From Aureococcus anophagefferens (lineage: Eukaryota > Sar > Pelagophyceae > Pelagomonadales > Pelagomonadaceae): DNA of 64,000 nt. The translations under genes and the position numbers were made by a program. Of the stretch, positions 1-64,000 are shown in pieces. The notes under the pieces were generated by a model. The model had not been told where the DNA came from. It saw only the letters and a program-made list of their open reading frames with translations, and ran no database searches. How positions within the stretch are numbered: the first letter of the stretch is position 1; the number at the start of each line of letters is the position of its first letter. The stretch is taken from positions 790,432-854,431 of the forward strand of contig NW_008705566.1 in the NCBI RefSeq assembly GCF_000186865.1. Direction: 5' to 3'.

Positions 1-3000
1 GACGGCGCGTCGAGGTGCACGGGCTGGGGCTGGCCGAAGACGACCTCGTACTGGAGCGGCGCCGCGCCGACGTTGACGACGTCGACGAGCTGGAGCGGCG
101 CCTGCTCGGGCTTCGTGCCCACGGCCACGGGGTGGATGGCCAGGTCGCCCGTCGTCGGGTCCTGGGGCACGACGAGCAACGGCTCGTTGGGCGCGAGCGT
201 GCGGCCCGTGAGGTCGAGCCAGAGCTGCTTGCCCTGCGCGACCCTCAACAGCACGGGCAGCTCGTGGACGCCGTCGAACTCGCGCGAGTTGAAGACGTAG
301 GCGAAGCGCAGCGTCACGGCCTCGCCCGGCGCGAGGGTCGCCTTGCGCGGCGACACGTCGAAGCACTTGAGCTCGTCGATGACGCGGTTCACGCGCACGT
401 CCGCCTCCGTCGGCTCGCCCTCGTCGGCCCAGGGCTCGAGCTCGATGTCGCGCTCGTTCGGGAGGTGGATGGAGAAGGTCGTCGGCAGCAGGCCCGGGTT
501 CTTGACGTCGACGAGGACGATCTGGGGCGGCGAGCCCAGGGGCTCGGGCACGAAGCGGAGCGGGAACCGCGTGAGCGCCGACAGGTCCGGCGAGCTCTCG
601 AGGTTGAAGCTCACCTCCTCGCGCGTCAGCGGCGTCAGCAGCGCCGCGTTCAGCGACGCGACGGAAAAATGGGCCCACATGTTCGGCGTCGAGCAGCCCA
701 GGCGCATGCCCTCGACGCGGATGTCGCGCATGACGACCGTCGGGAACGACGCCCTCCCTCTCACGACGCAGGTCAGCGGTAGGACGGCGCTCTTCTTCTT
801 CCGGCGCTTGCGCGTCGTCGCGCCCGCGGGCGCCTCGTCCTCCTCGCCGTCGCCCTCGGCGGCGGCCTTGGCCAGGCGGCCCGCCTCGGACAGCTCCGCG
901 ACGAGGTCCTTCGCGAAGGGGTCCGCGCCGCGCACGAGCGCCGTCTCCCGCGCCTCCTCGCCCAACGCCAGCAGGGCCGCCTCCGCCGGGTCCATGGCGA
1001 CGTGGTCGCCGTGCTCGTCGACGGCGTGGACCTTGCAGACGCACGCGAACTCGAAGTCGCCCGCGGCGTCGGGCTGGAACGTGACCTTGACGCGCTGCCG
1101 GCTCCGCGCGGGCAGCACGCCGCAGGGCTGGTCGATGAGCACGCGCTCCGTGCGGCCCTCGGAGGGCGCGGGGAGCAACGTCCGGTCCGCCAGCGACGTC
1201 TCCACGGGCTCCTCGCCCTGCGCGAACGCGCGGAGCCGCGCGCAGTAGTCGATGGAGTAGCGCACGGCGCAGTCCGACGCGTTGGCCAGCACGAGCTCCT
1301 TGGACTCCGTCGTGTTCACGAGGAGCGTCGGGTACTCGAGCACGGGCGGCTCGAAGGCGATGACGCCGCACGTGCCGGGAGCGACGAGCCGCGCGACGAT
1401 TTTTTGGAGCACGCGGACGTTCGCCGCGTTGCCGATCTGGCGGCCGTCGGGCCGCGACGGCGGCGGCGCGCCGGCTAAAGGCCGCACGGCGACGACGCAC
1501 TTCGTCTTCACCAAACCCCGCGACGACGGCGCGAACGTCACCGTGATCGTCGCGGACTCGTTGCCCCGGAGCACGCCCGTCCGCGGCCGCAGCGAGAAGG
1601 ACGCGCCGGACCGCGCGGGCAGGGCGACGTCGAAGACGAGGGGCACGCGCGTCGTGTTGTGGACCTTGAACGTGCGGCGGCTCAGCAGGCCCACGCACGT
1701 CGGCTGGAACGTGACGTGGCCCGCGCCGTTCTCGGGGTTCGTCGTCGCGTCCATGCCGTGGAGCACGGCGCAGGGGACGTGGCCGCTGCCCAGGAGCAGG
1801 GGCCCCGTCGTCTCCTCGCCGTTGACCTCGAGGCGGACGAGGTGGCGGTAGTGGCGCACCTCCTTGGGCTCGAACTTGCACACGAGGAGCTGGAAGCCGC
1901 CCGCGGGGATGAGCCCCAGGGCCGGCTTGATCGTGAAGGCCTTGACGAGGTCCTCGTGGACGACGAACATGGCCGGGAGGTTGCTGCGGTTGCGCAGCGT
2001 GAGCATCTGGTAGCCCGTGTCGCCGACGTAGCAGCCCGGGAACGAGCACGAGTGCGGCTCGAAGATGAGCTGGGGCGCGAACTGCTCGCCGTCGAAGGAG
2101 TGGCCCATGGCCGTCACCTGGAGGTACCAGGGCGGCGCGAGCACGGCGTCGTTGACGAGGCGGAAGCTGCGCTGGGACTTGAAGAAGACGACGGCCTCGA
2201 GCGCGTTGAGCGAGTACGCGTTCTCGCGCTGCGGGTGGTACGTGACCTTGAAGTCGAAGGACGCGCCGTCGGCGATGTCGACGGACTCGGGCGAGATGGA
2301 AAAGTCCGGGCCGGCGCAGTCGCCGTTGGGCACGGGCGGCTTCTTCCAGACGACGCAGATCTTCGCGCGCGTGCCGTTGTTCACCGTGACCGTGCGCTTC
2401 CGCTCGCCGCTGCCGCCGACGGTCTGGCACCCAAAGTCCAGGGAATCGGCGGAGATGGTCACCTCCTTGTCCGGCGCGTTGCCCTGCATGTCGTAGAAGA
2501 GGTCGTGCGCGACGGCGACGTCGACGCGCGTCGCCTCGCCGCTCCGCGTCATCGGCGCGGCCGTCCGCGTCTTGAGCAGGACGTCGTCGTGGCCCCGGGC
2601 GCCGACGCGCGCGAAGAGGAGGCGCTCCTCGGCCGTGGGCCCCCGCTCCTGGAGCTCCGCGAAGAGCTCCTCGAGCTCGTCGGGCGACGCCGCGCCCAAA
2701 CCCGCGGCGACGCGGTTCCGCGACGCCTGGAGGTGCGCGTGGCGCAGTGGCGCGGGCCGCTGCTCCTTGACCTCGCCGCGGGCGGGGATGAAGGCCGTGC
2801 CCAGCAGGTCGATGAAGAGGGGCATGCGGTTCTCGACGAGCAGGAAGAGGCGCCGGTAGTAGTTGATGGGCCGGTCCGGCGCGAAGCAGAGCTTCACGGG
2901 GACCTCCAGCTTCGCCGGCAGCACGCCCTGGTACTTGGATAACGTAAAGGTGCCGCCCTCGTCCGTGACGAACTGGAACGACAGCGCCATCTCCGACGTG

Positions 3001-4182
3001 TTCTCGATGAAGAGCGCGCGGCTCTGCATCTTGCCGACCTTGACGGACCCGAAGTTCACGGAGTTGGGCACCCCAAAGCCCTGGGCGAAGGGGTCCTCCT
3101 TCTTGAAGACGCGGACGACGGGGCTGATGGCGCTGCCCGTGAGCAGGATCCGCGGCCGGTTGCCGCCGGGCGTCACGAACTCGAGGTGCTCCGCCGTGTA
3201 CGTGCCCGCGCTCCGCGCGTGGAAGACGACGTGCACGGGCGTCTCGCCCTGGGGCGGCACGAGGATGGTCCGCGGCGACACGGCGAAGACGGGGTCGCAG
3301 TCGTTCTCGACGCGCAGGATCTCCACCGTCGCGGGCACGACGGAGTTGTTGCTCACGATGATCTCGCGCGTCACCTCCTCGCCCTGGGGGCTGCCCGCGA
3401 GCACGTCCCCGAAGTCGATGCGCGACTCGGACAGCGTGATGTGGACGAACTTGCCGATCGCGGACAGCTTCATCTCGAGCACGGGCTGCGGCTTGATCGC
3501 GTTGACGCCGCGGCCCACGTCGCAGGTCGCCCGCGCCACGAAGACGGAGGCCTGCGTCGGCAGGAGCGACGCCGTGATGGTCTGCGACTCGGCGACGCCC
3601 AGCACGCCCTCCATGGGCTCGAGGCGGAAGGGCGGCGGCACGGTCCACGAGAACGGCGCGGGCACCTCGCCCGTGTTCGTGATGACGAAGGTGCGCTCGC
3701 TCGTCTCCGCCGTCGGGCAGAGGCCCATGTCGAGCCCCGCGGGGCAGCTCGCCTGGAGCGTCGACAGCAGCGCGCGCACGGGCACGTGGAACCCCCGGAG
3801 CGGCACGTCGCTCGTCGACCCCACGGCCAGCTCCTCGAGCTTGAAGTAGATCGTGTCGTCGTAGGTCTCCATCTGGATGGGGCGGAAGACGACGTCGATG
3901 TCGACGCTCATGCCGGGCGACAGCTCGATGATCTCGGGGAACGCGAGGCTGAAGTAGCGCGTGCTCGGGAGCCGGTACTTGAGCTTCTTCATCTTCGTCG
4001 TCACGTTCTTCACCGTGAGCTTCTGCACGTACTCGCCCCCGGGCTCCCACTCGCCGCCCCGGAAGACGATGCCGTCGTCCTGGCCGTGCATGTCGCCGCC
4101 CCGGGCCGGGCCCGTGCACAGCACGCCGAAGCGCGCCACGCGCTCCTCCTGCGAGATGAGGACCACCGGATGCGGCGCCATG
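1..4182 (-). CDS. CFAP65: CFAP65-like axonemal protein with repeated Ig-like (ASH/MSP) domains; 3' end outside window
   Basis: The minus frame is open from the ATG at 4182 to the window edge (1394 codons, no stop), so the C-terminus is missing. The protein is a chain of beta-rich ASH/MSP-like modules with recurring phrases such as VNFGSVKVG, LDFGCQTVGG and IDFGDVLAG, each followed by an xxNxSxxPAxF strand. A stretch near residues 1170-1290 (MRLGCSTPNMWAH, then FPLRFVPEPLGSPPQ, LPNERDIELEPWADE) resembles the central part of CFAP65/CCDC108 as I remember it, rather than Hydin. CFAP65 is a central-pair-associated flagellar protein needed for motility. The ATG is the first in frame and is divergent from the FKBP gene starting at 4438. 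Family assignment is from memory of motif order; a different ASH-repeat flagellar protein is the main alternative. Confidence 0.72.
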
Positions 4183-4437
4183 GTCGGTTAGTTGAAACTG
4201 CGAAACGTCGCCGTTGAGCGCCCACGGTCCGCGCGCCCACGCCGGGCCGCCGCGCAGCTCGACGCGTGAAAACCGCGCCCAGGCTGCGCGCAAGCGTTGA
4301 GCAGAGAGATACTTTGAGTGGTGCCGTCAAGGTTGGCGCGGTCGCTCATTGCCAAATTGACATTGCCTTAGCCGCCGATTGGTTGAGGCTTGGATCGAGG
4401 CCGCCGCCTTCGCCGTCGTCGAGAACAGCACGCGACC
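4183..4437. promoter_or_regulatory. Divergent intergenic region (CFAP65-like / FKBP)
   Basis: These 255 bp separate two divergent start codons, so any core promoters for both genes must lie here. An inverted CCAAT box (ATTGG) occurs at about 4379-4383, inside a stretch with lower GC than the flanking genes. No TATA box is evident. The promoter role is inferred from gene orientation only. Confidence 0.4.
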
Positions 4438-5055
4438 ATGTTCCGCGCGGCCATCGCATCGCTCGTGTTCTTGCGTTCCTCCGGCTTCGTCGCGCCCGCG
4501 GCGCGCCTGAGCGCGACGGCGCCGCGCGCCGAGGCCGTGTCGACGGAGCCGGAGTGGGAGGTGACCATGTCCGGACTCAAGTTCGTCGACGACAAGGTCG
4601 GCGACGGCGAGCAACCGGAGAAGGGCTCCATCGTGCGCGTCGAGTACACGGGCTGGCTCGCGGCGAGCGACTTCAAGTTCGACTCGTCCGTGGACCGCGG
4701 CGTGCCGTTCACCTTCGAGATCGGCAAGGGCAACGTCATCCCCGGCTGGGACGAGGGCGTGTCGACGATGCGCGTCGGCGGCAAGCGCACCATGCTCATC
4801 CCGTCGCGCCTCGCCTACGGCGAGGAGAACATCGCCGGCGGCTTGATTCCGCCGAACAGCGACCTCCGCTTCGAGTGCGAGCTCGTCGAGTGCAACACGG
4901 GCGCGCTCGCGGGCATGGCCGTGGGCGCCAAGGACCAGATCACGGGCCTCACGGGCGCCTTCGGGGCGAACCCCTTCACCTTCTTCGCGCTGCTCCTCGT
5001 CGTCACCATCGTCGGGCCCTACGTCCTCCCGGAGGACAGCCCGCTGATGAAGTAA
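4438..5055 (+). CDS. Plastid-targeted FKBP-type peptidyl-prolyl cis-trans isomerase with C-terminal membrane segment
   Basis: This 205-aa protein should catalyse proline cis-trans isomerisation and act as a folding helper. The FKBP domain spans roughly residues 55-160, with family phrases VRVEYTGWL, PFTFEIGKGNVIPGWDEG, GGKRTMLIPSRLAYG and IPPNSDLRFECELVE. The N-terminus is hydrophobic and ends in SSGFVAP, which fits the ASAFAP-type cleavage site of heterokont plastid preproteins, so I start at the ATG at 4438, where this leader begins. A hydrophobic stretch at about residues 178-197 (FFALLLVVTIVGPYV) suggests a membrane anchor, unusual for lumenal FKBPs. Plastid location is inferred from the leader. 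Confidence 0.88.
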   Translation: MFRAAIASLVFLRSSGFVAPAARLSATAPRAEAVSTEPEWEVTMSGLKFVDDKVGDGEQPEKGSIVRVEYTGWLAASDFKFDSSVDRGVPFTFEIGKGNVIPGWDEGVSTMRVGGKRTMLIPSRLAYGEENIAGGLIPPNSDLRFECELVECNTGALAGMAVGAKDQITGLTGAFGANPFTFFALLLVVTIVGPYVLPEDSPLMK

Positions 5056-5168
5056 AGGGGTCTAGGGTGCTCGGCCTCGGGGCTTAGCGGCCTCCCTACG
5101 CTCTCCGGAGCAGCCCGGGGACCAGTCGACTCGGCTTCGACGCGCGCGCTGGACTCTTAGCGGCCGCC

Positions 5169-5966
5169 CTACTCGTCCTCGAGGCAGCCGAGCGGCGAGT
5201 CGTCATCCTCGACGGGGCCGAGGGACTTGCTGACGCCCTTGCCGAAGGCGCAGCCGATGATGAAAATAACGATGCGATTCAGGAGGCCGCTGTCGAAGAC
5301 GGTAAAGTGCGTAATGAGGTTGCCGTCCTCGACGAGGATGCAGGGCCGCTTCTTGTTGACCATCTTGTTGAACTTCTTTACGGCCTTCTTCTTCTTCTTG
5401 AACTCGAGGCCCTTGATGCCCGAGCCGTCCTTCGTGAGCTTCCAGAGCACGAAATTCGCGTCGACGTCGTCGACCTCGTCGTCCTCGTCCGCGTCGTCGT
5501 CGTCGACGCCGTCGTCGACGAAGATCTGGTAGGGGCTGCCCGCCTCGTCTAAGACGGAGAGGTCGCACTTGGCCATGCCGAACGACACGCCGATCATGAA
5601 GGTCACCGTGGCCTTGTTGCCACAGATGAACTTGGGGTCGACGGTGCCGTCCTTGACGAGCACGGCGCTCCGGCCCTTGCGCTTGACCTTGCTGAACTGC
5701 TTCTTCGCCTTGTTCTTGTTGGGGAACATGGTGAGCTTGATCGCGGACCCGTCCTTCGTCGTCTTTAGGACGTCGAAGGTCTCGTCGGCCGCCTCGGGCA
5801 CGTCGAAGGCCTCGGCCTCGTCGTTGAACTCTTTTAGCATGGAATTCAGCGTCTCGACGCGCTCGTCGTCGGGCATCTTCGGCGCCAGTTCCTGCGCTCT
5901 CGCAAGCAAAGCCGCGTCGCATCCAGCGAAGGCATTGCGGCGCGGTGTGGAAGCACCGGAGCCCAT
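5169..5966 (-). CDS. Unknown protein with two tandem copies of a basic/hydrophobic module
   Basis: This 265-aa protein is not from a family I recognise. It contains the same module twice: residues about 70-135 (VLKTTKDGSAIKL, then KKQFSKVKRKGRSAVLVKDG, ending in a hydrophobic VTFMIGVSFG) and about 170-245 (LWKLTKDGSGIKGLEF, KKFNKMVNKKRPCILVEDG, ending IVIFIIGCAFGKG). A very acidic linker of Asp residues separates them. The ATG at 5966 gives MGSGAST, a plausible N-myristoylation start (Gly2), so the protein may sit on a membrane. A longer frame upstream would need a TTG start. Confidence 0.7.
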   Translation of the reverse strand: MGSGASTPRRNAFAGCDAALLARAQELAPKMPDDERVETLNSMLKEFNDEAEAFDVPEAADETFDVLKTTKDGSAIKLTMFPNKNKAKKQFSKVKRKGRSAVLVKDGTVDPKFICGNKATVTFMIGVSFGMAKCDLSVLDEAGSPYQIFVDDGVDDDDADEDDEVDDVDANFVLWKLTKDGSGIKGLEFKKKKKAVKKFNKMVNKKRPCILVEDGNLITHFTVFDSGLLNRIVIFIIGCAFGKGVSKSLGPVEDDDSPLGCLEDE

Positions 5967-6231
5967 CGTCGCGTTAGTAGATCGGCGTCCGTTCAAGCGC
6001 CGTTCAACGTTTGATGCTCTCCCAGCGGCAGGTTTAAGCGCGTTGAACGTTCAACCAAACCATTGCCCCAAACTTGCCACTGCTCACAGAAAGTGAAGGA
6101 GTCCACTTTTCATAGATCCACCTCTCACGCTGTACAGAAGACGACCCGACGCACCGCACCCGCCTCGTCTCCCCGCTCGCGTCGCAGTCGCCGAGCAGTT
6201 CGAGCGAAAAGGGCTGCCTGGCTCGCGGATG

Positions 6232-6636
6232 ATGGCCGTTGCATCCCATGCGATGGCGCCGGCGGCGCATTCGGACAGCAAAGGTGCTTCATCGCGAGCC
6301 CCGCCCCCGCCCGTGGTGTCGCCGACGGCCCTGAGCATCCCCTGGGCCTCGCCCGCGCGCGCCGCGTCGGCGCGGCCGCCGTCGCCGCGCTGCGTCCGCT
6401 TCCAGGGCCGCTCGCTCTTCCGGTGCGACGGCGCTCCGGCGCGCGGCGACGACGCGCGCCGCGGCGGCGCCGGCGACGACGGCGCGGAGCCCGAGCCGAA
6501 GCGGCGCCGGCGGCAGGTCTCCATCTCGCTCGACGAGCCCGTGGGCACGCCGCCGGGCGCCTTCCGCGCGCTCCGGCCGCCGCCGAGCGATCCGCACGCG
6601 GACCTCCTCGGGCTCCTCTGGCCGGCGTCGCCCTAG
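6232..6636 (+). CDS. Small Pro/Arg-rich unknown protein, tandem paralogue of the gene at 7267
   Basis: This gene encodes about 134 aa (a second ATG lies directly upstream at 6229). It is rich in Pro, Ala and Arg and probably disordered. Two short elements recur in the next gene on the same strand: a VSIS phrase near a basic run, and a C-terminal PHADLLGLLW, matching PHSNLVALLW in the neighbour. It also contains RCVRF, which fits the loose RVxF docking pattern for protein phosphatase 1; the neighbour has RCVTW. I do not know its function, and the PP1 idea is inference from a short motif. Confidence 0.5.
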   Translation: MAVASHAMAPAAHSDSKGASSRAPPPPVVSPTALSIPWASPARAASARPPSPRCVRFQGRSLFRCDGAPARGDDARRGGAGDDGAEPEPKRRRRQVSISLDEPVGTPPGAFRALRPPPSDPHADLLGLLWPASP

Positions 6637-7266
6637 CGCGACCGCGGCGCCGGCGCGCTTTTGTGCGCCCGCAAGTCGCTCGTGTGATGCGTGCCGCGCG
6701 GCCGCCGGGCCCGCTCGACACACACACACACACAATCCACAGACCGCAATCGCGCCGCGGTCCCGCCGCGCGAGAATTCAATCCCTGCCCGTAATGGCTC
6801 CTGTGACTCGGACACGCGCGAGGGGAATAGAAACCGCGTGGCAATTTCAGCATCCGGGGGCGACGACGGGAGGCGCGGGCCGCGGACCGCGCGCGCGGTC
6901 CGCGGCGCATCAGAAAGCGGCGCCCAAGCGAGCCGCTTGGGCTCGTGTTGTGTCGCCGAACAAGAAGAGCAGAAGTACACCGCCTGGTCTTCGTTGTTAC
7001 CGTTTCTGATATTCGGGCTCTCTCCGCCACATAGAAGTGCAACCTAACCGTACGCGTCACACTTCAGGCGTGCCCGGCCCGACTTTAAAGCGCATCCTCC
7101 GCGAGGCTGCCCGTCGTCAAGCGATCCCGTCGTGCGCCGGGCCGCGGCGCCGGTGAGGCGCCTCCGGCCGCCATGGGGGGCGTCGCAAGGTAGGCCGGGT
7201 CGCATTGACCCGGCCCCCGCCCGAAACCCCCCCCAGCGGTGCCCCCGGGGCTGCCCCTTGGGCCCC
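6637..7266. other. Intergenic region with CA microsatellite
   Basis: No supported gene. It holds a (CA)n run at about 6718-6734 and stretches of lower GC than the flanking coding DNA. Open frames here need non-ATG starts and show no recognisable domain. Confidence 0.5.
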
Positions 7267-7713
7267 ATGAGCGCCATGATCGAGCGCGACGAGCTGCCCC
7301 CGCCGCCGGCCATCGGCCCGTCCCCGCGCCTGAGCGGCAGCATCGACCGGCCGCGGCCGTCGCCCGTGTCGACGTCCCACCGCTACAGCTTTGGGTGGGA
7401 CGAGTCGCCGGGCCCGCGCCGCGACCTCTCGAGCCCGCGCATCGCGTACAACGGCCAGAGCCTCTTCGAGAAGTTCTCGCCGGAGTTGCATCGACGGACC
7501 GTGCCGCGACCAGCGCCCGCGCCCGGCGCCGCCCCGCTCCCCGCGGAGGCCGAGCCCTGCGAGCCCTTCAGGACCGTGTCGATATCGCCGCCGGCGCACA
7601 AGAAGCGGCGCTGCGTGACCTGGCCCGACTCGCGGTCGCCGTCGCCGACGACGCCGGCGCTGGCGCCCCACGAGCCCCACTCGAACCTCGTCGCCCTCCT
7701 CTGGAGCGGCTGA
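7267..7713 (+). CDS. Small Pro-rich unknown protein, tandem paralogue of the gene at 6232
   Basis: This gene encodes 148 aa starting at MSAMIERDELPPPP. Like its upstream neighbour it is Pro-rich, carries VSIS close to a basic patch (HKKRRCVTW, an RVxF/W-like motif) and ends in PHSNLVALLW followed by two or three residues. The shared C-terminal motif and same orientation 630 bp apart suggest tandem duplication followed by strong divergence. The upstream in-frame extension to 7132 is Arg/Pro noise without ATG, so I start at 7267. Function unknown. Confidence 0.55.
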   Translation: MSAMIERDELPPPPAIGPSPRLSGSIDRPRPSPVSTSHRYSFGWDESPGPRRDLSSPRIAYNGQSLFEKFSPELHRRTVPRPAPAPGAAPLPAEAEPCEPFRTVSISPPAHKKRRCVTWPDSRSPSPTTPALAPHEPHSNLVALLWSG

Positions 7714-8096
7714 CCTCAGGCGGCGGCAGCCGCGGCGCGCCCAAGTTTTTGCAAAGTGTTGATTGACCCCGACCGCGCGCCGGCCCGGCTCCTCCGATCG
7801 CGATTCCGGACCGCGACCCGCCCCTGCTTGCATCTCCGCGCGGGCCCTACTTGGCGTAAGGCTCGCGTCGACTCTTGTCCTCTGGGAATCGTGTGACGAC
7901 TGCAACGGCACAGTGCATGTAACATGCGGATTGCAAAGATGAGCCCCCAAAGCTCCACAACCAAGAGCACGGTCGCCGCGGCCGCGCGGGCCGGAAAAAG
8001 TCCTCGGGGCGCGGGGCGGCCGCCGGGCGCGGCCGGGCCGCTCCCGCCTCTCCCCGGCGTGGTCCGGTGCCTCGGGCTTACCCGGCGAGCGCCGCC
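7714..8096. other. Intergenic region upstream of the J-protein gene
   Basis: I see no gene. This segment should contain the 3' end of the preceding gene and the promoter of the J-domain gene. GC falls around 7855-7960, as expected for a promoter in this genome. Confidence 0.4.
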
Positions 8097-8909
8097 ATGG
8101 ACAGCTACTACGCCATGCTGAGCGTGACGAAGGAGTCGACGACGGAGGAGCTCACCAAGTCCTACCGGAAGCTGAGCCTCAAGGTCCACCCGGACAAGCG
8201 CGGGGGCAGCGAGGAGGCGTTCCAGAAGCTGAACCGGGCCTACGAGGTGCTCAAGGACGAGAAGAGCCGCGCGGCGTACGACCGCTTCGGCTTCGACCTC
8301 GGCGACGACACGTCCGCGGACGACCTGGCGCAGGAGATCGGCACGCACGCGAACCGCGCCGTCGGCGTCGCGGCGATCCGCACGGCCGTGGCCATGGTCA
8401 TCTGCTGCGCCCTGCGGCGACGGTGGCTCCGGGCCGCGGCGATCGCCGCGTGCGGCGTGTCCGCGCTCGCGGGCCGGCTCCGGGGCGACGCGAAGCTGGA
8501 GAAGATCGGCTTCCGCGTCGTCGTCGTGCCCGTCGTCGCCTGGCTGCTGGCGGCGCTGGGCTGGACCTTCGTCTTCGAGGCCGCGATCTACTGCCTCGGG
8601 CTCGGCATGCTCGAGTACCGGTCGAACCGCGCGCGCGCCGCCGCGCTCGTCGGCGGCGTGCTCTGCCGCAAATGGTTCGGGAGCCGCCTCTGGATGTTCG
8701 TCAAGGTCCTCACGATGCAGATCATCTCCCTGGCCGTCTGCCACTTCTTCTTCGTGCTCGTGGCCGCGCTCGTCAAGGAGCTCGTGGACCAGAAGCTCAA
8801 GGCCTACGGCGCCAAGTTCCGGGAGCTCGTCCAGCAGGCCAAGGAGAACCCGGCGGCCTTCCCGTCGGGGTCGCCGGACAAGGCCGAGGCGCCGACGAGG
8901 ACGAGGTGA
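8097..8909 (+). CDS. Membrane-bound type III J-domain (DnaJ-like) protein
   Basis: This 270-aa protein begins with a J domain (residues about 3-66: YYAMLSVTKESTTEEL, YRKLSLKVHPDK with HPD at 31-33, AYEVLKDEKSRAAYDRFG). It should recruit and stimulate an Hsp70. There is no Gly/Phe-rich or zinc-finger region, so it is type III. Several hydrophobic segments follow (about 95-125, 150-175 and 205-235), indicating a multi-pass membrane anchor, perhaps in ER or plastid membranes. The ATG at 8097 sits in a strong GCCGCCATGG context; the 10-codon upstream extension needs a GTG start and was rejected. Confidence 0.87.
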   Translation: MDSYYAMLSVTKESTTEELTKSYRKLSLKVHPDKRGGSEEAFQKLNRAYEVLKDEKSRAAYDRFGFDLGDDTSADDLAQEIGTHANRAVGVAAIRTAVAMVICCALRRRWLRAAAIAACGVSALAGRLRGDAKLEKIGFRVVVVPVVAWLLAALGWTFVFEAAIYCLGLGMLEYRSNRARAAALVGGVLCRKWFGSRLWMFVKVLTMQIISLAVCHFFFVLVAALVKELVDQKLKAYGAKFRELVQQAKENPAAFPSGSPDKAEAPTRTR

Positions 8910-8967
8910 TGGCGGTCCCCGGGCGACGGCCGGCGCCTCCGCGGGCCTCCGCGCGATCCGGCCCGGC

Positions 8968-8989
8968 CGCGCGCGCGCGCGCGCGCGCC
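8968..8989. repeat. (GC)n microsatellite
   Basis: An alternating GC run of about 20 bp lies between the convergent J-protein and methyltransferase genes, about 20 bp from the methyltransferase stop codon. Confidence 0.7.
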
Positions 8990-9008
8990 TACACTTCTGA
9001 TCGCGACG

Positions 9009-10154
9009 TTACGGCGGGATCCACGGCGGCTGGGGCGCCGCGGGCCGCCGCTCGAAGCAGGCGCGGACGTCGCGGCCCGCGGGCCAGCCGACGATGACGT
9101 CGTTCTTCGGCGTGCACTCCGGCGGGTCCATGAGCACGAGCATGCCGTCGTAGCCGCGCTCGACGCAGCGCGCGAGGCGGTCCGCCTCGACGACGGACTT
9201 GCAGAGCCGGCGCCGCGGCAGGTGCTTCGGCGGCTCGCCCCTGAGGTCGCGCGTCGACGCGTTCGTGTCCGCCGCCTTGGCGAGCTCCGCGTAGAGCGCC
9301 GGCGCCAGCACGGCGCGGAGCGCGTCGGACCGCGGGTAGTCGCCGTTCCGCCAGTTCGCCGTGCCCCCGACGCAGCACGGCGCCACCACAAAGGCCGCGC
9401 GCGCGCGCACGCAGCTCTCGAGCACGTCCTCCGTCGCGCCGCCGCACGCGTGGAGCGCCAGGCCCAGGTCGAAGGGCTCGCCAAAGTCCGCGACGAGCGC
9501 GTCGACGCAGCGCACGTTCGTCAGCCCGAGCTCCTCGCAGCGCCGCTCCGCGACGAGCAGGCTCCAGCGCTTCTTGTCCAGGAGCACGAAGGTGACGTCC
9601 CGCCGCAGGTACGCGACCGGGATCGACTGGTGGCCGCAGCCGCTGCAGAAGTCGACGACGACGTCGCCGGGCCGCGCGAGCCGGTCGACGTACCACATGA
9701 CGTTCTCGAGCTGCTGCCGCTTCCGCGCGCGCCGCGCCTCGGGCAGGCCGCCGCCGCCGTCGTCGCCGACGTCGAGCGCCGCGGGCAGGGACGCCCAGTC
9801 GTAGGGGCGCTTCGGCGCGACGTTCGCGCCGTAGGCCGGATTGAGCCGGCCGAGCGCCGCGGCGAGCGCGCGCTCGAACGCCGCGGGCCGCGCGTAGCCG
9901 TGCGTCCGCCGCCGCGCCTTGAAGAAGGCCTTGCGCGACACGACGGCCGCGCCGAGGTCCGCGTCGTAAGGCGTCTTCTTCGCGCGCGACGCGAAGGCGC
10001 CGGGCGTGGCCAGGAGGGACGAGGCCGGCGCTGGAGGAGCGTCCTCCGCGGCGTCCTGCGTCCGCCGCTTCTTCTCGCGCCGCCGCTGCGCGCGCGTCTG
10101 CTGCTTTTCATCGTCGATCTCACCGCCAATCCAAAACGACGCGGGCGAAAGCAT
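9009..10154 (-). CDS. SAM-dependent methyltransferase of the GSTCD/METTL25 (Methyltransf_32) type
   Basis: This 381-aa protein has a class I methyltransferase core at residues about 150-270: VVVDFCSGCGHQSIPVAYL (SAM-binding motif I), VTFVLLDKKRWSLLVAERR, and LHACGGATEDVL followed by FVVAPCCVG. The LHACG and PCC pair is typical of the Methyltransf_32 family found in GSTCD and METTL25. The substrate is unknown; an RNA is possible. The N-terminus is charged and Lys/Arg-rich. The first ATG of the frame is 10154; the frame extends five codons further to a GTG. It converges with the J-protein gene. Confidence 0.78.
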   Translation of the reverse strand: MLSPASFWIGGEIDDEKQQTRAQRRREKKRRTQDAAEDAPPAPASSLLATPGAFASRAKKTPYDADLGAAVVSRKAFFKARRRTHGYARPAAFERALAAALGRLNPAYGANVAPKRPYDWASLPAALDVGDDGGGGLPEARRARKRQQLENVMWYVDRLARPGDVVVDFCSGCGHQSIPVAYLRRDVTFVLLDKKRWSLLVAERRCEELGLTNVRCVDALVADFGEPFDLGLALHACGGATEDVLESCVRARAAFVVAPCCVGGTANWRNGDYPRSDALRAVLAPALYAELAKAADTNASTRDLRGEPPKHLPRRRLCKSVVEADRLARCVERGYDGMLVLMDPPECTPKNDVIVGWPAGRDVRACFERRPAAPQPPWIPP

Positions 10155-11107
10155 GACTGGAAGGCTCACGATCGCCGCTCCATCGTGAGTTTAGGTGCAA
10201 GGACTTAGAGTTGACGTATTCACCACCGGCTACGGCTGCGAATGAGCCGTCGTTGAACAAGCACATCTATGAAGCAATGCTGCAGTAATCCGTAGCTATT
10301 CGTAAGCTAAGAGACGGTCTCTCGTGCGAGCATTTCAGCGGCCGATGGTGGAATCTCCACCTTAGAGGGCCCCGCGCTCCTCGAATATGCAGCGACGTGC
10401 AACGATCCCAGTGGCTTTGAGGTCCGCAAACATGTGGGTGAGGCACATGAAAAGACGCGACATCCGGACGATTGCGAGGCGACGCAAACGGGCAGCCCCA
10501 GGGGGTGGAATGAGGCGCGGCAGCTTCCCCCGACCCGATTTTCGGTCCCCTTCGAGTCACAGAGCGTCGGGAATCGTTCGTCATGGGGGCGACCAGATGC
10601 CCTCGCGGCAGCTCTTCGGCTCGAGTGGATTTGATCGAGATCACCTCACCGCCTCCGGGAGGCGTGCGGCGCCGCGGGTGACACGGTGCTCACCGCGCAA
10701 TGCATGAGGCGTTTGGTGCGAACAAACCCGGACAGCCCCCTCGGGAGCGACATTCCAGGGGGTGTTTCTTCGAAGTTGTTCGCACATACGGGACCTCAGC
10801 ACTAATGCGAGCCCCTCGTCGGTCGCCCCCCACCGATAACGGCCGTTCTCGTCATCCACGGGCTGCCCCGACGCGAACTAAGTTGCTCGCCTTCGACCGA
10901 TGGTCTTTCCCGAGCGACTCGCAGCCGGGCCCAAGGCGCGACATGGTCCACAGACCGAGCGCCGCGCCAAGTCCTGGAACCGCTGCATCGCGCGTCCGAG
11001 CCCGGAGCGAGGCAAAGCCGTGACGTCAAAACTGCACGGCTTCGCTGCTCTTTGAACCGGTTAACTTTAGCTTAGCCGGCAGTGTCGAAGCTGCACACGT
11101 AGCGTCC
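10155..11107. other. Long intergenic region without a supported gene
   Basis: About 950 bp of moderate GC. Frames at about 10387-10707 and 10434-10634 have no recognisable domain, and their composition is unlike that of real genes here. The segment must contain 5' sequence for the minus methyltransferase and 3' sequence for the minus membrane gene at 11108. Confidence 0.45.
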
Positions 11108-12361
11108 TTACGCCAGCCCGACGAAGGCGACGGCGAGGAAGCCCTCGACGAGGCGCGCGGGGAGGAGGAGGAGCTTGAGGAGGGGCGGGAGGCGGAAGCC
11201 CTTGGTGAACTGGACCTTGGCGCCGAAGGCCGCGAGCGCGAAGCCGAGGAGCTCGTCGGCGTACAACCCGAAGGCCAGGGGCCCCGTGCCGTCGGCGCCG
11301 CGGTAGGGCCGCTCGTCCGTCGCGAGCGCGAGCCGCGCCGGCGCGTAGCCCTTCCGCTTCGCGTATTTCAGCGCGGCCTTGGCGGCGACGGCGCCGCCGC
11401 GGCACGCGCTGTGCCAGGCGGCGACGTAGCGCGCGAGGTTGTAGGCGACGGTGACCGTCAGCAGCTTGACGCCCCACTCGACGAGCGTCGGCGCCCACTG
11501 GCGGTGGTCGCGGTCGAGCGCCCTCGCGAGCGGCGCCGCGAGTTCCCGGAGCGCCAGGGGCCGGAGCACCTCGGCCAGGCTCACGCCGAGGACGAGCGTG
11601 CGCGCGAAGCGCACGCGCAGGGCCGCCGCGACGGTCGCGGCCGCGGACCAGAGCGCGCTGAGCGTGCCCGAGAGCGCCTTGGGGTCGCGGATCGCCGCGG
11701 CCGAGACGCGCAATTTCCGCGCGACGATGCGCCCCATCTCGCCGCGGTCGTGCAGGCCCGCCATGGACTCGCGGCCGCTGTCCGCGCGCTCCGCGCGCAC
11801 GACGACCTCGACGTGCGCTTGGAGCTGCGCCGCGGCGACGCGGACGGACGCCCACGTGCCCGTGACGTTCAGCGCCTCCGCGACGGCGATGACCTTCGTG
11901 AAGGACCCGCCGTAGACGCACGCGAGCAGGCCGAGGGCGACCTCCGCGCCCTCCCGCGTGACGTAGAGCGCCGCGACGGCGGCGACGGCGGCAGCGAACG
12001 GCGCGGCGATTCCGTACGCGACCTCGAAAGCGCCGAGGAGCGCGTCGACCTTCGGGCCGAGGAAGGCGAGCGACGCCGCGAGCCACGCCGGCGGCTCGCC
12101 CATGAGGTCCGTCATCGAGTGCTCGAGGCCGCCGAGCGCGAGGCGCGCCGCGGTCAGGGACTCGGCCGACGGCTCGTCGTCGTCGTCGCTCTCGCTGTCC
12201 GTCATCGCGTACTCGTCGGCCTTGGCCTCCACCGCGGCGCGCTTCGCCGCGTCGTCGCGCTTCGCCGCGTCGTCGCGCTTCGCCGCGTCGTCGCGCTTCG
12301 CCGCGTCGTCGCGCTTCGCCTCGCTCCCGCCCTTGCGGCGGCGGGTGGTCATGCTGGCCAT
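11108..12361 (-). CDS. Unknown multi-pass membrane protein with N-terminal KRDDAA repeats
   Basis: This 417-aa protein starts at ATG 12361. Residues about 15-40 contain four perfect copies of KRDDAA (a repeat of 18 bp in the DNA), followed by an acidic Ser/Asp stretch. The rest is Ala/Leu/Val-rich with at least four to six probable membrane segments (for example APFAAAVAAVAALYV, VALGLLACVYGGSF, WGVKLLTVTVAYNLARYV, LLKLLLLPARLVEGFLAV). I do not recognise the family. It lies just downstream of the minus coiled-coil gene in the same orientation. Confidence 0.72.
   Translation of the reverse strand: MASMTTRRRKGGSEAKRDDAAKRDDAAKRDDAAKRDDAAKRAAVEAKADEYAMTDSESDDDDEPSAESLTAARLALGGLEHSMTDLMGEPPAWLAASLAFLGPKVDALLGAFEVAYGIAAPFAAAVAAVAALYVTREGAEVALGLLACVYGGSFTKVIAVAEALNVTGTWASVRVAAAQLQAHVEVVVRAERADSGRESMAGLHDRGEMGRIVARKLRVSAAAIRDPKALSGTLSALWSAAATVAAALRVRFARTLVLGVSLAEVLRPLALRELAAPLARALDRDHRQWAPTLVEWGVKLLTVTVAYNLARYVAAWHSACRGGAVAAKAALKYAKRKGYAPARLALATDERPYRGADGTGPLAFGLYADELLGFALAAFGAKVQFTKGFRLPPLLKLLLLPARLVEGFLAVAFVGLA
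12240..12315. repeat. 18-bp tandem repeat encoding KRDDAA (x4)
   Basis: Four near-identical 18-bp units (GCTTCGCCGCGTCGTCGC on the plus strand) lie in frame inside the membrane-protein gene, so copy-number changes keep the reading frame. Confidence 0.85.
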
Positions 12362-12522
12362 CGCGACAAACTGGTAGGTTGAACTGCTCCTTGAAGTCAA
12401 AATTATGCATCGATGTTGGAAAGCTTAATCGCAGGCTGAAGCTCGGTACCTCGGACGACAGAGTCAGTAGCGCCCTTGGAGTAAACAGCAGGCGGTTCGA
12501 TTAGCGCGCGGCCCCCGCGCGC

Positions 12523-14403
12523 CTACTCGTCGCGCTTCTTCTTGCCGCCGCCCTTCTTGGGGTTCTCGCGCGTGATGATGAGGTTGGAGAGGCGCTTGAC
12601 CGTGTCGCGGTCGACGACGGGCTCCCGGAGCTCGTCCTCCTTGGACGCCGCGGCGACGCCCTCGAGGCCCTCGTCCTCGCCGACGGCGGCGGCGGGCGCG
12701 CCGCCGCCGCCGCCGCCGCCCTGGGTCGGGTAGGCGAATTCGGAGACGTCGTCCTCGAGGTCGAAGCGGTCCTCGAGGCCGCCCGTCATGAGCTTGCGCT
12801 GCGTGTAGCGCTCGAGGTCCTGGAGGCAGGGCCGCGCGCGGACGCGGACGTTGCGCGGGCCCTGGTCCGGGTTCGTGAGCATGAGCTTGTGGTAGAGCAT
12901 CTTCTGGAGCTTCTCGGACTGGAGCTTGCCGAAGGGCAGGAGCACCTCGGACCCGGGCTTGAGGCCCGCCTCGCCGCCGACGGCCGCGGCGCCGTAGGTG
13001 CCCTGGGGCCCCTGGCCGCTCGGCGACACGGAGCCGTTCGTGTCCTCGAGGGCGAGGGCTTCCGAGACGGCCTTCATCTTCACCGTGAGCTTCGAGTCGA
13101 GCTCGCGGAGGTACTCGGGGAGCTGCTCGTTCGACGGCGTCGGGAAGAACTTGCCCTCGATCTTCGACCGGAAGCGCGCGACGGCGAGCTTGAGCTGCTC
13201 GAGCGTGACCTTGGAGCGCACCTTGCGGTCCTTGGCCTCCTCGCACTGGCGCAGGGCCTTGCCCAGGCCCTTGTTGAACGTGTCCATCTCCTGGTAGATC
13301 TCGCGGTTGCCCGCGATGGCCTCGTTGTTCGACCGCATGTTGAGGAGCTGCTCCTTGAGCCTTGAGTTCTCCTCGCGGAGCGTGTCGATGCGCTCGCGCA
13401 CGTCCTCGGCGAGCTGGTGGAGCTGGTGCGTCTTGTGCGTGCGGTCCTTGAACTTCTGGACGATCTCGTCGACGTCGCTCAGGCCCGTGACGATCTTGAT
13501 CTTCTGGAACGTCGTCTCCAACGCGCCGAGGCTCTCCTCCTCGGCCGTGATCTTCTTCTCGAGCATGGACGAGTAGACCTTGCGGATGACGTGCATGCGC
13601 TTGAGCCGCTGCTCCTCCTGCGCGCCTAAATCGAACTTCGACCGCGCCATGACGGCCTCGCGCATGCGCATGCGCTCCTCCTGCTTCTCCACGAGGGACG
13701 AGCGCTCGGCGATGACCTTCTGGATGCCCGCGAGGCGCGCCTCCTGCATCTTGCGCCGCGACTTGACCTGCTTCTCGAGCTTCGCGAGCTTGACCTCCTC
13801 GTGCTTGGATTCTTGCTTCGCGGACTGGAGCTGGAGCGTGCAGGCGGCGATCTCGCGCTCGACGGTCGCCAGCTGCTCCTTGATGCCGAAGCCGCTCTGG
13901 CGCACGGCGAGCATGTCGTCGCTGAGGCGCTTGATCATGTGCGTGAAGACGTCCTTCTGGACGAGCGCGTCCTTGACGTCCTTCTCCTCGCGCTCGATCT
14001 CGTGCTTGAGCTGGGCCACGGCCTGGTTCGGGTGCGTCTGCTTCGTGCGCGCCTCCGTGCAGAGCCGGTCGAGCGTCACGAGCTCCTCCTGGTACGCCTT
14101 CTGCTGGCCCTCGCGCGCGTCCGCCTCGCTCCGCAGCTTGTCGTAGGTCTTCTGGAGGGACACGAGGTAGCGCCGGCTCGTCTCGAGCTCGAGGTGCTGG
14201 AAGTCGGCCACGTCCCGCTTTAGCGTCTCCACGGCCGTCGAGTCGTCCTCGAGGGCCTGCTGCACCGTCGACAGCTTCACGTGCTTCAGGCGGCTCGCCC
14301 CGGGCTTCCCCTTGGAGACGAACTTGCGCCGCTGGTACGTCCCCGAGCTCGACTCGGGCGCCGGGGCCGACGCCCGCGGCGGCGCGGGGTTCGGCGTCGA
14401 CAT
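12523..14403 (-). CDS. Long coiled-coil protein, outer-dynein-arm docking-complex-like
   Basis: This protein (626 aa from ATG 14403; 649 aa from an in-frame ATG at 14472) is heptad-rich from about residue 60 to 430. The segment LETTFQKIKIVTGLSDVDEI resembles the ATG(V/I)xD region found in docking proteins of the CCDC63/CCDC114/CCDC151 (ODAD) group, which anchor outer dynein arms on doublet microtubules. The C-terminus has a Gly run, an acidic stretch and a Lys-rich tail (KKGGGKKKRDE). I prefer 14403 because the DNA just upstream drops in GC. The ODAD assignment is tentative; another flagellar or basal-body coiled coil is possible. It fits the other axonemal genes in the window. Confidence 0.65.
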   Translation of the reverse strand: MSTPNPAPPRASAPAPESSSGTYQRRKFVSKGKPGASRLKHVKLSTVQQALEDDSTAVETLKRDVADFQHLELETSRRYLVSLQKTYDKLRSEADAREGQQKAYQEELVTLDRLCTEARTKQTHPNQAVAQLKHEIEREEKDVKDALVQKDVFTHMIKRLSDDMLAVRQSGFGIKEQLATVEREIAACTLQLQSAKQESKHEEVKLAKLEKQVKSRRKMQEARLAGIQKVIAERSSLVEKQEERMRMREAVMARSKFDLGAQEEQRLKRMHVIRKVYSSMLEKKITAEEESLGALETTFQKIKIVTGLSDVDEIVQKFKDRTHKTHQLHQLAEDVRERIDTLREENSRLKEQLLNMRSNNEAIAGNREIYQEMDTFNKGLGKALRQCEEAKDRKVRSKVTLEQLKLAVARFRSKIEGKFFPTPSNEQLPEYLRELDSKLTVKMKAVSEALALEDTNGSVSPSGQGPQGTYGAAAVGGEAGLKPGSEVLLPFGKLQSEKLQKMLYHKLMLTNPDQGPRNVRVRARPCLQDLERYTQRKLMTGGLEDRFDLEDDVSEFAYPTQGGGGGGGAPAAAVGEDEGLEGVAAASKEDELREPVVDRDTVKRLSNLIITRENPKKGGGKKKRDE

Positions 14404-14606
14404 GCTCCCGGCCGCGCGCGAGAGCGTCCCTCGAGCCGCGGTTTTAATGTTGGAGCGGTTTGCAAGATACATAAATCTTTTGCGCGAATGTTGGGGAATG
14501 CTGTTCGCGGAAGCAGGCGCCGCGGGATACGTTAGACACTATGGATATTACGCATATAGGACAGACGAGCGCCGGGCGCCGGGCGAGTGCGCTCCGCGAG
14601 CACACG

Positions 14607-16085
14607 CTAGGGCCCGAAGCACGTGACCTCGCCGCCGTCGCCGTCGAGGACGGGGTAGGGCAGGTACAGGAGGAGCTTCCGCGCCCAGTACGGCGGCGGC
14701 GGCAGCAGCGCGACCTCGTCGTCCGCGCAGTCCCGCCGCCGCCCCCGCTCCGCGACGCGGCACCGCGCGACCGCGCCGCCGCGGTCGAACGAGACCGCGA
14801 CGCGGCGGTCGCCGCGCGCGTAGGTCAGCTCGAAGGCGCCGGTGCCGCGCGCGTCGGCGATGGCGCGCCGCAGCTCGAGCGCCGGCACGGCGAAGGGCGC
14901 GAAGGCGCGGTCCGCGGGCGCGACGCCGTCGAAGCCCAGGACCCGCCGCTTCGCGGCGTTGAAGAACCGCGTCGGCGCGCCCGCGGCGCCCAGCAGGTCG
15001 ACGACGCCGGGCGGCTCGAGCGTCGACGTGAGGTCGCCGGGGTAGGCGTCGCGCATCGACGCGGACGTCGTCGCCTCGACGACGACCTCGCCGCCGAAGA
15101 AGACGGAGCCCGCGGCGTCGCGGAAGAAGTCGGGCAGGAGGCCCGTCGGCAGCAGCAGGTGGTTCCCGCCGCCGCCGTGGGACCGCAGGTTCGCGTACAT
15201 GTTCGGCGCCCCGAGCTCGAGGACGCCGAGGCACGGCGTCGACGCGTAGACGAGCGCGGCGGCGACGAAGACCCGGTTCGGCCGCGCGGGCGCGTCGCCG
15301 CCGCGCCGCCGCAGGGCCCGGAGGATCGGGCCGAGCAGGGCGACGTAGGCGACGGACGCCCAGCGCTGGGGCGCGAGCGGGCCCGTCGCGCCGCGCAGCG
15401 TCGCGACGGCCGCGGCCGCGGCCGCGGCCGTCGCCGGCCGCACGAGCGCGGCGTCGACGCGCGGCGCGAAGAGCGCGAGCTGGGGCGCCACGGACAGGGC
15501 GAAGGTCGCGACGTTGTTCGGCGGCGGCGTCGCGCAGATGGCGCCGTGGAACGCGAGCGCGAGCGCGCCGCCGGCGCGCGGCGCCGCCGCGAGCGCGAGC
15601 GCGACGAGCGCCTCGACGGCCAGCGTCGCCGCGGGCGCGACCGCGACGGCCCAGGGCGCCGCCGCCGGGGCGTAGAGCGCCGCGTGCTGCGCGGCGAAGA
15701 CCGAGGCGCACGACGTCCGCGGGTCGAGGAACGACGTGTTCAGCTTCCAGAACGCGGACGCCGCGTAGAAGACGGCCATCTGCGCGCGGACCGTGGCCTG
15801 GAGGCGCGAGAAGGGCTGGCTCGTCGCGAGGCACCAAAGTAACGCCGCGTCCGTCATGAGCTGCCAGTACATGGAGTCCCAGACCGCGGGCACCTTGGAT
15901 ACCGTCGCGCCGACGCGGACCGCGGCCGCGGCGGCCCAGAGCGGCCGCGACGGCGTCGCCGCGACGACGGCAATGAGGGACGCGTGGGCGAGGCCCGTGG
16001 CGTCGTAGCGGCCGCCGATGGCCGCGGACGCGAGCGCCTGGAAGCACCAGAGCAGGCGGTAGGCCTCGAAGGAGCTGTCGGGCAT
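14607..16085 (-). CDS. HTTM-like (vitamin K-dependent carboxylase-like) multi-pass membrane protein
   Basis: This 492-aa protein has many hydrophobic helices in residues 1-300. The phrase FYAASAFWKLNTSFLDPRTSCAS near residues 107-129 closely matches the KLN(T/S)xFFDPxxSCA signature of HTTM membrane proteins related to gamma-glutamyl carboxylase. The C-terminal third is more soluble and contains FDGVAPADRAFAPFAVPALEL. Enzymatic activity is not established for most HTTM proteins, so I claim only family resemblance. ATG 16085 gives MPDSSFEAYRLLWC. Confidence 0.62.
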   Translation of the reverse strand: MPDSSFEAYRLLWCFQALASAAIGGRYDATGLAHASLIAVVAATPSRPLWAAAAAVRVGATVSKVPAVWDSMYWQLMTDAALLWCLATSQPFSRLQATVRAQMAVFYAASAFWKLNTSFLDPRTSCASVFAAQHAALYAPAAAPWAVAVAPAATLAVEALVALALAAAPRAGGALALAFHGAICATPPPNNVATFALSVAPQLALFAPRVDAALVRPATAAAAAAAVATLRGATGPLAPQRWASVAYVALLGPILRALRRRGGDAPARPNRVFVAAALVYASTPCLGVLELGAPNMYANLRSHGGGGNHLLLPTGLLPDFFRDAAGSVFFGGEVVVEATTSASMRDAYPGDLTSTLEPPGVVDLLGAAGAPTRFFNAAKRRVLGFDGVAPADRAFAPFAVPALELRRAIADARGTGAFELTYARGDRRVAVSFDRGGAVARCRVAERGRRRDCADDEVALLPPPPYWARKLLLYLPYPVLDGDGGEVTCFGP

Positions 16086-17011
16086 GTTGGGGGGGCCGTG
16101 CTTAGGATTTTCGGTGCGCGCACGAATGAGCGCTCGTTGAGGTATGGGTTCGCGCGGTGACGCCGGCTACGAACCCGTCATCGCGCTGCGAAAACAGCTG
16201 TAGCGTAAAAGTTAGATTAAGGTTGGGGTTAGATGAAGGTTAGGGCGATTTCGCCGGCGCACCCCTCCTGACACCTCTACCGCCGCGCGCGCGCGCGTCA
16301 TACGTCCGGAAATTCTTAAAAAATTTTCGACTCAACTTCCTGAAGAAAGCTCAAATCCGAAGAGTTTTCGCGTGGACCTTAATCTAACCCATCTCACAGC
16401 TATGGCTCCGGCGCCGTGAGCGCGCGCATAGACGCAGCGGTCCAACGATGTCCGATTTGGACCCGCCGATTTTTGTCAGTCGTCTCCGTCGCCCGAGCTG
16501 TCCGCCGGCAGCGAGGGGCGCGCGTTTCCGGTGCCGGAATGGTCGGTTTAATTTTGCGCCGCTTAGCTCGACCTTAATCTAACTTTCACTCTATACGGCT
16601 AATTCAGGCCAACCATGGGAACATCCATCACAAGCGCAATTGCACAAGCGATGAAATCTTGCGCACCAACATTTGTGATTGGCCGGGGGCGGCCGTCTCC
16701 AGCGGCTCCGTGGTCGACGACGACGACGAGATGCAGGTTCACACTCGCAGCAGCCGTGCTCCGCAACCGGAACTCTCGGAATACAGGACCTCGTACTGAG
16801 TCACCTCCATCGCGAGGCGCTCGGGAGGACGGCATTCGGCGGTTTCGGGCCAAAAACGCCCGGCCACGCGCGCCTCTCGTGTCGAGGCCTCGTGCTTCGC
16901 ACCGTGAGCCAACTGGTTGCGTTGCTTGTGCGCATCACCACGAAGATTGCGTGCGCTTCGGCCGCCGCTGCACGCTCGCGCCGCTCACAGACTCCCAGAT
17001 AGCTGCCAATC
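16086..17011. other. Gene-poor region with inverted-repeat element(s)
   Basis: No supported gene. GC is lower than in the flanking genes. It contains three copies of a TTAGATTAAGGT motif, one direct and two inverted (listed separately), an alternating GC run near 16282-16298, and an A/T-rich patch at 16310-16335. Confidence 0.5.
16194..16603. mobile_element. Candidate MITE-like element(s) with inverted TTAGATTAAGGT ends
   Basis: The left end at 16194-16221 reads AGCTGTAGCG then AAAAGTTAGATTAAGGT. The right end at 16569-16603, read on the minus strand, is AGCCGTATAGAG then GAAAGTTAGATTAAGGT. A third, inverted copy at 16374-16401 reads AGCTGTGAGAT then GGGTTAGATTAAGGT on the minus strand. This could be one element of about 410 bp, or one of about 205 bp plus a solo end. 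I could not find a clear target-site duplication, so mobile status is inferred. Confidence 0.45.
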
Positions 17012-17519
17012 ATGGCCTGCCTCACGGAAACGTGCGTCCTCGGCGACTGCATGCAGGAGACCTCGCTCGCGGAGCGCTGGAGCGACGAGATCGACCTGCC
17101 GAAGGAGCCGCGCATCGACGACATTCCCTCCGGCGTCGAGAGCTTCCCGGGCGCGACGTTTCCCTGCGGCACCGGGCCGACCCTGCCGGCGCTGAGCCTC
17201 GGCGACTGCGCGGCGCTCGCGGGCGCGGCCGCGACGGCGTGCCGCGTCGAGCGCATCATCCGAAGCCGCGTCGAGGGCGTGCTCTCCTGCGCCATCCACG
17301 ACACGACGGCCGCGCCCTCGCCACGTCCGCCAGGGCGCGCGCGACGGCCGCGCCCTCGCGGCCCACGGCTGCCAGCTCCAGGTCAGCGTCGTCGCGACGA
17401 GCTTTCGCGGGCAGAAGCCCATCGCGCGCCATCGCGCGGTCATGGCCTGCCTCAAGGACATGATCGGCAGCGGCGAAATCCACTCCGTCCAGGTCAAGGC
17501 GAAGGTGCCGCCCGCATGA
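17012..17519 (+). CDS. BolA-like protein, reading frame interrupted (short intron or frameshift)
   Basis: The C-terminal half (from about 17340, frame ending TGA 17517-17519) reads GCQLQVSVVATSFRGQKPIA, RHRAVMACLKDMI and IHSVQVKAKVPP, which is the BolA core (F-x-G-K/Q, RHR, IH). BolA proteins work with glutaredoxins in iron-sulfur metabolism. The N-terminal part starts at ATG 17012 (MACLTETC) and contains VERIIRSRVEGVLSCAIHD, matching the first BolA helix and strand, but in a different frame. The shift needs removal of 1 mod 3 bases; GT 17279 to AG 17333 (55 nt) or shorter GC-AG options would do it. An 18-base sequence is duplicated 38 bp apart exactly here (17304 and 17342), so a real frameshift is also possible. 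Confidence 0.62.
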
Positions 17520-17637
17520 GCTGGGGATCGCCGCTCCCAGCCCCCTGATGTATAGTAAAAATCGACTCGGAAATGCCATCATGATCGGCCGCGCCTCCAC
17601 CCGTGGCCGGAGGTGCCCCGCCAAGGCACGCCCGATA

Positions 17638-18477
17638 TTAAAAGTCGAAGAAGAAGGACCACGCGGTCTCCCTCGCCGTCGGCGGCGCGATGTCGGCCAT
17701 CACGGGCTCGTCCGCGTCCGTCGACTCCGCGAACGGGATGGCGCGGGCCACGGGCGTGAGCTCGACGCGGCGCGCCTCGGCGACGGCGACGGCCGTGGGC
17801 TTGTCGCACGGCGACGACAGGACGACGGCCGTCGGCTTCTCGCGCGGCGATCCGCGGGCCGCGACCGGCGCCGAATGTCGCTTCGTCGCCGGTTCCTTCT
17901 TCGTCCGCGACGCGGCGCCTCGCTCCCATCGCGCGTCGTCCTTCGCGCGCGTGATGGCGTCGGCGAGGTCCGCGCCGTCGGCGAGGTAGTAGCGCGCCTC
18001 CTTGGCCCCGAGACCCGTCGCGGCGCGAAATCTCGCCACGTCGACCTCGGGAGAGCTCGGCTGGCAGGGGCCGTCGCCGGGGATCGTCAGCGTCGTCACG
18101 CCGCGCAGCGTCGGGTCGCGCACGTCGAGCGTCGGGTTGCACGCCTTGAGGAGCCGGGGCTTCGTCTTGTATTTCAAACAGACGCCCTGGAGCGTGTCGC
18201 CGGGCAGCACGACGTGCTCGCGCCGCGCGGCTGGCGGCGGCGGCGGCGGCGGCACGTCGAGCTCCACGTCTTCAAACGATTCCGCCTCCTCGTGTTCGAT
18301 CAAGACCCAGTCCCCGCTATCCTTGCGCTCCCAGCTGAGACCGGGAGGCGGCGACGGCAGCCCGCGGCGGACCGCCTTCACGATATCATCCTGGCTCACC
18401 AGGTGCTTGTCGCGCGGGTCGCGCTGCTTCTTCTTCAGCTCCGTCAGCGCGCCGCTGAACCCGATGATGCCCGCCAT
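17638..18477 (-). CDS. LysM-domain protein with UBA-like helical domain
   Basis: This 279-aa protein has a LysM domain at residues about 86-130 (HVVLPGDTLQGVCLKYKTK, LLKACNPTL, TLTIPG), preceded by a Pro run. A three-helix, UBA-like segment follows (VARFRAATGLGAKEARYYLA, DGADLADAITRAKDDARW). Intracellular eukaryotic LysM proteins of this build are common but poorly understood, and peptidoglycan binding should not be assumed. The N-terminal MAGIIGFSGAL is hydrophobic but short. Start ATG 18477; the longer frame uses GTG. It converges with the BolA-like gene, 118 bp apart. Confidence 0.75.
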   Translation of the reverse strand: MAGIIGFSGALTELKKKQRDPRDKHLVSQDDIVKAVRRGLPSPPPGLSWERKDSGDWVLIEHEEAESFEDVELDVPPPPPPPAARREHVVLPGDTLQGVCLKYKTKPRLLKACNPTLDVRDPTLRGVTTLTIPGDGPCQPSSPEVDVARFRAATGLGAKEARYYLADGADLADAITRAKDDARWERGAASRTKKEPATKRHSAPVAARGSPREKPTAVVLSSPCDKPTAVAVAEARRVELTPVARAIPFAESTDADEPVMADIAPPTARETAWSFFFDF

Positions 18478-18601
18478 GCGGAAGGTTGCGGCCGGGAGCA
18501 GGAGCACCACCTCGATTTAAGCTCCTTTTTGCCACAGCAGGTTGAGTTCATGTTGACTATTTGTTGAAGGTGACGCGACTGAAAACACACACAAAGCTCC
18601 G

Positions 18602-19762
18602 TTACGCCCCGAAGATGTCGTCGAGGAACGTCGACACGCGCTGCTTGAGCGTCGCCGCGGCGCCGTAGAGCGCGGGGCAGCCCTGGCCGAAGTCGTCGGG
18701 CGAGCCCGTCTCGCAGTAGGCGTTGGAGCGGTCGCAGGTCCAGGACGGCAGGAAATTGTAGTAGTAGCTCCGCCGGCGGTCCACGAAGTTCCAGTACCCA
18801 CCACATCCCGGGTGGCCGTGGCGGTCCGCCCGCGCGCACTGCTCCGGCATCGGCCCGTCGAACTGCCCGTAGAGGCACTCCTGCCAGTTGCCGATGCAGT
18901 AGGGCCCCCAGAACGCCGTCGTCGACGAGTACTGCGACACCTTGGAGACCTGGACCGTCTCCATCTCGCGGCGCACGGCCGCGGGGACGAGGCCGTCCGC
19001 GAGCATCGCGTGGACGAAGCGGTCCATCATCCGCGCGCTGCAGGCGAGGCCGCCGCCGAGGAGCGGGTTGCGGGCCGCGTCGGCCCAGGCGCAGGTCGGC
19101 GCCATGCCGAGCGGCCCCAGCACGTAGTCGTGCAGGATCGCGCCGATGGGCTCGCCCGAGACCTCGACGGCCACGGCCGCGGCGAACTGGAACGACAGGC
19201 TCGAGTACATGAACTTGGCGCCCGGCGCGTACATGGGCCGCGGCGGCAGCGCATCGTAGAGCTCCTTCGCGCAGGCCGGGAGGTCGCCCCGGCACCGGGA
19301 GAAGGCGGCGAACGCCGCGGACCCGAGCGCCTTGCGCGCGTCGCAGTCGTCGTACGCGAGGTCGCAGTCGGAGTCGACGATCATGCCCGTCGTCATACTG
19401 AGCACGTGGCGCAGCGTCACGGCGGACCGCTCGTCCGCGGGATCCGACGCCCACCAGGGCAGGTGCGCGCGCACGGGGTCGTCGAGCGACACGCCGTGCT
19501 CGTGGAAGCACGCCATCAGCGCCGTCGCGGCCGGCCACTTGCTCCCGCTCGCGAGGCCGAGCACCGTGTCCGGCGTCATCAGGTAGTTGCTGTATTCGAA
19601 GAGCGCGCCGCGCGCGTCGCCCACGGTCAACGAGATGTTGCCGTACTGGAGGATCACCGCGTCCAAGAACGATTTCAGCGGCGCAAAGTCGCGGGTCCCG
19701 TTCTGCGTCGTCGCGCTGGCGGAGACCGCCAGGGCCGTTGCGACGGCGGCGGCGAGGCGCAT
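18602..19762 (-). CDS. Secreted class C beta-lactamase-fold serine hydrolase
   Basis: This 386-aa protein has an N-terminal signal peptide (MRLAAAVATALAVSASA) followed by a penicillin-binding-protein-like fold. The active-site SxxK is seen as LASGSKWPAATAL. A YSS sequence (KFMYSSLSFQ) sits where YxN is expected, so the second motif is altered. A C-terminal Cys-rich region (about 300-370) with HGHPGCGGYW contributes the third motif area. Family members are esterases, peptidases or beta-lactamases; the substrate is not predictable. Many Cys residues suggest a disulfide-stabilised extracellular enzyme. Confidence 0.78.
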   Translation of the reverse strand: MRLAAAVATALAVSASATTQNGTRDFAPLKSFLDAVILQYGNISLTVGDARGALFEYSNYLMTPDTVLGLASGSKWPAATALMACFHEHGVSLDDPVRAHLPWWASDPADERSAVTLRHVLSMTTGMIVDSDCDLAYDDCDARKALGSAAFAAFSRCRGDLPACAKELYDALPPRPMYAPGAKFMYSSLSFQFAAAVAVEVSGEPIGAILHDYVLGPLGMAPTCAWADAARNPLLGGGLACSARMMDRFVHAMLADGLVPAAVRREMETVQVSKVSQYSSTTAFWGPYCIGNWQECLYGQFDGPMPEQCARADRHGHPGCGGYWNFVDRRRSYYYNFLPSWTCDRSNAYCETGSPDDFGQGCPALYGAAATLKQRVSTFLDDIFGA

Positions 19763-19872
19763 CGTCGGCTGAGGCAGTGCGCGCAGCGCTGCCGATGACG
19801 ATGTGCGTGGTGCCTCTCAGTCGCTTCACTTTGGAGGCAACTTTCGTGCAACATCAGCGCAAAACCGGGATA

Positions 19873-20499
19873 TTATGGCGGCTCCACGTCGAGGATCCGC
19901 ACCCGCTTCCGCCGCTCGCGCCCGGCGACGTCGTCGACGACGGTCGTCGCGTCGAAGCGGAAGCGCGCGGCGAGCGCGGCGTCGAGTTCGTCGCGGAACG
20001 CGTTCGACGCCCAGCCCTGGCTGTCCGCGACTAGTACGCGGGCGCCGGCGCGGTGCGCCTCCGCCGCGCGGCGCGCGAGCGCGCGCGCCAGCTCGCTCGT
20101 GAACATGACGTCGGCCGCGAGCAGCACGTCGCACGCCGGCAGCGGCGCGGCGCCCAGGACGTCGAAGACCCTCGGGTCGACGCGCGCCGGCACGCGGTCG
20201 AGGTCCGTCGCCGTCGTCGCCGCGGCGCCGAGCGCGTCGCAGGTCAGCGCCACGAGCGCGGACCCGCAGCCGAGCTCCAGCACTCGTTTCCCGGCGACGA
20301 GCGCCGGCCGGTCGGCGACGTACTCGGCGAGCGCGCGGCCGCCGGTCCAGGTGAGCCCGCCGAGGTGGTCCGGGTCCATCTGGGCGCGCTCCCGCACCTC
20401 GATCCGCAACTCTCTCACGGCGATGGTGCGGCGCACCCAGGCCGACGGCGGCGCGAGCGCTCGCGCGGCCGCGACGAGCAACAAGGTCCAGCGGCGCAT
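19873..20499 (-). CDS. METTL20/METTL21-type protein methyltransferase
   Basis: This 208-aa protein begins with a short hydrophobic leader (MRRWTLLLVAAARALAPPS), possibly an organelle presequence. The core carries WTGGRALAEYV, motif I RVLELGCGSALVAL, TATDLD, and VLLAADVMFTSELARALARR. This pattern is that of the family-16 lysine methyltransferases, closest in feel to METTL20 (electron-transfer-flavoprotein beta methyltransferase). Start is ATG 20499; the longer frame needs GTG. Substrate assignment is inference. Confidence 0.72.
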   Translation of the reverse strand: MRRWTLLLVAAARALAPPSAWVRRTIAVRELRIEVRERAQMDPDHLGGLTWTGGRALAEYVADRPALVAGKRVLELGCGSALVALTCDALGAAATTATDLDRVPARVDPRVFDVLGAAPLPACDVLLAADVMFTSELARALARRAAEAHRAGARVLVADSQGWASNAFRDELDAALAARFRFDATTVVDDVAGRERRKRVRILDVEPP

Positions 20500-20525
20500 G
20501 TCTTGCACTGATCTCGGCGCGACGG

Positions 20526-20590
20526 TCAGGGTGCGTGTGCCCGATGATCAGGGTGCGTGCGCCGACGATCAGGGTGCGTGCGCTGACGAT
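20526..20590. repeat. Three tandem copies of a ~21-bp unit
   Basis: The unit CAGGGTGCGTGCGCCGACGAT is repeated three times (one copy 22 bp, two of 21 bp) between the divergent methyltransferase and sulfotransferase genes. It is a minisatellite in the shared upstream region. Confidence 0.85.
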
Positions 20591-20721
20591 TAGCGTTTGC
20601 TCTGATACTCAAAAGCGCGCGCTCAAACAGGCTGCGGAAGAGCACCCATGCCTGTGGCAAAAAGGCAAGCCCTGCAAGTTTGGGTTCAACAATCGCGGCG
20701 GCGGCCGCAGATGCAGCGGTG

Positions 20722-21876
20722 ATGGCGCCTCCCGGCGGCCTGCGCGTCGCGAAACCCTTCGCCGAGCGCGTCCAAAGCGGTAAGGGCAAGCTCATCCGCG
20801 GCGCGCTCGCGCTGCTGCTCAATTGGCTCGTGATAGCTTGGTGGATGCACTACCGGCACCACTCCATGGAGGCGCAGCGGCCCGTCGACGTGCACAAGGC
20901 GCCACCGGCGCGGCCGCCGCCGCCGGCGCGCAGCGACAGCGCACCGAAAGCCGCACCGAAAGCCGCACCGAAAGCCGCGCCGGAAGCGGCGCCGCGCGCG
21001 CGGCCGCGGCCGCCGCCGGCCGAGCGGCCGCGCGCGGCCGCCGCGGCGCGGTCGGACCCCTACGCGACGAACGAGACCCTGGTGCTCGGCGCGGAGCGCT
21101 GCGCCGCGTTCCGCGCGGCGAACCCGAAGCTCCAGCGGCGTTTCGCGCCCGCGGGACTCTTCAACAGCGCGACGAACGCGCTCTGGCGCACGGTGCTCAA
21201 CAACTGCCGGCTCACGGCAAACGGCCGCCACGACCTCTTCATGACGCCCTGGGGTAAGCACAACCCGGCGTCCTGGCGCGGAAAACACACGGCGAAGATG
21301 TTCTCCAACGCCTCCGTGCTCAAGTGGGCGCCGCGCCTCGCCAGCGTCCTGCCGCTCGTCATCGTCAAGGACCCGCTCACGTGGATGCCGTCGACGTGCC
21401 GCCACCCCTACGCCGTGCGCCTGCATATGGCCCAAAAACAATCAAAAACCTGCCCGTCGCCGCACCTCGCCAAACCCGTCTCCGTCGCGTTCCAGGCGGA
21501 CCGCGTGCTGCGCTACGACAGCCTACCGGCGCTCTGGCGCGACTGGCACGCCGAGTACTACGACGCGCCCTACCCGCGCCTCATGCTGCGCTCCGAGGAC
21601 CTGCTCTTCGACCCCGCGGGCGTCGCGCGGACCGTCTGCGACTGCCTCGGCGGCGACCTCGCGGCCGAGGCCGACTTCGTCATCGAGGGCGGCAAGAAGG
21701 GCGTGGCCTTCGGCCACGCGCAGGACACGAAGGGGCGGCGGGACGCCCTGGCGTTCTACGGCGACGCGACCCGGCGCTTCGAGAATTACGCGCCCGACGA
21801 CCTCGCGTTCGTCGCCGCGGCGCTCGGCGACTTCGCGCCGTTCCGCTACTTCCGCTACGACCGCGGCGTGTCTTAA
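20722..21876 (+). CDS. Type II membrane sulfotransferase-like protein (Golgi type)
   Basis: This 384-aa protein has a single N-terminal membrane anchor (about residues 24-42, IRGALALLLNWLVIAWW), a Pro/Ala stem with repeated PKAA units (about 75-90), and a catalytic domain. GLFNSATNALWRTVLNNC (about 144) is a likely 5'-phosphosulfate loop and VIVKDPLTWMPSTCRHPY (about 215) a likely 3'-phosphate-binding region; together they match algal carbohydrate sulfotransferases that use PAPS. LMLRSEDLLFDP is also typical. Likely role: sulfation of cell-surface polysaccharides or glycoproteins. Start ATG 20722; the upstream frame begins with TTG. Confidence 0.75.
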   Translation: MAPPGGLRVAKPFAERVQSGKGKLIRGALALLLNWLVIAWWMHYRHHSMEAQRPVDVHKAPPARPPPPARSDSAPKAAPKAAPKAAPEAAPRARPRPPPAERPRAAAAARSDPYATNETLVLGAERCAAFRAANPKLQRRFAPAGLFNSATNALWRTVLNNCRLTANGRHDLFMTPWGKHNPASWRGKHTAKMFSNASVLKWAPRLASVLPLVIVKDPLTWMPSTCRHPYAVRLHMAQKQSKTCPSPHLAKPVSVAFQADRVLRYDSLPALWRDWHAEYYDAPYPRLMLRSEDLLFDPAGVARTVCDCLGGDLAAEADFVIEGGKKGVAFGHAQDTKGRRDALAFYGDATRRFENYAPDDLAFVAAALGDFAPFRYFRYDRGVS

Positions 21877-21930
21877 CCACAATCTCGTGACACTTTAGAA
21901 TTACTCCGCGTGCGACGACCGGCGGGCGGT

Positions 21931-22586
21931 TCACGCGGCCGCCGGGGGGTCCGCGGGCTTCTCCTCCGCGCTCGCCAGGGTGGGCGCCGCGGCGGCGGGC
22001 TTCGCCGGCGGCTTCGCCTTCGCCGCCTTGTCCTTCGCCGCCCGGGCCTTTTGCTTGGCCGCCTTGTTCTCCGCCTCGGCCATCCGCGCCGAGAGGTAGT
22101 ACGCGTACGAACCCGCGTAGATGGCGACGACGACGCCGGCGAGGCCCGTCAGGTCGAGGGCGACCTCGGGCAGGCTCAGGGAGAAGGGCAGGGCCTCCGG
22201 CTCGTTCAGGACCGTGTTCTCCCCGAACCATTTCGTGAACCTGCGCGGGCGCAAAAAGGGGCGGTCGGCGCGGCGGCGGGAGGTGTGTGTGTGCGGTGCC
22301 TCGCCGCGCGCCGAACGGCGGACGCCGCGCGCGACTCATTTCTCGTGAGCTTGCCGTCCTTGTTCACGTCCGCGAGCTTGAACTCGTTGTCCCCGTCGCT
22401 CGTCGCCGCGTTCGCGACGGCGGCGCCGCCCAGCAGCACGGCGGCGGGCACGCCCCCGAGCAGCGCGGACCGCCGCGACGACGTCTTCACGGCTTTCGGC
22501 GCGGCGGGGATGCGAGACGGCTCCGGCGCAAGCGCGCCGACGAGGGCGAGCGTCGCGGCTAGCACTAACCGCGTCGTAGTCACCAT
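21931..22586 (-). CDS. Plastid (thylakoid-directed) single EF-hand membrane protein, two exons
   Basis: Exon 1 is 22586-22336 and exon 2 is 22240-21931, with a 95-nt GT-AG intron (22241-22335). The splice completes a canonical EF-hand loop: DVNKDGKLTRNE then FTKWFG, with Ca-binding positions D-N-D-L-E. The protein has 186 aa. Its N-terminus is a bipartite leader: signal-like MVTTTRLVLAATLALVGALAP, then SSRRSALLGGVPAAVLLGGA, a twin-arginine-like thylakoid signal. A membrane helix follows the EF-hand (LTGLAGVVVAIYAGSYAYYL), then a Lys/Ala-rich tail. Likely a Ca-responsive thylakoid protein; partners unknown. Confidence 0.78.
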
Positions 22587-23169
22587 GATCGACTTGAGCT
22601 CGACGATGTCAGTCCTCGATTTGTCTCGCCCGGCCGTCTCGACCCCCGGCCAAATTGCTTGGCACACGTGCCCGCTAAAAGTGAAGCAAACATGCAGTCA
22701 AACAAAGGGAAGACGGTGAGCTGGCCGAACTGCAGCCCGCGCCGTTCGTCCTGCAGCCGACGCTTTTTGTAAAAGATTTTACGCCGGCTTCCACGTCGGG
22801 GGGATCGCCCGCCGGCACTCGTCGTGGGGGTCGTCGTCGGCCGCCGTCAGTGCCAAAAACAAACCCTTGAAACGAAAGGCCTGGGGGTTTGTATCTTGAA
22901 GTTCAACACAAAAAGTTGCCAAGCTCAACATACAAGTTGAAGTTAGGGGGTCGTAAACCGCTTGAAAGTGGGGTCATTTCGCCGAGACTGGCGTTGTGAG
23001 TGCGGTACCTTCGTACATTTTGAGACACTCGGGCGTGAGGATCGTTTTTCGCGAAAAGTTGACTTTCAGCCCGCGCTAGACCCGCGTGCGCGCGCGCGCG
23101 CGGCAAATTCTCAGGAGGTGTAGTACACGTCCCGCCCGCCGCCGGCGGGAAACAATAAATAATTATTAT
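22587..23169. other. Intergenic region with AT-rich near-palindrome at its right end
   Basis: No gene supported. It holds a short alternating GC run (about 23088-23102) and, at about 23151-23177, an AT-rich near-palindrome containing AATAAATAATTATTATTTA. The stop codon of the minus esterase gene (TAA at 23170-23172) lies inside that palindrome, and AATAAA can be read there, so it may serve as a 3'-end-processing signal. Confidence 0.5.
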
Positions 23170-24081
23170 TTATTTAATTCGAGTGGGCCGGCCTAGGCGT
23201 ACGTTGTTTTTGGCACTGGCCGCCGTGATGGGCTCGCCGTAGATGGCGAAGAGGAGCGGCGCGCGGAGGTCCGTCTGGAGCAGGCCGAAGGACGGCCAGT
23301 GCCCGAGCTCGTCGACGACGTCGAAGACGACGGGCGCGGCGCAGTTCCGGTGCTCGCTGCGGCGCACGAGCGCGCGCGGCGCGAGGGCGTCCCAGGCGTG
23401 CGCCGCCTGCGTCGCGTTCGACTCGACGGCGCCGGCGCAGCCGTTGGCGCGCGCGAACCGCGCGACGGTCTCGCGGACGCCGACGCCCGGCACGTGCGGG
23501 TGGGCGACGCGCGACGCCTCACGGCCGCCGAGCATGGCGTCGGCGGCGCCGTGGCGCAGGTAGAGCCGCGTCGCCGGGACGGCGCAGTCGTGGGTGAGCG
23601 GCGCGTTGAATATCGCCAATGCGTCAACGTCCCGCCGCGCGCAGGCGACGCGCAGCGCGAGGCTCCCGCCGTTGCTGTGGCCCACGAGGACGAGGGCGGA
23701 GATTGCCGCGCGTCGCCGCACCGCCTCGACGACCTCGTCGATGAACGACACGTCCGCGTCGTCCTTGGTCTTGGTCCGGCAGCAGCACGCGCCCGCGGCC
23801 CAGCACAACGACCCGTCGTTGCCCCGCGCGCCGAGCCGGCGGCCGCGCGGCGCGGCGATTGCGAGGCCGCGCTCCTCCGCGAGGCGCTTCAGGTCGCTAA
23901 AGTAGAAGTCCAACGTGTTCAAGGGTTCGACGTTGTAGCCGTGCAGCACGACGACGAGCGGCACGGGCGTGGTGGTCTCTTCTGGCGCATGGAACAGGCA
24001 CGAGCGCTTGTTGCTCAGGTGGAGGGTCTCGAGGGCTGCGGCTGTCGCGAGCAGCAGCAGCGCGACGGTGCGGTGCGGCAT
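23170..24081 (-). CDS. Secreted alpha/beta-hydrolase of the PHB depolymerase / feruloyl esterase type
   Basis: This 303-aa protein has a signal peptide (MPHRTVALLLLATAAALE). The fold is visible as PLVVVLHGYNVEP (oxyanion region), the nucleophile elbow LVLVGHSNGGSLAL at about residues 129-142, and a C-terminal DELGHWPSFG carrying a likely catalytic His. CCC at CWAAGACCCR is unusual. LpqC-like esterases of this kind hydrolyse polyesters or feruloyl esters, so the enzyme may attack extracellular polymers. The start codon lies inside the first unit of a 59-bp tandem repeat. Confidence 0.77.
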   Translation of the reverse strand: MPHRTVALLLLATAAALETLHLSNKRSCLFHAPEETTTPVPLVVVLHGYNVEPLNTLDFYFSDLKRLAEERGLAIAAPRGRRLGARGNDGSLCWAAGACCCRTKTKDDADVSFIDEVVEAVRRRAAISALVLVGHSNGGSLALRVACARRDVDALAIFNAPLTHDCAVPATRLYLRHGAADAMLGGREASRVAHPHVPGVGVRETVARFARANGCAGAVESNATQAAHAWDALAPRALVRRSEHRNCAAPVVFDVVDELGHWPSFGLLQTDLRAPLLFAIYGEPITAASAKNNVRLGRPTRIK

Positions 24082-24253
24082 GGGCTGCAGCTCAGGCGCA
24101 TCGGCTCAGCGCGGGTTGCATCATGGCCAGCTCACGGCATGGGCTACAGCTCAGGCGCATCGGCTCAGCGCGGGTTGCATCATGGCCAGCTCACGGCATG
24201 GGCTACAGCTCAGGTGCATCGGCTCAGCGCGGGTCGCATCATGGCCAGCTCAC
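24079..24253. repeat. 59-bp tandem repeat, three units
   Basis: Three units start at 24079, 24138 and 24197; the last is truncated by a few bases. Each reads CATGGGCTRCAGCTCAGG and continues to CATGGCCAGCTCACGG. Copies differ at only two to four positions, so the duplication is recent. Unit 1 contains the start codon of the minus esterase gene, and the array forms its upstream region. Confidence 0.92.
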
Positions 24254-24316
24254 CATCATCACATCAGCGCTGCATTCATAACTTCAATTTTTCCATGAAG
24301 AACAATTGCAAAACTC

Positions 24317-24646
24317 TCATTGGACGTCGAGCGTCGTCTCGTTCATCTCCTTGTACTCCTTGCAGCCCGTCGACGCGTTGCAGGAGCCCCAGGGGTCCGC
24401 CGGGTTGTCGTAGTGGCCGAGGCCGCGCCACGCCGCGTCGGACGCGGCGAGCAGGCGCCCGCCGTCGACGTCCCCCATGCAGGCCTCGATGGACGCCCAG
24501 AGCGCGGCGTCCATGCCCTCGACGCCGCCGTCGACCATGCGCGCAATGGAGTCGAGGTACGTGCGCGTCGCGTTGCCGTCGGCGGCGCGCGCCGTCGCCA
24601 GGAGCACCAACGCCACGAGAGATGTCATGCTTCGAGGGCTGCCCAT
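24317..24646 (-). CDS. Short secreted protein fragment; possibly inverted 5' part of the next gene
   Basis: The frame encodes 109 aa from ATG 24646, or 103 from ATG 24628 (preferred, MTSLVALVLLATARAADG is a clean signal peptide). It continues NATRTYLDSIARMV, MDAALWASIEACMGDVDGG and ends CKEYKEMNETTLDVQ. It looks like the N-terminal part of a Cys-containing secreted protein but stops abruptly. The plus-strand reading frame beginning just 6 bp away lacks a start and signal peptide. The pair looks like one gene whose 5' segment is inverted; this is inference and could instead be two independent genes. Confidence 0.45.
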   Translation of the reverse strand: MGSPRSMTSLVALVLLATARAADGNATRTYLDSIARMVDGGVEGMDAALWASIEACMGDVDGGRLLAASDAAWRGLGHYDNPADPWGSCNASTGCKEYKEMNETTLDVQ

Positions 24647-24736
24647 CCTTGCGTGCTCGTCTACGAGCCGTGCAACACGGTTTCCAACGCGGCCTACTAC
24701 CGCACGGCGGCGAACCTCTGCGGCGCCGCGAGCGAC

Positions 24737-25969
24737 ATGTCCCGCGGCGACCGCGACGCCGTCGTCGCCGCCGTCGCGCACATGGCGTTCGGTTCTTCGT
24801 TCTGGCACGGGAGCCACACGCGCCTCGGCAACGTCGCGGACAACGGGCTGATCCAGGTCATCGCGTACGCGGACTACCAGGTCATGGTGCGCCACCTCGT
24901 CGGCGGCGTTTACCGGCGTCCCGCGGCGAGTTTCCAGGGATTCGGGGCGGGGAAACGACGAAATAATCGCCGCGCTCCGCAGGCGGCAACGCGACGCGGG
25001 ACCGCGTCCTGCTGAGCCTCTCGTCGTCGCGCGACCGGCCGTCGGCCGCCGACGCCGCCCGGGGCCTCACGGACCTCTTCCTCACGCGGCCCGCCGACGA
25101 GTGGAAGGACTACATCGCGACGATCGACGTGCCCGACTACTTCACGACCTTCGCGGGCATCGTCCTCGAGCTGCTCACGCTCGTGGCGCCGAACTCGCCG
25201 CACCTCGTCGACGAGGTCGTCCAGATCGGCGCGCGGGCCTTCAACCTCTCGGACGCCGTCGTGGCCTTCATGACGGACGAGCTCCTGCCGGCGCAGCGCG
25301 CCGCCGTCGCCGAGCTGCCGTCGCCGCTTTCGGCCCTGGAGCGCGCGGGCCTCGCGTGCAAGTTCGTCGGCACGATGCTCAAGCTGGGCTACGCATTCCT
25401 CTGGCAGGAGTACTTCTTCCCCTGGTCCCGCGTCTACCTGTGTGCAAATCAACCACTGGTTTGGGACGTCCGGACCAAACTTTGAAATTCTCTAGCTCGG
25501 CCAAATCGAAGTCGATTCGGCTGATTTTTGGACGAATCGATTGCTCTCCTCGAGTTCGCGAGGCACAGCGGATGTGCTCGAGTCAAAACACTCGAATACG
25601 CTCACATTGAAGTCGGTTTGAAGATTTGATTTGCACACAGGCATCTACGGCGTCGCGACGAACGACCTCGGCGCGGCGCTCATGCCGATGGTGAACAAGG
25701 TCGCGAACCTCCTCACGGGCTTCAAACACGCGGACGCGGACCAGCAGCGGTGCGAGCGCGTCTACGCCGCGGACGACCGCTGCCGCAAGCTCGACGTCGC
25801 GCCCCACGCCAAGTGGCACGAGTCCTCGGCCAACGGGCTGCTGGACCTCGCGCTCCTCGCGGACGACGTCCACAAGCTCACGTCGACGAAGGCGCGCGCG
25901 GCGAGCCCGCTCGGCCGCTTCGCCGCGCCGTTCGCCGACGGCTGGGCCGCGCTCTTCCTGGCCGCTTAG
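24737..25969 (+). CDS. Unknown lumenal/secreted-type protein, three exons, one intron is an introner element
   Basis: Exons: 24737-24902, 24983-25429 and 25641-25969, giving 313 aa from the first in-frame ATG. Coding-like sequence extends upstream to about 24653 (CVLVYEPCNTVSNAAYYRT) without an ATG, so the true 5' end is elsewhere. Intron 1 (80 nt) fits GC-AG. Intron 2 (211 nt) is an introner, also GC-AG, with exon join CGC|ATC TAC. Visible features are VAHMAFGSSFWHGSHTRLG, NVADNGLIQVIAYADY and Cys pairs near the C-terminus (QRCERVYAADDRCRK). I do not recognise the family. A GT donor at 25442 would also keep frame and add four residues. Confidence 0.6.
25438..25640 (+). mobile_element. Introner element, family A copy 1 (203 bp)
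   Basis: The ends are a perfect 15-bp inverted repeat (CTGTGTGCAAATCAA). The flanks carry an 8-bp target duplication with one mismatch: GCGTCTAC at 25430-25437 and GCATCTAC at 25641-25648. The element supplies the 3' splice site (CACACAG) and the left duplication supplies a GC donor, giving a 211-nt phase-1 intron. The core shares CGGCTGATTTTTGGACGA with the other three copies in the window. Confidence 0.9.
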
Positions 25970-26205
25970 GGGGAGCGCTGAGGGAGCGCGCGCGTCTTTG
26001 GTCAGTGCAACTTGCAATCAACTCGAGCCGTGGTGAAGCCAATCCGCCCCACTGGCATCTTCCTGGAGCTTGCCCGCGTCGTCCGGTGCACGAGGATCGC
26101 TGGTATTTCGCGAGTGTCTCGTTGCTCCGAGACTCTCGCACAAGCACACGCAAGAACCGAGCACTGCGGTTCAACGCCCCCGAGCAACAGGAGTGCCGGA
26201 AGGAG

Positions 26206-27603
26206 ATGGCCGCCATCGCCCAGCACTACGACGAGGACCGCCCGCGCGCGGGCATCTCCGCGACCGAGGCCACGACGTGGCGCGCCACGGGCGCCTACAC
26301 CATGGGCGCCCAGCTCGGCAGCGGCGGCTTCGGGAGCGTCTTCGTCGGCTGGAGCGACCTCGGCGAGCGCGTCGCGCTCAAGGCGGCGGACGCGCCGGAC
26401 GCGCTGCGGCGCCTGGACCACGAGGCGCGGCTCCTCGCGCGCGTCGCGGGCCACGCGAACGTCGTCGCGCTCGTCGGCCGCTTCGACCGGGGCCTCGCGC
26501 TCGAGTTCTGCGGCGTCGAGCTCTTCGAGTACTTTTTCCACAGCGGCGGCTTCGAGGAGGCGGCGGCGGCGTCCTACGCGGGCCAGCTCTTCTCGGGCGT
26601 CGCCCACTGCCACGGCCGCGGCGTCTTCCACCGCGACGTCAAGCCCGAGAACCTCCTGCTCTCGGAGCACCTCCAGCTGAAGATCGTCGACTTCGGGCTC
26701 GGCGCGGTCGACGACGGGCGGCCCCTGACGCACCCCTGCGGCACGGCGGGCTACATGGCGCCGGAGATCCTGGGCGCCTGCGAGCGCGGCGCCGCGGCGT
26801 GCTACGACGGCGCGCCCGCGGACTGCTGGTCCTGCGCCGTCGTCGCGTTCCTGCTCTGCAAGGGCGCGCCGCCGCTGACGGCCGCGTCGAGCCGGGACCC
26901 GTTCTTCGCGGCGCTCGCGGGCAACCGCCGCGACGCCTTCTGGGCCGGCCACGCGCCCTTCGCGCCGACGCGGCGCGCGCGGCGCTTCCTCGACGGCGCG
27001 CTCGTCGTCTCGCCGCGGAAGCGGCCCGCGGCGGCGGCCGCGCTCCGCGACGCCTGGATCCTCGAGGAGAGCCTGCCGCCGGACGAGCTCCGGGCCGCGA
27101 TGCGCAAGCGCGCCGACGCCGTGACCGCGGCGACGCGCCGCGTCTCCTCCGCGGCCGACGACGACGCGCCGCCGCTCTTCCGCGGCGCGTCCGACGACTC
27201 GGAGGCGCGCGAGGTGTCGCTGACGAGCGACGAGTTCCTCGACGACGACGCCCGCGGCGACGTCTACCGGAGCCTGGACGTGCCCGAGGACGCGCCGCGG
27301 CGCAGCCTGGCGGCCGTGCGCGCGCCGCGGGCGCTCGTCGGCGCGCTCCTGCCGGCCGCCGCCGCGGCGCTCGGCGCGCTCGGCGCGACGGTCGACGCCG
27401 AGGACGCGACGGGCCTGACGGCGACGGTCGACGGCGCGCGCCTGCGCGCCGCCGCGACCGTCGCGGGCCGGGACGCGGTCCTCGACTTCGGCCGCGTCGC
27501 GGGCTGCACGGTCGCGTACCACCGCCTCGTCTTCGAGCGGCTGCTCCCCGCGGTCCGCGCGGCGCTCGCCGCGCCGCGCGACTCGCCGCCGGGCCCGCCC
27601 TAA
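26206..27603 (+). CDS. Ser/Thr protein kinase, CAMKL/SnRK-like with C-terminal KA1-like domain
   Basis: This 465-aa protein has a full kinase domain at residues about 30-290: Gly loop LGSGGFGSV, VALK (catalytic Lys), HRDVKPENLLL, KIVDFGLGA (DFG), and GTAGYMAPE. The last about 95 residues (ALVGALLPAAAAALGALGA to FHRLVFERLL-like YHRLVFERLLPAVRA) resemble a KA1 or CIPK-type regulatory fold that contacts membranes or the kinase. A linker with acidic Ser/Asp clusters sits between. Start ATG 26206 (MAAIAQHYDED); longer frames upstream have no homology. Its stop codon is only 2 nt from that of the convergent gene at 27606. Confidence 0.85.
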   Translation: MAAIAQHYDEDRPRAGISATEATTWRATGAYTMGAQLGSGGFGSVFVGWSDLGERVALKAADAPDALRRLDHEARLLARVAGHANVVALVGRFDRGLALEFCGVELFEYFFHSGGFEEAAAASYAGQLFSGVAHCHGRGVFHRDVKPENLLLSEHLQLKIVDFGLGAVDDGRPLTHPCGTAGYMAPEILGACERGAAACYDGAPADCWSCAVVAFLLCKGAPPLTAASSRDPFFAALAGNRRDAFWAGHAPFAPTRRARRFLDGALVVSPRKRPAAAAALRDAWILEESLPPDELRAAMRKRADAVTAATRRVSSAADDDAPPLFRGASDDSEAREVSLTSDEFLDDDARGDVYRSLDVPEDAPRRSLAAVRAPRALVGALLPAAAAALGALGATVDAEDATGLTATVDGARLRAAATVAGRDAVLDFGRVAGCTVAYHRLVFERLLPAVRAALAAPRDSPPGPP

Positions 27604-27605
27604 AC

Positions 27606-29587
27606 TTAGTTCTCCCAGGGTATCTGGAGCGGGTTCTCGACGTTGGCGACGGCGACGTGGGCCGGCGGGTGGTACCCGTCGTCGGCGTCGTCGGCGTCGA
27701 CGGGCCCGCAGGCGCCGCGCGCGCCGAGCAGGCGGACGCCGTGGGAGTCGTCGCGCTTGAGGCGCCGGAAGCTCGGGTCGACCTTGCTGAGCGTCTTGTG
27801 GAGCCGGAGCGGCAACACGAGCGGCGGCATGTTCGGCGGCAGCGCGAAGCCCGCCGCGGGCGCGGCCGCCGCGGGCCGGTCGTCGCGGGCCGCCGCGCGG
27901 TGGGCGTCGACCTGGGTCACGGGGAAGGGCGGCGGCTCCGACGTGCGGCCGTGGCGCGGCCGCGTCGTGGACCGGCGCGTCGGCGGCGTGCCCGGCGGGC
28001 GCGAGCCGACGCGCGCGCCGAAGCCCTCCGTCGTCTTCGGCCGCGTCGCGTAGGGCCGGGGCCCCGTCTGGTAGGACGCGTAGGTCGCGTCGCCCGCGAG
28101 CGAGCTCACGAGGGACCCGCCGGGCGCGAAGAGGCCGCCGCCCTCCGACGAGCCGCCGTCGAAGGTGCCCGACTCGTAGGAGCCCTCGAAGAGGCCCGCG
28201 GGCGACGTCGCGGGCCGCGGCGCCGACTCGTCCGGGAAGTAGGGGTTCTCCTCGAGGGGCACGCCCACGCGCTTCACGCGCCGCGGGTCGTGCAGCCGCG
28301 CCAGGTACGCGTTCGTGACCCAGGTGTAGGCCGCGTCGCCGCAGATCTTGACGCGCTCCCCGCGGACCGCGCGCGCCGAGTCCGCGTAGTTCGCCTCGGC
28401 GGCCGTCGCGTACGTGTGCTCGACGCCGCCGGCCAGGTTCGACGACCCGTCGAAGCGGTCCTCGTCGTCGGCGCGGTCGAGCGTCGCCGCCTTGCGCTCG
28501 AAGATGCCGTGGTCGATGACTTTGGCATTCGCGGACGCGCGGTCGTGCGACGCGGACCAGGAGAACTGGTCGTAGCGACTCGCGCGGTCCAAACCCTTGG
28601 GCCCCCGCCTTTCGCGCTCTAAAGCCTCCTCGCGCACCCAGCGCGCCCACTCGACGAAGATTGTGCGGTAGACGACGTGGACGGCGTCGACGGCGTCCAG
28701 GTCCAGGTCCGCGTGGACGTGGACGTCGCGGTGGAGCTCGTGGAGCCTGGGCAGGAAAAGAGAGATTCAACGTCGCTTCAACGTGAGTGTTCCGCGCGCG
28801 CGCGTTCCGGAAAAAGCATCCAAGCTTCGAGACCGATCCAAGAGATGATCGCTCGTCCAAAAATCAGCCAAAACGAGTGGAAAACGGCCGAGATAGGAGC
28901 CTTTGAAGTTGGGAATTTCCCACTCTTTTCCCGCCCGGCGCGGAGCATCCGCGTCTCGACCTCCTCGTTCGTCTTCTTGCGCGCCTCGTAGAAGGCCGTC
29001 CACCAGTCCCACATGAGCGCGAGGACCTGGAGGCGGCTCAGGCCCAGCTGCTTCTTGGTCTGGATCACGCCCCCGCGGCCGATGGTGCCCTCGAAGAGCG
29101 CCGCCGCGTCGTCCATGACCTGCATCGCGTTCCACGGGCAGATGGGCCCGCCGCCCGCGGGCTTGCCCATGAAGAGGGACGCGCGCATGGGCGCGGCGCC
29201 CACCATGGACCCGCGGGGGTTGTAGTGGCGCTCGCCGGGCGCGTACTCCGCGGGCTTGGGGTGGATGTGCTCGCCGAGCTTCGCGCGCTTCTCCTCCTCC
29301 GCGAGCTTCGTCGCCTCGCCGACGTAGCCGAAGACGAGGCGGTCGCTCCGCGTCGCGGGCCGGCTGATGAGGCCCGTCTTCGGGTCGATCATCGTCGCGC
29401 GCTTGAAGCGGCCCGGGGCCGCCTGCTGGATCGACAGGGGCGTCTTCGACGACCCGCGCCGCGCCGACCCGTCGACGGCGCTCTTCCGCCGCGCGACGCT
29501 CTTCCGCCGGCCCTCGAGCATCGTCGGCCGCCGCACCGTGCGCCGCGGCGCCGCCGGCGCCTTGACCGACGCGCGCCGCGCCTCCAT
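27606..29587 (-). CDS. Unknown protein, two exons separated by an introner element
   Basis: Exon 1 is 29587-28947 and exon 2 is 28746-27606, giving 593 aa. The 200-nt intron uses a GC donor from the left target duplication; the join completes an ATG codon (AT|G). Exon 1 starts MEARRASVKAPAAPRR and is basic (RRKSVARRKS), followed by a well-ordered region (QLGLSRLQVLALMWDWWTAF). Exon 2 begins LHELHRDVHVHADLDL and is later Pro/Ser/Gly-rich, with SRYDQFSWS and VVYRTIFVEWARWV. I do not recognise the family. The exon join is supported by matching frame on both sides. Confidence 0.72.
28747..28938 (-). mobile_element. Introner element, family B copy 1 (192 bp)
   Basis: On the minus strand the element runs from CCGGGCGGGAAAAGAG to CTCTTTTCCTGCCCAG, forming imperfect inverted ends. 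The 8-bp target duplication has one mismatch: GCTCCGCG (28946-28939) and GCTCCACG (28746-28739). Splicing from the GC of the left duplication to the terminal CAG removes exactly 200 nt in phase 2. The body contains CGGCTGATTTTTGGACGA-type core (here TGGCTGATTTTTGGACGA) and ACTCACGTTGAAG. Confidence 0.9.
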
Positions 29588-29689
29588 GCGACCTTCGGCC
29601 TCGAAGGCGGTTTCGTTCGCAGAGCAACGCGAGGGCTCTGTCGACCTGGGCTGGCGGTGCCTTTTTATTCGTATTGCCCAACCATTACG

Positions 29690-31594
29690 ATGGTGGGGCT
29701 GCTCGACGCCATGGACGCCGCGATCGAGGAGACGGTGGAGCAGATCCGCATCGAGCAGTCGTCGCCGCCGAAACCGCCGCCGGCCGCGTCGCCGCCCGAG
29801 GCCGCGCCGCCCCAGCCACCGGCGGCGCAGCCGCCGCAGCCGCAGCAGCCGCCGGCCGCCGCCCCGCCGCCGCCGCCGCAGCCCGCCGCCGCCGAGGTCG
29901 CCGCGCCCGGCGCCCGCGTGCAGGGGTCCATGCTCGGGGGCGACGACTCCGACGACGACTCCGACGACGGGAGCGACTCGGAGGAGGAGGCGGTCGAGTT
30001 CGACGGCGGGGCGCCGCCGGCCGCGACGTGGCGCAAGGTCGAGCGCCGCGCGGCGAGCGACGACGAGGACGACGAGCGGCCGGGGAAGCTCCGGGCCTTC
30101 GGCGGCGGCGCGCCGAAGAAGGACGACGTCTTCGGCCTCGAGTACAAGCCCTACGAGGTCTTCGGCGACACGCAGCCGGCCAACTTCGAGGGCGAGAAGG
30201 AGCTGGAGAAGGCGCTGGAGACGTCGGCCTACGCCGTCGGCGCGGCGCAGCCCGTGCTCACGGCGGCGGGCGACGACGACGACGACGAGTTCGGCGGCGA
30301 CTGGGACGGCGGCGACGACGCGGCCGCGCGCGCGGAGGTCGAGGCCGCGCGCGCCGCGTTCCTCCGGGAGCGCGACCTCGCGGACGCGAAGGCCCTCGAG
30401 GACATGCGCCGGACCGCCGAGCGCCTGTCGCCCCAGAAGGACGACGACGACGACGACGAGGAAAGCTACGGGCTGGCGGGCATGAAGGCGTCGCTGAGCA
30501 AGACGACGGCGGCCTACGCGCCCGAGCCCGCCACGAAGGCCGGCGCGAGCATCAAGGGCGCCCTCGCCATCGAGACGCTCAACGAGGAGGACGAGGACGA
30601 CGACGACATGCCGACCATCGACGGCGTCGACGACGCGGCCCCGTCGCCCGCGCGCGCGCCGGCGAAGGAGGCGGACGTCGCGGAGTGGTCCGGCTTCGAG
30701 AGCCACGCGCTGACGACCGGGGCGCCCGCCGTTTCCGAGGCGCCCCCGGCGAGCCGCGCGCCCATGTCCTACGACGAGTGCCTGGCCTACTTCCGCGCGC
30801 TCGACATGTCGCAGGACCTCGAGTCCATCGTGCCCGTCGAATTCCCGAAGCGGTCCGCGCTCTCGTCGCTCGTGTCGTCGAAGCCGAAGCTCACCTTCGA
30901 GAACGCCGCGACCGAGCGCGACTTCGCGTTCCTCGTGGCCAAGCAGGCCTACGACCCGGCCGTCGCCGAGCACTGGCGCCTGATCTCCACCATCTTCAAG
31001 GGGTTCATGCCGGCGTCGAACAAGCGGCCGTGCGTCGCGATCGGCGGCCACTGGGAGCTCGTCGGCTTCCAGGGCGCGGACCCGCGCACGGACCTGAACC
31101 GGAGCATGTGCTGCCTCGCGCTGCTCCAGCTCCTCCACCTCCTCGAGAAGTCGCCGAAATTGGCGCACCGCGCGTACCGCGCGTCCGTCGCGGACGACAA
31201 GGACTGGCCCCTCGCCTGCACGTCCATCGCCTTCACGAAGGCGTCGCTCCAGGCGCTGCGGTCCGGCAAGCTCTACAAGCGCTGCAACGCCCTCAAGGCC
31301 GTGCTCCCGGCGCTCCACGAGCACCACGCGGCCCAGTTCGACGAGCTCCTCGCGCGCGTCAACTCCGGCGAGGACCGCTTCGTCGCGCTCAACGGCATGC
31401 GCCTCGGCAAGAAGTCCAAGGCCGCGGAGAAGGCGGCCAAGGTCAAGAAGCAGCCCTTCGTGTCCAAGGGCGCCAAGGCCGCCGCCGCGCACGCGCGCGA
31501 GGACGGCGCCTTCGCGTCCATCGCGGACGCGCCCGACGACGTGCAATTCGGCGCCGTCGCGGGCAAGAAGGTCGCCAAGTACGCCTCGGCCTAG
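29690..31594 (+). CDS. ELMO-domain protein with long disordered N-terminus
   Basis: This 634-aa protein carries an ELMO/CED-12 domain at about residues 360-540 (ERDFAFLVAKQAYDP, FKGFMP, HWELVGFQGADPRTDLNRSM, LLQLLHLL, WPLACTSIAFTKASLQAL). ELMO-domain proteins act with small GTPases, either as part of Dock GEFs or as Arl-type GAPs; the DPxTDxN-like phrase fits the ELMOD GAP group. Residues 20-340 are Pro/Gln-rich then strongly acidic with Asp/Glu runs, and likely disordered. A Lys-rich tail follows the domain. Start ATG 29690. It converges with the ATP-grasp gene, stops 14 nt apart. Confidence 0.85.
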   Translation: MVGLLDAMDAAIEETVEQIRIEQSSPPKPPPAASPPEAAPPQPPAAQPPQPQQPPAAAPPPPPQPAAAEVAAPGARVQGSMLGGDDSDDDSDDGSDSEEEAVEFDGGAPPAATWRKVERRAASDDEDDERPGKLRAFGGGAPKKDDVFGLEYKPYEVFGDTQPANFEGEKELEKALETSAYAVGAAQPVLTAAGDDDDDEFGGDWDGGDDAAARAEVEAARAAFLRERDLADAKALEDMRRTAERLSPQKDDDDDDEESYGLAGMKASLSKTTAAYAPEPATKAGASIKGALAIETLNEEDEDDDDMPTIDGVDDAAPSPARAPAKEADVAEWSGFESHALTTGAPAVSEAPPASRAPMSYDECLAYFRALDMSQDLESIVPVEFPKRSALSSLVSSKPKLTFENAATERDFAFLVAKQAYDPAVAEHWRLISTIFKGFMPASNKRPCVAIGGHWELVGFQGADPRTDLNRSMCCLALLQLLHLLEKSPKLAHRAYRASVADDKDWPLACTSIAFTKASLQALRSGKLYKRCNALKAVLPALHEHHAAQFDELLARVNSGEDRFVALNGMRLGKKSKAAEKAAKVKKQPFVSKGAKAAAAHAREDGAFASIADAPDDVQFGAVAGKKVAKYASA

Positions 31595-31608
31595 GGGTGC
31601 GTATTATA

Positions 31609-33948
31609 TTACGAGTCCACGCGGAAGAGCTCGTACTGGAGGTCCTGGATCGCCGCGTAGTCCGCGGCGACGGCGGCCTCCGGCCCCGCGAGGAGCGCCC
31701 AGCCCGAGTCCGTCTTGATGTCCACGGTCTTCACCATGGCGCCGCCGGGCTCGTCGACGTAGAGCTCGTGGTCGACGAGCGTCGGGAGGCTCCGCAGCCG
31801 CGCCAGCGCGTCGCCGTCGACCGCCGCGAGCGGCCCCTCGACGGCCGACACGAGGTGCGCGAGCACGCCGGCCCGCTCCAGGGTCGGGTCCGCGGCGATG
31901 GCGTCCCACTCGTCGGCGCTCGGCAGGCAGGCCGCCGCCGCCGCGGCGATGGCGTCGGGGCCGGCGACGCAGGCGGCGACGAGGGGCCGCACGTTCGCGT
32001 TGTGGAACCGCGCGTTCACCTCGACGAGCGTCGCCGCGCCGTCGTCGCCGACGATCAGCTCCGAGTGCGCGGGGCCGTTGGCGTGGCCCAGGGCGTCGAG
32101 GCAGGCGCGGAGCGTCTCCAGCACGGCCCCGGCGCCCGCGGCGTCCGCGAGCCACGTGCCGCGGTACACGAAGGCGCCGCCGTTCGCGGGCCGCTTGTCG
32201 TAGCGCCAGAGCGCCGTGACCTTGTGCTCGCCGTCGCGCGACACGCTGTCGACGGCGTACTCGACGCCCGCGAGGAACGCCTGGGCGAGGACGACGTCGT
32301 TGAAGCCGCCGCCGTAGCGCGTCGTCGCGCGCAGCGCGTCGAACGCCTCCCGGCACTCCGCCGCGGTCTCGCACTTGAAGACGCCGTCGCTGCCGACGCC
32401 GCGACAGGGCTTGACGACGATGGTGTTGTGTGTTTTTTGGAACGCGACGACGTCCTCGGCGGTGTCGCAGAGCGCCTGCGCGCAGTGCGGCAGCCCCGCG
32501 TCGCGGAGTTTTTCGTGGAGGAGCCACTTGTGCCGCCGGTCGACGCCGTCGCCGTTGGCGAAGGCCGCGTCGAGCGCGCGGCCGAGGCGCTCCGCCGTCG
32601 CGATGCCCGCGTCGGATTCCGAGAAGCACGCGAGGAGCGGCGGCGCGTCCGCGGCCTCGAGCCAGGGCGCCTCGCGCGACGCGGCCGGCGCGCGGAGCGG
32701 CGGCGGCGGTTGCCCGCCGTCGCAGAGGCCCCCGCCGACGTAGTCGCTGAGCACCGTGGCGACGGCGACACCCCGGTCCAGGAGCTCCCGGGCGAGCGCG
32801 AGGCCGAGGTAGTCGCAGAGCGGGTCGACGACGACGGCCGCGCCGACGGCGTCCGCGTCCGGCGCCGCGAAGGCCGCGACGGCGCCGTTGTCCTCCGCGC
32901 GCCCGCGCTCGAGCGCGCGCTCCCGCGCGCGCACGGCCGTTCGCGTCGGCGCCTTCGCCGCGGCCGCGACGCCGAGCGCCGCGAGGAGCCGCGCCGCGAG
33001 CGACGGCGGCCGCCGCGCGGTCCGCCGCGCCGCGGACCGCGTCGTCGGCCCCTCGCGTCTCCCGTCGACGCCGTCGCAGAAGCGCGCGAGCCCGAGGCCC
33101 TGGGAGCCCCAGGCGACGGCGAGCCACGCGTGGAGCAGGCCGTTGACCGTGCCGAGCCCGAGGCCCGACCAGACGGCGAAGGGGTAGGCGAAGACGAGGG
33201 GCACGTTGAGCACGAGGCCCACGGAAGCGACGGCGACGCCCGGTCGCGGCCGCGCCAAGATCGCGAGGATGAGCGCGGCCGTCGCCGGCGACTGCGTCAC
33301 GCCGACGGCGAAGATGTCGCCCGCGGGCCGCGTGCACGAGAAGGCCCCGAGCGCCGTGAGGAGCCAGAGCGCGAGGCCCCAGGCGTCGGCCGCGGCCGGT
33401 GACAGCCGCGCGACGCGCGCCAAGTCCCGGAGCGGGCCCGCGGGTGGCACAAATCTCAAACCCTCGGCGATGGCGAAGAGGTCCGCGCCGCTCGACGCGA
33501 CGCAGCCCACGACGGCCGTCCAGAGGAGCCGGAACGTCCACCGGTTCAGGTACGCCGCCGTACCGTCGTGCGCGTGGTGCGCGAGGCCGCCGAGGAGGCA
33601 CTGGACCGCGTACTTGAACATGAGCCGCCGCAGGCGCAGGCGCGTCGCGCGCGACGGCGCGCCGGGCGGGACGTTTGTTGTTGCGCGGACGCCGAGGTAC
33701 GCGCACCAGGCCGCGAGGACGTAGTCGGTGCCGTACGTGAGCGGCGTGCCGTCGAAGAGCGCGCCGTCGGCGTAGGCGAAGCGCGCGGCGACGTAGGTGC
33801 GCCGGCCCCAGTACTCGGCCCACGAGACGGTGAGCAGCCAGGTGAGCAGCAGCGTCGCCGGCAGCGCGACGGCGAGGGTCGCGAAGGCGCCGAGGTCGAT
33901 GAACGCGTCGTCTGGCGTCTTGAGCGCGCGCTCGCCGCCGCGGCCCAT
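31609..33948 (-). CDS. Membrane-domain / ATP-grasp ligase fusion protein
   Basis: This 779-aa protein has two parts. Residues about 20-290 contain roughly seven hydrophobic helices (for example TLAVALPATLLLTWLLTV, CLLGGLAHHAHDG, LLWTAVVGCVASSGADLFA). Residues about 360-770 form an ATP-grasp enzyme: IVVKPCRGVGSDGVFKC (ATP-binding Lys and Gly loop), VVLAQAFLAGVEYAVDSVS, HSELIVGDDGAATLVEVNAR (Mg-binding Glu/Asn). It resembles carboxylate-amine ligases such as L-amino-acid ligases, which make dipeptides through an acyl phosphate. Substrates are unknown. The membrane domain might position product formation at a membrane or help export. Start ATG 33948 (MGRGGERALK). Confidence 0.78.
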   Translation of the reverse strand: MGRGGERALKTPDDAFIDLGAFATLAVALPATLLLTWLLTVSWAEYWGRRTYVAARFAYADGALFDGTPLTYGTDYVLAAWCAYLGVRATTNVPPGAPSRATRLRLRRLMFKYAVQCLLGGLAHHAHDGTAAYLNRWTFRLLWTAVVGCVASSGADLFAIAEGLRFVPPAGPLRDLARVARLSPAAADAWGLALWLLTALGAFSCTRPAGDIFAVGVTQSPATAALILAILARPRPGVAVASVGLVLNVPLVFAYPFAVWSGLGLGTVNGLLHAWLAVAWGSQGLGLARFCDGVDGRREGPTTRSAARRTARRPPSLAARLLAALGVAAAAKAPTRTAVRARERALERGRAEDNGAVAAFAAPDADAVGAAVVVDPLCDYLGLALARELLDRGVAVATVLSDYVGGGLCDGGQPPPPLRAPAASREAPWLEAADAPPLLACFSESDAGIATAERLGRALDAAFANGDGVDRRHKWLLHEKLRDAGLPHCAQALCDTAEDVVAFQKTHNTIVVKPCRGVGSDGVFKCETAAECREAFDALRATTRYGGGFNDVVLAQAFLAGVEYAVDSVSRDGEHKVTALWRYDKRPANGGAFVYRGTWLADAAGAGAVLETLRACLDALGHANGPAHSELIVGDDGAATLVEVNARFHNANVRPLVAACVAGPDAIAAAAAACLPSADEWDAIAADPTLERAGVLAHLVSAVEGPLAAVDGDALARLRSLPTLVDHELYVDEPGGAMVKTVDIKTDSGWALLAGPEAAVAADYAAIQDLQYELFRVDS

Positions 33949-34210
33949 CGTGAGACGCGCTGTCGCGCTGCGAGAGGACTCGTTGGAACTCGTTGGCGGT
34001 TCGGGCTGTGGTGCTGTCGCGCAACAAGAGCTAGAACAATGTCATGCGCACGACGAGGCGGCCATAGCAAGGTCGATCGAGCCGGCAAGGCCGTCCATCC
34101 ACAGCTCGCCGAACACGAGCTCATCCGTCCTCGACTCGAGCCGCTCGAGCAGACTTCTCGGGAAGCACGCCCCGCACTACTCGCTCCTCGTGGCCGACGC
34201 CGTCGCCGAG

Positions 34211-34552
34211 ATGGACGCGGAAGAGGTCGCGGCCCTCGAGGCGTGCTACGCGACGGCGACGGTCGAAGGGCCGCTGCCAGTGCTCGAGTGGAAGCTCGCG
34301 GCGGACGGCCAGTCCGACTACTACGTCGACACGCGCGGCGGCTCGCTGCTCCCCTTCCCGAACAAGGCCTGGACCCCGGACACCCTCGACCGCAAGCTCG
34401 TGAATCCCTACGTCAAGGTCCTCAGCTGCCTCCCCGAGCTGGCCCTCGAACTCGGCGCGCCCGCGCCGCGGTCGTGCCGAGACGTCCACGCCGTGTACCA
34501 CGAGGCCGGCTGCTGCGGGGACGCCGAGGCCTCGACCGACGTCATCTTCTAA
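34211..34552 (+). CDS. Small unknown protein
   Basis: This frame encodes 113 aa from ATG 34211 (MDAEEVAALEACYATA), acidic, with WKLAADGQSDYYVDTRGGS, LLPFPNKAWTPDTLDRKLV and a C-terminal CC pair (EAGCCGDAE). Codon composition is like genuine genes here. A longer frame upstream is Ser/Arg-rich and less convincing. No family recognised. Confidence 0.5.
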   Translation: MDAEEVAALEACYATATVEGPLPVLEWKLAADGQSDYYVDTRGGSLLPFPNKAWTPDTLDRKLVNPYVKVLSCLPELALELGAPAPRSCRDVHAVYHEAGCCGDAEASTDVIF

Positions 34553-34596
34553 AGAGGTGTGCATTCTTAGACTCGCCGCGGGCGCGTCCGTCGGCG

Positions 34597-35025
34597 TTAG
34601 GCGCTGTCCTTCTCGTCCTTTGCGGTCTCGTCGCGATCCGGGGGGATCCACCACGCGTTCGCGAGCAGGTCGGTCTCTCCGTCGCTGTAGCGGCTCTTCG
34701 GCAGGTACTTGTCCGACCCGGACTTGTCGGTGCGCGCGTGCACCGACTTGTCGGTCTGCTTTCCCGTGAGCGTTCCCCGGTTCGTGCTCCCCGGTGGCCA
34801 ACACCACTCGACGGACGCGCCCGCTGTCAGTGTCAGCGTCTGCACGAAAGGGATAGATTTGAGCGGAACGTCGACCTTGAATTTGACTGGGGCATTGACC
34901 GTAATACTGTGTGGAGAATCGGCCAACTTGCGTCTTTTGTCCGGCGAATCCGACACTTTTTTTTGCGACGGCCCTGCTGATCCCCCATCACGCCTTCTCT
35001 TGCGACGACCCTGCTCATCTTTCAT
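34597..35025 (-). CDS. Small basic unknown protein, lower GC than neighbours
   Basis: This 142-aa frame starts MKDEQGRRKRRRDGG and is Lys/Arg/Ser-rich at the N-terminus, with nuclear-localisation-like clusters. The middle (NAPVKFKVDVPLKSIPF, TLTLTAGASVEW) looks like beta-strands. The C-terminus contains THARTDKSGSDKYLPKSRYS-type polar sequence. GC is clearly lower than in flanking genes. The start region contains an imperfect direct repeat of about 30 bp (near 34966 and 35000). Function unknown; overlap with the plus frame on the other strand is treated as shadow. Confidence 0.45.
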   Translation of the reverse strand: MKDEQGRRKRRRDGGSAGPSQKKVSDSPDKRRKLADSPHSITVNAPVKFKVDVPLKSIPFVQTLTLTAGASVEWCWPPGSTNRGTLTGKQTDKSVHARTDKSGSDKYLPKSRYSDGETDLLANAWWIPPDRDETAKDEKDSA

Positions 35026-35191
35026 CACTCTATCGATACTATTTGTTGAGCGACAAAGCAAGGCGGTCGCGCGTGCTCCTGCTCGAGGCCCCCTTCTGCT
35101 TGGGCCTACGGCGAGCTCCACAGCCATCTCACAGCCTCTCCACAAAAAATCGGCGAAAACAGCTCCGGCGCCTCCGCGTCGACAGGCCTGG

Positions 35192-36799
35192 ATGACAACT
35201 ATGGCGAACGACGCCATCGCCCCCCGCATCCACCAGCGACACCGCTTCGGCCGCGTCACAACAGCGACGCCCAAAGATAAGCCCCTCCGTCGCCTACGGT
35301 CTCGATCGTTGGATCCCCACCCGCACCCTCGTGACCAGGCTGAAGAATTCCTCGACGAGACCTCGCCCGCGCCGCCGCGCCCCGGGCGGCGGAGCCTCGG
35401 GGGTGTCGAGCGTGGCCTGCGGCGGCGGCTCGGCAAGGTCGAGGACGGCGCGAAGCGCCTGGAGCGGCTCGCGGCGTCGCGGCTCCAGCAGCTCCGCGGC
35501 CGGATGCACTTCCGCCGGCGCAAGCGGTCCAAGTCGAAGGTCGCCGCGTCGCCCCGCCACGCGGACGACGGCGACGAGAGCAGCGACGACAGCGACGACG
35601 ACGACGACGGCGGCCTCGCGCGCGCGCCCGCGGGCCTCGCGGACGCGGTCGTCGAGAGCGCGGCGGGCGTCTTCGCGGCGGCGCTCGTCGTCGTCGTCGC
35701 GGCGCTGTCGCCCGAGGACGTGCCGTTCCTCGGCCGCTACGGCGCGCTCGCGGCGGCCGTCGGCGCGCTGGGCGTCCAGTGCGAGCTCAGCCGGCGCGCG
35801 GCCGTCCGCCTCGCGACGGCGTCGCTCGCGCCGCGGACGCCGAAGCGGCGGTCCGGGTCCTTCGAGGACGCGTCCAAGCTCTCGTCCGCGCCCGCGTCGC
35901 CGACGGCGCTCGCGTTTCCCGACGCGGCGCCGGCGTCCCTCGTCGCGCTCGCGCGGTCCGACGACGGCGCGCCCGCGGCCGACAGCTGGTCGCGGCCGTC
36001 GTGCGAGCGGTTCCCGCTCCGGGGGCCGACGTACCTCGCGGACGGCGTCAAGGTGCCGTCGGCGCCGGCGCTCTACGACACCGAGGACGCCTACGTCGCC
36101 TTCACGGCGCGCGGCGCCGTGCGCTCCGCGACCGACGCCTACCCGGAGATCCTCGCGAAGCTCCGGAGGGCGGACGCGGTTCCCGCCGCGGCGCCGCCGG
36201 GCTTCCCGCGGTTCCTCGTCGTCGCCGTCAACGCGCCCCTCGACGCGCCGTCCCTGGGCGGGCGCCGGACCGACGGCCGCTGCGTCGTCGTCGTCTTCGC
36301 GTGCCGGCTGAACGCGGCGGCCGCGGCGTCGGGCTCGCCGGGCGCCGCGCTCGCGCGACGGTGGTTCGCGGAGGCGCCCGGCGACCTCGCCGCGTCGGGC
36401 CGGCTCAAGGGCGTCTTCTTCGCCGAGGGCGACGGCGTGCCGCGCCTCGTGCAGAAGTGGAACGGCAAGCCCGTGCTCATGGCCGACAAGGGCCGGCCCC
36501 GGCCGGGCATCTCCGCGTTCTCGCGCGGCGGCGACTACCTCGAGTTCAACATCGACGTCGGCCTGTCCTTCTCCTACATGGCCCGCGGCGCCATCTACCT
36601 CGTCCAGGACAAGCTCGTCGCCATGGACGCGGTCATCGGCTTCACCATCGAGGGCAAGGCCGAGGACGAGCTCCCGGAGCAGATGCTCGGCGCGGTGTCC
36701 ATCAACCGCGTCGACTGGCGCGCGCGCCTCGAGGACGCCGACGCCGACGCCGCGCGCGTCGGCGGCGGCCGCGGCCGCGCGGACTCGGAGTCGAAGTAA
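35192..36799 (+). CDS. EDR2 C-terminal (DUF1336) domain protein with membrane segment
   Basis: This protein (535 aa from ATG 35192, or 532 from ATG 35201) has a basic N-terminus, an acidic Ser/Asp patch, one or two hydrophobic segments at about 150-190 (GVFAAALVVVVAALSP, GALAAAVGALG), then a DUF1336 domain to the C-terminus. Diagnostic phrases are FLVVAVNAPLD, WNGKPVLMADKG, GGDYLEFNIDVGLSFSYMAR and EDELPEQMLGAVSINRVDW. In plants EDR2-type proteins bind phosphoinositides and act in cell-death or lipid signalling. Here there is no obvious PH or START domain upstream, so it is a shorter, membrane-anchored version. Confidence 0.8.
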   Translation: MTTMANDAIAPRIHQRHRFGRVTTATPKDKPLRRLRSRSLDPHPHPRDQAEEFLDETSPAPPRPGRRSLGGVERGLRRRLGKVEDGAKRLERLAASRLQQLRGRMHFRRRKRSKSKVAASPRHADDGDESSDDSDDDDDGGLARAPAGLADAVVESAAGVFAAALVVVVAALSPEDVPFLGRYGALAAAVGALGVQCELSRRAAVRLATASLAPRTPKRRSGSFEDASKLSSAPASPTALAFPDAAPASLVALARSDDGAPAADSWSRPSCERFPLRGPTYLADGVKVPSAPALYDTEDAYVAFTARGAVRSATDAYPEILAKLRRADAVPAAAPPGFPRFLVVAVNAPLDAPSLGGRRTDGRCVVVVFACRLNAAAAASGSPGAALARRWFAEAPGDLAASGRLKGVFFAEGDGVPRLVQKWNGKPVLMADKGRPRPGISAFSRGGDYLEFNIDVGLSFSYMARGAIYLVQDKLVAMDAVIGFTIEGKAEDELPEQMLGAVSINRVDWRARLEDADADAARVGGGRGRADSESK

Positions 36800-37458
36800 C
36801 CTCGGGAGAAACACAAGGAGTGCGCGCGCCTCGGAGGTCCTGGGAGCTCGCGCGCGGCGACCATGGCGCGCGCCGCCGCCGCCGGAGCCCGCTTTCGAGT
36901 GGTCTCTCTTCGGCGCCCCGGACTCCCCGCCGACGAAGACCAAAGCCAGGCTCCGGTCGTCCGAGCGGACCTCTCTTTGCGCGCCGCGGGCGCGCACTCG
37001 AGGCGGGTGCGAGGTGCAAGGTGAAGCAATTGAAGCAGGCCACATCGTGCTGAGCATTGTAGTGAGCATTGTGCCGACACTGCTCGGCGTTCCCGGCGCT
37101 CAAGACAAAACCAAAGCAACCAGGTAGGACTCGCTCCTCGAGGATAGCTTTTCGTGCTCGCCTACGGCCATCCCTCCGACCCATCTCGTGCCCCCGTACA
37201 TCATCTCGTGCGTCCATGCGGTGTCCGTGTGTTTTTGCGGGATCACGTGACGAGCGTGATCTCATCGAGTCGTCGACCGACGCTCGCTCGAGTACGTTCC
37301 GAGCGTGTATTCACTCGACCGAGAATGATTCACGAAGTCGTGAGAGACCATCGAGCGAGACTTGTACGTGTCCGAGTGATCATCGATCAAACTGATCGCG
37401 TCTCAACATTCCGCGGCCATCCTCTACGCATAATCTCAGGCAGTAACCTCAAGTCAAG
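36800..37458. other. Intergenic region of lower GC
   Basis: No supported gene. Frames such as 37069-37395 lack recognisable domains. GC drops progressively toward 37459. Confidence 0.4.
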
Positions 37459-37710
37459 ATGTCAACTGGCCTTATAATCGTCATCATCCTAGTCGTGATT
37501 GTGGCTGCGATTGTTGTATCCAGTATTTTCTGTTGCGGGTGCTGTGGCATCAAACCCTGTTGTGAGTGCTGTGAGGACCAAAACAAAGGAGGTTCTACAT
37601 CCAACATGATTGCCATCGGCGGTGCTGGGGCTCCTCCGCAAGCAACCTGTGTTGTACCCAACCAACCAGAACCCGTGATGGTGAAAACTCTGCCAGATGA
37701 ACAGGTGTAG
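37459..37710 (+). CDS. Small Cys-rich single-pass membrane protein, low GC
   Basis: This 83-aa protein has an N-terminal membrane helix (GLIIVIILVVIVAAIVVSSI) directly followed by a cysteine cluster FCCGCCGIKPCCECCED with eight Cys in 14 residues, then a polar tail (PPQATCVVPNQPEPVM). The gene has roughly balanced base composition and uses A/T-ending codons, in strong contrast with its neighbours. The juxtamembrane Cys cluster could be palmitoylated or bind metal. I do not recognise it. Composition suggests a recent arrival or an unusual, fast-evolving gene. Confidence 0.6.
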   Translation: MSTGLIIVIILVVIVAAIVVSSIFCCGCCGIKPCCECCEDQNKGGSTSNMIAIGGAGAPPQATCVVPNQPEPVMVKTLPDEQV

Positions 37711-38107
37711 AAGTGCACACACGCACCACCTGTGCAGACCCGCGCTTTTCCACCTACCCCAAAAAGCCGCACGCAACTAGATTAAGAGACCAAGCCTCTT
37801 GTCGCAGATTACAGTCCCAGATGACCTGGGCTAGGTTGATTCAGCTTCTTATATACTATCACGGGCTGCCTAGGCTACTTAATTATCGGACAAAAGATTT
37901 TCAGCTCGCCGGCGGAACATTGTATTGCTCGATTTAGAGCATTATATTGCTCGATTTAGAGCATTATGCACCGGCGTCGGGGTTTGGTGTCGATGTGGGC
38001 CATCACGTAGGCGTTCACGTACTACAGTAAGGTGACTCTCGCAGGCGTTCTCGCTGGCCGTGAAGCAAGTGAAGCAGGCCGCGCTGCAGCGCTGAGCAGA
38101 CCGAGGC
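37711..38107. other. Low-GC intergenic region with a duplicated 22-bp motif
   Basis: No gene supported. Low GC continues from the preceding gene. At about 37919-37962 a 22-bp sequence containing TATTGCTCGATTTAGAGC occurs twice in direct tandem. Confidence 0.5.
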
Positions 38108-40677
38108 ATGACAGGACGTATGCGGCGGCCTGCCTGCTCGCACAGGATGGTTCCCATGCTCTTGATGCTCGCACTGTGCGCGCGATCCATGCGGCCGACG
38201 CTGATTGCGACGCCACGGAGAAGCGCGACACCGCCATCACCGGCGCCCGAGGCCGCGCCGCCGCCGACCCCAAGGAAGACGCGGCGCGACTTCGGCGCCG
38301 CGTCCGCGGCCTGCGCCGTCGGGCTCGCCGCGCAGGCCGCGGTCGCCGTCGACGAGATGAAGTACGTCGCCGTCGCGGGCGACGTCGCGAGCAAGCCCGC
38401 GCTCGCGTTCGACGCCGTCGAATCGAAATACGGCCTGCGCTTCGTCGAGTACCTCGCGCGGCTGCTGCTCAACTACGACGGCGCGAGCGCCGCGTGGTGG
38501 GCCGCGCGGCGCGCGAACGCCGCCGGCGAGAAGACCCTCTCTCTCCAGGAGGCGAAGCGCTTCGAGTACTACGCGTCGTTCGTGTCGTCCGTCGAGCTGA
38601 GCCTCGCGCGGAACCACCTCGACGCCGCGGGCACGGAGGCGCTCTTCGCGAACCTGGACGAGCGCGTCCTGCCCCAGACCATCGCGGCGAAGCGCCAGCT
38701 GGCGCTGCTCGGCGCGCTGTCGTCGACGCCGCTGCCGGCGACGAAAACCTTTGTGGAGCGCGGCGCGAACGGCACGGTCCTGTCCGCGGCTTTGGCGGAC
38801 CGCGGCGGCGGCTACGCGGCGGGGTCCGTCGGCGCGCGCGTCGTCGCGGCGGGCCCCCGCGCGGCCGACGCGCAGGCCGCGCGGCTGCGCGCGACGACGC
38901 GGCGCACGGGCCGCGTGATCCGCGTCGCCGTCGTGAGCGGCGGCGGCGGCTACGACGCCAACAACCCGCCCATGGTCCTCGTCGACGGCCCCTGCGAGCG
39001 GCGCGCTATCGCGCGCGCCGTCGTCGGCGCCAAGGGCGCCGTCGCGGAGATCGTCCTCGAGGACGGCGGCGCGGGCTACTTCGGCGACGCGGCCGTCGTC
39101 GTCACGCCCCCGCAGGCGCCGGGCGCCGACCGCGCCCGCGCCCGGGTCGCCTTCGACTACGAGGTCGACGCGCTCAGGATCGACGCCGGCGGCAGCGGCT
39201 ACGCGGAGGCCGGGTCGCTGGCCGTCGCGTTCGACCCAGGGCAGGACAAGAGAGCGAAATTCCCAACTTCAAAGGCTCCTCTCTCGGCCGTTTTCCACTC
39301 GTTTCGGCTGATTTTTGGACGAGCGATCATCTCTCGGAACGGTCTCGACGCGTGGATGCTATTTCCGGAACGCGCGCGCGCGGAACACTCACATTGAAGC
39401 GACGTTGAATCACCCTTTTCCTGCCCAGGTTCGACCCGCCGTACTACCCGCCCAAGTACGGCGCGCGGACCGCGGCCGCGGCGGTCTCGGTCGGCCGGGA
39501 CCCGGCGCTGCTGGCCATCCCCATCGGCGACGCCGAGCGCCGCTTCCGCGGGTCGAGCGACCGGCTCACGAAGTTGTTGCCGAGCGCGTACCTGCCCGCG
39601 TTCGACGCGGGCCGCGGCCGCTACGTCGTCCGGGAGCTCGCCAACTTCTCCCGCTTCGGGGGCGAGGAGGACAGCGTCTTCGGACCGCGGTCCCTGGCCT
39701 TCGCGCGCATCGAGGAGGTCACGCCGGCGCAGTACGCGCTGCTCGGCGCGTGCGGCGCCGTGTGCACGGCCGCGGCGCACGTCGTCCTCACGCCCCTCGA
39801 GGTCGTCAAGACGCGCATCCAGGTCGACGGCGACGAAAACGGCGCGGGGCCCGCGGCGCTCGCGGCGCGCATCGTCGACGAGGAGGGCGTCGGCGGCCTC
39901 TTCGCGGGCGCGGCGCCCATCGCGGCGGGCTACCTCGTCAACGGCTTCCTCGGCTTCGGGCTGACGGAGCTCTTCAAGCGCGGCGTCGGCACGCGCCTCG
40001 ACGCCGTCGGGCCCTGGGCGGCGACGGTCGTCGGCGCGCTCGGCGCCGCGGTGCTCGCGACGACGTCCGTGACGCCGTTCGAGGCCGCCAAGGTCCGCAT
40101 GATGGTGCCCGAGGACCGGTCGGCGCCCGCGTCGCTCCTCGACGTCTGGCGCGACCTCGTCGACGAGCGCGGCGGCGTCTTCGAGGGCCTGTTCGGGCGG
40201 TCGCTCTCCGCGCTCGTCGCCAAGGACCTCGTCTTCGCGGCGTTCAAGTTCGCGGTCTTCGACCAGCTGCGGTCCGCGCTCTACGCGGCGGCGCCGCGCG
40301 CCGCGGACTCGCCGCTGGAGAGCCTCGCCGTGTCCCTCGTCGCGGGGGCCGTCGCGGGCGCCGTGGGCGCCGTCGCGTCGCAGCCCCTCGACACGACGTT
40401 CGCGCGCATCGAGACGGCCGACGGCGAGGACGCGTCCGTGCTCGGCACGCTCGCGCTGATCGCCGACGAGGGCGGGCCCCGGGGCCTCTACGCGGGCGTG
40501 AGTACGCGCGCGCTCTTCGCCGCGCTGCTCCTCGCCATCGAGTTCGCCATCTTCGAGGCGCTCCGGGACGCGTTCCACGTGAGCCGCGACGACTTCGCCT
40601 ACGCGCTCGACGCGCTCGGCGCGGCGTCGGCGTCCGGCGGGCCGCCGCCGGCGCTCATCCCGCCGCCGGGGCGCTAG
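38108..40677 (+). CDS. Plastid-type mitochondrial-carrier-family protein with long N-terminal domain; introner-split
   Basis: Exons 38108-39228 and 39429-40677 give 789 aa. The C-terminal part (about 500-770) is a carrier-family transporter with three repeats: TPLEVVKTRIQVDG, TPFEAAKVRMMVP and QPLDTTFARIET (PxD/E-xx-K/R signatures). The N-terminus has a hydrophobic leader and a twin-arginine-like KTRRDFGAASAACAVGLAAQ, suggesting plastid import. Between them is a domain with four GGxGY motifs (DRGGGYAA, SGGGGYDAN, DGGAGYFG, AGGSGYAE). Carriers of this kind move phosphate, nucleotides or SAM; substrate unknown. The intron is an introner; the join GC|G TTC restores an uninterrupted frame. Confidence 0.8.
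39237..39428 (+). mobile_element. Introner element, family B copy 2 (192 bp)
   Basis: The 8-bp target duplication is perfect: GTTCGACC at 39229-39236 and at 39429-39436 (a ninth base also matches). Ends are CAGGGCAGGACAAGAG and CTTTTCCTGCCCAG. The left duplication supplies a GT donor and the element supplies the CAG acceptor, making a 200-nt phase-2 intron. The same body as copy B1 is present, including CGGCTGATTTTTGGACGA and ACTCACATTGAAG. Confidence 0.93.
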
Positions 40678-40690
40678 CGACCTAGGTGCC

Positions 40691-41108
40691 TTAGGAGCTC
40701 TTCGGCTTGCCCGACTTGTCCTTCTTCTTCCCGGCCTTCTTCTTCTTCCCGGGCACCTCGGCTCGCCTCCGGAGGATGCGGAAGAGGAGCGCGACGACGC
40801 CGACGAACGCGACGCCGCCCGCGACGAGCGACGCGCGGCGCACGAGGAACGGCTCCGGCCCGAGCTCGGGCACCTCGCCGGGCTCGAGGTCCTGCGAGCG
40901 AGCGACGCGTCCGCGCGCGCGCGCGCGGCGGTCCGCGGCGCCGGCGCCGCGCCTGCGAGAACCCACTCAGCGCGTTCTGGATGTCCTGCTTGCACTCGAT
41001 GGAGGGCTCCGCGTCTCGGTCGAGCGCCGTCTCGACCTCGCGGCGGCAGGACTGGCTCAGCATGGCCATGACGCTGTCGATGGTTTCCCTGCGAGCGATA
41101 ACCGTCAT
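40691..41108 (-). CDS. Small single-pass membrane protein, two exons
   Basis: Exon 1 (41108-40953) and exon 2 (40891-40691) give 118 aa, joined by a 61-nt GC-AG intron in phase 0 (CAG|GAC). The N-terminal half is soluble (MTVIARRETIDSVMAMLSQ, CRREVETALDRDAEPSIECK) and may form helices with two Cys. Exon 2 has DLEPGEVPELGPEPFLVRR, a membrane helix (ASLVAGGVAFVGVVALLFRI) and a Lys-rich tail (KKKKAGKKKDKSGK). Orientation with a cytosolic basic tail suggests an organelle or ER anchor. No family recognised. It converges with the carrier gene, stops 13 nt apart. Confidence 0.62.
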
Positions 41109-41272
41109 CGATGCGGCGCGGCGCGAGGACGCAGCGATGCGCACCGGTCCACGAGGCCCTTCTCGAGCGGCATGGCGGCGGCGGCGACGCTGGCGGCCAG
41201 GCTCAAGTGCTTGGGTTTGCGGCAGGCCGGCTCGCCGACGACAAGACCGCCGCACCGCCGCCGCCGTCGACC

Positions 41273-42838
41273 ATGAGCTCGACGCTCCTCGAGAAGGCGC
41301 GCGGCGCCCTCGAGGAGATTGAGGCCCTCGAGTCCCTGGCCGTGGAGACGATGAGCGGCAAGGTGAGCGGCGCCAAGGCGTCCATGGAGCGCGACGGCGT
41401 GCTGAGCAACGTCGTCGACGGCATGGCCAAGTCCGCCGAGGCTTTGACGCTGCTCTACGCGGACCGCGACGGCGCCTACCGCGAGGAAGTGGGCCGCATG
41501 CGCGGCGTCGGCGTGTTCACGAATTTCTACGGCGCGCTCAAGGAGACGCGCGAGTACTACGCGCGGTTCGCGCGGAACGCGGCCTTCGGCGCGGCGGCGG
41601 GGGGCGCGCGGAGCGCCGTCGAGGCGGCGAAGACCGTCGAGACGCAGTTCAGCGGCGAGGAGATGTGGGGCAAGTACCTCGACCTCGGCCGGCTCCACCG
41701 CCAGTTCTGCAACGTGCCCGGCGCGCCCGGCGGCATCGCCCTGGAGTATGTCGCGTACCTGCGCATGCTCGCGTCCGTGCCCTTCGGGGAACACCTGGCC
41801 ATCGCCGAGGGCGGCGACGCGGCGGTGTCCGCGAAGCGGCGGTCGCACGGCGGCTACGGCCGCTACGTGCGGGAAATGGACGATTACCTCGCGGACTTCT
41901 GGAAGCGGACGCAGCCCCTCGTGGACCTCGAGCCGCTGTTGAAGCCGGCCCTCGACGCCTTCCACGTCGCCTGGGACGCGAGCCGGACCGACGCGCTCGA
42001 GGGCGACGAGCTCGATTTGGGGCCCTACGGCGCCGCGGCGGAGCTCGAGGCGCTGGGCCTCGACCGGCTCAAGCGCGCGCTGGCGGCGCGGGGCCTCAAG
42101 GTCGGCGGCGACGCCAAGGCGCGCGCGGCGCGCCTCTTCGCCGTCAAGGGCCTCGCGCCGGAGGACGTGGACCCGAAGCTCCGGCAGGGCCGGAAGCGCG
42201 CGCGCGACGGCGACGGCGCCGCGGGCCCGGACCGGACGTCGAAGAAGTACGCCGTGGCGCTGGGCGAGGCCCGCGTGCGCTGCCTGCTGTCGCAGCACCT
42301 GGAGACGGTCCTCGACGCGACGCTGCGGCGCGCGGAGCGCAAGCTGACGCGGACGACGGACGAGATCCGCCAGGAGCTCCGCGACGAGGAGTTCGGCGTC
42401 GAGACGGCGGCCGTCGAGGAGGAGGAGGAGGAGGACGAGGAGCAGGCCATCGACGCGCCCATCTACAACCCGAAGAACCTGCCCCTGGGCTGGGACGGCC
42501 GGCCCATCCCCTACTGGCTCTACAAGCTCCACGGCCTCGACGTGTCCTACGTCTGCGAGATCTGCGGCAACCAGACCTACTGGGGAAGACGCGCCTTCGA
42601 CCAGCACTTCAACGAGTGGCGCCACTCCCACGGCATGCGCTGCCTCCGCATCCCCAACACGAAGCACTTCCACGGCGTCGTCAAGATGGACGACGCCGTC
42701 GCGCTCTGGGAGCAGCTCCAGGAGAAGCAGGACGCGGAGGCCTTCAAGCCCGAGCGCGACGAGGAGTACGAGGACTCCGACGGCAACGTCCTCAACCGCG
42801 CGACCTACGAGGACCTCGCGCGGCAGGGCCTCCTCTAG
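41273..42838 (+). CDS. SF3A3: Splicing factor 3A subunit 3 (SF3a60 / Prp9)
   Basis: This 521-aa protein matches SF3A3 along its whole length. Visible parts are the N-terminal helix region (LLEKARGALEEIEALE, LYADRDGAYREEV), the central ELEALGLDRLKRALAARGLK (SAP-like), YNPKNLPLGWDGRPIPYWLYKLHGLDVSY, and a C2H2-type zinc finger CEICGNQTYWGRRAFDQHF, NEWRHSHGMRCL at about 425-455. It ends EEYEDSDGNVLNRATYEDL. SF3A3 is part of the U2 snRNP and needed for branch-point recognition. Start ATG 41273; the upstream frame is non-conserved. Confidence 0.97.
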   Translation: MSSTLLEKARGALEEIEALESLAVETMSGKVSGAKASMERDGVLSNVVDGMAKSAEALTLLYADRDGAYREEVGRMRGVGVFTNFYGALKETREYYARFARNAAFGAAAGGARSAVEAAKTVETQFSGEEMWGKYLDLGRLHRQFCNVPGAPGGIALEYVAYLRMLASVPFGEHLAIAEGGDAAVSAKRRSHGGYGRYVREMDDYLADFWKRTQPLVDLEPLLKPALDAFHVAWDASRTDALEGDELDLGPYGAAAELEALGLDRLKRALAARGLKVGGDAKARAARLFAVKGLAPEDVDPKLRQGRKRARDGDGAAGPDRTSKKYAVALGEARVRCLLSQHLETVLDATLRRAERKLTRTTDEIRQELRDEEFGVETAAVEEEEEEDEEQAIDAPIYNPKNLPLGWDGRPIPYWLYKLHGLDVSYVCEICGNQTYWGRRAFDQHFNEWRHSHGMRCLRIPNTKHFHGVVKMDDAVALWEQLQEKQDAEAFKPERDEEYEDSDGNVLNRATYEDLARQGLL

Positions 42839-42995
42839 GGCGCGTCGGCTAAGCTTTCGAAAGTGCCCCAAAACTTTTGAAGCTGCCCTTCAAGCTCGGC
42901 CGGGAAGTAGCCCTCTCGATGGACGACGAGGAGCTCTGCGGAAGCAGCCCTGCGACGGACGGACGCTGATCGCTTCGGGCGACGCCGGCAGCCCG

Positions 42996-45900
42996 ATGGA
43001 CGCGCACATGGTCGTCGCGGGCGGCAAGGGGATCGTCGTGCGCAGCGAGCGCGACATGGCGAGCGACAAGGTCTGCGAGCTCGCGGCGGCGACGCGCGTC
43101 GTCGTGAAGCGGGTGGCCACGATCACGACGGCGGCGGGCGCCGTCGAGCGGGCGGAGATCCGCTGGAACGGCGGCGGCGCGGGGTGGTGCAGCCTGCGGC
43201 TCCTGGACGCGGCGCCGGCCGCGCCCGTCGGGAGCTTCAAACAGTTCCTCGCGCGGTCGCGCGCCGCGCCGGCGCCGCCGGAGGAGGAGCCGCCGCCGCG
43301 CGCCGCGGCGGGGGCGCCCACGGAGCCGGAACCGACGCGCGCCGCGGCGGAGGCGCCGTCCTCGGACGACGACTCCGACGGCGACGAGATCACCTGGACC
43401 GTGTCTCGGCCGCGGCCCGACGCGGAGCCCGAGCCGGCGCCGCCCGCCGAGGAGCCCGCGGCCGAGGAGCCCGCGGAGCCGCCGGCCGTCGCGGAGCCGG
43501 CGGCCGTCGCGGAGCCGGCGGCCGTCGCGGAGCCGGCGGCCGTCGCGGAGCCGCCGGCCGTCGCGGAGCCTCCGGCCGTCGCGGAGCCGCCGGCCGCGCG
43601 GCCGCTGGACCCGAGCCGCGCGGCCTTCGCGCCGGCGGCCTCCCGCGTCGACGACGTCGTGTACCGCGGCGTCGAGGACGCGGCGACCGTCGCCGCGGCG
43701 CGGCCGCCGCCGCGGAAGCGGCTCACGCCGCTGAGCAGCGCGGAGCACATCGCCGCCATGTTCCGCCCCTCGCCGGCGCCCGCGGCCGCGGCCGCGGCGG
43801 CGGACGCGGCCGCGGCGGCGGACGCGCCCGCGGCCCCCGCGGCCGGCGGCGGCGCCGCGGCGCTGCGGCGGGCCGCGGAGCGGCGGCGGCGGCGCCTCGC
43901 GGGCGCGCTCGACGTCGTCCCCGCGCGGGAGCCGGGCGCGGCGGCGGCGGCGGCGGCGGGTGCCGTCGACGACGCGGAGAAGTTCCCCGGCGAGGTCGCC
44001 GTGGGCCTGCGCTGCGACGGCGACGACAAGGCGCACAGCTTCCTGCTCCCCGCGAAGCGGACCGTCGGCGAGCTGCTCCTGGAGCTGCTCCGGCGGCCGC
44101 CGCCGTCGACGCTGAGCTTCCTCGAGGCCGTGCGGACGACGGGCCGCTGCTGCTACCTCGCCGCGGCGCCACCGGGCGGCGGCGCGCCCGCGCCGCTCAA
44201 CTCGCGCGCGGCGCTCGGCGAGGCGGCGGCGGCCCACGGCGCGCTCGCCAGGGACGCGCGGGGCGTGTCGTCCGTCGCGCTCGTGCTCCTGTCGCGGACC
44301 GTCGCGGACACGCGCGTCGACGACGGCGACGACGACGGCCTCCCCGCGGACGACGCGCCCGCGGACGCGCCGCGGCCCAAGCGCGAGAAGCAGAAGAAGC
44401 GCCGCCAGCGCCGGGCCGCGGACCCGACCATGCTCGGCTTCCAGGGCGCGCGGCCGCGGCGGCCGCCGCGCCGCGACGTCGACGACGACGCCGCCGAGGG
44501 CCCGGAGCCCGGCCCGAGCCGCCCGGCGCCGGACGCGCGCGCGGGCCCGGGCGCGCGCCCGGGCAACGCCTGGGCCGCCTACAACCCGGCGGTCATGGAG
44601 CCCGCCTACTACGACATCTACGACGACGTCGACTTCACGGAGTACGTCGTCTACGACGGCGCACCGTTCTACGGCCACGACCCGGCGGCGCCGAGCTGGC
44701 TCGCGCCCTACGACCCGAACGCCTACGACCCGCACGCCTCCTACGACCCGAACGCCTCCTACGACCCGAACGCCTCCTACGACCCGAACGCCTACGACCC
44801 GGCGCCGCCGTGGGCCGCGCCCTACGGCCCGGCCGCGCTCGTGCCATCCGCCGTCGTCTTCAACGACCTCGCGGCGGTCGAGCCCGCGGCCGCGCCCGAG
44901 GCGGTCGAGCCGGCGGCCGCGCCCGAAGCGGCCGCGCCGGCGGCCGCGCCCGAAGCGGCCGCGCCGGCGGCCGCGCCCGAAGCGGCCGCGCCGGCGGCGG
45001 TCGAGCTCGCGGATCCCGCGGCGGCGGCGGCGGCGGCGGCGGTCGCGGCGGACGCGGCGAAGGCGATCGAGGACCGGCGCGCCCTCGACGCGCTCCGGCG
45101 CCTGGCGTCCGGCGAGCCGGAGCCGGAGGTGGAGGCAAAGGCGGCGCCCGAGCCGGAACCGGAGGAGGCGGCCGACGCGCCCGCTCCCCAGGGAGAGGAG
45201 ACCGGCGACGGCGCCGTCGAGGAGGCCGAGCGGCGGCTCGCGGCCTTTCGCGAGGCGCTGCCCAAGGACGCGACGGCCGAAATGACGCCGGACGCGAAGG
45301 AGACGGCCGAGCCTCCGAAAGGCCTCCGGGCGGACGCGGCCGCGTGGGCCGCGCCGGCGGATCCGGCGCCGTCGCCGGCGCCGCCCTCGGCCGCCGAGCC
45401 CGCGGCCGGCCCCGAGCCCGCGACCCCCGCGGCGACGCCCGAGTTCCCGACGCTCGAGGGCGCCCGGGCCGCGGCGGCGCCGGCGACGTGGGTGCCCGGC
45501 GCCGGGGCCCCGGCGTCCGCGCCGACGATGACGCCGACGAACTTCCCCGCGCTGTCCGGGGCGCCGGCGCCCCGCGCCGTGCCGCGCGGCTGGATGCGCG
45601 GCAGCGCGGCGCCGCCCGCGTCGGCGGCGGCGGCCGCGGCGCCGCGGCCGCCGCGGCTCCGGTCCGCGGCCGCGGCCTTCGTGCCGTCCGCGGCCGCCGC
45701 GGCCTTCGTCCCCGGCGGCGCCGCGGCCTTCGTCCCCGGCGGCGCCGCGCCCGGGGCGGTGGCGGAGCCCCCGGCGCCCGCGGCGGCCGACGCGGCGGAG
45801 GCCGCGGCCGCGACGGCGTCGGCGGCGTACGTCGCGGCGATCGCGTCCGCCGCGGCCGTGCGCGCGGCCTTCTGCATGGCCGTCGAGGCGGCGACGGCGA

Positions 45901-46812
45901 GCGGCCTCGCGCCCTGGTGCGTGCCCCTCGCCGACCCCGGCCGGCCCGCGCCGGAGCCCGGCGTCTCGACGGCCGCCGCGGCGACGTACTCCGCGCTCCT
46001 CGCGGCCGCGGGCGCGTCGCCGGCGCCGGAGAAGGAGGTGAGCTTTTGCGGCCCGCCGCCGCCGCCCGCGGCCTTGGCGGCCGCGGGCGACCGCGGCCGG
46101 GGCGACGGCGACTGGAGCGTGCAGCGGTCGCCAGTGTGGAATTCAACCACTGGTTTGGGTGGTCCTGACCGAACTTCAGAATTCTCTAGCTCGATCAAAT
46201 CGAAGTCGATTCGGCTGATTTTTGGACGAATCGATTGCTTTCGTCGAGTTCTCGAAGCACGGCCGAAGAGCTTGCGTCGAAGCTGTCGAATATGCGCACA
46301 TTGAAGTCGGGTTGAAGATTTGAATTCCACGCAGGCGGTCGCGGCGGCGGTCGCGGACGCCCGCGCAGGACGGCGCGCCGAAGCCCCGCAAGGACCGGTC
46401 CGCGAGCGCCAAGGCGCGCCCCGCCGAGGAGAAGCCGAAGCCGACGAAGAAGGCCGCCAAGGCCGCGGAGCGCGAGGCCCGGAGCCGGCGCCGGTCCGTC
46501 GCGAAGCCCGAGGCCGCGGCGCCGTCGAACTCGTTCGCGCCGCTCCGCGCGCGGTCGACGTCGCGCGCGCCACCGCGCGACGAGCCCCCGGCGCCGCCGC
46601 GCGACGACGACCGGGAGCGGCGGCGCGAGGCGCGGCGCGAGGCCCGCGCGCGCCGCGAGCTCGAGAAGCTCGCCGCGGCGGCCGCGGGCGGGTCCGCGCC
46701 GCGGCGGTCGCGGTCCATGGCCCGGCGCCGGGAGAAGGCCGACGACGCGCCGGAGCCGTCCTGGGCCGAGATGGAGATCGCCATCAGCATGGCGTGCCTC
46801 GACGACTCGTAA
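42996..46812 (+). CDS. Large Ala/Pro-rich protein with N-terminal SH3b-like region; introner-split
   Basis: Exons 42996-46123 and 46335-46812 give 1201 aa. Residues 1-75 (GKGIVVRSERDMASDKV, RWNGGGAGWCSLRLLD) look like a bacterial-SH3-type fold. Low-complexity repeats follow: seven to eight EPxAVA units (about 160-205), four YDPNA units (about 570-600) and several APEAAAPA units. Two FPxL-type motifs (EFPTLEG, NFPALSG) occur around 815-860. Exon 2 is charged (RRREARREARARRELEKL) and ends WAEMEIAISMACLDDS. Function unknown; FPxL motifs hint at a translation- or RNA-linked scaffold, which is speculative. The exon 2 frame is fixed by the precise introner removal. Confidence 0.68.
46132..46334 (+). 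mobile_element. Introner element, family A copy 2 (203 bp)
   Basis: The 8-bp target duplication GCGGTCGC is perfect (46124-46131 and 46335-46342). Inverted ends are CAGTGTGGAATTCAA on the left and, on the minus strand at the right, CTGCGTGGAATTCAA (13 of 15 matches). Splicing from the GC of the left duplication to the terminal CAG removes 211 nt in phase 2 (CA|G), exactly as for copy A1. A GT inside the duplication (46127) would also keep the frame. Confidence 0.92.
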
Positions 46813-46920
46813 AAAGTCAACTTTTTTAGTGAAGTTTGGGGCTGCAGGGCAGCTGGCGTCCCCTTTTTGACCCGAGTCGGCTTCGGAGAGCTGAACTGGA
46901 GTTCTGCGTTGCTGTTCGCC

Positions 46921-48072
46921 ATGGGTGACGGCTCCTGGAGCATGAGTAAGCTCGACCAGCAGGCCATGGTCATGTCCATGGCGGCCGAGCACAGCAAGTT
47001 CCTCCAGTTCCTCATGCGCCGCGCCGTCGACTGGACCGACGACGAGGATCCCTGGACCGAGCGCCTCCCGCGCGTCGAGGGCGCGGCGAGCCCGGGCGAA
47101 AGCGCGGCCGACGCGCTGGCCGTCGACCCCTGGCGCGCGTCGCCGCGCGCGTCGCCGCGCGCGCCGCCGCCGCGCCGCCACACCTACGCGCCGCGCGACG
47201 GCGACGACTTCGACTTCGACGGCGCGTCGCCGTCGCCGCGGCCCCAGAGCGGCGGCGGCCGCGCGCGGCCGCGCGCCGCGAGCGACGTCGCGCCGTCGCG
47301 CGGCGCGCCGGGCCGCGCGCCGGCGCCGCGGCGCCACCGGTCCTGGAGCCTCGGGCAGGCGCCCGACGACGCCGCCCCCCGCGGCGGCGGCGGCGACGAC
47401 GACGCGCGCGCGGACGCGGCGGCGTCCCTGGCGCCGTCGCCGCCGGCGCGCCCCCGCGTCGCGGCGCGCATCGCGAGCGCCCTCCGGCGCCCGCGCGCGA
47501 GCCTCAGCGGCCGCCTCCGGTCCGCCGGTTCCGGGACGTTCTGGCCGCGGCGGCCCGCGTCCGCGTCCGCGACGTCGCGGCGCCAGCCGCGGCGCTCCTT
47601 CGACGCCTCGACGGCGGCCTCGCCGCGCGCCACGCCGGCGCGGCCGGCGCCCGCGCCGCGGGTCGTCGGCGCCGACGCGCGCTCGCCGGCGCCGCCGAGC
47701 GCCGCGGCGCCCGTCGAGCTCCCCGTCGAGCTCTCCGTCGAGGCCGTTTCGCGCGCGGCCTCGCCGCGCGCGGCCTCGCCGCCGCCCATCGAGCTCCCGG
47801 CCCTCCAGGACGCGCGGTCCGAGCCGCGGGCCGACCCGGCGACGCCGCGGGCCCTCGCCGCCGCGGCCGCGTCGCCGCGCGCCATCGCGACGCCGCGCCG
47901 CGTCGTCGCGCTCCTCGCCGCGAGCCGCCTCGCGTCGCCGAGCACGCCGAGCCGCGCGCCGCCGTGCGGCGGCGACGGCCCGGCCCTGCCCCAGTCCCCC
48001 GCCGACCTCACGCTCACGCGCGCCGACGACCCCGAAGGCCGCCTGAGCCCGCCGCCGATCCCCGTCATGTAG
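46921..48072 (+). CDS. Unknown Pro/Ala/Ser/Arg-rich protein
   Basis: This 383-aa protein starts at ATG 46921 (MGDGSWSMSKLDQQ). The first about 50 residues are ordered and non-repetitive (AAEHSKFLQFLMRRAVDW, TDDEDPWTERL). The rest is low-complexity, rich in SPRA and RRP units, with many SP/TP sites, and probably disordered and phosphorylated. It ends LSPPPIPVM. Orientation and 108-bp spacing from the previous gene are like those of other neighbours. No family recognised. Confidence 0.55.
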   Translation: MGDGSWSMSKLDQQAMVMSMAAEHSKFLQFLMRRAVDWTDDEDPWTERLPRVEGAASPGESAADALAVDPWRASPRASPRAPPPRRHTYAPRDGDDFDFDGASPSPRPQSGGGRARPRAASDVAPSRGAPGRAPAPRRHRSWSLGQAPDDAAPRGGGGDDDARADAAASLAPSPPARPRVAARIASALRRPRASLSGRLRSAGSGTFWPRRPASASATSRRQPRRSFDASTAASPRATPARPAPAPRVVGADARSPAPPSAAAPVELPVELSVEAVSRAASPRAASPPPIELPALQDARSEPRADPATPRALAAAAASPRAIATPRRVVALLAASRLASPSTPSRAPPCGGDGPALPQSPADLTLTRADDPEGRLSPPPIPVM

Positions 48073-48123
48073 CGCCGCCGCGCACTCACCGCCCCTCCCT
48101 GTCTGTGCTAAAGAATGAAGCCC

Positions 48124-49407
48124 TTAGTAGTCGCCGTCCGTCCTCTCCGACTGGTAGATTTCCTCGTAGGCTCGCAGCGAGGCCGCGCCTTCGGCGACGT
48201 CGCTCTCGGAGAAACCCGTGAGATCGGCCAGCGCGGCGGGCCACACCGGCTTGAGCCTGGACCGAGACCGGACCGCGAAGACGATCTCCGCTGCCGCACG
48301 AGCCTGATGATTCGGCATGAAGAAGCGATCGTCGTTTTCCAGGTGGTACGCGACCACGCGGCAGAGATCAGAGGCGTCTCTTTGGAGAGAACGCCTGAAG
48401 AACTTGCTGCCGAGGCATGACCGCTTTGACCCATCAAATCTGACGAGGTAGTCCGTTTCCTCGAAGACGAGACCGTTGGTGGTACGGAGGTAGTAGTCGA
48501 CGAAGTGGTCCGGCGCCGGGATGAGGCAGCGCCAGCCGACGAGGCGCGCGAACGCCGCGCCGCACGTCGCCGTGGAGAGCGGCGTTGCGCGCCGGAGGTG
48601 CAGGAATCGGGCGTCGGTGAAGCCGACGCGGCCGTTTTCGCCGGGGCCGTCGCAGCCGTGAAGCACGGCCGAGAGCTTGAGCGCTCCGACGCAGAGAAAC
48701 AGCGAGACGTCGTGGAGCGGGTCTCCGTCGCGGCGCCCGACCTCGCGACCGAATCGCTCGAGCACCTCGTTCGGGTCCGTGCCGGCGCGGTTCAGGCGAT
48801 GCCAGAGGGAATGGACGGCGTAGCCGGCGTGGTGCGCGACGATCAGGGGCGCGAAGCACATCTTGCAGTGGTCTTCGAGGAACTTGCGCCAGAGCGCGTG
48901 GCGGTGGCCCTCGCGCCAACCTCGCAAAGCACCTTGGTCGAGCTTCGGGCCCGTGGCGGCCGCGGCCGCGACGAGGCGATCGACGGCCCGCGTCGACGGT
49001 TCCCCGGCGCGCTCGCGGCGGCGCCGCGCGCGCGCGTCCTCGATCTCGTCGGCGTCGCCGGCGGGCGGGTCCTCGAGGACGAACGGCAGCACGCCGCGGA
49101 GGACGATCACCTCGGGGCCCCGCCTCTGAGTCCGCGAGAGCCGGTGGCAGCGCAGAACCTCGCGCACGACGAGCCGCACGGACCCCGGCAGCAGGCGGCC
49201 GTAGTCGCGAAGGTGCTCGCCGTTGCCGTGGCGGGCGTACAGGCACGCCGACGGACCGATGCGCGCTGCATCACCGTCGCCATCGTCGCCGCCGAGCCTG
49301 TAAGGATAGGAGAAATCGACCTTGTCGAGCTCATGCCGCCCGATCCGTTGCCCCACCTGCATGTTATCGTCGAGCGGGTGAGACAGCATTCCTTCCAATA
49401 GTTCCAT
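48124..49407 (-). CDS. Unknown soluble protein
   Basis: This 427-aa protein starts at ATG 49407 (MELLEGMLSHPLDDNMQ); the frame remains open upstream for thousands of bases as a shadow of the repeat gene. Conserved-looking parts are DFSYPYRLGGDDGDGDA, WRKFLEDHCKMCFAPLIVAH, PLHDVSLFLCVGALKLSAVL, GAAFARLVGWRCLIPAPDHF and VDYYLRTTNGLVF. Coding GC is moderate. It could be a helical, cyclin-like or ankyrin-free scaffold; I do not recognise it. The start lies in a short direct repeat (CCTTCCAATAGTTCCATT), which duplicates the first residues. Confidence 0.58.
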   Translation of the reverse strand: MELLEGMLSHPLDDNMQVGQRIGRHELDKVDFSYPYRLGGDDGDGDAARIGPSACLYARHGNGEHLRDYGRLLPGSVRLVVREVLRCHRLSRTQRRGPEVIVLRGVLPFVLEDPPAGDADEIEDARARRRRERAGEPSTRAVDRLVAAAAATGPKLDQGALRGWREGHRHALWRKFLEDHCKMCFAPLIVAHHAGYAVHSLWHRLNRAGTDPNEVLERFGREVGRRDGDPLHDVSLFLCVGALKLSAVLHGCDGPGENGRVGFTDARFLHLRRATPLSTATCGAAFARLVGWRCLIPAPDHFVDYYLRTTNGLVFEETDYLVRFDGSKRSCLGSKFFRRSLQRDASDLCRVVAYHLENDDRFFMPNHQARAAAEIVFAVRSRSRLKPVWPAALADLTGFSESDVAEGAASLRAYEEIYQSERTDGDY

Positions 49408-49566
49408 TCCTTCCAATAGTTCAAACGCTGCGCAAGCGTTCAAACACCGGGCACATGCTCTAGGACACAGGACAAAGATGACCTCAAGGTGCTGTTTTGG
49501 TTTTATATCATTGCCAACGCGACGCTCTCCGGCCTGCGAGCACCTGGGGTGCGCCCCGGCCGGCGG

Positions 49567-52500
49567 ATGAGCGCGGGCGAGCCGCGTCAGTTCGGCGTCA
49601 AGGTCAAGGACGACTACTACGTCTGCCACATCGGCGACTCCGAGGCGCGGTCCTTCAACGTCTCCACCGATCAGCTGCAGTCGCACCGCGTGAAGCCCGG
49701 CAGCCCCTACGCGGAGAAGGTCGGCGCCGTCATGGGCGGCCTCGAGGGCACGAGCCCGCCGGCGGGCGACGTCGACGACTCGGCGCTCATCGCCGTGCCC
49801 GACGACGCCGCGGCCGCGGAGGAGCCCGTCGAGGAGATCGCGGACGCCGTCGGCCGGCCGCAGCGCTACGACAGCGTCATGTACATCCCGACGGACGACC
49901 TCGAGATCGAGCGGCAGAGCATCCGCCAGGCGACGGCGCAGGCCCCGCCGAAACCGGCGGCGGAGCGGGCCCCGCCGCCGCCCGCCGCCTCCCACGAGGA
50001 GCGCAAGGACCTCGTCCCCGTGCCGGGCCACGCGCCGCCGGGCTACCACGAGCAGCGCGGCGGCATGATGCCCGAGCACCACGCGGCGCCGAGCCACCAG
50101 CACCACGCGCCGGTCATGGGCCACGCGCCCGCCGGAGCCGGCCATCGCTCTGATTTGCTCTATTTGCCGGGCCAGGCGCCGCCGGGCTACCACGAGCAGC
50201 GCGGCGGCATCATGCCAGAGCATCACCAGCCGCCGAGCCACCAGCACCACGCGCCGGTCATGGGCCACGCACCGCCTGCGGCCGGCCATCGCGCCGACAT
50301 CGCGATGGTGCCGGGCCAGGCGCCGCCGGGCTATCACGAGCAGCGCGGCGGCATCATGCCCGAGTACCATCCGCCGCCCGCGGGCTACCACGAGCAGCGC
50401 GGCGGCATCATGCCGGAGCATCACCAGCCGCCGAGCCATCAGCACCACGCGCCGGTCATGGGCCACGCGCCGCCCGCGGCCGGCCATCGCGCCGACATCG
50501 CGATGGTGCCGGGCCAGGCGCCGCCGGGCTACCACGAGCAGCGCGGCGGCATGATGCCCGAGCACCACGCGGCGCCGAGCCACCAGCACCACGCGCCGGT
50601 CATGGGCCACGCGCCCGCCGGAGCCGGCCATCGCTCTGATTTGCTCTATTTGCCAGGCCACGCGCCGCCGGGCTACCACGAGCAGCGCGGCGGCATCATG
50701 CCCGAGCATCACCAGCCGCCGAGCCACCAGCACCACGCGCCGGTCATGGGCCACGCGCCGCCCGCGGCCGGCCATCGCGCCGACATTGCGCCGGTCCACG
50801 GCCAGGCGCCGCCGGGCTACCACGAGCAGCGAGGTCGCATCATGCCCGAGTACCATCCGCCGCCCGCGGGCTACCACGAGCAGCGCGGCGGCATCATGCC
50901 GGAGCATCACCAGCCGCCGAGCCATCAGCACCACGCGCCGGTCATGGGCCACGCGCCGCCCGCGGCCGGCCATCGCGCCGACATCGCGATGGTGCCGGGC
51001 CAGGCGCCGCCGGGCTACCACGAGCAGCGCGGCGGCATCATGCCCGAATATCACCAGCCGCCGAGCCACCAGCACCACGCGCCGGTCGTGGGCCACGCGC
51101 CTCCGGCGGCGGGGCATCGCCCGGACATTCCGATCATTCCGGGCCACGCGCCGCCGGGCTACCACGAGCAGCGCGCCGGCATCCTGCCCGAGTACCACGC
51201 GCCGCCCGCCGGCTATCACGAGCAACGGGGCGGCATCATGCCGGAGTATCATGGGCCGCCGCCGAGTTATCACGAGCAGCGCGGAGACATCGTGCCAGTC
51301 CATCACGCGCCGCCCGCCGGCTACCACGAACAGCGTGGGGGAATCATGCCTGAGTATCAGCAGCCGCCCGCGGGCTACCACGAGCAGCGCGCCGGTATCA
51401 TGCCTGAGCACCACGCGGCGCCGAGTCATCAGCATCACGCGCCGGTCATGGGCCACGCGCCCCCCGGAGCCGGCCATCGCGCCAATACGCCGATCATACA
51501 TCAGCAGCCGCCCGCGGGCTACCACGAACAGCGCAGTGGAATGATGCCCGAGTACCACCAGCCGCCGAGCCATCAGCATCACGCGCCGGTGATGGGCCAC
51601 GCGCCGCCCGGCGCCGGCCATCGCGCGGATCTGCCGATCGTCCCGGGCCAGGCGCCGCCGGACTACCACGAGCAGCGCAGTGGAATGATGCCCGAGCACC
51701 ACCAGCCGCCGAGCCATCAGCATCACGCGCCGGTGATGGGCCACGCGCCGCCCGGCGCCGGCCATCGCGCGGATCTGCCGATCGTCCCGGGCCAGGCGCC
51801 GCCGGACTACCACGAGCAGCGCGCCGGCATGATGCCCGAGCACCACGCGGCGCCGAGCCAAGCGCACCACGCGCCGGTGATGGGCCACGCGCCGCCCGGC
51901 GCCGGCCATCGCGCGGATCTGCCGATCGTCCCGGGCCAGGCGCCGCCGGACTACCACGAGCAGCGCGCCGGCATGATGCCCGAGCACCACGCGGCGCCGA
52001 GCCACGCGCACCACGCGCCGGTCATGGGCCACGCGCCGCCCGGCGCGGGCCACCGGCCGAATCTCCCGACCGTCGACCAGAAGCCGCCGCCCGGCTCCCA
52101 CGAGCAGCGCGCGGACCTGGTCCCGGAGCAGCGGCCCCGCGGGGACGCCGTCGAGCCCAAGCACGACCACCACGCGCCGGTCATGAACCCGTCGCCGCCC
52201 ATCGACGGCCTCTCGGCCGCGGACGCGTACGCCGTCGGCCGCGCGAACAACTTCGACGCGAAGCGCGGCGACGCGCTCACCTTCGAGAACGACGACTTCA
52301 AGGTCAAGAAGCCCGCGCTGTCGAAGAAGACGCCGAAGAAGACGCCGAAGAAGAAGGCCAAGGCCGCCAAGGTCGCGCCGCAGCCGGCGGAGCCCGAGCC
52401 GACGGCCGAGGAGATGCGCCTCGAAGCCAAGCGCGCCCTGGCCGAGAGCAAGCGGCCGGCGCCGGCGCCCGCCGCGGCGCCCGTCGTCATCGACCTCGAG

Positions 52501-53010
52501 GCCGAGGCCACGCCGACGGCGAGCCCGCGGCCCATGTCGGCCGCGTCGCCGGGCTGGAACCCGCGGAGCGCGATGAAGCCGTCGGAGCTGCCCCTCTTCG
52601 ACGAGATCGAGGAGTCCTGGCTCGGCGTGAGCTTCTCCGAGGACCAGGAGCTCGACGACGTCGGCAGCCCGCGGAAGCCCGGCGCGCGCGGCGGCGGCGC
52701 CGCCGGCGCCGCGCCCGAGACCGCGCCCGACTACGACGGCCACAAGGTGACGACGTGGATCTGCGAGCAGCACGGCCTGCGCCTCGACCCGACGCCGCCG
52801 CCGACGCCGGGCGACACGGGCCGGCGCGGCGCGCCGGACCCGGCGCCGCCCTGGCCCAACACGTCCGCCGTCGAGACCGCGCGCCTCTGCGCGACGCTGT
52901 CCGAGTCGCTCTTCCCGCCGGCCGCGACGACGTCCTACGCGCTCTTCAGCGCGTCGGCGCCCCTCGTCGAGGAGCGCGAGGCGTCGCCGCGGTCCGTGAC
53001 CGTCCCGCCG

Positions 53011-53055
<45 letters not shown>

Positions 53056-53457
53056 CCGAGCCCGCTCGGCTCCGTCGCGTCGTCCTGCTTCGACGACGCG
53101 CTGGAGAAGGCCAAGACCGCGCGCGCCGTGAGCCGCCGCGCGAGCCCGGGCGAGCCCAAGAAGCGGCCGCCCAAGTCGAGCCCGGGCAAGGCGCGCTTCA
53201 AGCTCCTGCCCGCCGTCGCGGGCGCCGGCGACGGCGCCGCGCCCGCGCGGCCCTGGTCGAGCGTCGGCCTGCGGCCCACGTCGCCCGCGTCGCCGAAGCT
53301 GCCCATCGTGCCGCTCGTCATGTCGCCCGACTCGACGTCCCAGGCGCTGGGGTCCTTCGACGACATGTGCAACGCGCTCACGCCCAAATCCCCGCCGCTC
53401 CCGAAGCTCGCGTCGCCGCCGGGAAGCGCCGCGCGCGCCGCGCTCGACGCGTTCTAG
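49567..53457 (+). CDS. Large His/Pro/Gln-rich tandem-repeat protein
   Basis: This 1296-aa protein starts at ATG 49567 (MSAGEPRQFGVKVKDDYYV). Residues 1-150 form a non-repetitive head (VCHIGDSEARSFNVSTDQLQ). Residues about 150-870 are tandem repeats: about 19 YHEQR-type cores (GYHEQRGGIMPE) alternating with about 13 HHAPVMGHAPPAAGHRADI blocks; a full unit is about 48 aa (144 bp). The C-terminal third has Lys-rich (KKTPKKTPKKKAKAAK) and acidic EPEPEP stretches, and ends with a Pro/Ser-rich tail. No signal peptide is evident. His-rich repeats could bind metals or phase-separate with pH; this is inference. Confidence 0.75.
50020..52190. repeat. ~144-bp coding tandem repeat array
   Basis: A long array of nearly identical units encodes GYHEQR(G)GIMPE, HHQPPSHQHHAPVMGHAP and AAGHRADIAMVPGQ. 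Several units are shortened to the YHEQR half. Some copies are identical over 100 bp or more, pointing to recent expansion or gene conversion. The array is in frame throughout. Confidence 0.92.
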
Positions 53458-53709
53458 GCGCGCGCGGCCCGCGGGGGCGGCGCGACCGCGACCCCCTTCT
53501 TCCCGAAACCCCGCCCCCCCTCCCCGCGAGTAGCTGCGCCCGTCGATATCTGGGAGGTGTCCGCCGAAGGAGCACTGCAAGCCGACGGCATCAGCACATG
53601 CCTCGCCAACAAAGCGTTGCGGCAGCTCAGCCGATTCGACACCGCCAACCGCAGCGGCCTGCCGTCGCGTCCGCGAGCGGCCACCGCAGCGGCAGTCGCA
53701 TCCGCGGAC

Positions 53710-54789
53710 ATGGCCGCCATGGAGACGACGGAGGCGCCGCAGGTCATCGAGCACCAGCACCAGTCGCTCAACTTCACGCCGTACGAGACCAAGTGGGTGC
53801 CCTGCAGCGCGCGCTTCGTGTGCTGCGGCATCAGCCCCAAGGCCAAGGGCGTGCTCCAGATCTACGAGCTCAAGGGCGGGAAGATGGAGGTCGTCGCGGA
53901 GAAGACGCACGACTGCGGCCTCAAGTGCGGGACGTTCGGCGCGTCGTCGCTCGGCGAGCGGTCGTTGGCGACGGGCGACTACAAGGGCGGCCTGCACGTC
54001 TTCGACCTCGAGCGGCTGGACGCGCCGACCTTCTCCGTGCCGGGTGCCCACAAGGCGATCATCAACGGCATCGACGGCGTCGGCGGCCTGGGCATCGGCG
54101 GCGGCGCGCCGGAGCTCGTCACGGGGTCGCGCGACGGCTGCGTCCGCGTCTGGGACCCGCGCGTCCGGGAGCCCGTCGTCTCGCTGGAGCCCGTCGAGGG
54201 CCAGCCCGTGCGCGACTGCTGGTGCGCGGCCTTTGGGAACTCCGTCGGCGACGAGCGCGTCGTCGCCGCGGGCTACGACAACGGCGACGTCAAGCTCTTC
54301 GACCTCCGGACCAACGCCATGCGCTGGGAGACGAACGCGTCCAACGGCGTCACCTGCGTCGAGTTCGACCGCAAGGACATCGAGATGAACAAGCTTGTAG
54401 TGACGACCCTCGAGTCGCGGTTCCGCGTCTTCGACCTCCGGACGCAGCACGCGGACGACGGCTTCGCGCACTGCACGGAGAAGGCCCACAAGGCCACGGT
54501 CTGGCTCGCGCGCCACCTGCCCCAGAACCGCGACGTCTTCATGACCGGCGGCGGCAACGGCGGCTTCAACCTCTACGCCTACCACTACCCGAAGAAGCGG
54601 ACGGCGACGCACAAGGACAACGCGCCCGTCGGCGTTCCGGGCACGGTCGAGCTCCTCAACTCGCGCGTCATCTCGACGCAGCCCATCGTCTCCTTCGACT
54701 GGTCCCCGGACAAGGAGGGCCTCGCCGTGCTCTCCTGCCTCGACCAGACGCTCCGCGTCTACATCTGCACGAAGCTCGACCGGTACTGA
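53710..54789 (+). CDS. WDR92: WD40 protein WDR92/DNAAF10 (dynein axonemal assembly factor)
   Basis: This 359-aa protein matches WDR92 (Monad) over its length: PQVIEHQHQSLNFTPYETKW, VPCSARFVCCG, SLATGDYKGGLHVFDLE, AHKAIINGIDG, ELVTGSRDGCVRVWDPR, LVVTTLESRFRVFDLRTQ, EKAHKATVWLARHLPQNRD and MTGGGNGGFNLYAYHYP. It forms a WD40 propeller and, in other species, works with the R2TP/prefoldin-like complex to preassemble axonemal dyneins in the cytoplasm. Start ATG 53710; a second ATG lies three codons later. It supports the presence of a flagellum. Confidence 0.92.
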   Translation: MAAMETTEAPQVIEHQHQSLNFTPYETKWVPCSARFVCCGISPKAKGVLQIYELKGGKMEVVAEKTHDCGLKCGTFGASSLGERSLATGDYKGGLHVFDLERLDAPTFSVPGAHKAIINGIDGVGGLGIGGGAPELVTGSRDGCVRVWDPRVREPVVSLEPVEGQPVRDCWCAAFGNSVGDERVVAAGYDNGDVKLFDLRTNAMRWETNASNGVTCVEFDRKDIEMNKLVVTTLESRFRVFDLRTQHADDGFAHCTEKAHKATVWLARHLPQNRDVFMTGGGNGGFNLYAYHYPKKRTATHKDNAPVGVPGTVELLNSRVISTQPIVSFDWSPDKEGLAVLSCLDQTLRVYICTKLDRY

Positions 54790-55014
54790 GGCCCCGCCGC
54801 CGGGGAGCCGCGCCCGGCCATTTTCTAACGGACGTCGGGGTTTTCTTGTTCTTCGCGAGATTTGGGGCCTTTCGGAGGCCTTTCGTCCTCTCGGCGCCTG
54901 CCCAAGTGCCTGCCCAGGCCTAGGCAAGTGCCTAGGCAGGTTGAAGACATAGTTGAAGACGTGCTTGAAGACGCCGAACGCGGTCACGATGTGGCAGCCC
55001 GCGTGATCCTCGGC
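54790..55014. other. Short intergenic region with CCTAGGCA-type palindromes and TTGAAGAC repeats
   Basis: Between the two WD40 genes lies a cluster of overlapping short repeats: GTGCCTGCCCAGG and GTGCCTAGGCAGG units (about 54898-54942), followed by TTGAAGAC three times (about 54941-54970). It lies directly upstream of the next start codon and could be regulatory; no function is shown. Confidence 0.5.
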
Positions 55015-55966
55015 ATGGGGAGCGCGCCGAGCACGCGCTGCAGCGAGTGCCGCCTGCTGGCGACGGGCCGCATCCACAACATCGCCATCGCGCGCGACGG
55101 CACGCGCATCGTCTCCGGCGGCGAGGGCTGCGAGTCGCGCGTCTGGGACGGCACGGGGACGGTGACGACGGTCATCGGCGACAGCGTCAAGAGCTGCGCC
55201 TTCAGCCGCGACGGCGCGCGGCTGCTCACGGGCGGCTGGGACAACTGCGCGCGGCTCTGGGACGCGGCGTCCGGCGCGCTCGAGCGCACGTTCGAGGGCC
55301 ACGGCGGCGCGGTCTACGGCTGCGCGTTCGCGGACGGCGGCGACGGCCGCCTCGTCACGGGGTCGCGGGACCGCACGGCGCGCGTCTGGGACTCGGCCTC
55401 GGGCGCCGTGCTCGCGACGCACGGCGGCCACGGCGAGAGCGTCACCTGCTGCGCGCTCAGCGACGCGCGCGGCGCGTCGGGCTCCTGGGACCGGGGCGTC
55501 CGCGTCTGGAGCGCGGCCACGGGCGAGCTCCACGTCGTCCTCGAGGGCCACGGCGGCGGTCGGCGTGCCCGCGTCCCCGCGCGCCTCCGCCCGGAAACGA
55601 CGGACGTCCCTAGGCATCTACAGCGTCGCGTTCAGCCCCGACGGCTCGCGCCTCGTCTCCGGCTCGGAGGACGCGACGGCGCGGTGCTACGACGTCTGGA
55701 CGGGCGCGCCCCTCTTCGTCCTGGCCCACGACCGGACCGTGCGGTGCTGCGCGTTCAGCGACGACGGCGCGTGGATCGTGTCCGCGTCCTACGACGCGAC
55801 GGCGCGCATCTACAACGGCGCCACGGGCGAGGAGGAGACGAAGCTCCGGGGTCACGCGGAGAAGGTGCTGTGCTGCACGTTCTCCCGCGACGGCGAGACG
55901 GTCTTCACGGGCTCCCGCGACGGCACGGTGCGCACGTGGGACGTCGGCCACATCACGAAGTACTAA
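55015..55966 (+). CDS. WD40-repeat propeller protein, two exons
   Basis: Exon 1 begins at ATG 55015 and exon 2 is 55614-55966; together about 298 aa, made almost entirely of WD40 repeats (seven GH...WD units: RIVSGGEGCESRVWDG, LLTGGWDNCARLWDAASG, LVTGSRDRTARVWDSASG, ASGSWDRGVRVWSAATG, LVSGSEDATARCYDVWTG, VSASYDATARIYNGATG, FTGSRDGTVRTWDVGH). The frame change near 55560 is removed by a GT-AG intron 55559-55613 (55 nt), or a GC-AG intron from 55556; both give GHGG(G)IYSVAFSPDG. The propeller is a general interaction platform; the specific role is unknown. Confidence 0.82.
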
Positions 55967-56023
55967 CGATCGCGTTACGGAACGGGGTGTGTGTGCACAG
56001 AGGGGGGGAGTCGGGGCGGCCGC

Positions 56024-56668
56024 TCACGCGTCCTCCCAGTCCACGCGGAGGCCCGCGACCATGAAGTACCGGTGTATTCGCTGGGAGATCTCCTGCTTGA
56101 CGGAGTTGAGGCTCGCGCTCTTGCCCTCGAGCTTGAGGATGATCGTCGGCTGGGCGCCGCCGACGCCGGAGAGGGACACGAGGTCCACGGTGCCGCCCGC
56201 GACGCTCAGGAACGGCCGCACGCCCTCGAGCACCTCGTCGACGGACGCCTCGTCCATGTCCGGCGTGTCCGGCAGGTACTGGACCACGTCGGAGATCTCG
56301 GGGATCGCCTCCTTCAGGCGCCGCTCGAGGCCCATCTTCATCGTCATCGTCGACGACGGGCACGTGCCGCACGCGCCCTCGAGCTCGAGCTTGACGACCG
56401 GGCCCTCGATGCCCGCGATGCGCACGTTGCCCCCGTCGGACATGAGGTAGGGCCGCAGCTCGTCCAAAATCAGCTCCACGTTCTCCCAGGTCAGCGGGAA
56501 CTGCTCGTCGGGCGACAGCACGCGCTCGCCCTCGAAGGGCGACGCCACGGTCTCCGTCATGGACAACGACGTCGTTCGTCGGAGCGGGGCCGCCCCCGGC
56601 CGCCGCGCGGGGCCCGATCGGAACGCATAGGACGCGCCGAGGCAGAGGACGAAGGTCTGGGTCCGCAT
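56024..56668 (-). CDS. Plastid NFU-type iron-sulfur scaffold
   Basis: This 214-aa protein has an N-terminal leader (MRTQTFVLCLGASYAFRSGP) with an ASAFAP-like site, fitting plastid import. Two NFU domains follow. The first (about 55-130) contains VELILDELRPYLMSDGGNV and the cluster-binding CGTCPSS (CxxC). The second (about 140-210) has VDEVLEGVRPFLSVAGGTVD but no CxxC. This arrangement is that of plant plastid NFU1-3, which deliver Fe-S clusters to photosystem I and other plastid proteins. Start ATG 56668. Confidence 0.92.
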   Translation of the reverse strand: MRTQTFVLCLGASYAFRSGPARRPGAAPLRRTTSLSMTETVASPFEGERVLSPDEQFPLTWENVELILDELRPYLMSDGGNVRIAGIEGPVVKLELEGACGTCPSSTMTMKMGLERRLKEAIPEISDVVQYLPDTPDMDEASVDEVLEGVRPFLSVAGGTVDLVSLSGVGGAQPTIILKLEGKSASLNSVKQEISQRIHRYFMVAGLRVDWEDA

Positions 56669-57015
56669 CGCGTCTCGTTGGCGCCGCGGCGTCGAGATGT
56701 CGGGGCGAGTTGCGCTGGCGCCACCAGGTCGTCGATAGATGGCGGACAGCATCACGACGGCAATTTTGGCCATTCGTCGACGACCGCGCGCGCCGGCGCG
56801 CGTCGCGCGGACCTGTGCCCGCACGAGCCGGGGTGCCGCCGCCGGACGAAGCAACCGTGCGTACCTCCCCACGCGCCGCACGGAGCGCCGGGGCTGCCCC
56901 GGCGACGGCGCGCGGTCCGAAGCCGGCGCGTCGGCGCGCCGCGGCTCGGCGACTACAAGATGGAACTTGACTTGGATCGCGCTTACGGCCGCGCGCGCGC
57001 GGGCGCCTCCCCGGC
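56669..57015. other. Intergenic region between NFU and ARP3
   Basis: About 350 bp; holds the NFU upstream region and the ARP3 3' flank (both minus strand). An alternating GC run lies at about 56988-57002. No gene supported. Confidence 0.4.
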
Positions 57016-58405
57016 TCACATGCCCGTGCCGAAGACGGCGTTGTGGCGGGCGATGCGGGGCCCCTCCTCGTCGTACTGGGCCTTGGTGTGGCAGACGCGG
57101 AAGAACTCGCCGGTCGACGCGAGCATCGAGCCGCCGAACCAGACCGCGAAGCGCTGCATCTGGTGCGAGATGACGTTGACGTCGATCTTCTGGGGCGCCG
57201 ACGTCGAGCCGAGGGCCCCGAGGCGCTGGATGTTGAGGTCGAGGCGCTTGTCGACGTGCTTCTTGATGTCGCGCTGGAGCCGGCGGCCGAAATCCTTGAA
57301 CATCGTCGAGCCGCCGGAGAGCACGATGTTCTTGTAGAGGCCGCGGCGCGTGTCGATGGGGCACTTGATGATGGCCTCGTCGACGACGTCGGGGAGGGGC
57401 GTGATGAAGTCCGAGGAGAAGATCTCCGGGTTGAAGAAGATCTCGGGGCCGAGGAAGCGCTCGTAGCCGACGTCGCAGGACCACTTGGCGCCCGTCTGCT
57501 TCTTCGCGCCCTCGTAGGTGCGGAAGTACTTGGCCGGGTCCGCGTCGTACTTGGCGAACTCCTTGGCCAGGTCCGGGCAGACGTAGGAGTGCATCTCCTT
57601 GACGCGCTTCGCGACCTCGAGGGAGTCCTCGGACGGGATGGGCTCGGACCGCTCGCGGAGGAGCTTGTGGACGAAGGCCGTGATGTCGCGGCCCGCCAGG
57701 GGGATGTGCTTGATGCAGGACCCGATGACGTAGCCCTCGGCGACGGGGATGACGTGCGTGACGCCGTCGCCGCTGTCGATGACGGTGCCCGTGAGCGTCC
57801 GCTCCTTGACGTTCTTCTTCGTCCAGCTCGCGGCGAGGGCGAGCACGGCCTGGACGGCGATGTAGAGGCCCGGCACGTTGAAGGTCTCGAACATGATCTC
57901 CGCCGTGAGCTCGCGGTTCTCGGGCGTGTTCAGCGGCGGCTCCGTGAGCAGCACGTGGTGCTCCTCGGGCTCGCATCTCAGGTACTTGAACATGCACCGC
58001 TGCCAGAGCCGCTCCATGTTGTCCCAGTTCTCGACCATGCCGTGGCGGATCGGGTAGTTGATCTGGTGCGTCGTGCTGTGCGCGAGGGCCTCGTTGCCGA
58101 TGTAGAAGTCGAGGTCGTCGACGCCGTCGATCGTCGCCTCCTGGCCGCCCTTGAGGGCGCGGCTCGCCACGACCGTCGGCACGATGTACTGCGGCTCGCA
58201 GTTGCCCGCGTCTGCGTCGCGGGGTTGGGAGTTTCTATCGTATCGAGCGCGCGACGAGGGCGGCGCGCGCGCGTCGCGAAAAATGCAGCGCGCGTGTGGG
58301 AGGGAGGTCGCGGGCGGCGCGCGCGCGTGTCGAGGGCGCCGGCGACGCACAGCCCATCTTCGTGTAGCCCGTACCATTGTCGATGACCACGGAGGGCTTC
58401 TGCAT
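57016..58405 (-). CDS. ARP3: Actin-related protein 3 (Arp2/3 complex), two exons
   Basis: Exon 1 (58405-58351) encodes [18 protein letters not shown]; exon 2 (58211-57016) continues [17 protein letters not shown] 139-nt GT-AG intron joins them (GGC T|AC GCG, giving GYAGN). The 416-aa protein has the actin fold with nucleotide-binding phrases [30 protein letters not shown] and [20 protein letters not shown], and ends [29 protein letters not shown], typical of ARP3 (about 418 aa). ARP3 with ARP2 nucleates branched actin filaments. Divergent from AP-4 sigma (320 bp). Confidence 0.96.
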
Positions 58406-58725
58406 GGTTCCGGGCCCCTCGAGGGCGGTCGCGCGCGGTCGCGGAAAGCGACGGCGGCGGCGACGGGCGGCGGTCGGCAACCTCCTAAGGTTGTGGAGGC
58501 GGTGTCGGGCCCGGGGGCGGCGCGGCGGCGTCCGGCTCGGCCTCGCGGCGCCTCCACAGCCACAACTCGAGCCTGGCTTGCCTCGAGGTCGAGACCCCGC
58601 GAGCCACACCGCGCGCGACGTCCGCGCGCGCCGCCGACCACCACCACCGAGCGCGACCACCCATCGGCGCGCGGCGCGAGAGGCCGTATCGGAGCGCCGC
58701 GCCGCCGCGCCGCGAAACCCGCGCG
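58406..58725. promoter_or_regulatory. Divergent region between ARP3 and AP-4 sigma genes
   Basis: The two start codons face away from each other 320 bp apart, so both promoters should lie here. The sequence is very GC-rich with no TATA-like element. Role inferred from gene orientation. Confidence 0.35.
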
Positions 58726-59184
58726 ATGACGATCAGGTTCATCCTCATGGTGAACAAGCAGGGCCAGACGCGGCTGAGCACCTACTACGAGTGGCTGCCC
58801 ATGCCCGAGCGCGTGGCCCTCGAGAGCGAGATCATCCGCAAGTGCCTGAGCCGGAGCGAGTTCCAGTGCAGCTTCGTCGAGTACCGGGGCTACAAAGTCG
58901 TCTACCGCCGCTACGCGAGCCTCTTTTTCATCGTCGGCTGCGAGCAGGACAGCGAGAACGAGCTCGGCATCCTCGAGTTCATCCACGCCCTCGTCGAGAC
59001 CCTCGACAAGTACTTCGAGTCCGTCTGCGAGCTCGACATCATGTTCAACCTCGAGAAGGCGCACTTCATCCTCGACGAGATGGTCATGAACGGCTGCATC
59101 GTCGAGACGAACAAGGCCAACGTGCTGAAGCCCATCGCCCTCATGGAGAAGGCCTCCGAGGAGACGCTCTTCTCGAAGCGATAG
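58726..59184 (+). CDS. AP4S1: AP-4 complex small (sigma) subunit
   Basis: This 152-aa protein matches sigma adaptins from end to end: [104 protein letters not shown]. The sequence is closer to AP-4 sigma than AP-1/2/3 ([11 protein letters not shown] and QCSFxEY). AP-4 sorts cargo at the trans-Golgi network without clathrin. Start ATG 58726 (MTIRFIL). Confidence 0.95.
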
Positions 59185-59494
59185 AGGGCCGCGCGGCGCG
59201 CGGGGACCGCGGCGCGTAACGGGAACCCCGCGCGCGCTCTCTCTCTCTCTCTCTCCGACTCGGCCAGGGAGGCGAGCGCGTCTCTCTCGAGTTGGTCCGC
59301 GGCGGGAACGATCGGGGCACGCGTGCGTCCCGGTCCTCGGATGCGTGGCGCCGAGGAGAGGTGCGCCGGTCGCGACCGGCGCGCCGCACTTCGCGAGTGT
59401 GCTTGTGGCATTGATCTGTGCTGCTCCTCCAGCGGCGCGCGCGGCCCAGCATACGTCGAACGTCGCGCCGTCGCGGCAAGCCGAACAGACGACG
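59185..59494. other. Intergenic region with CT microsatellite
   Basis: Holds a (CT)n run of about 19 bp at 59237-59255 upstream of the Mpv17-like gene. A pyrimidine tract near the 5' end of a gene may act in the promoter or 5' leader; no gene seen. Confidence 0.5.
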
Positions 59495-60091
59495 ATGGAC
59501 GTCTTCGCGTCAAAATGCGTCCAGTGCGCGCTGTTCAACGTCCTGGGCACGATCATCGCGACGAAGCTCTCCGGCCGCAAGCTGCGAGTGGTCCCGCTCG
59601 TCCACGCGCTGACCTGGGGCGTGCTGCGCGGCATCTTGAACGTGTGCTGGTACCAGCAGCTGGCGGTCTACGTGCCCGGCCGCAGCCCGAGGGACGTCCT
59701 CGTCAAGGTCTCGCTCGACCAACTGGTGTACACGCCGGTCGGCAGCGTCGCGCCGCGGCTCGTCGTCATGGCGGTGCTCGAGGGCCGCGGCGTCGTTGCT
59801 GGTGTCGCGGACGTACGTTTGAAGCTCTGGAGCCAGCTCCTCGTGGGCTGGAAGCTCTGGCCCTTTGTGCACGCGGCGAACTTCTTCCTCGTGCCCGACG
59901 ACTGGCAGCTCCTCGCCATCTGGACGACGAGCCTCGTCTATATCACGGTCATCGAGCTCCTGTCCTTCAACGCCCCGGCGGCGAAGACGGCGGGCGGCGC
60001 GGCCAAGGCCAAGCGGACTCCGAAGCCGCCCGCGTCGCCGCCGCGGCGGAACCCGCCGCGCAAGGCGAAGAGCAAGGGCAAAGCCGAGTAG
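59495..60091 (+). CDS. Mpv17/PMP22-family membrane protein
   Basis: This 198-aa protein (ATG 59495, [18 protein letters not shown]) has three to four membrane helices and the family's C-terminal signature: [40 protein letters not shown]. Mpv17-family proteins are inner-membrane proteins of mitochondria, peroxisomes or plastids, some acting as channels. A Lys/Pro-rich tail is added ([19 protein letters not shown]). An upstream extension to 59345 would start with GTG and was not used. Confidence 0.8.
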
Positions 60092-60230
60092 TGTCCAGGG
60101 TTACTTTTGCGGTCTTAGAGTGCTGGCCCGGGCGCGCTGGTTCATATCTTGTCACATTTCTCGAAGTTGAAGTGATGATGAAGTCCACAATGAAGCTTGC
60201 CAGTGTGGCAATTCTTCCGAGCCACACGCT

Positions 60231-61963
60231 ATGAGGGCGCGTACTCTGCTCTGCGCCGCTCTCTGCCTCGGCAGCGCGTACGCCCGCGACGACGACGAGT
60301 CGGCGGAGGCGCAGAGCTACAAAGAGTTCTGGAAGCTCATGAACATGACCATGGAGGAGATCTGGGGCCAGTTCGGCAAGCGCGAGCCGCGCTTCGCGCC
60401 GCCGCCGCGCCAGGACAAGATCGACCACTTCGTCGTGCTCTACATGGAGAACCACGCGGCGGACCACTACTTTGGCTGCATGGGGCTCGAGGGCTTCGAC
60501 GGCGCGGCGCGGCGTCCCGCGGCGCGCGCGATCGCCGGAAGGAACCCCGCGCGCTCCCAGGCATCAACGGGAGCCACGCGTTCCCGCTGGACCCGGCGAA
60601 CGCGTCCAAGGGCACGGTCAACGTGTCCTGCGGCGCGCCGCCCTACATCTGCACGGGGTCGCCGGGCTACGCGACGTTCGACGGCAAGTTCGGCCCCGGC
60701 GGCGACCCGCACGCGTACCCCTACAGTCCCCAGAGCGACGCCAACTCGGGCCTGCACGGCGCGACGACGGGCGGCGTCGCGACGACGCTCTTCTCGCCGG
60801 AGCAGATCCCCGTGAAGCGCGCGGTCGCCGCGGAGTTCGGCGTCTTCAACAAGCTCTACACCGCCGTGCCGTCCGCGAGCTCGCCGAACCACCTCTTCAC
60901 GCAGTCCGGCACGTCCTGCGGCATGACGACGAACACGCTCTACGACTCCTGCGGCGGCAACACGTCCTGGTTCCCCCAGGACACGATCTACGACCGCCTC
61001 CGGGACCACAACATCTCCTTCGGCCTCTTTATCAACTCGACGTGCGGCCTCAACGGCCAGGACCCGTGCCACGGCGAGAACCAGGACGACCCGGACTCCG
61101 CGAGCGCCATCTCGACGCCGGACGTCGCCATGGAGGGCGTCGCGCGCCACAAGGACATGTTCTTCTCCCAGGAGCTTTTTTATGGTCACGCGAAAAACGG
61201 CACGCTCCCCGGCTTCTCCTGGCTCCACCCGCCCATCGAGGCCTGCGACCACCCCTGCAACGACATCGCCAAGGGCGAGCGGCTCCTCAAGGACATCTAC
61301 GAGGCGCTGCGCGCCGGGCCGGGCTGGAACAGGACGCTCTTCTTCATCGTCTACGACGACGCGGGCGGCTACTACGACCACGTCGTGCCGCCCTTCGAGG
61401 GCGTCGCGGCCGACGAGGCGCCGTGCATCGTGCCGGGCACCCACGCGTCCTGCGGCCCGGCCTTCGACTTCAAGCGCCTCGGCCTCCGGTCGTCGGCGAT
61501 GCTCATCTCGCCGCTCGTGCCCAAGGGCGCGGTCTTCCAGGAGCCGCAGCAGGGGCCCTTCGCGACGTCCCAGTTCGACCTCACGTCCATCCTGGCGACG
61601 ACGAAGAACCTGTTCAATCTCTCGTCGTTCCTCACGAAGCGCGACGCGTGGGCCGGGTCGTTCACGGAGCTCCTCCTCGACGAGCCGCGGACCGACGCGC
61701 CGCTGCACCTCCCGGCGCCGCCGATGAACGTGACGCCCTGGGAGGACGTCGGCGGCGCGGAGGACGGCGCCGCGCGCCACTGCTCGTCGCCGCACGGCGC
61801 GCCCGAGGAGGCGTGCCGCGCGCCGACGGACGTCAGCCGCAAGCAGGCGGGCCAGCTCAAGCTCCTCGCCAAGCTCACGGCGTCGGAGCCGCCGGAGGCC
61901 CCGGACTTCGCGGAGGCCGCCGCGTGGATCCAGGACAAGTGGGCCGAGTGGATGGCGGCCTAG
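60231..61963 (+). CDS. Secreted phospholipase C / acid phosphatase-like phosphoesterase, two exons
   Basis: Exons 60231-60501 and 60561-61963 (557 aa) are joined by a 59-nt GC-AG intron, giving GLEGFDG|INGSHAF. The protein has a signal peptide (MRARTLLCAALCLGSAYA) and the phosphoesterase-family catalytic phrases IDHFVVLYMENHAADHYFG (metal-ligand ENH) and FFIVYDDAGGYYDHVVPP (usual form DxGGxxDHV). Further family features are WFPQDTIYDRL and FGLFINSTC. Family members cleave phospholipids or phosphate monoesters; in an alga it may scavenge organic phosphorus. Start ATG 60231. Confidence 0.88.
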
Positions 61964-61967
61964 ATCT

Positions 61968-62020
61968 AGGCGCCGCGCCCCGGCGCCGCGCCTCAGGCGC
62001 CGCGCCTCAGGCGCCGCCCA
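61968..62020. repeat. Short GCGCCTCAGGCGCC-type palindromic tandem repeat
   Basis: Between the convergent phosphoesterase and kinase genes, CGCCGCGCCTCAGG repeats two to three times. The GGCGCC units are palindromic and could form a stem in either transcript's 3' UTR. Confidence 0.55.
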
Positions 62021-62167
62021 GTTACTTGCCCGGTTTTCTCCCCTCGCGTCGCGGCTCGGTGGTCACACTTATGAAAATGGCCCGGCGGCGCGTACGTCGC
62101 CGCCCTGCTGGTTCTTTTTGTTTTTGTCGTCGGGTGGGGTCCGCGGCTTCGGCGTTCCCGGGGGGGC

Positions 62168-63301
62168 TCACTTGTTCGGGTGGATCGCGTGCTCGACGCG
62201 GTTCGCGGCCATGATGGCCTTGATGCCGCCCTTGAGCTTTCGCCGCGCGTTCCACTTCTTGAGGTTCTCGATGGTCGTCTTGAGGTCCGTCGTGGACAGC
62301 TCCGCGGCGTGCTTGGTGAACCAGTCGTGGTTCATCGCGGCGGTCGCGGAGGGCCGCTTCGAGGGGTCGACCTGGAGGAGGCTCTTGATGAAGGACTTGG
62401 CCTCGGGGCTCACGGACCCCCAGTAGCGGTCGTCGAAGCTGTACTTGCCCGCCTTGATCGTCGCGTACATGGCCGCGACGCCGTCGGAGTCGTCGAAGGG
62501 CGGGTAGCCGCCGAGGAGGATGAAGACGATGACGCCGCAGGACCACATGTCCACCTCGAGGCCGTAGGGCTTCTCCTTGATGATCTCCGGCGCGACGTAG
62601 GCCGGCGTGCCGCAGAGCTCGCGCATGGGCTTCTTCGCCTCCGTCGCGAACCCAAAGTCCGCGAGCTTGATGTCGTGGTCGTTGTGCGCGGACTTCAACA
62701 GCAAATTCTCGGGCTTGAGGTCGCGGTGGGCGATGCGCTTGCCGTGGATGTGGTGGAGCACGTCGAGCAGCACCCAGACGAGGTCCCGCGCCTCCTTCTC
62801 GCTGTAGTAGACGCGCTGCACGATGCGGTCGAAGAGCTCGCCGCCCGCGACGACCTCGAGCACGATGTAGTAGTGGCTCCGGTCCTGCGTGAAGTCGAAG
62901 TACTTGACGACGTGCGGGTGCTGCAGCTTGCTGATGATGCCCACCTACAGGCGCGGGGGTGAAGGCGGCGCGCGCGGCGGCGGCGCGCGCGGCGGGGCGC
63001 GCCTCGACGTGCAGCGCGTCGATGTCCTGCTTCTTGAGCTTGTTCTTGTGCACGACCTTGACGGCGAACTTGTCCTTGTTCGTCCGGTTGATCGCGAGCC
63101 GCACCGTCGAGAACCTGGCGCGGGCGCGCGTCGGCGCGCGCGGGAGAGCGGGGGCGTTTCCGCGGCGCCGGCGGCGCGCGCGCCGTGGCCGAGCTCCTTG
63201 TCGAGCTGGAGGTCCTCGAAGCGCGTGTAGCGGTGCGAGTCGGCGTAGGGCCCCGCGTCGCCGTCGAAGCACAGGAGGCACGAACTGAATTCGCCCCCCA
63301 T
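62168..63301 (-). CDS. Calcium/calmodulin-dependent-type protein kinase, three exons
   Basis: Exons 63301-63180, 63114-63003 and 62944-62168 (336 aa); introns are 65 and 58 nt, both GC-AG. The splice joins rebuild the Gly loop (ELGHGAFSTVRLAI) and LHVE|VGIISKLQHPHVV. Other motifs: FAVKVVHK (catalytic Lys), IAHRDLKPENLLL, KLADFGFAT (DFG), CGTPAYVAPEII, LGGYPPFDD. The tail IENLKKWNARRKLKGGIKAI resembles a calmodulin-binding autoinhibitory helix. No EF-hands follow, so it is CaMK-like rather than CDPK. MGGEFSSCLLC at the N-terminus fits myristoylation plus palmitoylation. The frame extends 15 codons further to a GTG; I use ATG 63301. Confidence 0.9.
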
Positions 63302-63628
63302 CTTGTGTGCAAGCGCGACGCCACCAACCAGAGGCACACTTTTCACAGGCTCGACGATCCGCTCCTCAACGTCGTCCGCAATGTTTTCGATGCACTGAGT
63401 TTTCCCATGAAAACGCTACGGTGCTTTTTCCAAGCGTCACAAATTGTCATCCACCGAGGACGTCTGGTCACGGCTGGATTTTAAACTGTCGCGTCGTCGC
63501 CGCGCGCCGCGCAGCACGCCAGCGGAAACCGTCGGTGCCTCGACGACGTCCGGCACGCGCTGAACGAGAGGCAGCCCAGGGTTTTGGAACTGCGCGGGCA
63601 GCCTCGGTCCGGCGCGACGCGGGCAGCC
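63302..63628. promoter_or_regulatory. Divergent region upstream of the kinase and the last gene
   Basis: The 327 bp between two divergent start codons have lower GC than the neighbours (notably 63350-63480). No gene is supported. Promoter role inferred from orientation. Confidence 0.35.
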
Positions 63629-64000
63629 ATGGCCATCTCCGCCCTGCAAAACTGGGCGCGGCGAAAAAGCTGCTCGCCGACGGCGAGCTCGACGCAGGAG
63701 GCGCTCCTGGAGCGCACGCCGAGCATCATCGACCTCGAGATCGAGCGCGGCACGCTCTCGCGGAGCCGGTCGGGAAGCCGGGAGTTCCTCTCCAAGGCCG
63801 CGGCGCCCGACGAGGACGCGATGAGCCAGGGCACGGCGCTCCAGTTCGTCTTCTTGGGCTTCGTGTCTCTGAGCCTCCTCGTCGCGCTGCGCCTGCTGAG
63901 ACGAGAGCCGGCCGCGGAGGCCGCGTCCCTCGCGCTCCGGCAGACGCTCGCCACGACGAACGCGACGATCACGACGAACACGCTCGCCACGATCAGCGAC
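63629..64000 (+). CDS. Unknown membrane protein, 5' part only
   Basis: From ATG 63629 the frame is open to the window edge (124 codons). It starts MAISALQNWARRKSCSPTAS, contains a Ser/Arg-rich stretch (IERGTLSRSRSGSREFLSK) and one membrane helix (LQFVFLGFVSLSLLVALRLL), then a Thr-rich segment (TLATTNATITTNTLATI). The minus-strand frame covering this area has no homology and is a shadow. Function unknown. Confidence 0.5.
   Translation, partial: MAISALQNWARRKSCSPTASSTQEALLERTPSIIDLEIERGTLSRSRSGSREFLSKAAAPDEDAMSQGTALQFVFLGFVSLSLLVALRLLRREPAAEAASLALRQTLATTNATITTNTLATISD

Follow-up and report, generated by a model that had tools for sequence, protein, structure and literature searches.

The bulk origin of new spliceosomal introns is an open question, approached here through the window, the whole stretch of 64,000 nucleotides of Aureococcus anophagefferens DNA analysed here. 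Within it lie four short elements of two families, A and B. Are such elements removed as introns, and what determines the strand on which they could be spliced? The existence of introners in Aureococcus is already published; Huff, Zilberman and Roy, in Nature in 2016, reportedly described those of A. anophagefferens as short non-autonomous DNA transposons for which the target site duplication (TSD) supplies one splice site. Both families in the window would be non-autonomous DNA transposons (MITE-type introners) inserting with an 8-bp TSD, and the intron would be made up of the element and one copy of the TSD. Its 5' splice site would be the GY with which the TSD starts on the gene strand and its 3' splice site the terminal CAG of the inverted repeat, and exact excision would thereby restore the frame. 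This MITE-type reading as a whole, with a donor from the TSD, an acceptor from the tip and polarity from the second base of the tip, is very probably correct.

Family A is represented by A1 and A4 (203 bp each), family B by B2 and B3 (192 bp each). Introner A1 (CTGTGTGC...GCACACAG) occupies positions 25438..25640 of the plus strand, with its core 18-mer at 25518..25535 and its TTGAAG box, ACATTGAAG, at 25604..25612. The left TSD GCGTCTAC (25430..25437) begins with the GC proposed as 5' splice site, and the right TSD GCATCTAC (25641..25648) would form the first 8 bp of the downstream exon. Introner B2 (CCGGGCGG...CCTGCCCAG, 28747..28938) is read on the minus strand between its donor-side TSD GCTCCGCG (28939..28946) and its acceptor-side TSD GCTCCACG (28739..28746); its core, at 28853..28870, has one mismatch, and its box, ACGTTGAAG, is at 28776..28784. 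Introner B3, which has the form called F below (CAG...CAG), lies on the plus strand at 39237..39428, with the core at 39305..39322, the box ACATTGAAG at 39391..39399 and the TSD GTTCGACC on the left (39229..39236, offering a GT donor) and on the right (39429..39436). Introner A4 (CAGTGTGG...CCACGCAG, 46132..46334, plus strand), whose gene strand has no confident call, carries the core at 46212..46229, the box ACATTGAAG at 46298..46306 and the TSD GCGGTCGC at 46124..46131, with a GC donor, and at 46335..46342.

The core CGGCTGATTTTTGGACGA matches the window four times, three times exactly and once with one mismatch, against 0.01 matches expected by chance. The box is exact in three elements and has one mismatch in B2. 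Checked in all four elements, the sharing of core and box between the two families holds, as does insertion beside G(C/T) with 8-bp TSDs; these start with GC in A1, B2 and A4 and with GT in B3, and their two copies are perfect in B3 and A4 and have one mismatch each in A1 and B2. A terminal CAG is found in A1, B2, B3 and A4 alike. The preliminary description had all elements ending in CAG, which is right in the sense of the gene and wrong in the orientation of the core. It had also taken A and B to be related, and their interiors share more than core and box: the right halves align (z 4.4 against shuffles), and the alignment of the left halves is not significant (z 1.7).

The core is by no means confined to these four copies. 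Exact matches number 1,855 across the 49.05 Mb and 86 contigs of the genome, 934 of them forward and 921 reverse; the reversed core, as a control, has no exact match across the same 49.05-Mb genome. A sample of 165 copies, with at most three mismatches in the core, was taken from 128 loci and the window. The loci had been chosen through the core or through similarity to a query element, and the sample is therefore unfit for judging how well the core is conserved. Boundaries could be assigned to 144 of the 165 copies, and the 21 without clear boundaries were excluded from the counts. The 8-bp TSDs of the bounded copies are perfect in 119 cases, with one mismatch in 21 and two mismatches in 4, and 127 of the 144 have a confident coding context. 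One locus appears twice (L042 is the same as L041); it is included in the frame and TSD-class counts given below (121/124 and its companion set) and was dropped from counts based on 125 copies. The family classifier placed a few A-like copies (L099, L111) in B, and one CTG...CAG row stays under B in the 125-copy set; the polarity counts for B rest on tip pairing, the tree and the F/R comparison sets, not on the classifier lists. Many near-identical copies, TSDs and terminal inverted repeats (TIRs) are thus present, as the proposal of DNA-transposon-type introners in Aureococcus had it, and recombinant end combinations are seen in both families, in agreement with the suggestion that the ends can be exchanged.

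A longer, 12-bp TSD that would include the tips was considered and rejected: of 141 copies, only 15 and 12 have outer dinucleotides that agree with the tip at the other end. By eye, the copies without boundaries include decayed ones, one with a 9-bp TSD (L040) and those of L027 and L055. On the minus strand of L027 an internal introner unit of about 90 bp, core included, is repeated three times in tandem, and on the minus strand of L055 the flanks match as inverted rather than direct repeats (GTCATGTG / CACATGAC).

A codon model with a GC3 of 0.97, for which these same loci were the training set, assigned gene strand and frame to each flank. The first such model described the antisense strand (GC1 0.97); it was flipped and retrained, and the flipped strand agrees with domain hits. 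One TSD plus element measures 211 bp in family A and 200 bp in family B, neither a multiple of three. Among the 124 copies with strong flanks, excision of this unit leaves both sides on the same strand and in the same frame 121 times, while random excisions in the window gave such agreement in 43 of 708 (200-bp) and 28 of 691 (211-bp) cases. On the gene strand the TSD starts with GY in 122 of 125 confident copies (A 54/57, B 68/68), and the acceptor tip is CAG in 123 of the 125. At the level of sequence, this upholds a donor taken from the TSD and an acceptor CAG taken from the element. The opposite tip drifts, in family A to CCG, CGG or CAG (12 of 57) and in family B to CGG or CCG (12 of 68). 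Conservation of the acceptor tip against drift of the other is the pattern that selection for splicing should produce. The TSDs themselves predict the gene strand: 44 have GY only and a core in sense, 34 have RC only and a core in antisense, and none is discordant (Fisher 7e-23), with 43 uninformative TSDs that have both and 2 that have neither. Insertion phases (54/31/40) track the supply of GY in coding sequence (p 0.77). The exceptions to GY are L060 (GA), L044 and L091, and the last two are in our view probably misplaced boundaries. On the minus strand of L060, its predicted gene strand, GAACCCGC stands at the donor side, possibly marking a GA-AG intron.

Six predicted spliced products, picked by eye from 20, were examined for domains. 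In L029, an antisense copy of form R (see below), the predicted product is a continuous phosphoserine transaminase (SerC; NCBIfam, E 8.7e-188, match 2-368) with the junction at residue 171; the same product has no Pfam match at 1e-5. In L047, a sense copy of family A, the junction falls inside a SET domain, and in L002 it falls near the end of a stretch of LtrA. The products of L068, L013 and L038 have a domain on one side of the junction and support the strand only. Antisense copies among the six are L029, L068 and L002. For B2 the sole homologue of the predicted spliced piece begins downstream of the junction, so it is uninformative there. Frame restoration together with the continuous SerC and SET domains suggests that copies of A and B are removed from mRNA as introns.

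The elements occur in genes in both orientations, and the two families differ in how they do so. In family A, 27 of the 57 confident copies have the core in sense and 30 in antisense. Its tips, CTG...CAG, present an acceptor on each strand, and an acceptor is possible at either end because the repeat is inverted. Family B would have an acceptor on one strand only and exists in two forms, F (CAG...CAG) and R (CTG...CTG in core orientation). In core orientation the B copies listed as sense read C[A/G/C]GGGC...GCCCAG, mostly with CAG, and those listed as antisense read CTGGGC...GCCCTG, once with CCG; some copies with weak flanks are included in these lists, and the A-like L111 and L099 were set aside. 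Genome-wide, the tip patterns are left CAG 733, left CTG 440, right CAG 662 and right CTG 340. Among the places listed on C1 and on C2 up to 3.05 Mb, the B tips pair as 60 CAG...CAG and 30 CTG...CTG with none mixed of 90 (58 left and 41 right ends have no listed partner and are uninformative). A tree of 73 B bodies likewise holds 52 F, 21 R and no mixed copies. F and R would then differ in the orientation of the body, the tips reading CA...AG on the gene strand in both. Since opposite bodies lie between the same gene-strand tips, polarity would be set by the second tip base and not by the core. The two B forms make up a natural experiment, in which a body of 150 bp, almost unchanged, would act as an intron whichever way it is read; a donor in the target and a pyrimidine-AG tip therefore seem to suffice.

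How one form gives rise to the other is less certain. The forms are interspersed on the tree, and the switch thus seems to have occurred more than once: parsimony requires 9 form changes (bootstrap 8-10) against 18.4 with shuffled labels, and 2 of 156 sites separate the nearest F body from the nearest R body. A rival account is independent point mutation at both tips. One base per tip separates the forms, drift of non-acceptor tips to CGG or CCG does occur, and the tree is poorly resolved, its well-supported branches forcing only 2 form changes. Against this stands the joint switching of the tips, without a mixed copy among the 90 pairs or the 73 bodies and 9 times by parsimony, when selection needs only the acceptor; independent mutation appears rather unlikely. 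That both tips switch although only one is needed suggests instead a turning of the body while the tips kept their places, or a conversion of the interior. Polarity switching would accordingly be due to inversion of the body between the repeats or to gene conversion of the interior. It is tentatively proposed, as a possibility we would not yet favour outright, that recombination or template switching inverts the body between the two repeats without moving the tips, and that the same exchange keeps the ends matched. An accepted intron could in that case invert without losing splicing. If flipping does take place, mobile copies of both polarities would keep arising, and these introns would be free of direction apart from one base.

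A sister element bears on the origin of the tips. Only two copies of it were found. In L129 (37-515) it is 479 bp long with perfect 21-bp repeats and no clear TSD; in L132 (18-519) it is 502 bp long, its repeats match at 20 of 21 positions, and it has the TSD CGCGCGAC. Both are bounded by a B-like repeat with the tips CAG...CTG, so that neither strand offers an acceptor. The ends of the two copies are 95 and 98% identical, and position 9 of the repeat differs between them at both ends in matched fashion. Beyond the repeat, L129 shares only short stretches with A and B, one of them being the last ten bases of the core. The tips would fit an ancestor with CAG...CTG, in which a change of one base at one tip produced a one-way introner and changes of both tips the two-way family A. 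The sister element suggests that an ordinary transposon needs a single base of the inverted repeat, one that creates the acceptor AG, to become an introner.

The two ends of an element also vary together. When the two repeats of an element are compared in 63 family-B copies 192 bp long, position 2 is mismatched in every one (0/63 matching, with 33% expected), and most other positions are invariant and matching. At the variable positions 9 and 11 the ends agree in 83% and 87% of copies, against about 50% expected, while positions 15 and 17, toward the inner edge, match in 35%, as by chance. In family A, positions 8 and 10-12 match in 88-98% of copies against 50-83% expected. Of the 90 B pairs, 71 have matching TIR variants, where shuffling gives a mean of 28.8 and a maximum of 45. 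In 31 disjoint pairs of nearest B copies, changes at the two variable repeat sites were confined to one end as often (15) as they were shared by both (15), so that matching is strong and not strict. TSDs, restoration of frame, strand concordance, coupling of the tips and this coupled variation of the repeats are direct results of the genome comparison.

Matching of the repeats could be maintained by pairing of the TIRs in RNA, rather than by the transposase, with the stem bringing the splice sites together. The 71 matched pairs agree with this, at least 10 TIR-TIR pairs are present in the predicted folds of 37 A and 39 B introns (samples of 40 each), and A1 is more stable than its own shuffles (z -4.9). 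Any inverted repeat folds in this way, however, and B3 gains no stability over shuffled versions of itself (z 0.15). A matched change of this kind at the two ends is also seen in the sister pair L129/L132, where the tips offer no acceptor, and sites in the B repeat changed at one end only as often as at both (15 against 15). An RNA stem is on this evidence an improbable cause.

The position of the donor can be examined at A1. Along its entire length, the protein predicted to be spliced across this element has 98% identity with AURANDRAFT_63034 of A. anophagefferens, an agreement at species or near-species level, and the annotated protein retains four residues, VYLC, at the junction (window 25430-25648). 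These residues, absent from the homologue P0005 (43% identical), imply a GT donor 4 bp inside A1 (CTGT^GTGCAA) and an addition of 12 bp. They may reflect a misannotated GC donor, or possibly a real 12-bp exon addition. GC donors tend to be avoided by gene predictors. Applied to all of family A, an internal donor (CTGT^GTG) would leave 12 bp, or four codons, in the mRNA and turn the GY of the TSD into a target preference of the transposase only. Besides VYLC in A1, an Aureococcus MAG introner with such an arrangement, carrying both splice sites and leaving 12 bp, appears in the excerpted text of Gozashti et al. 2022 (Fig. 2F, PMC9860276). TSDs ending in RC also exceed expectation (45 against 28.2 of 125, p 6e-4), so some palindromic target preference exists. 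GY is nonetheless near-universal solely at the gene-strand end (54/57 in A, 68/68 in B), while RC is found at the other end in 45 of 125; the first 20 bases of family B contain no GT, and P0005 has no extra residues. A general internal donor is therefore quite unlikely. The present elements differ from that MAG example, as excerpted, in that the GY constraint on the TSD argues for exact removal. The TSD donor would generally be used in A (GY in 54 of 57), though an internal donor may also occur.

The core, which had been proposed as the part conserved for splicing and probably the holder of a branch point, finds no support in that role. In sense copies some 110 nt separate it from the acceptor, in antisense copies it is present as the reverse complement, and with the body used in both directions it is unlikely to be a branch point. 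Conservation of the 18-mer is 0.976 in sense and 0.957 in antisense copies of A, and 0.995 and 0.988 in B, in a set of copies chosen partly by the core. Other segments of the body differ between sense and antisense by at most 0.08, the largest difference being in the left 20 bases of B, which hold the tip. When family-B copies were picked by their left end on contig C1, 33 of 58 had the exact 18-mer. The consensus branch point is yUnAy. That the core is an RNA splicing signal needed by every copy, a branch point with a T-run, is very improbable: it is common to A and B and its CTGAT followed by TTTTT resembles that consensus with a pyrimidine run, but AGs intervene over the roughly 110 nt to the acceptor, the reverse complement serves in 30 of the 57 A copies with a confident strand and in B copies of form R, conservation is similar in sense and antisense (in copies chosen partly by core), and the exact core is kept by 33 of the 58 left-end-picked B copies. 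TTGA motifs about 10-36 nt upstream of the acceptor, seen by eye in the consensus of all four acceptor ends, may be better candidates for the branch point. The core itself reads as a segment, well preserved, of a body ancestral to both families, and perhaps, as a speculation, as a site used in transposition at the DNA level. Its stretch GAUUUUUGG resembles an Sm site. An origin from an Sm site or snRNA was rejected: a relaxed Rfam search gave two weak matches far below gathering for A1 and none for B3, and at gathering cut-offs Rfam has no match in the window.

We infer a common transposase for A and B. No autonomous element with shared ends and a transposase was found with the profiles PF05699, PF10551 and PF21787. 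Two superfamilies come close. The hAT superfamily is characterized by 8-bp TSDs and CAG-type tips, and hAT-type MITEs resemble B and the sister element in the 8-bp TSD (B, L132) and in tips of the CAGGG type; family A differs, with tips CTG...CAG. The hAT dimerisation profile PF05699 (four candidates scored) gave no match in this genome and was also silent in the control genomes. The MULE profile PF10551 gave none in the genome and matches in 4 of 14 controls. The P-element superfamily has 8-bp TSDs and a palindromic G..C target, both of which are seen here, and the P-type RNase H profile PF21787 finds one relic in the genome (C25:178372). Over its 385 codons the relic (L130 1-1156, G000:C25:178000-179155) contains 7 in-frame stops, all of them TAG and none TAA or TGA, which would reflect either a TAG-only pattern of decay or a source that read TAG. 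A PDB search with it gave no match, and the 1.4 kb downstream, the one side covered, holds no introner-like repeat. At about 1155-1320 of L130 it is broken by an old stretch that contains the core in antisense; the 8-mers on either side of this stretch, GTAAGCTA and GTAAACTT, are alike at 6 of 8 positions. A transposase between CAGGGCAGSAAAAGGG repeats would name the superfamily.

The literature compared comprises excerpts of PMC9860276, PMC7789003 and PMC10228655. According to the excerpted review PMC10228655, the introners of Huff et al. 2016 inserted in both orientations, so that this part of the present results is not new. Those introners resemble the present ones in species, in being short non-autonomous DNA transposons and, reportedly, in taking one splice site from the TSD. 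The excerpts of Gozashti et al. 2022 (PMC9860276) describe families with TIRs and TSDs in which the element provides the 3' splice site and the TSD the 5' splice site (Fig. 2B), with GC and GA donors among them, and in these respects the elements are alike. Among the papers listed, titles and abstract openings name no directional forms, which is no proof that such forms are unpublished. The polarity switch, the covariation of the ends and the sister element seem to be new, the original text of Huff et al. 2016 aside.

Two other repeats are found in the window. A 59-bp unit occurs in three tandem copies at 24076-24252, the later ones 95-98% alike to the first. At 49876-52227 there is a long array of 144/54-nt repeats, rich in CACCAC, which possibly encodes a His-rich repetitive protein.
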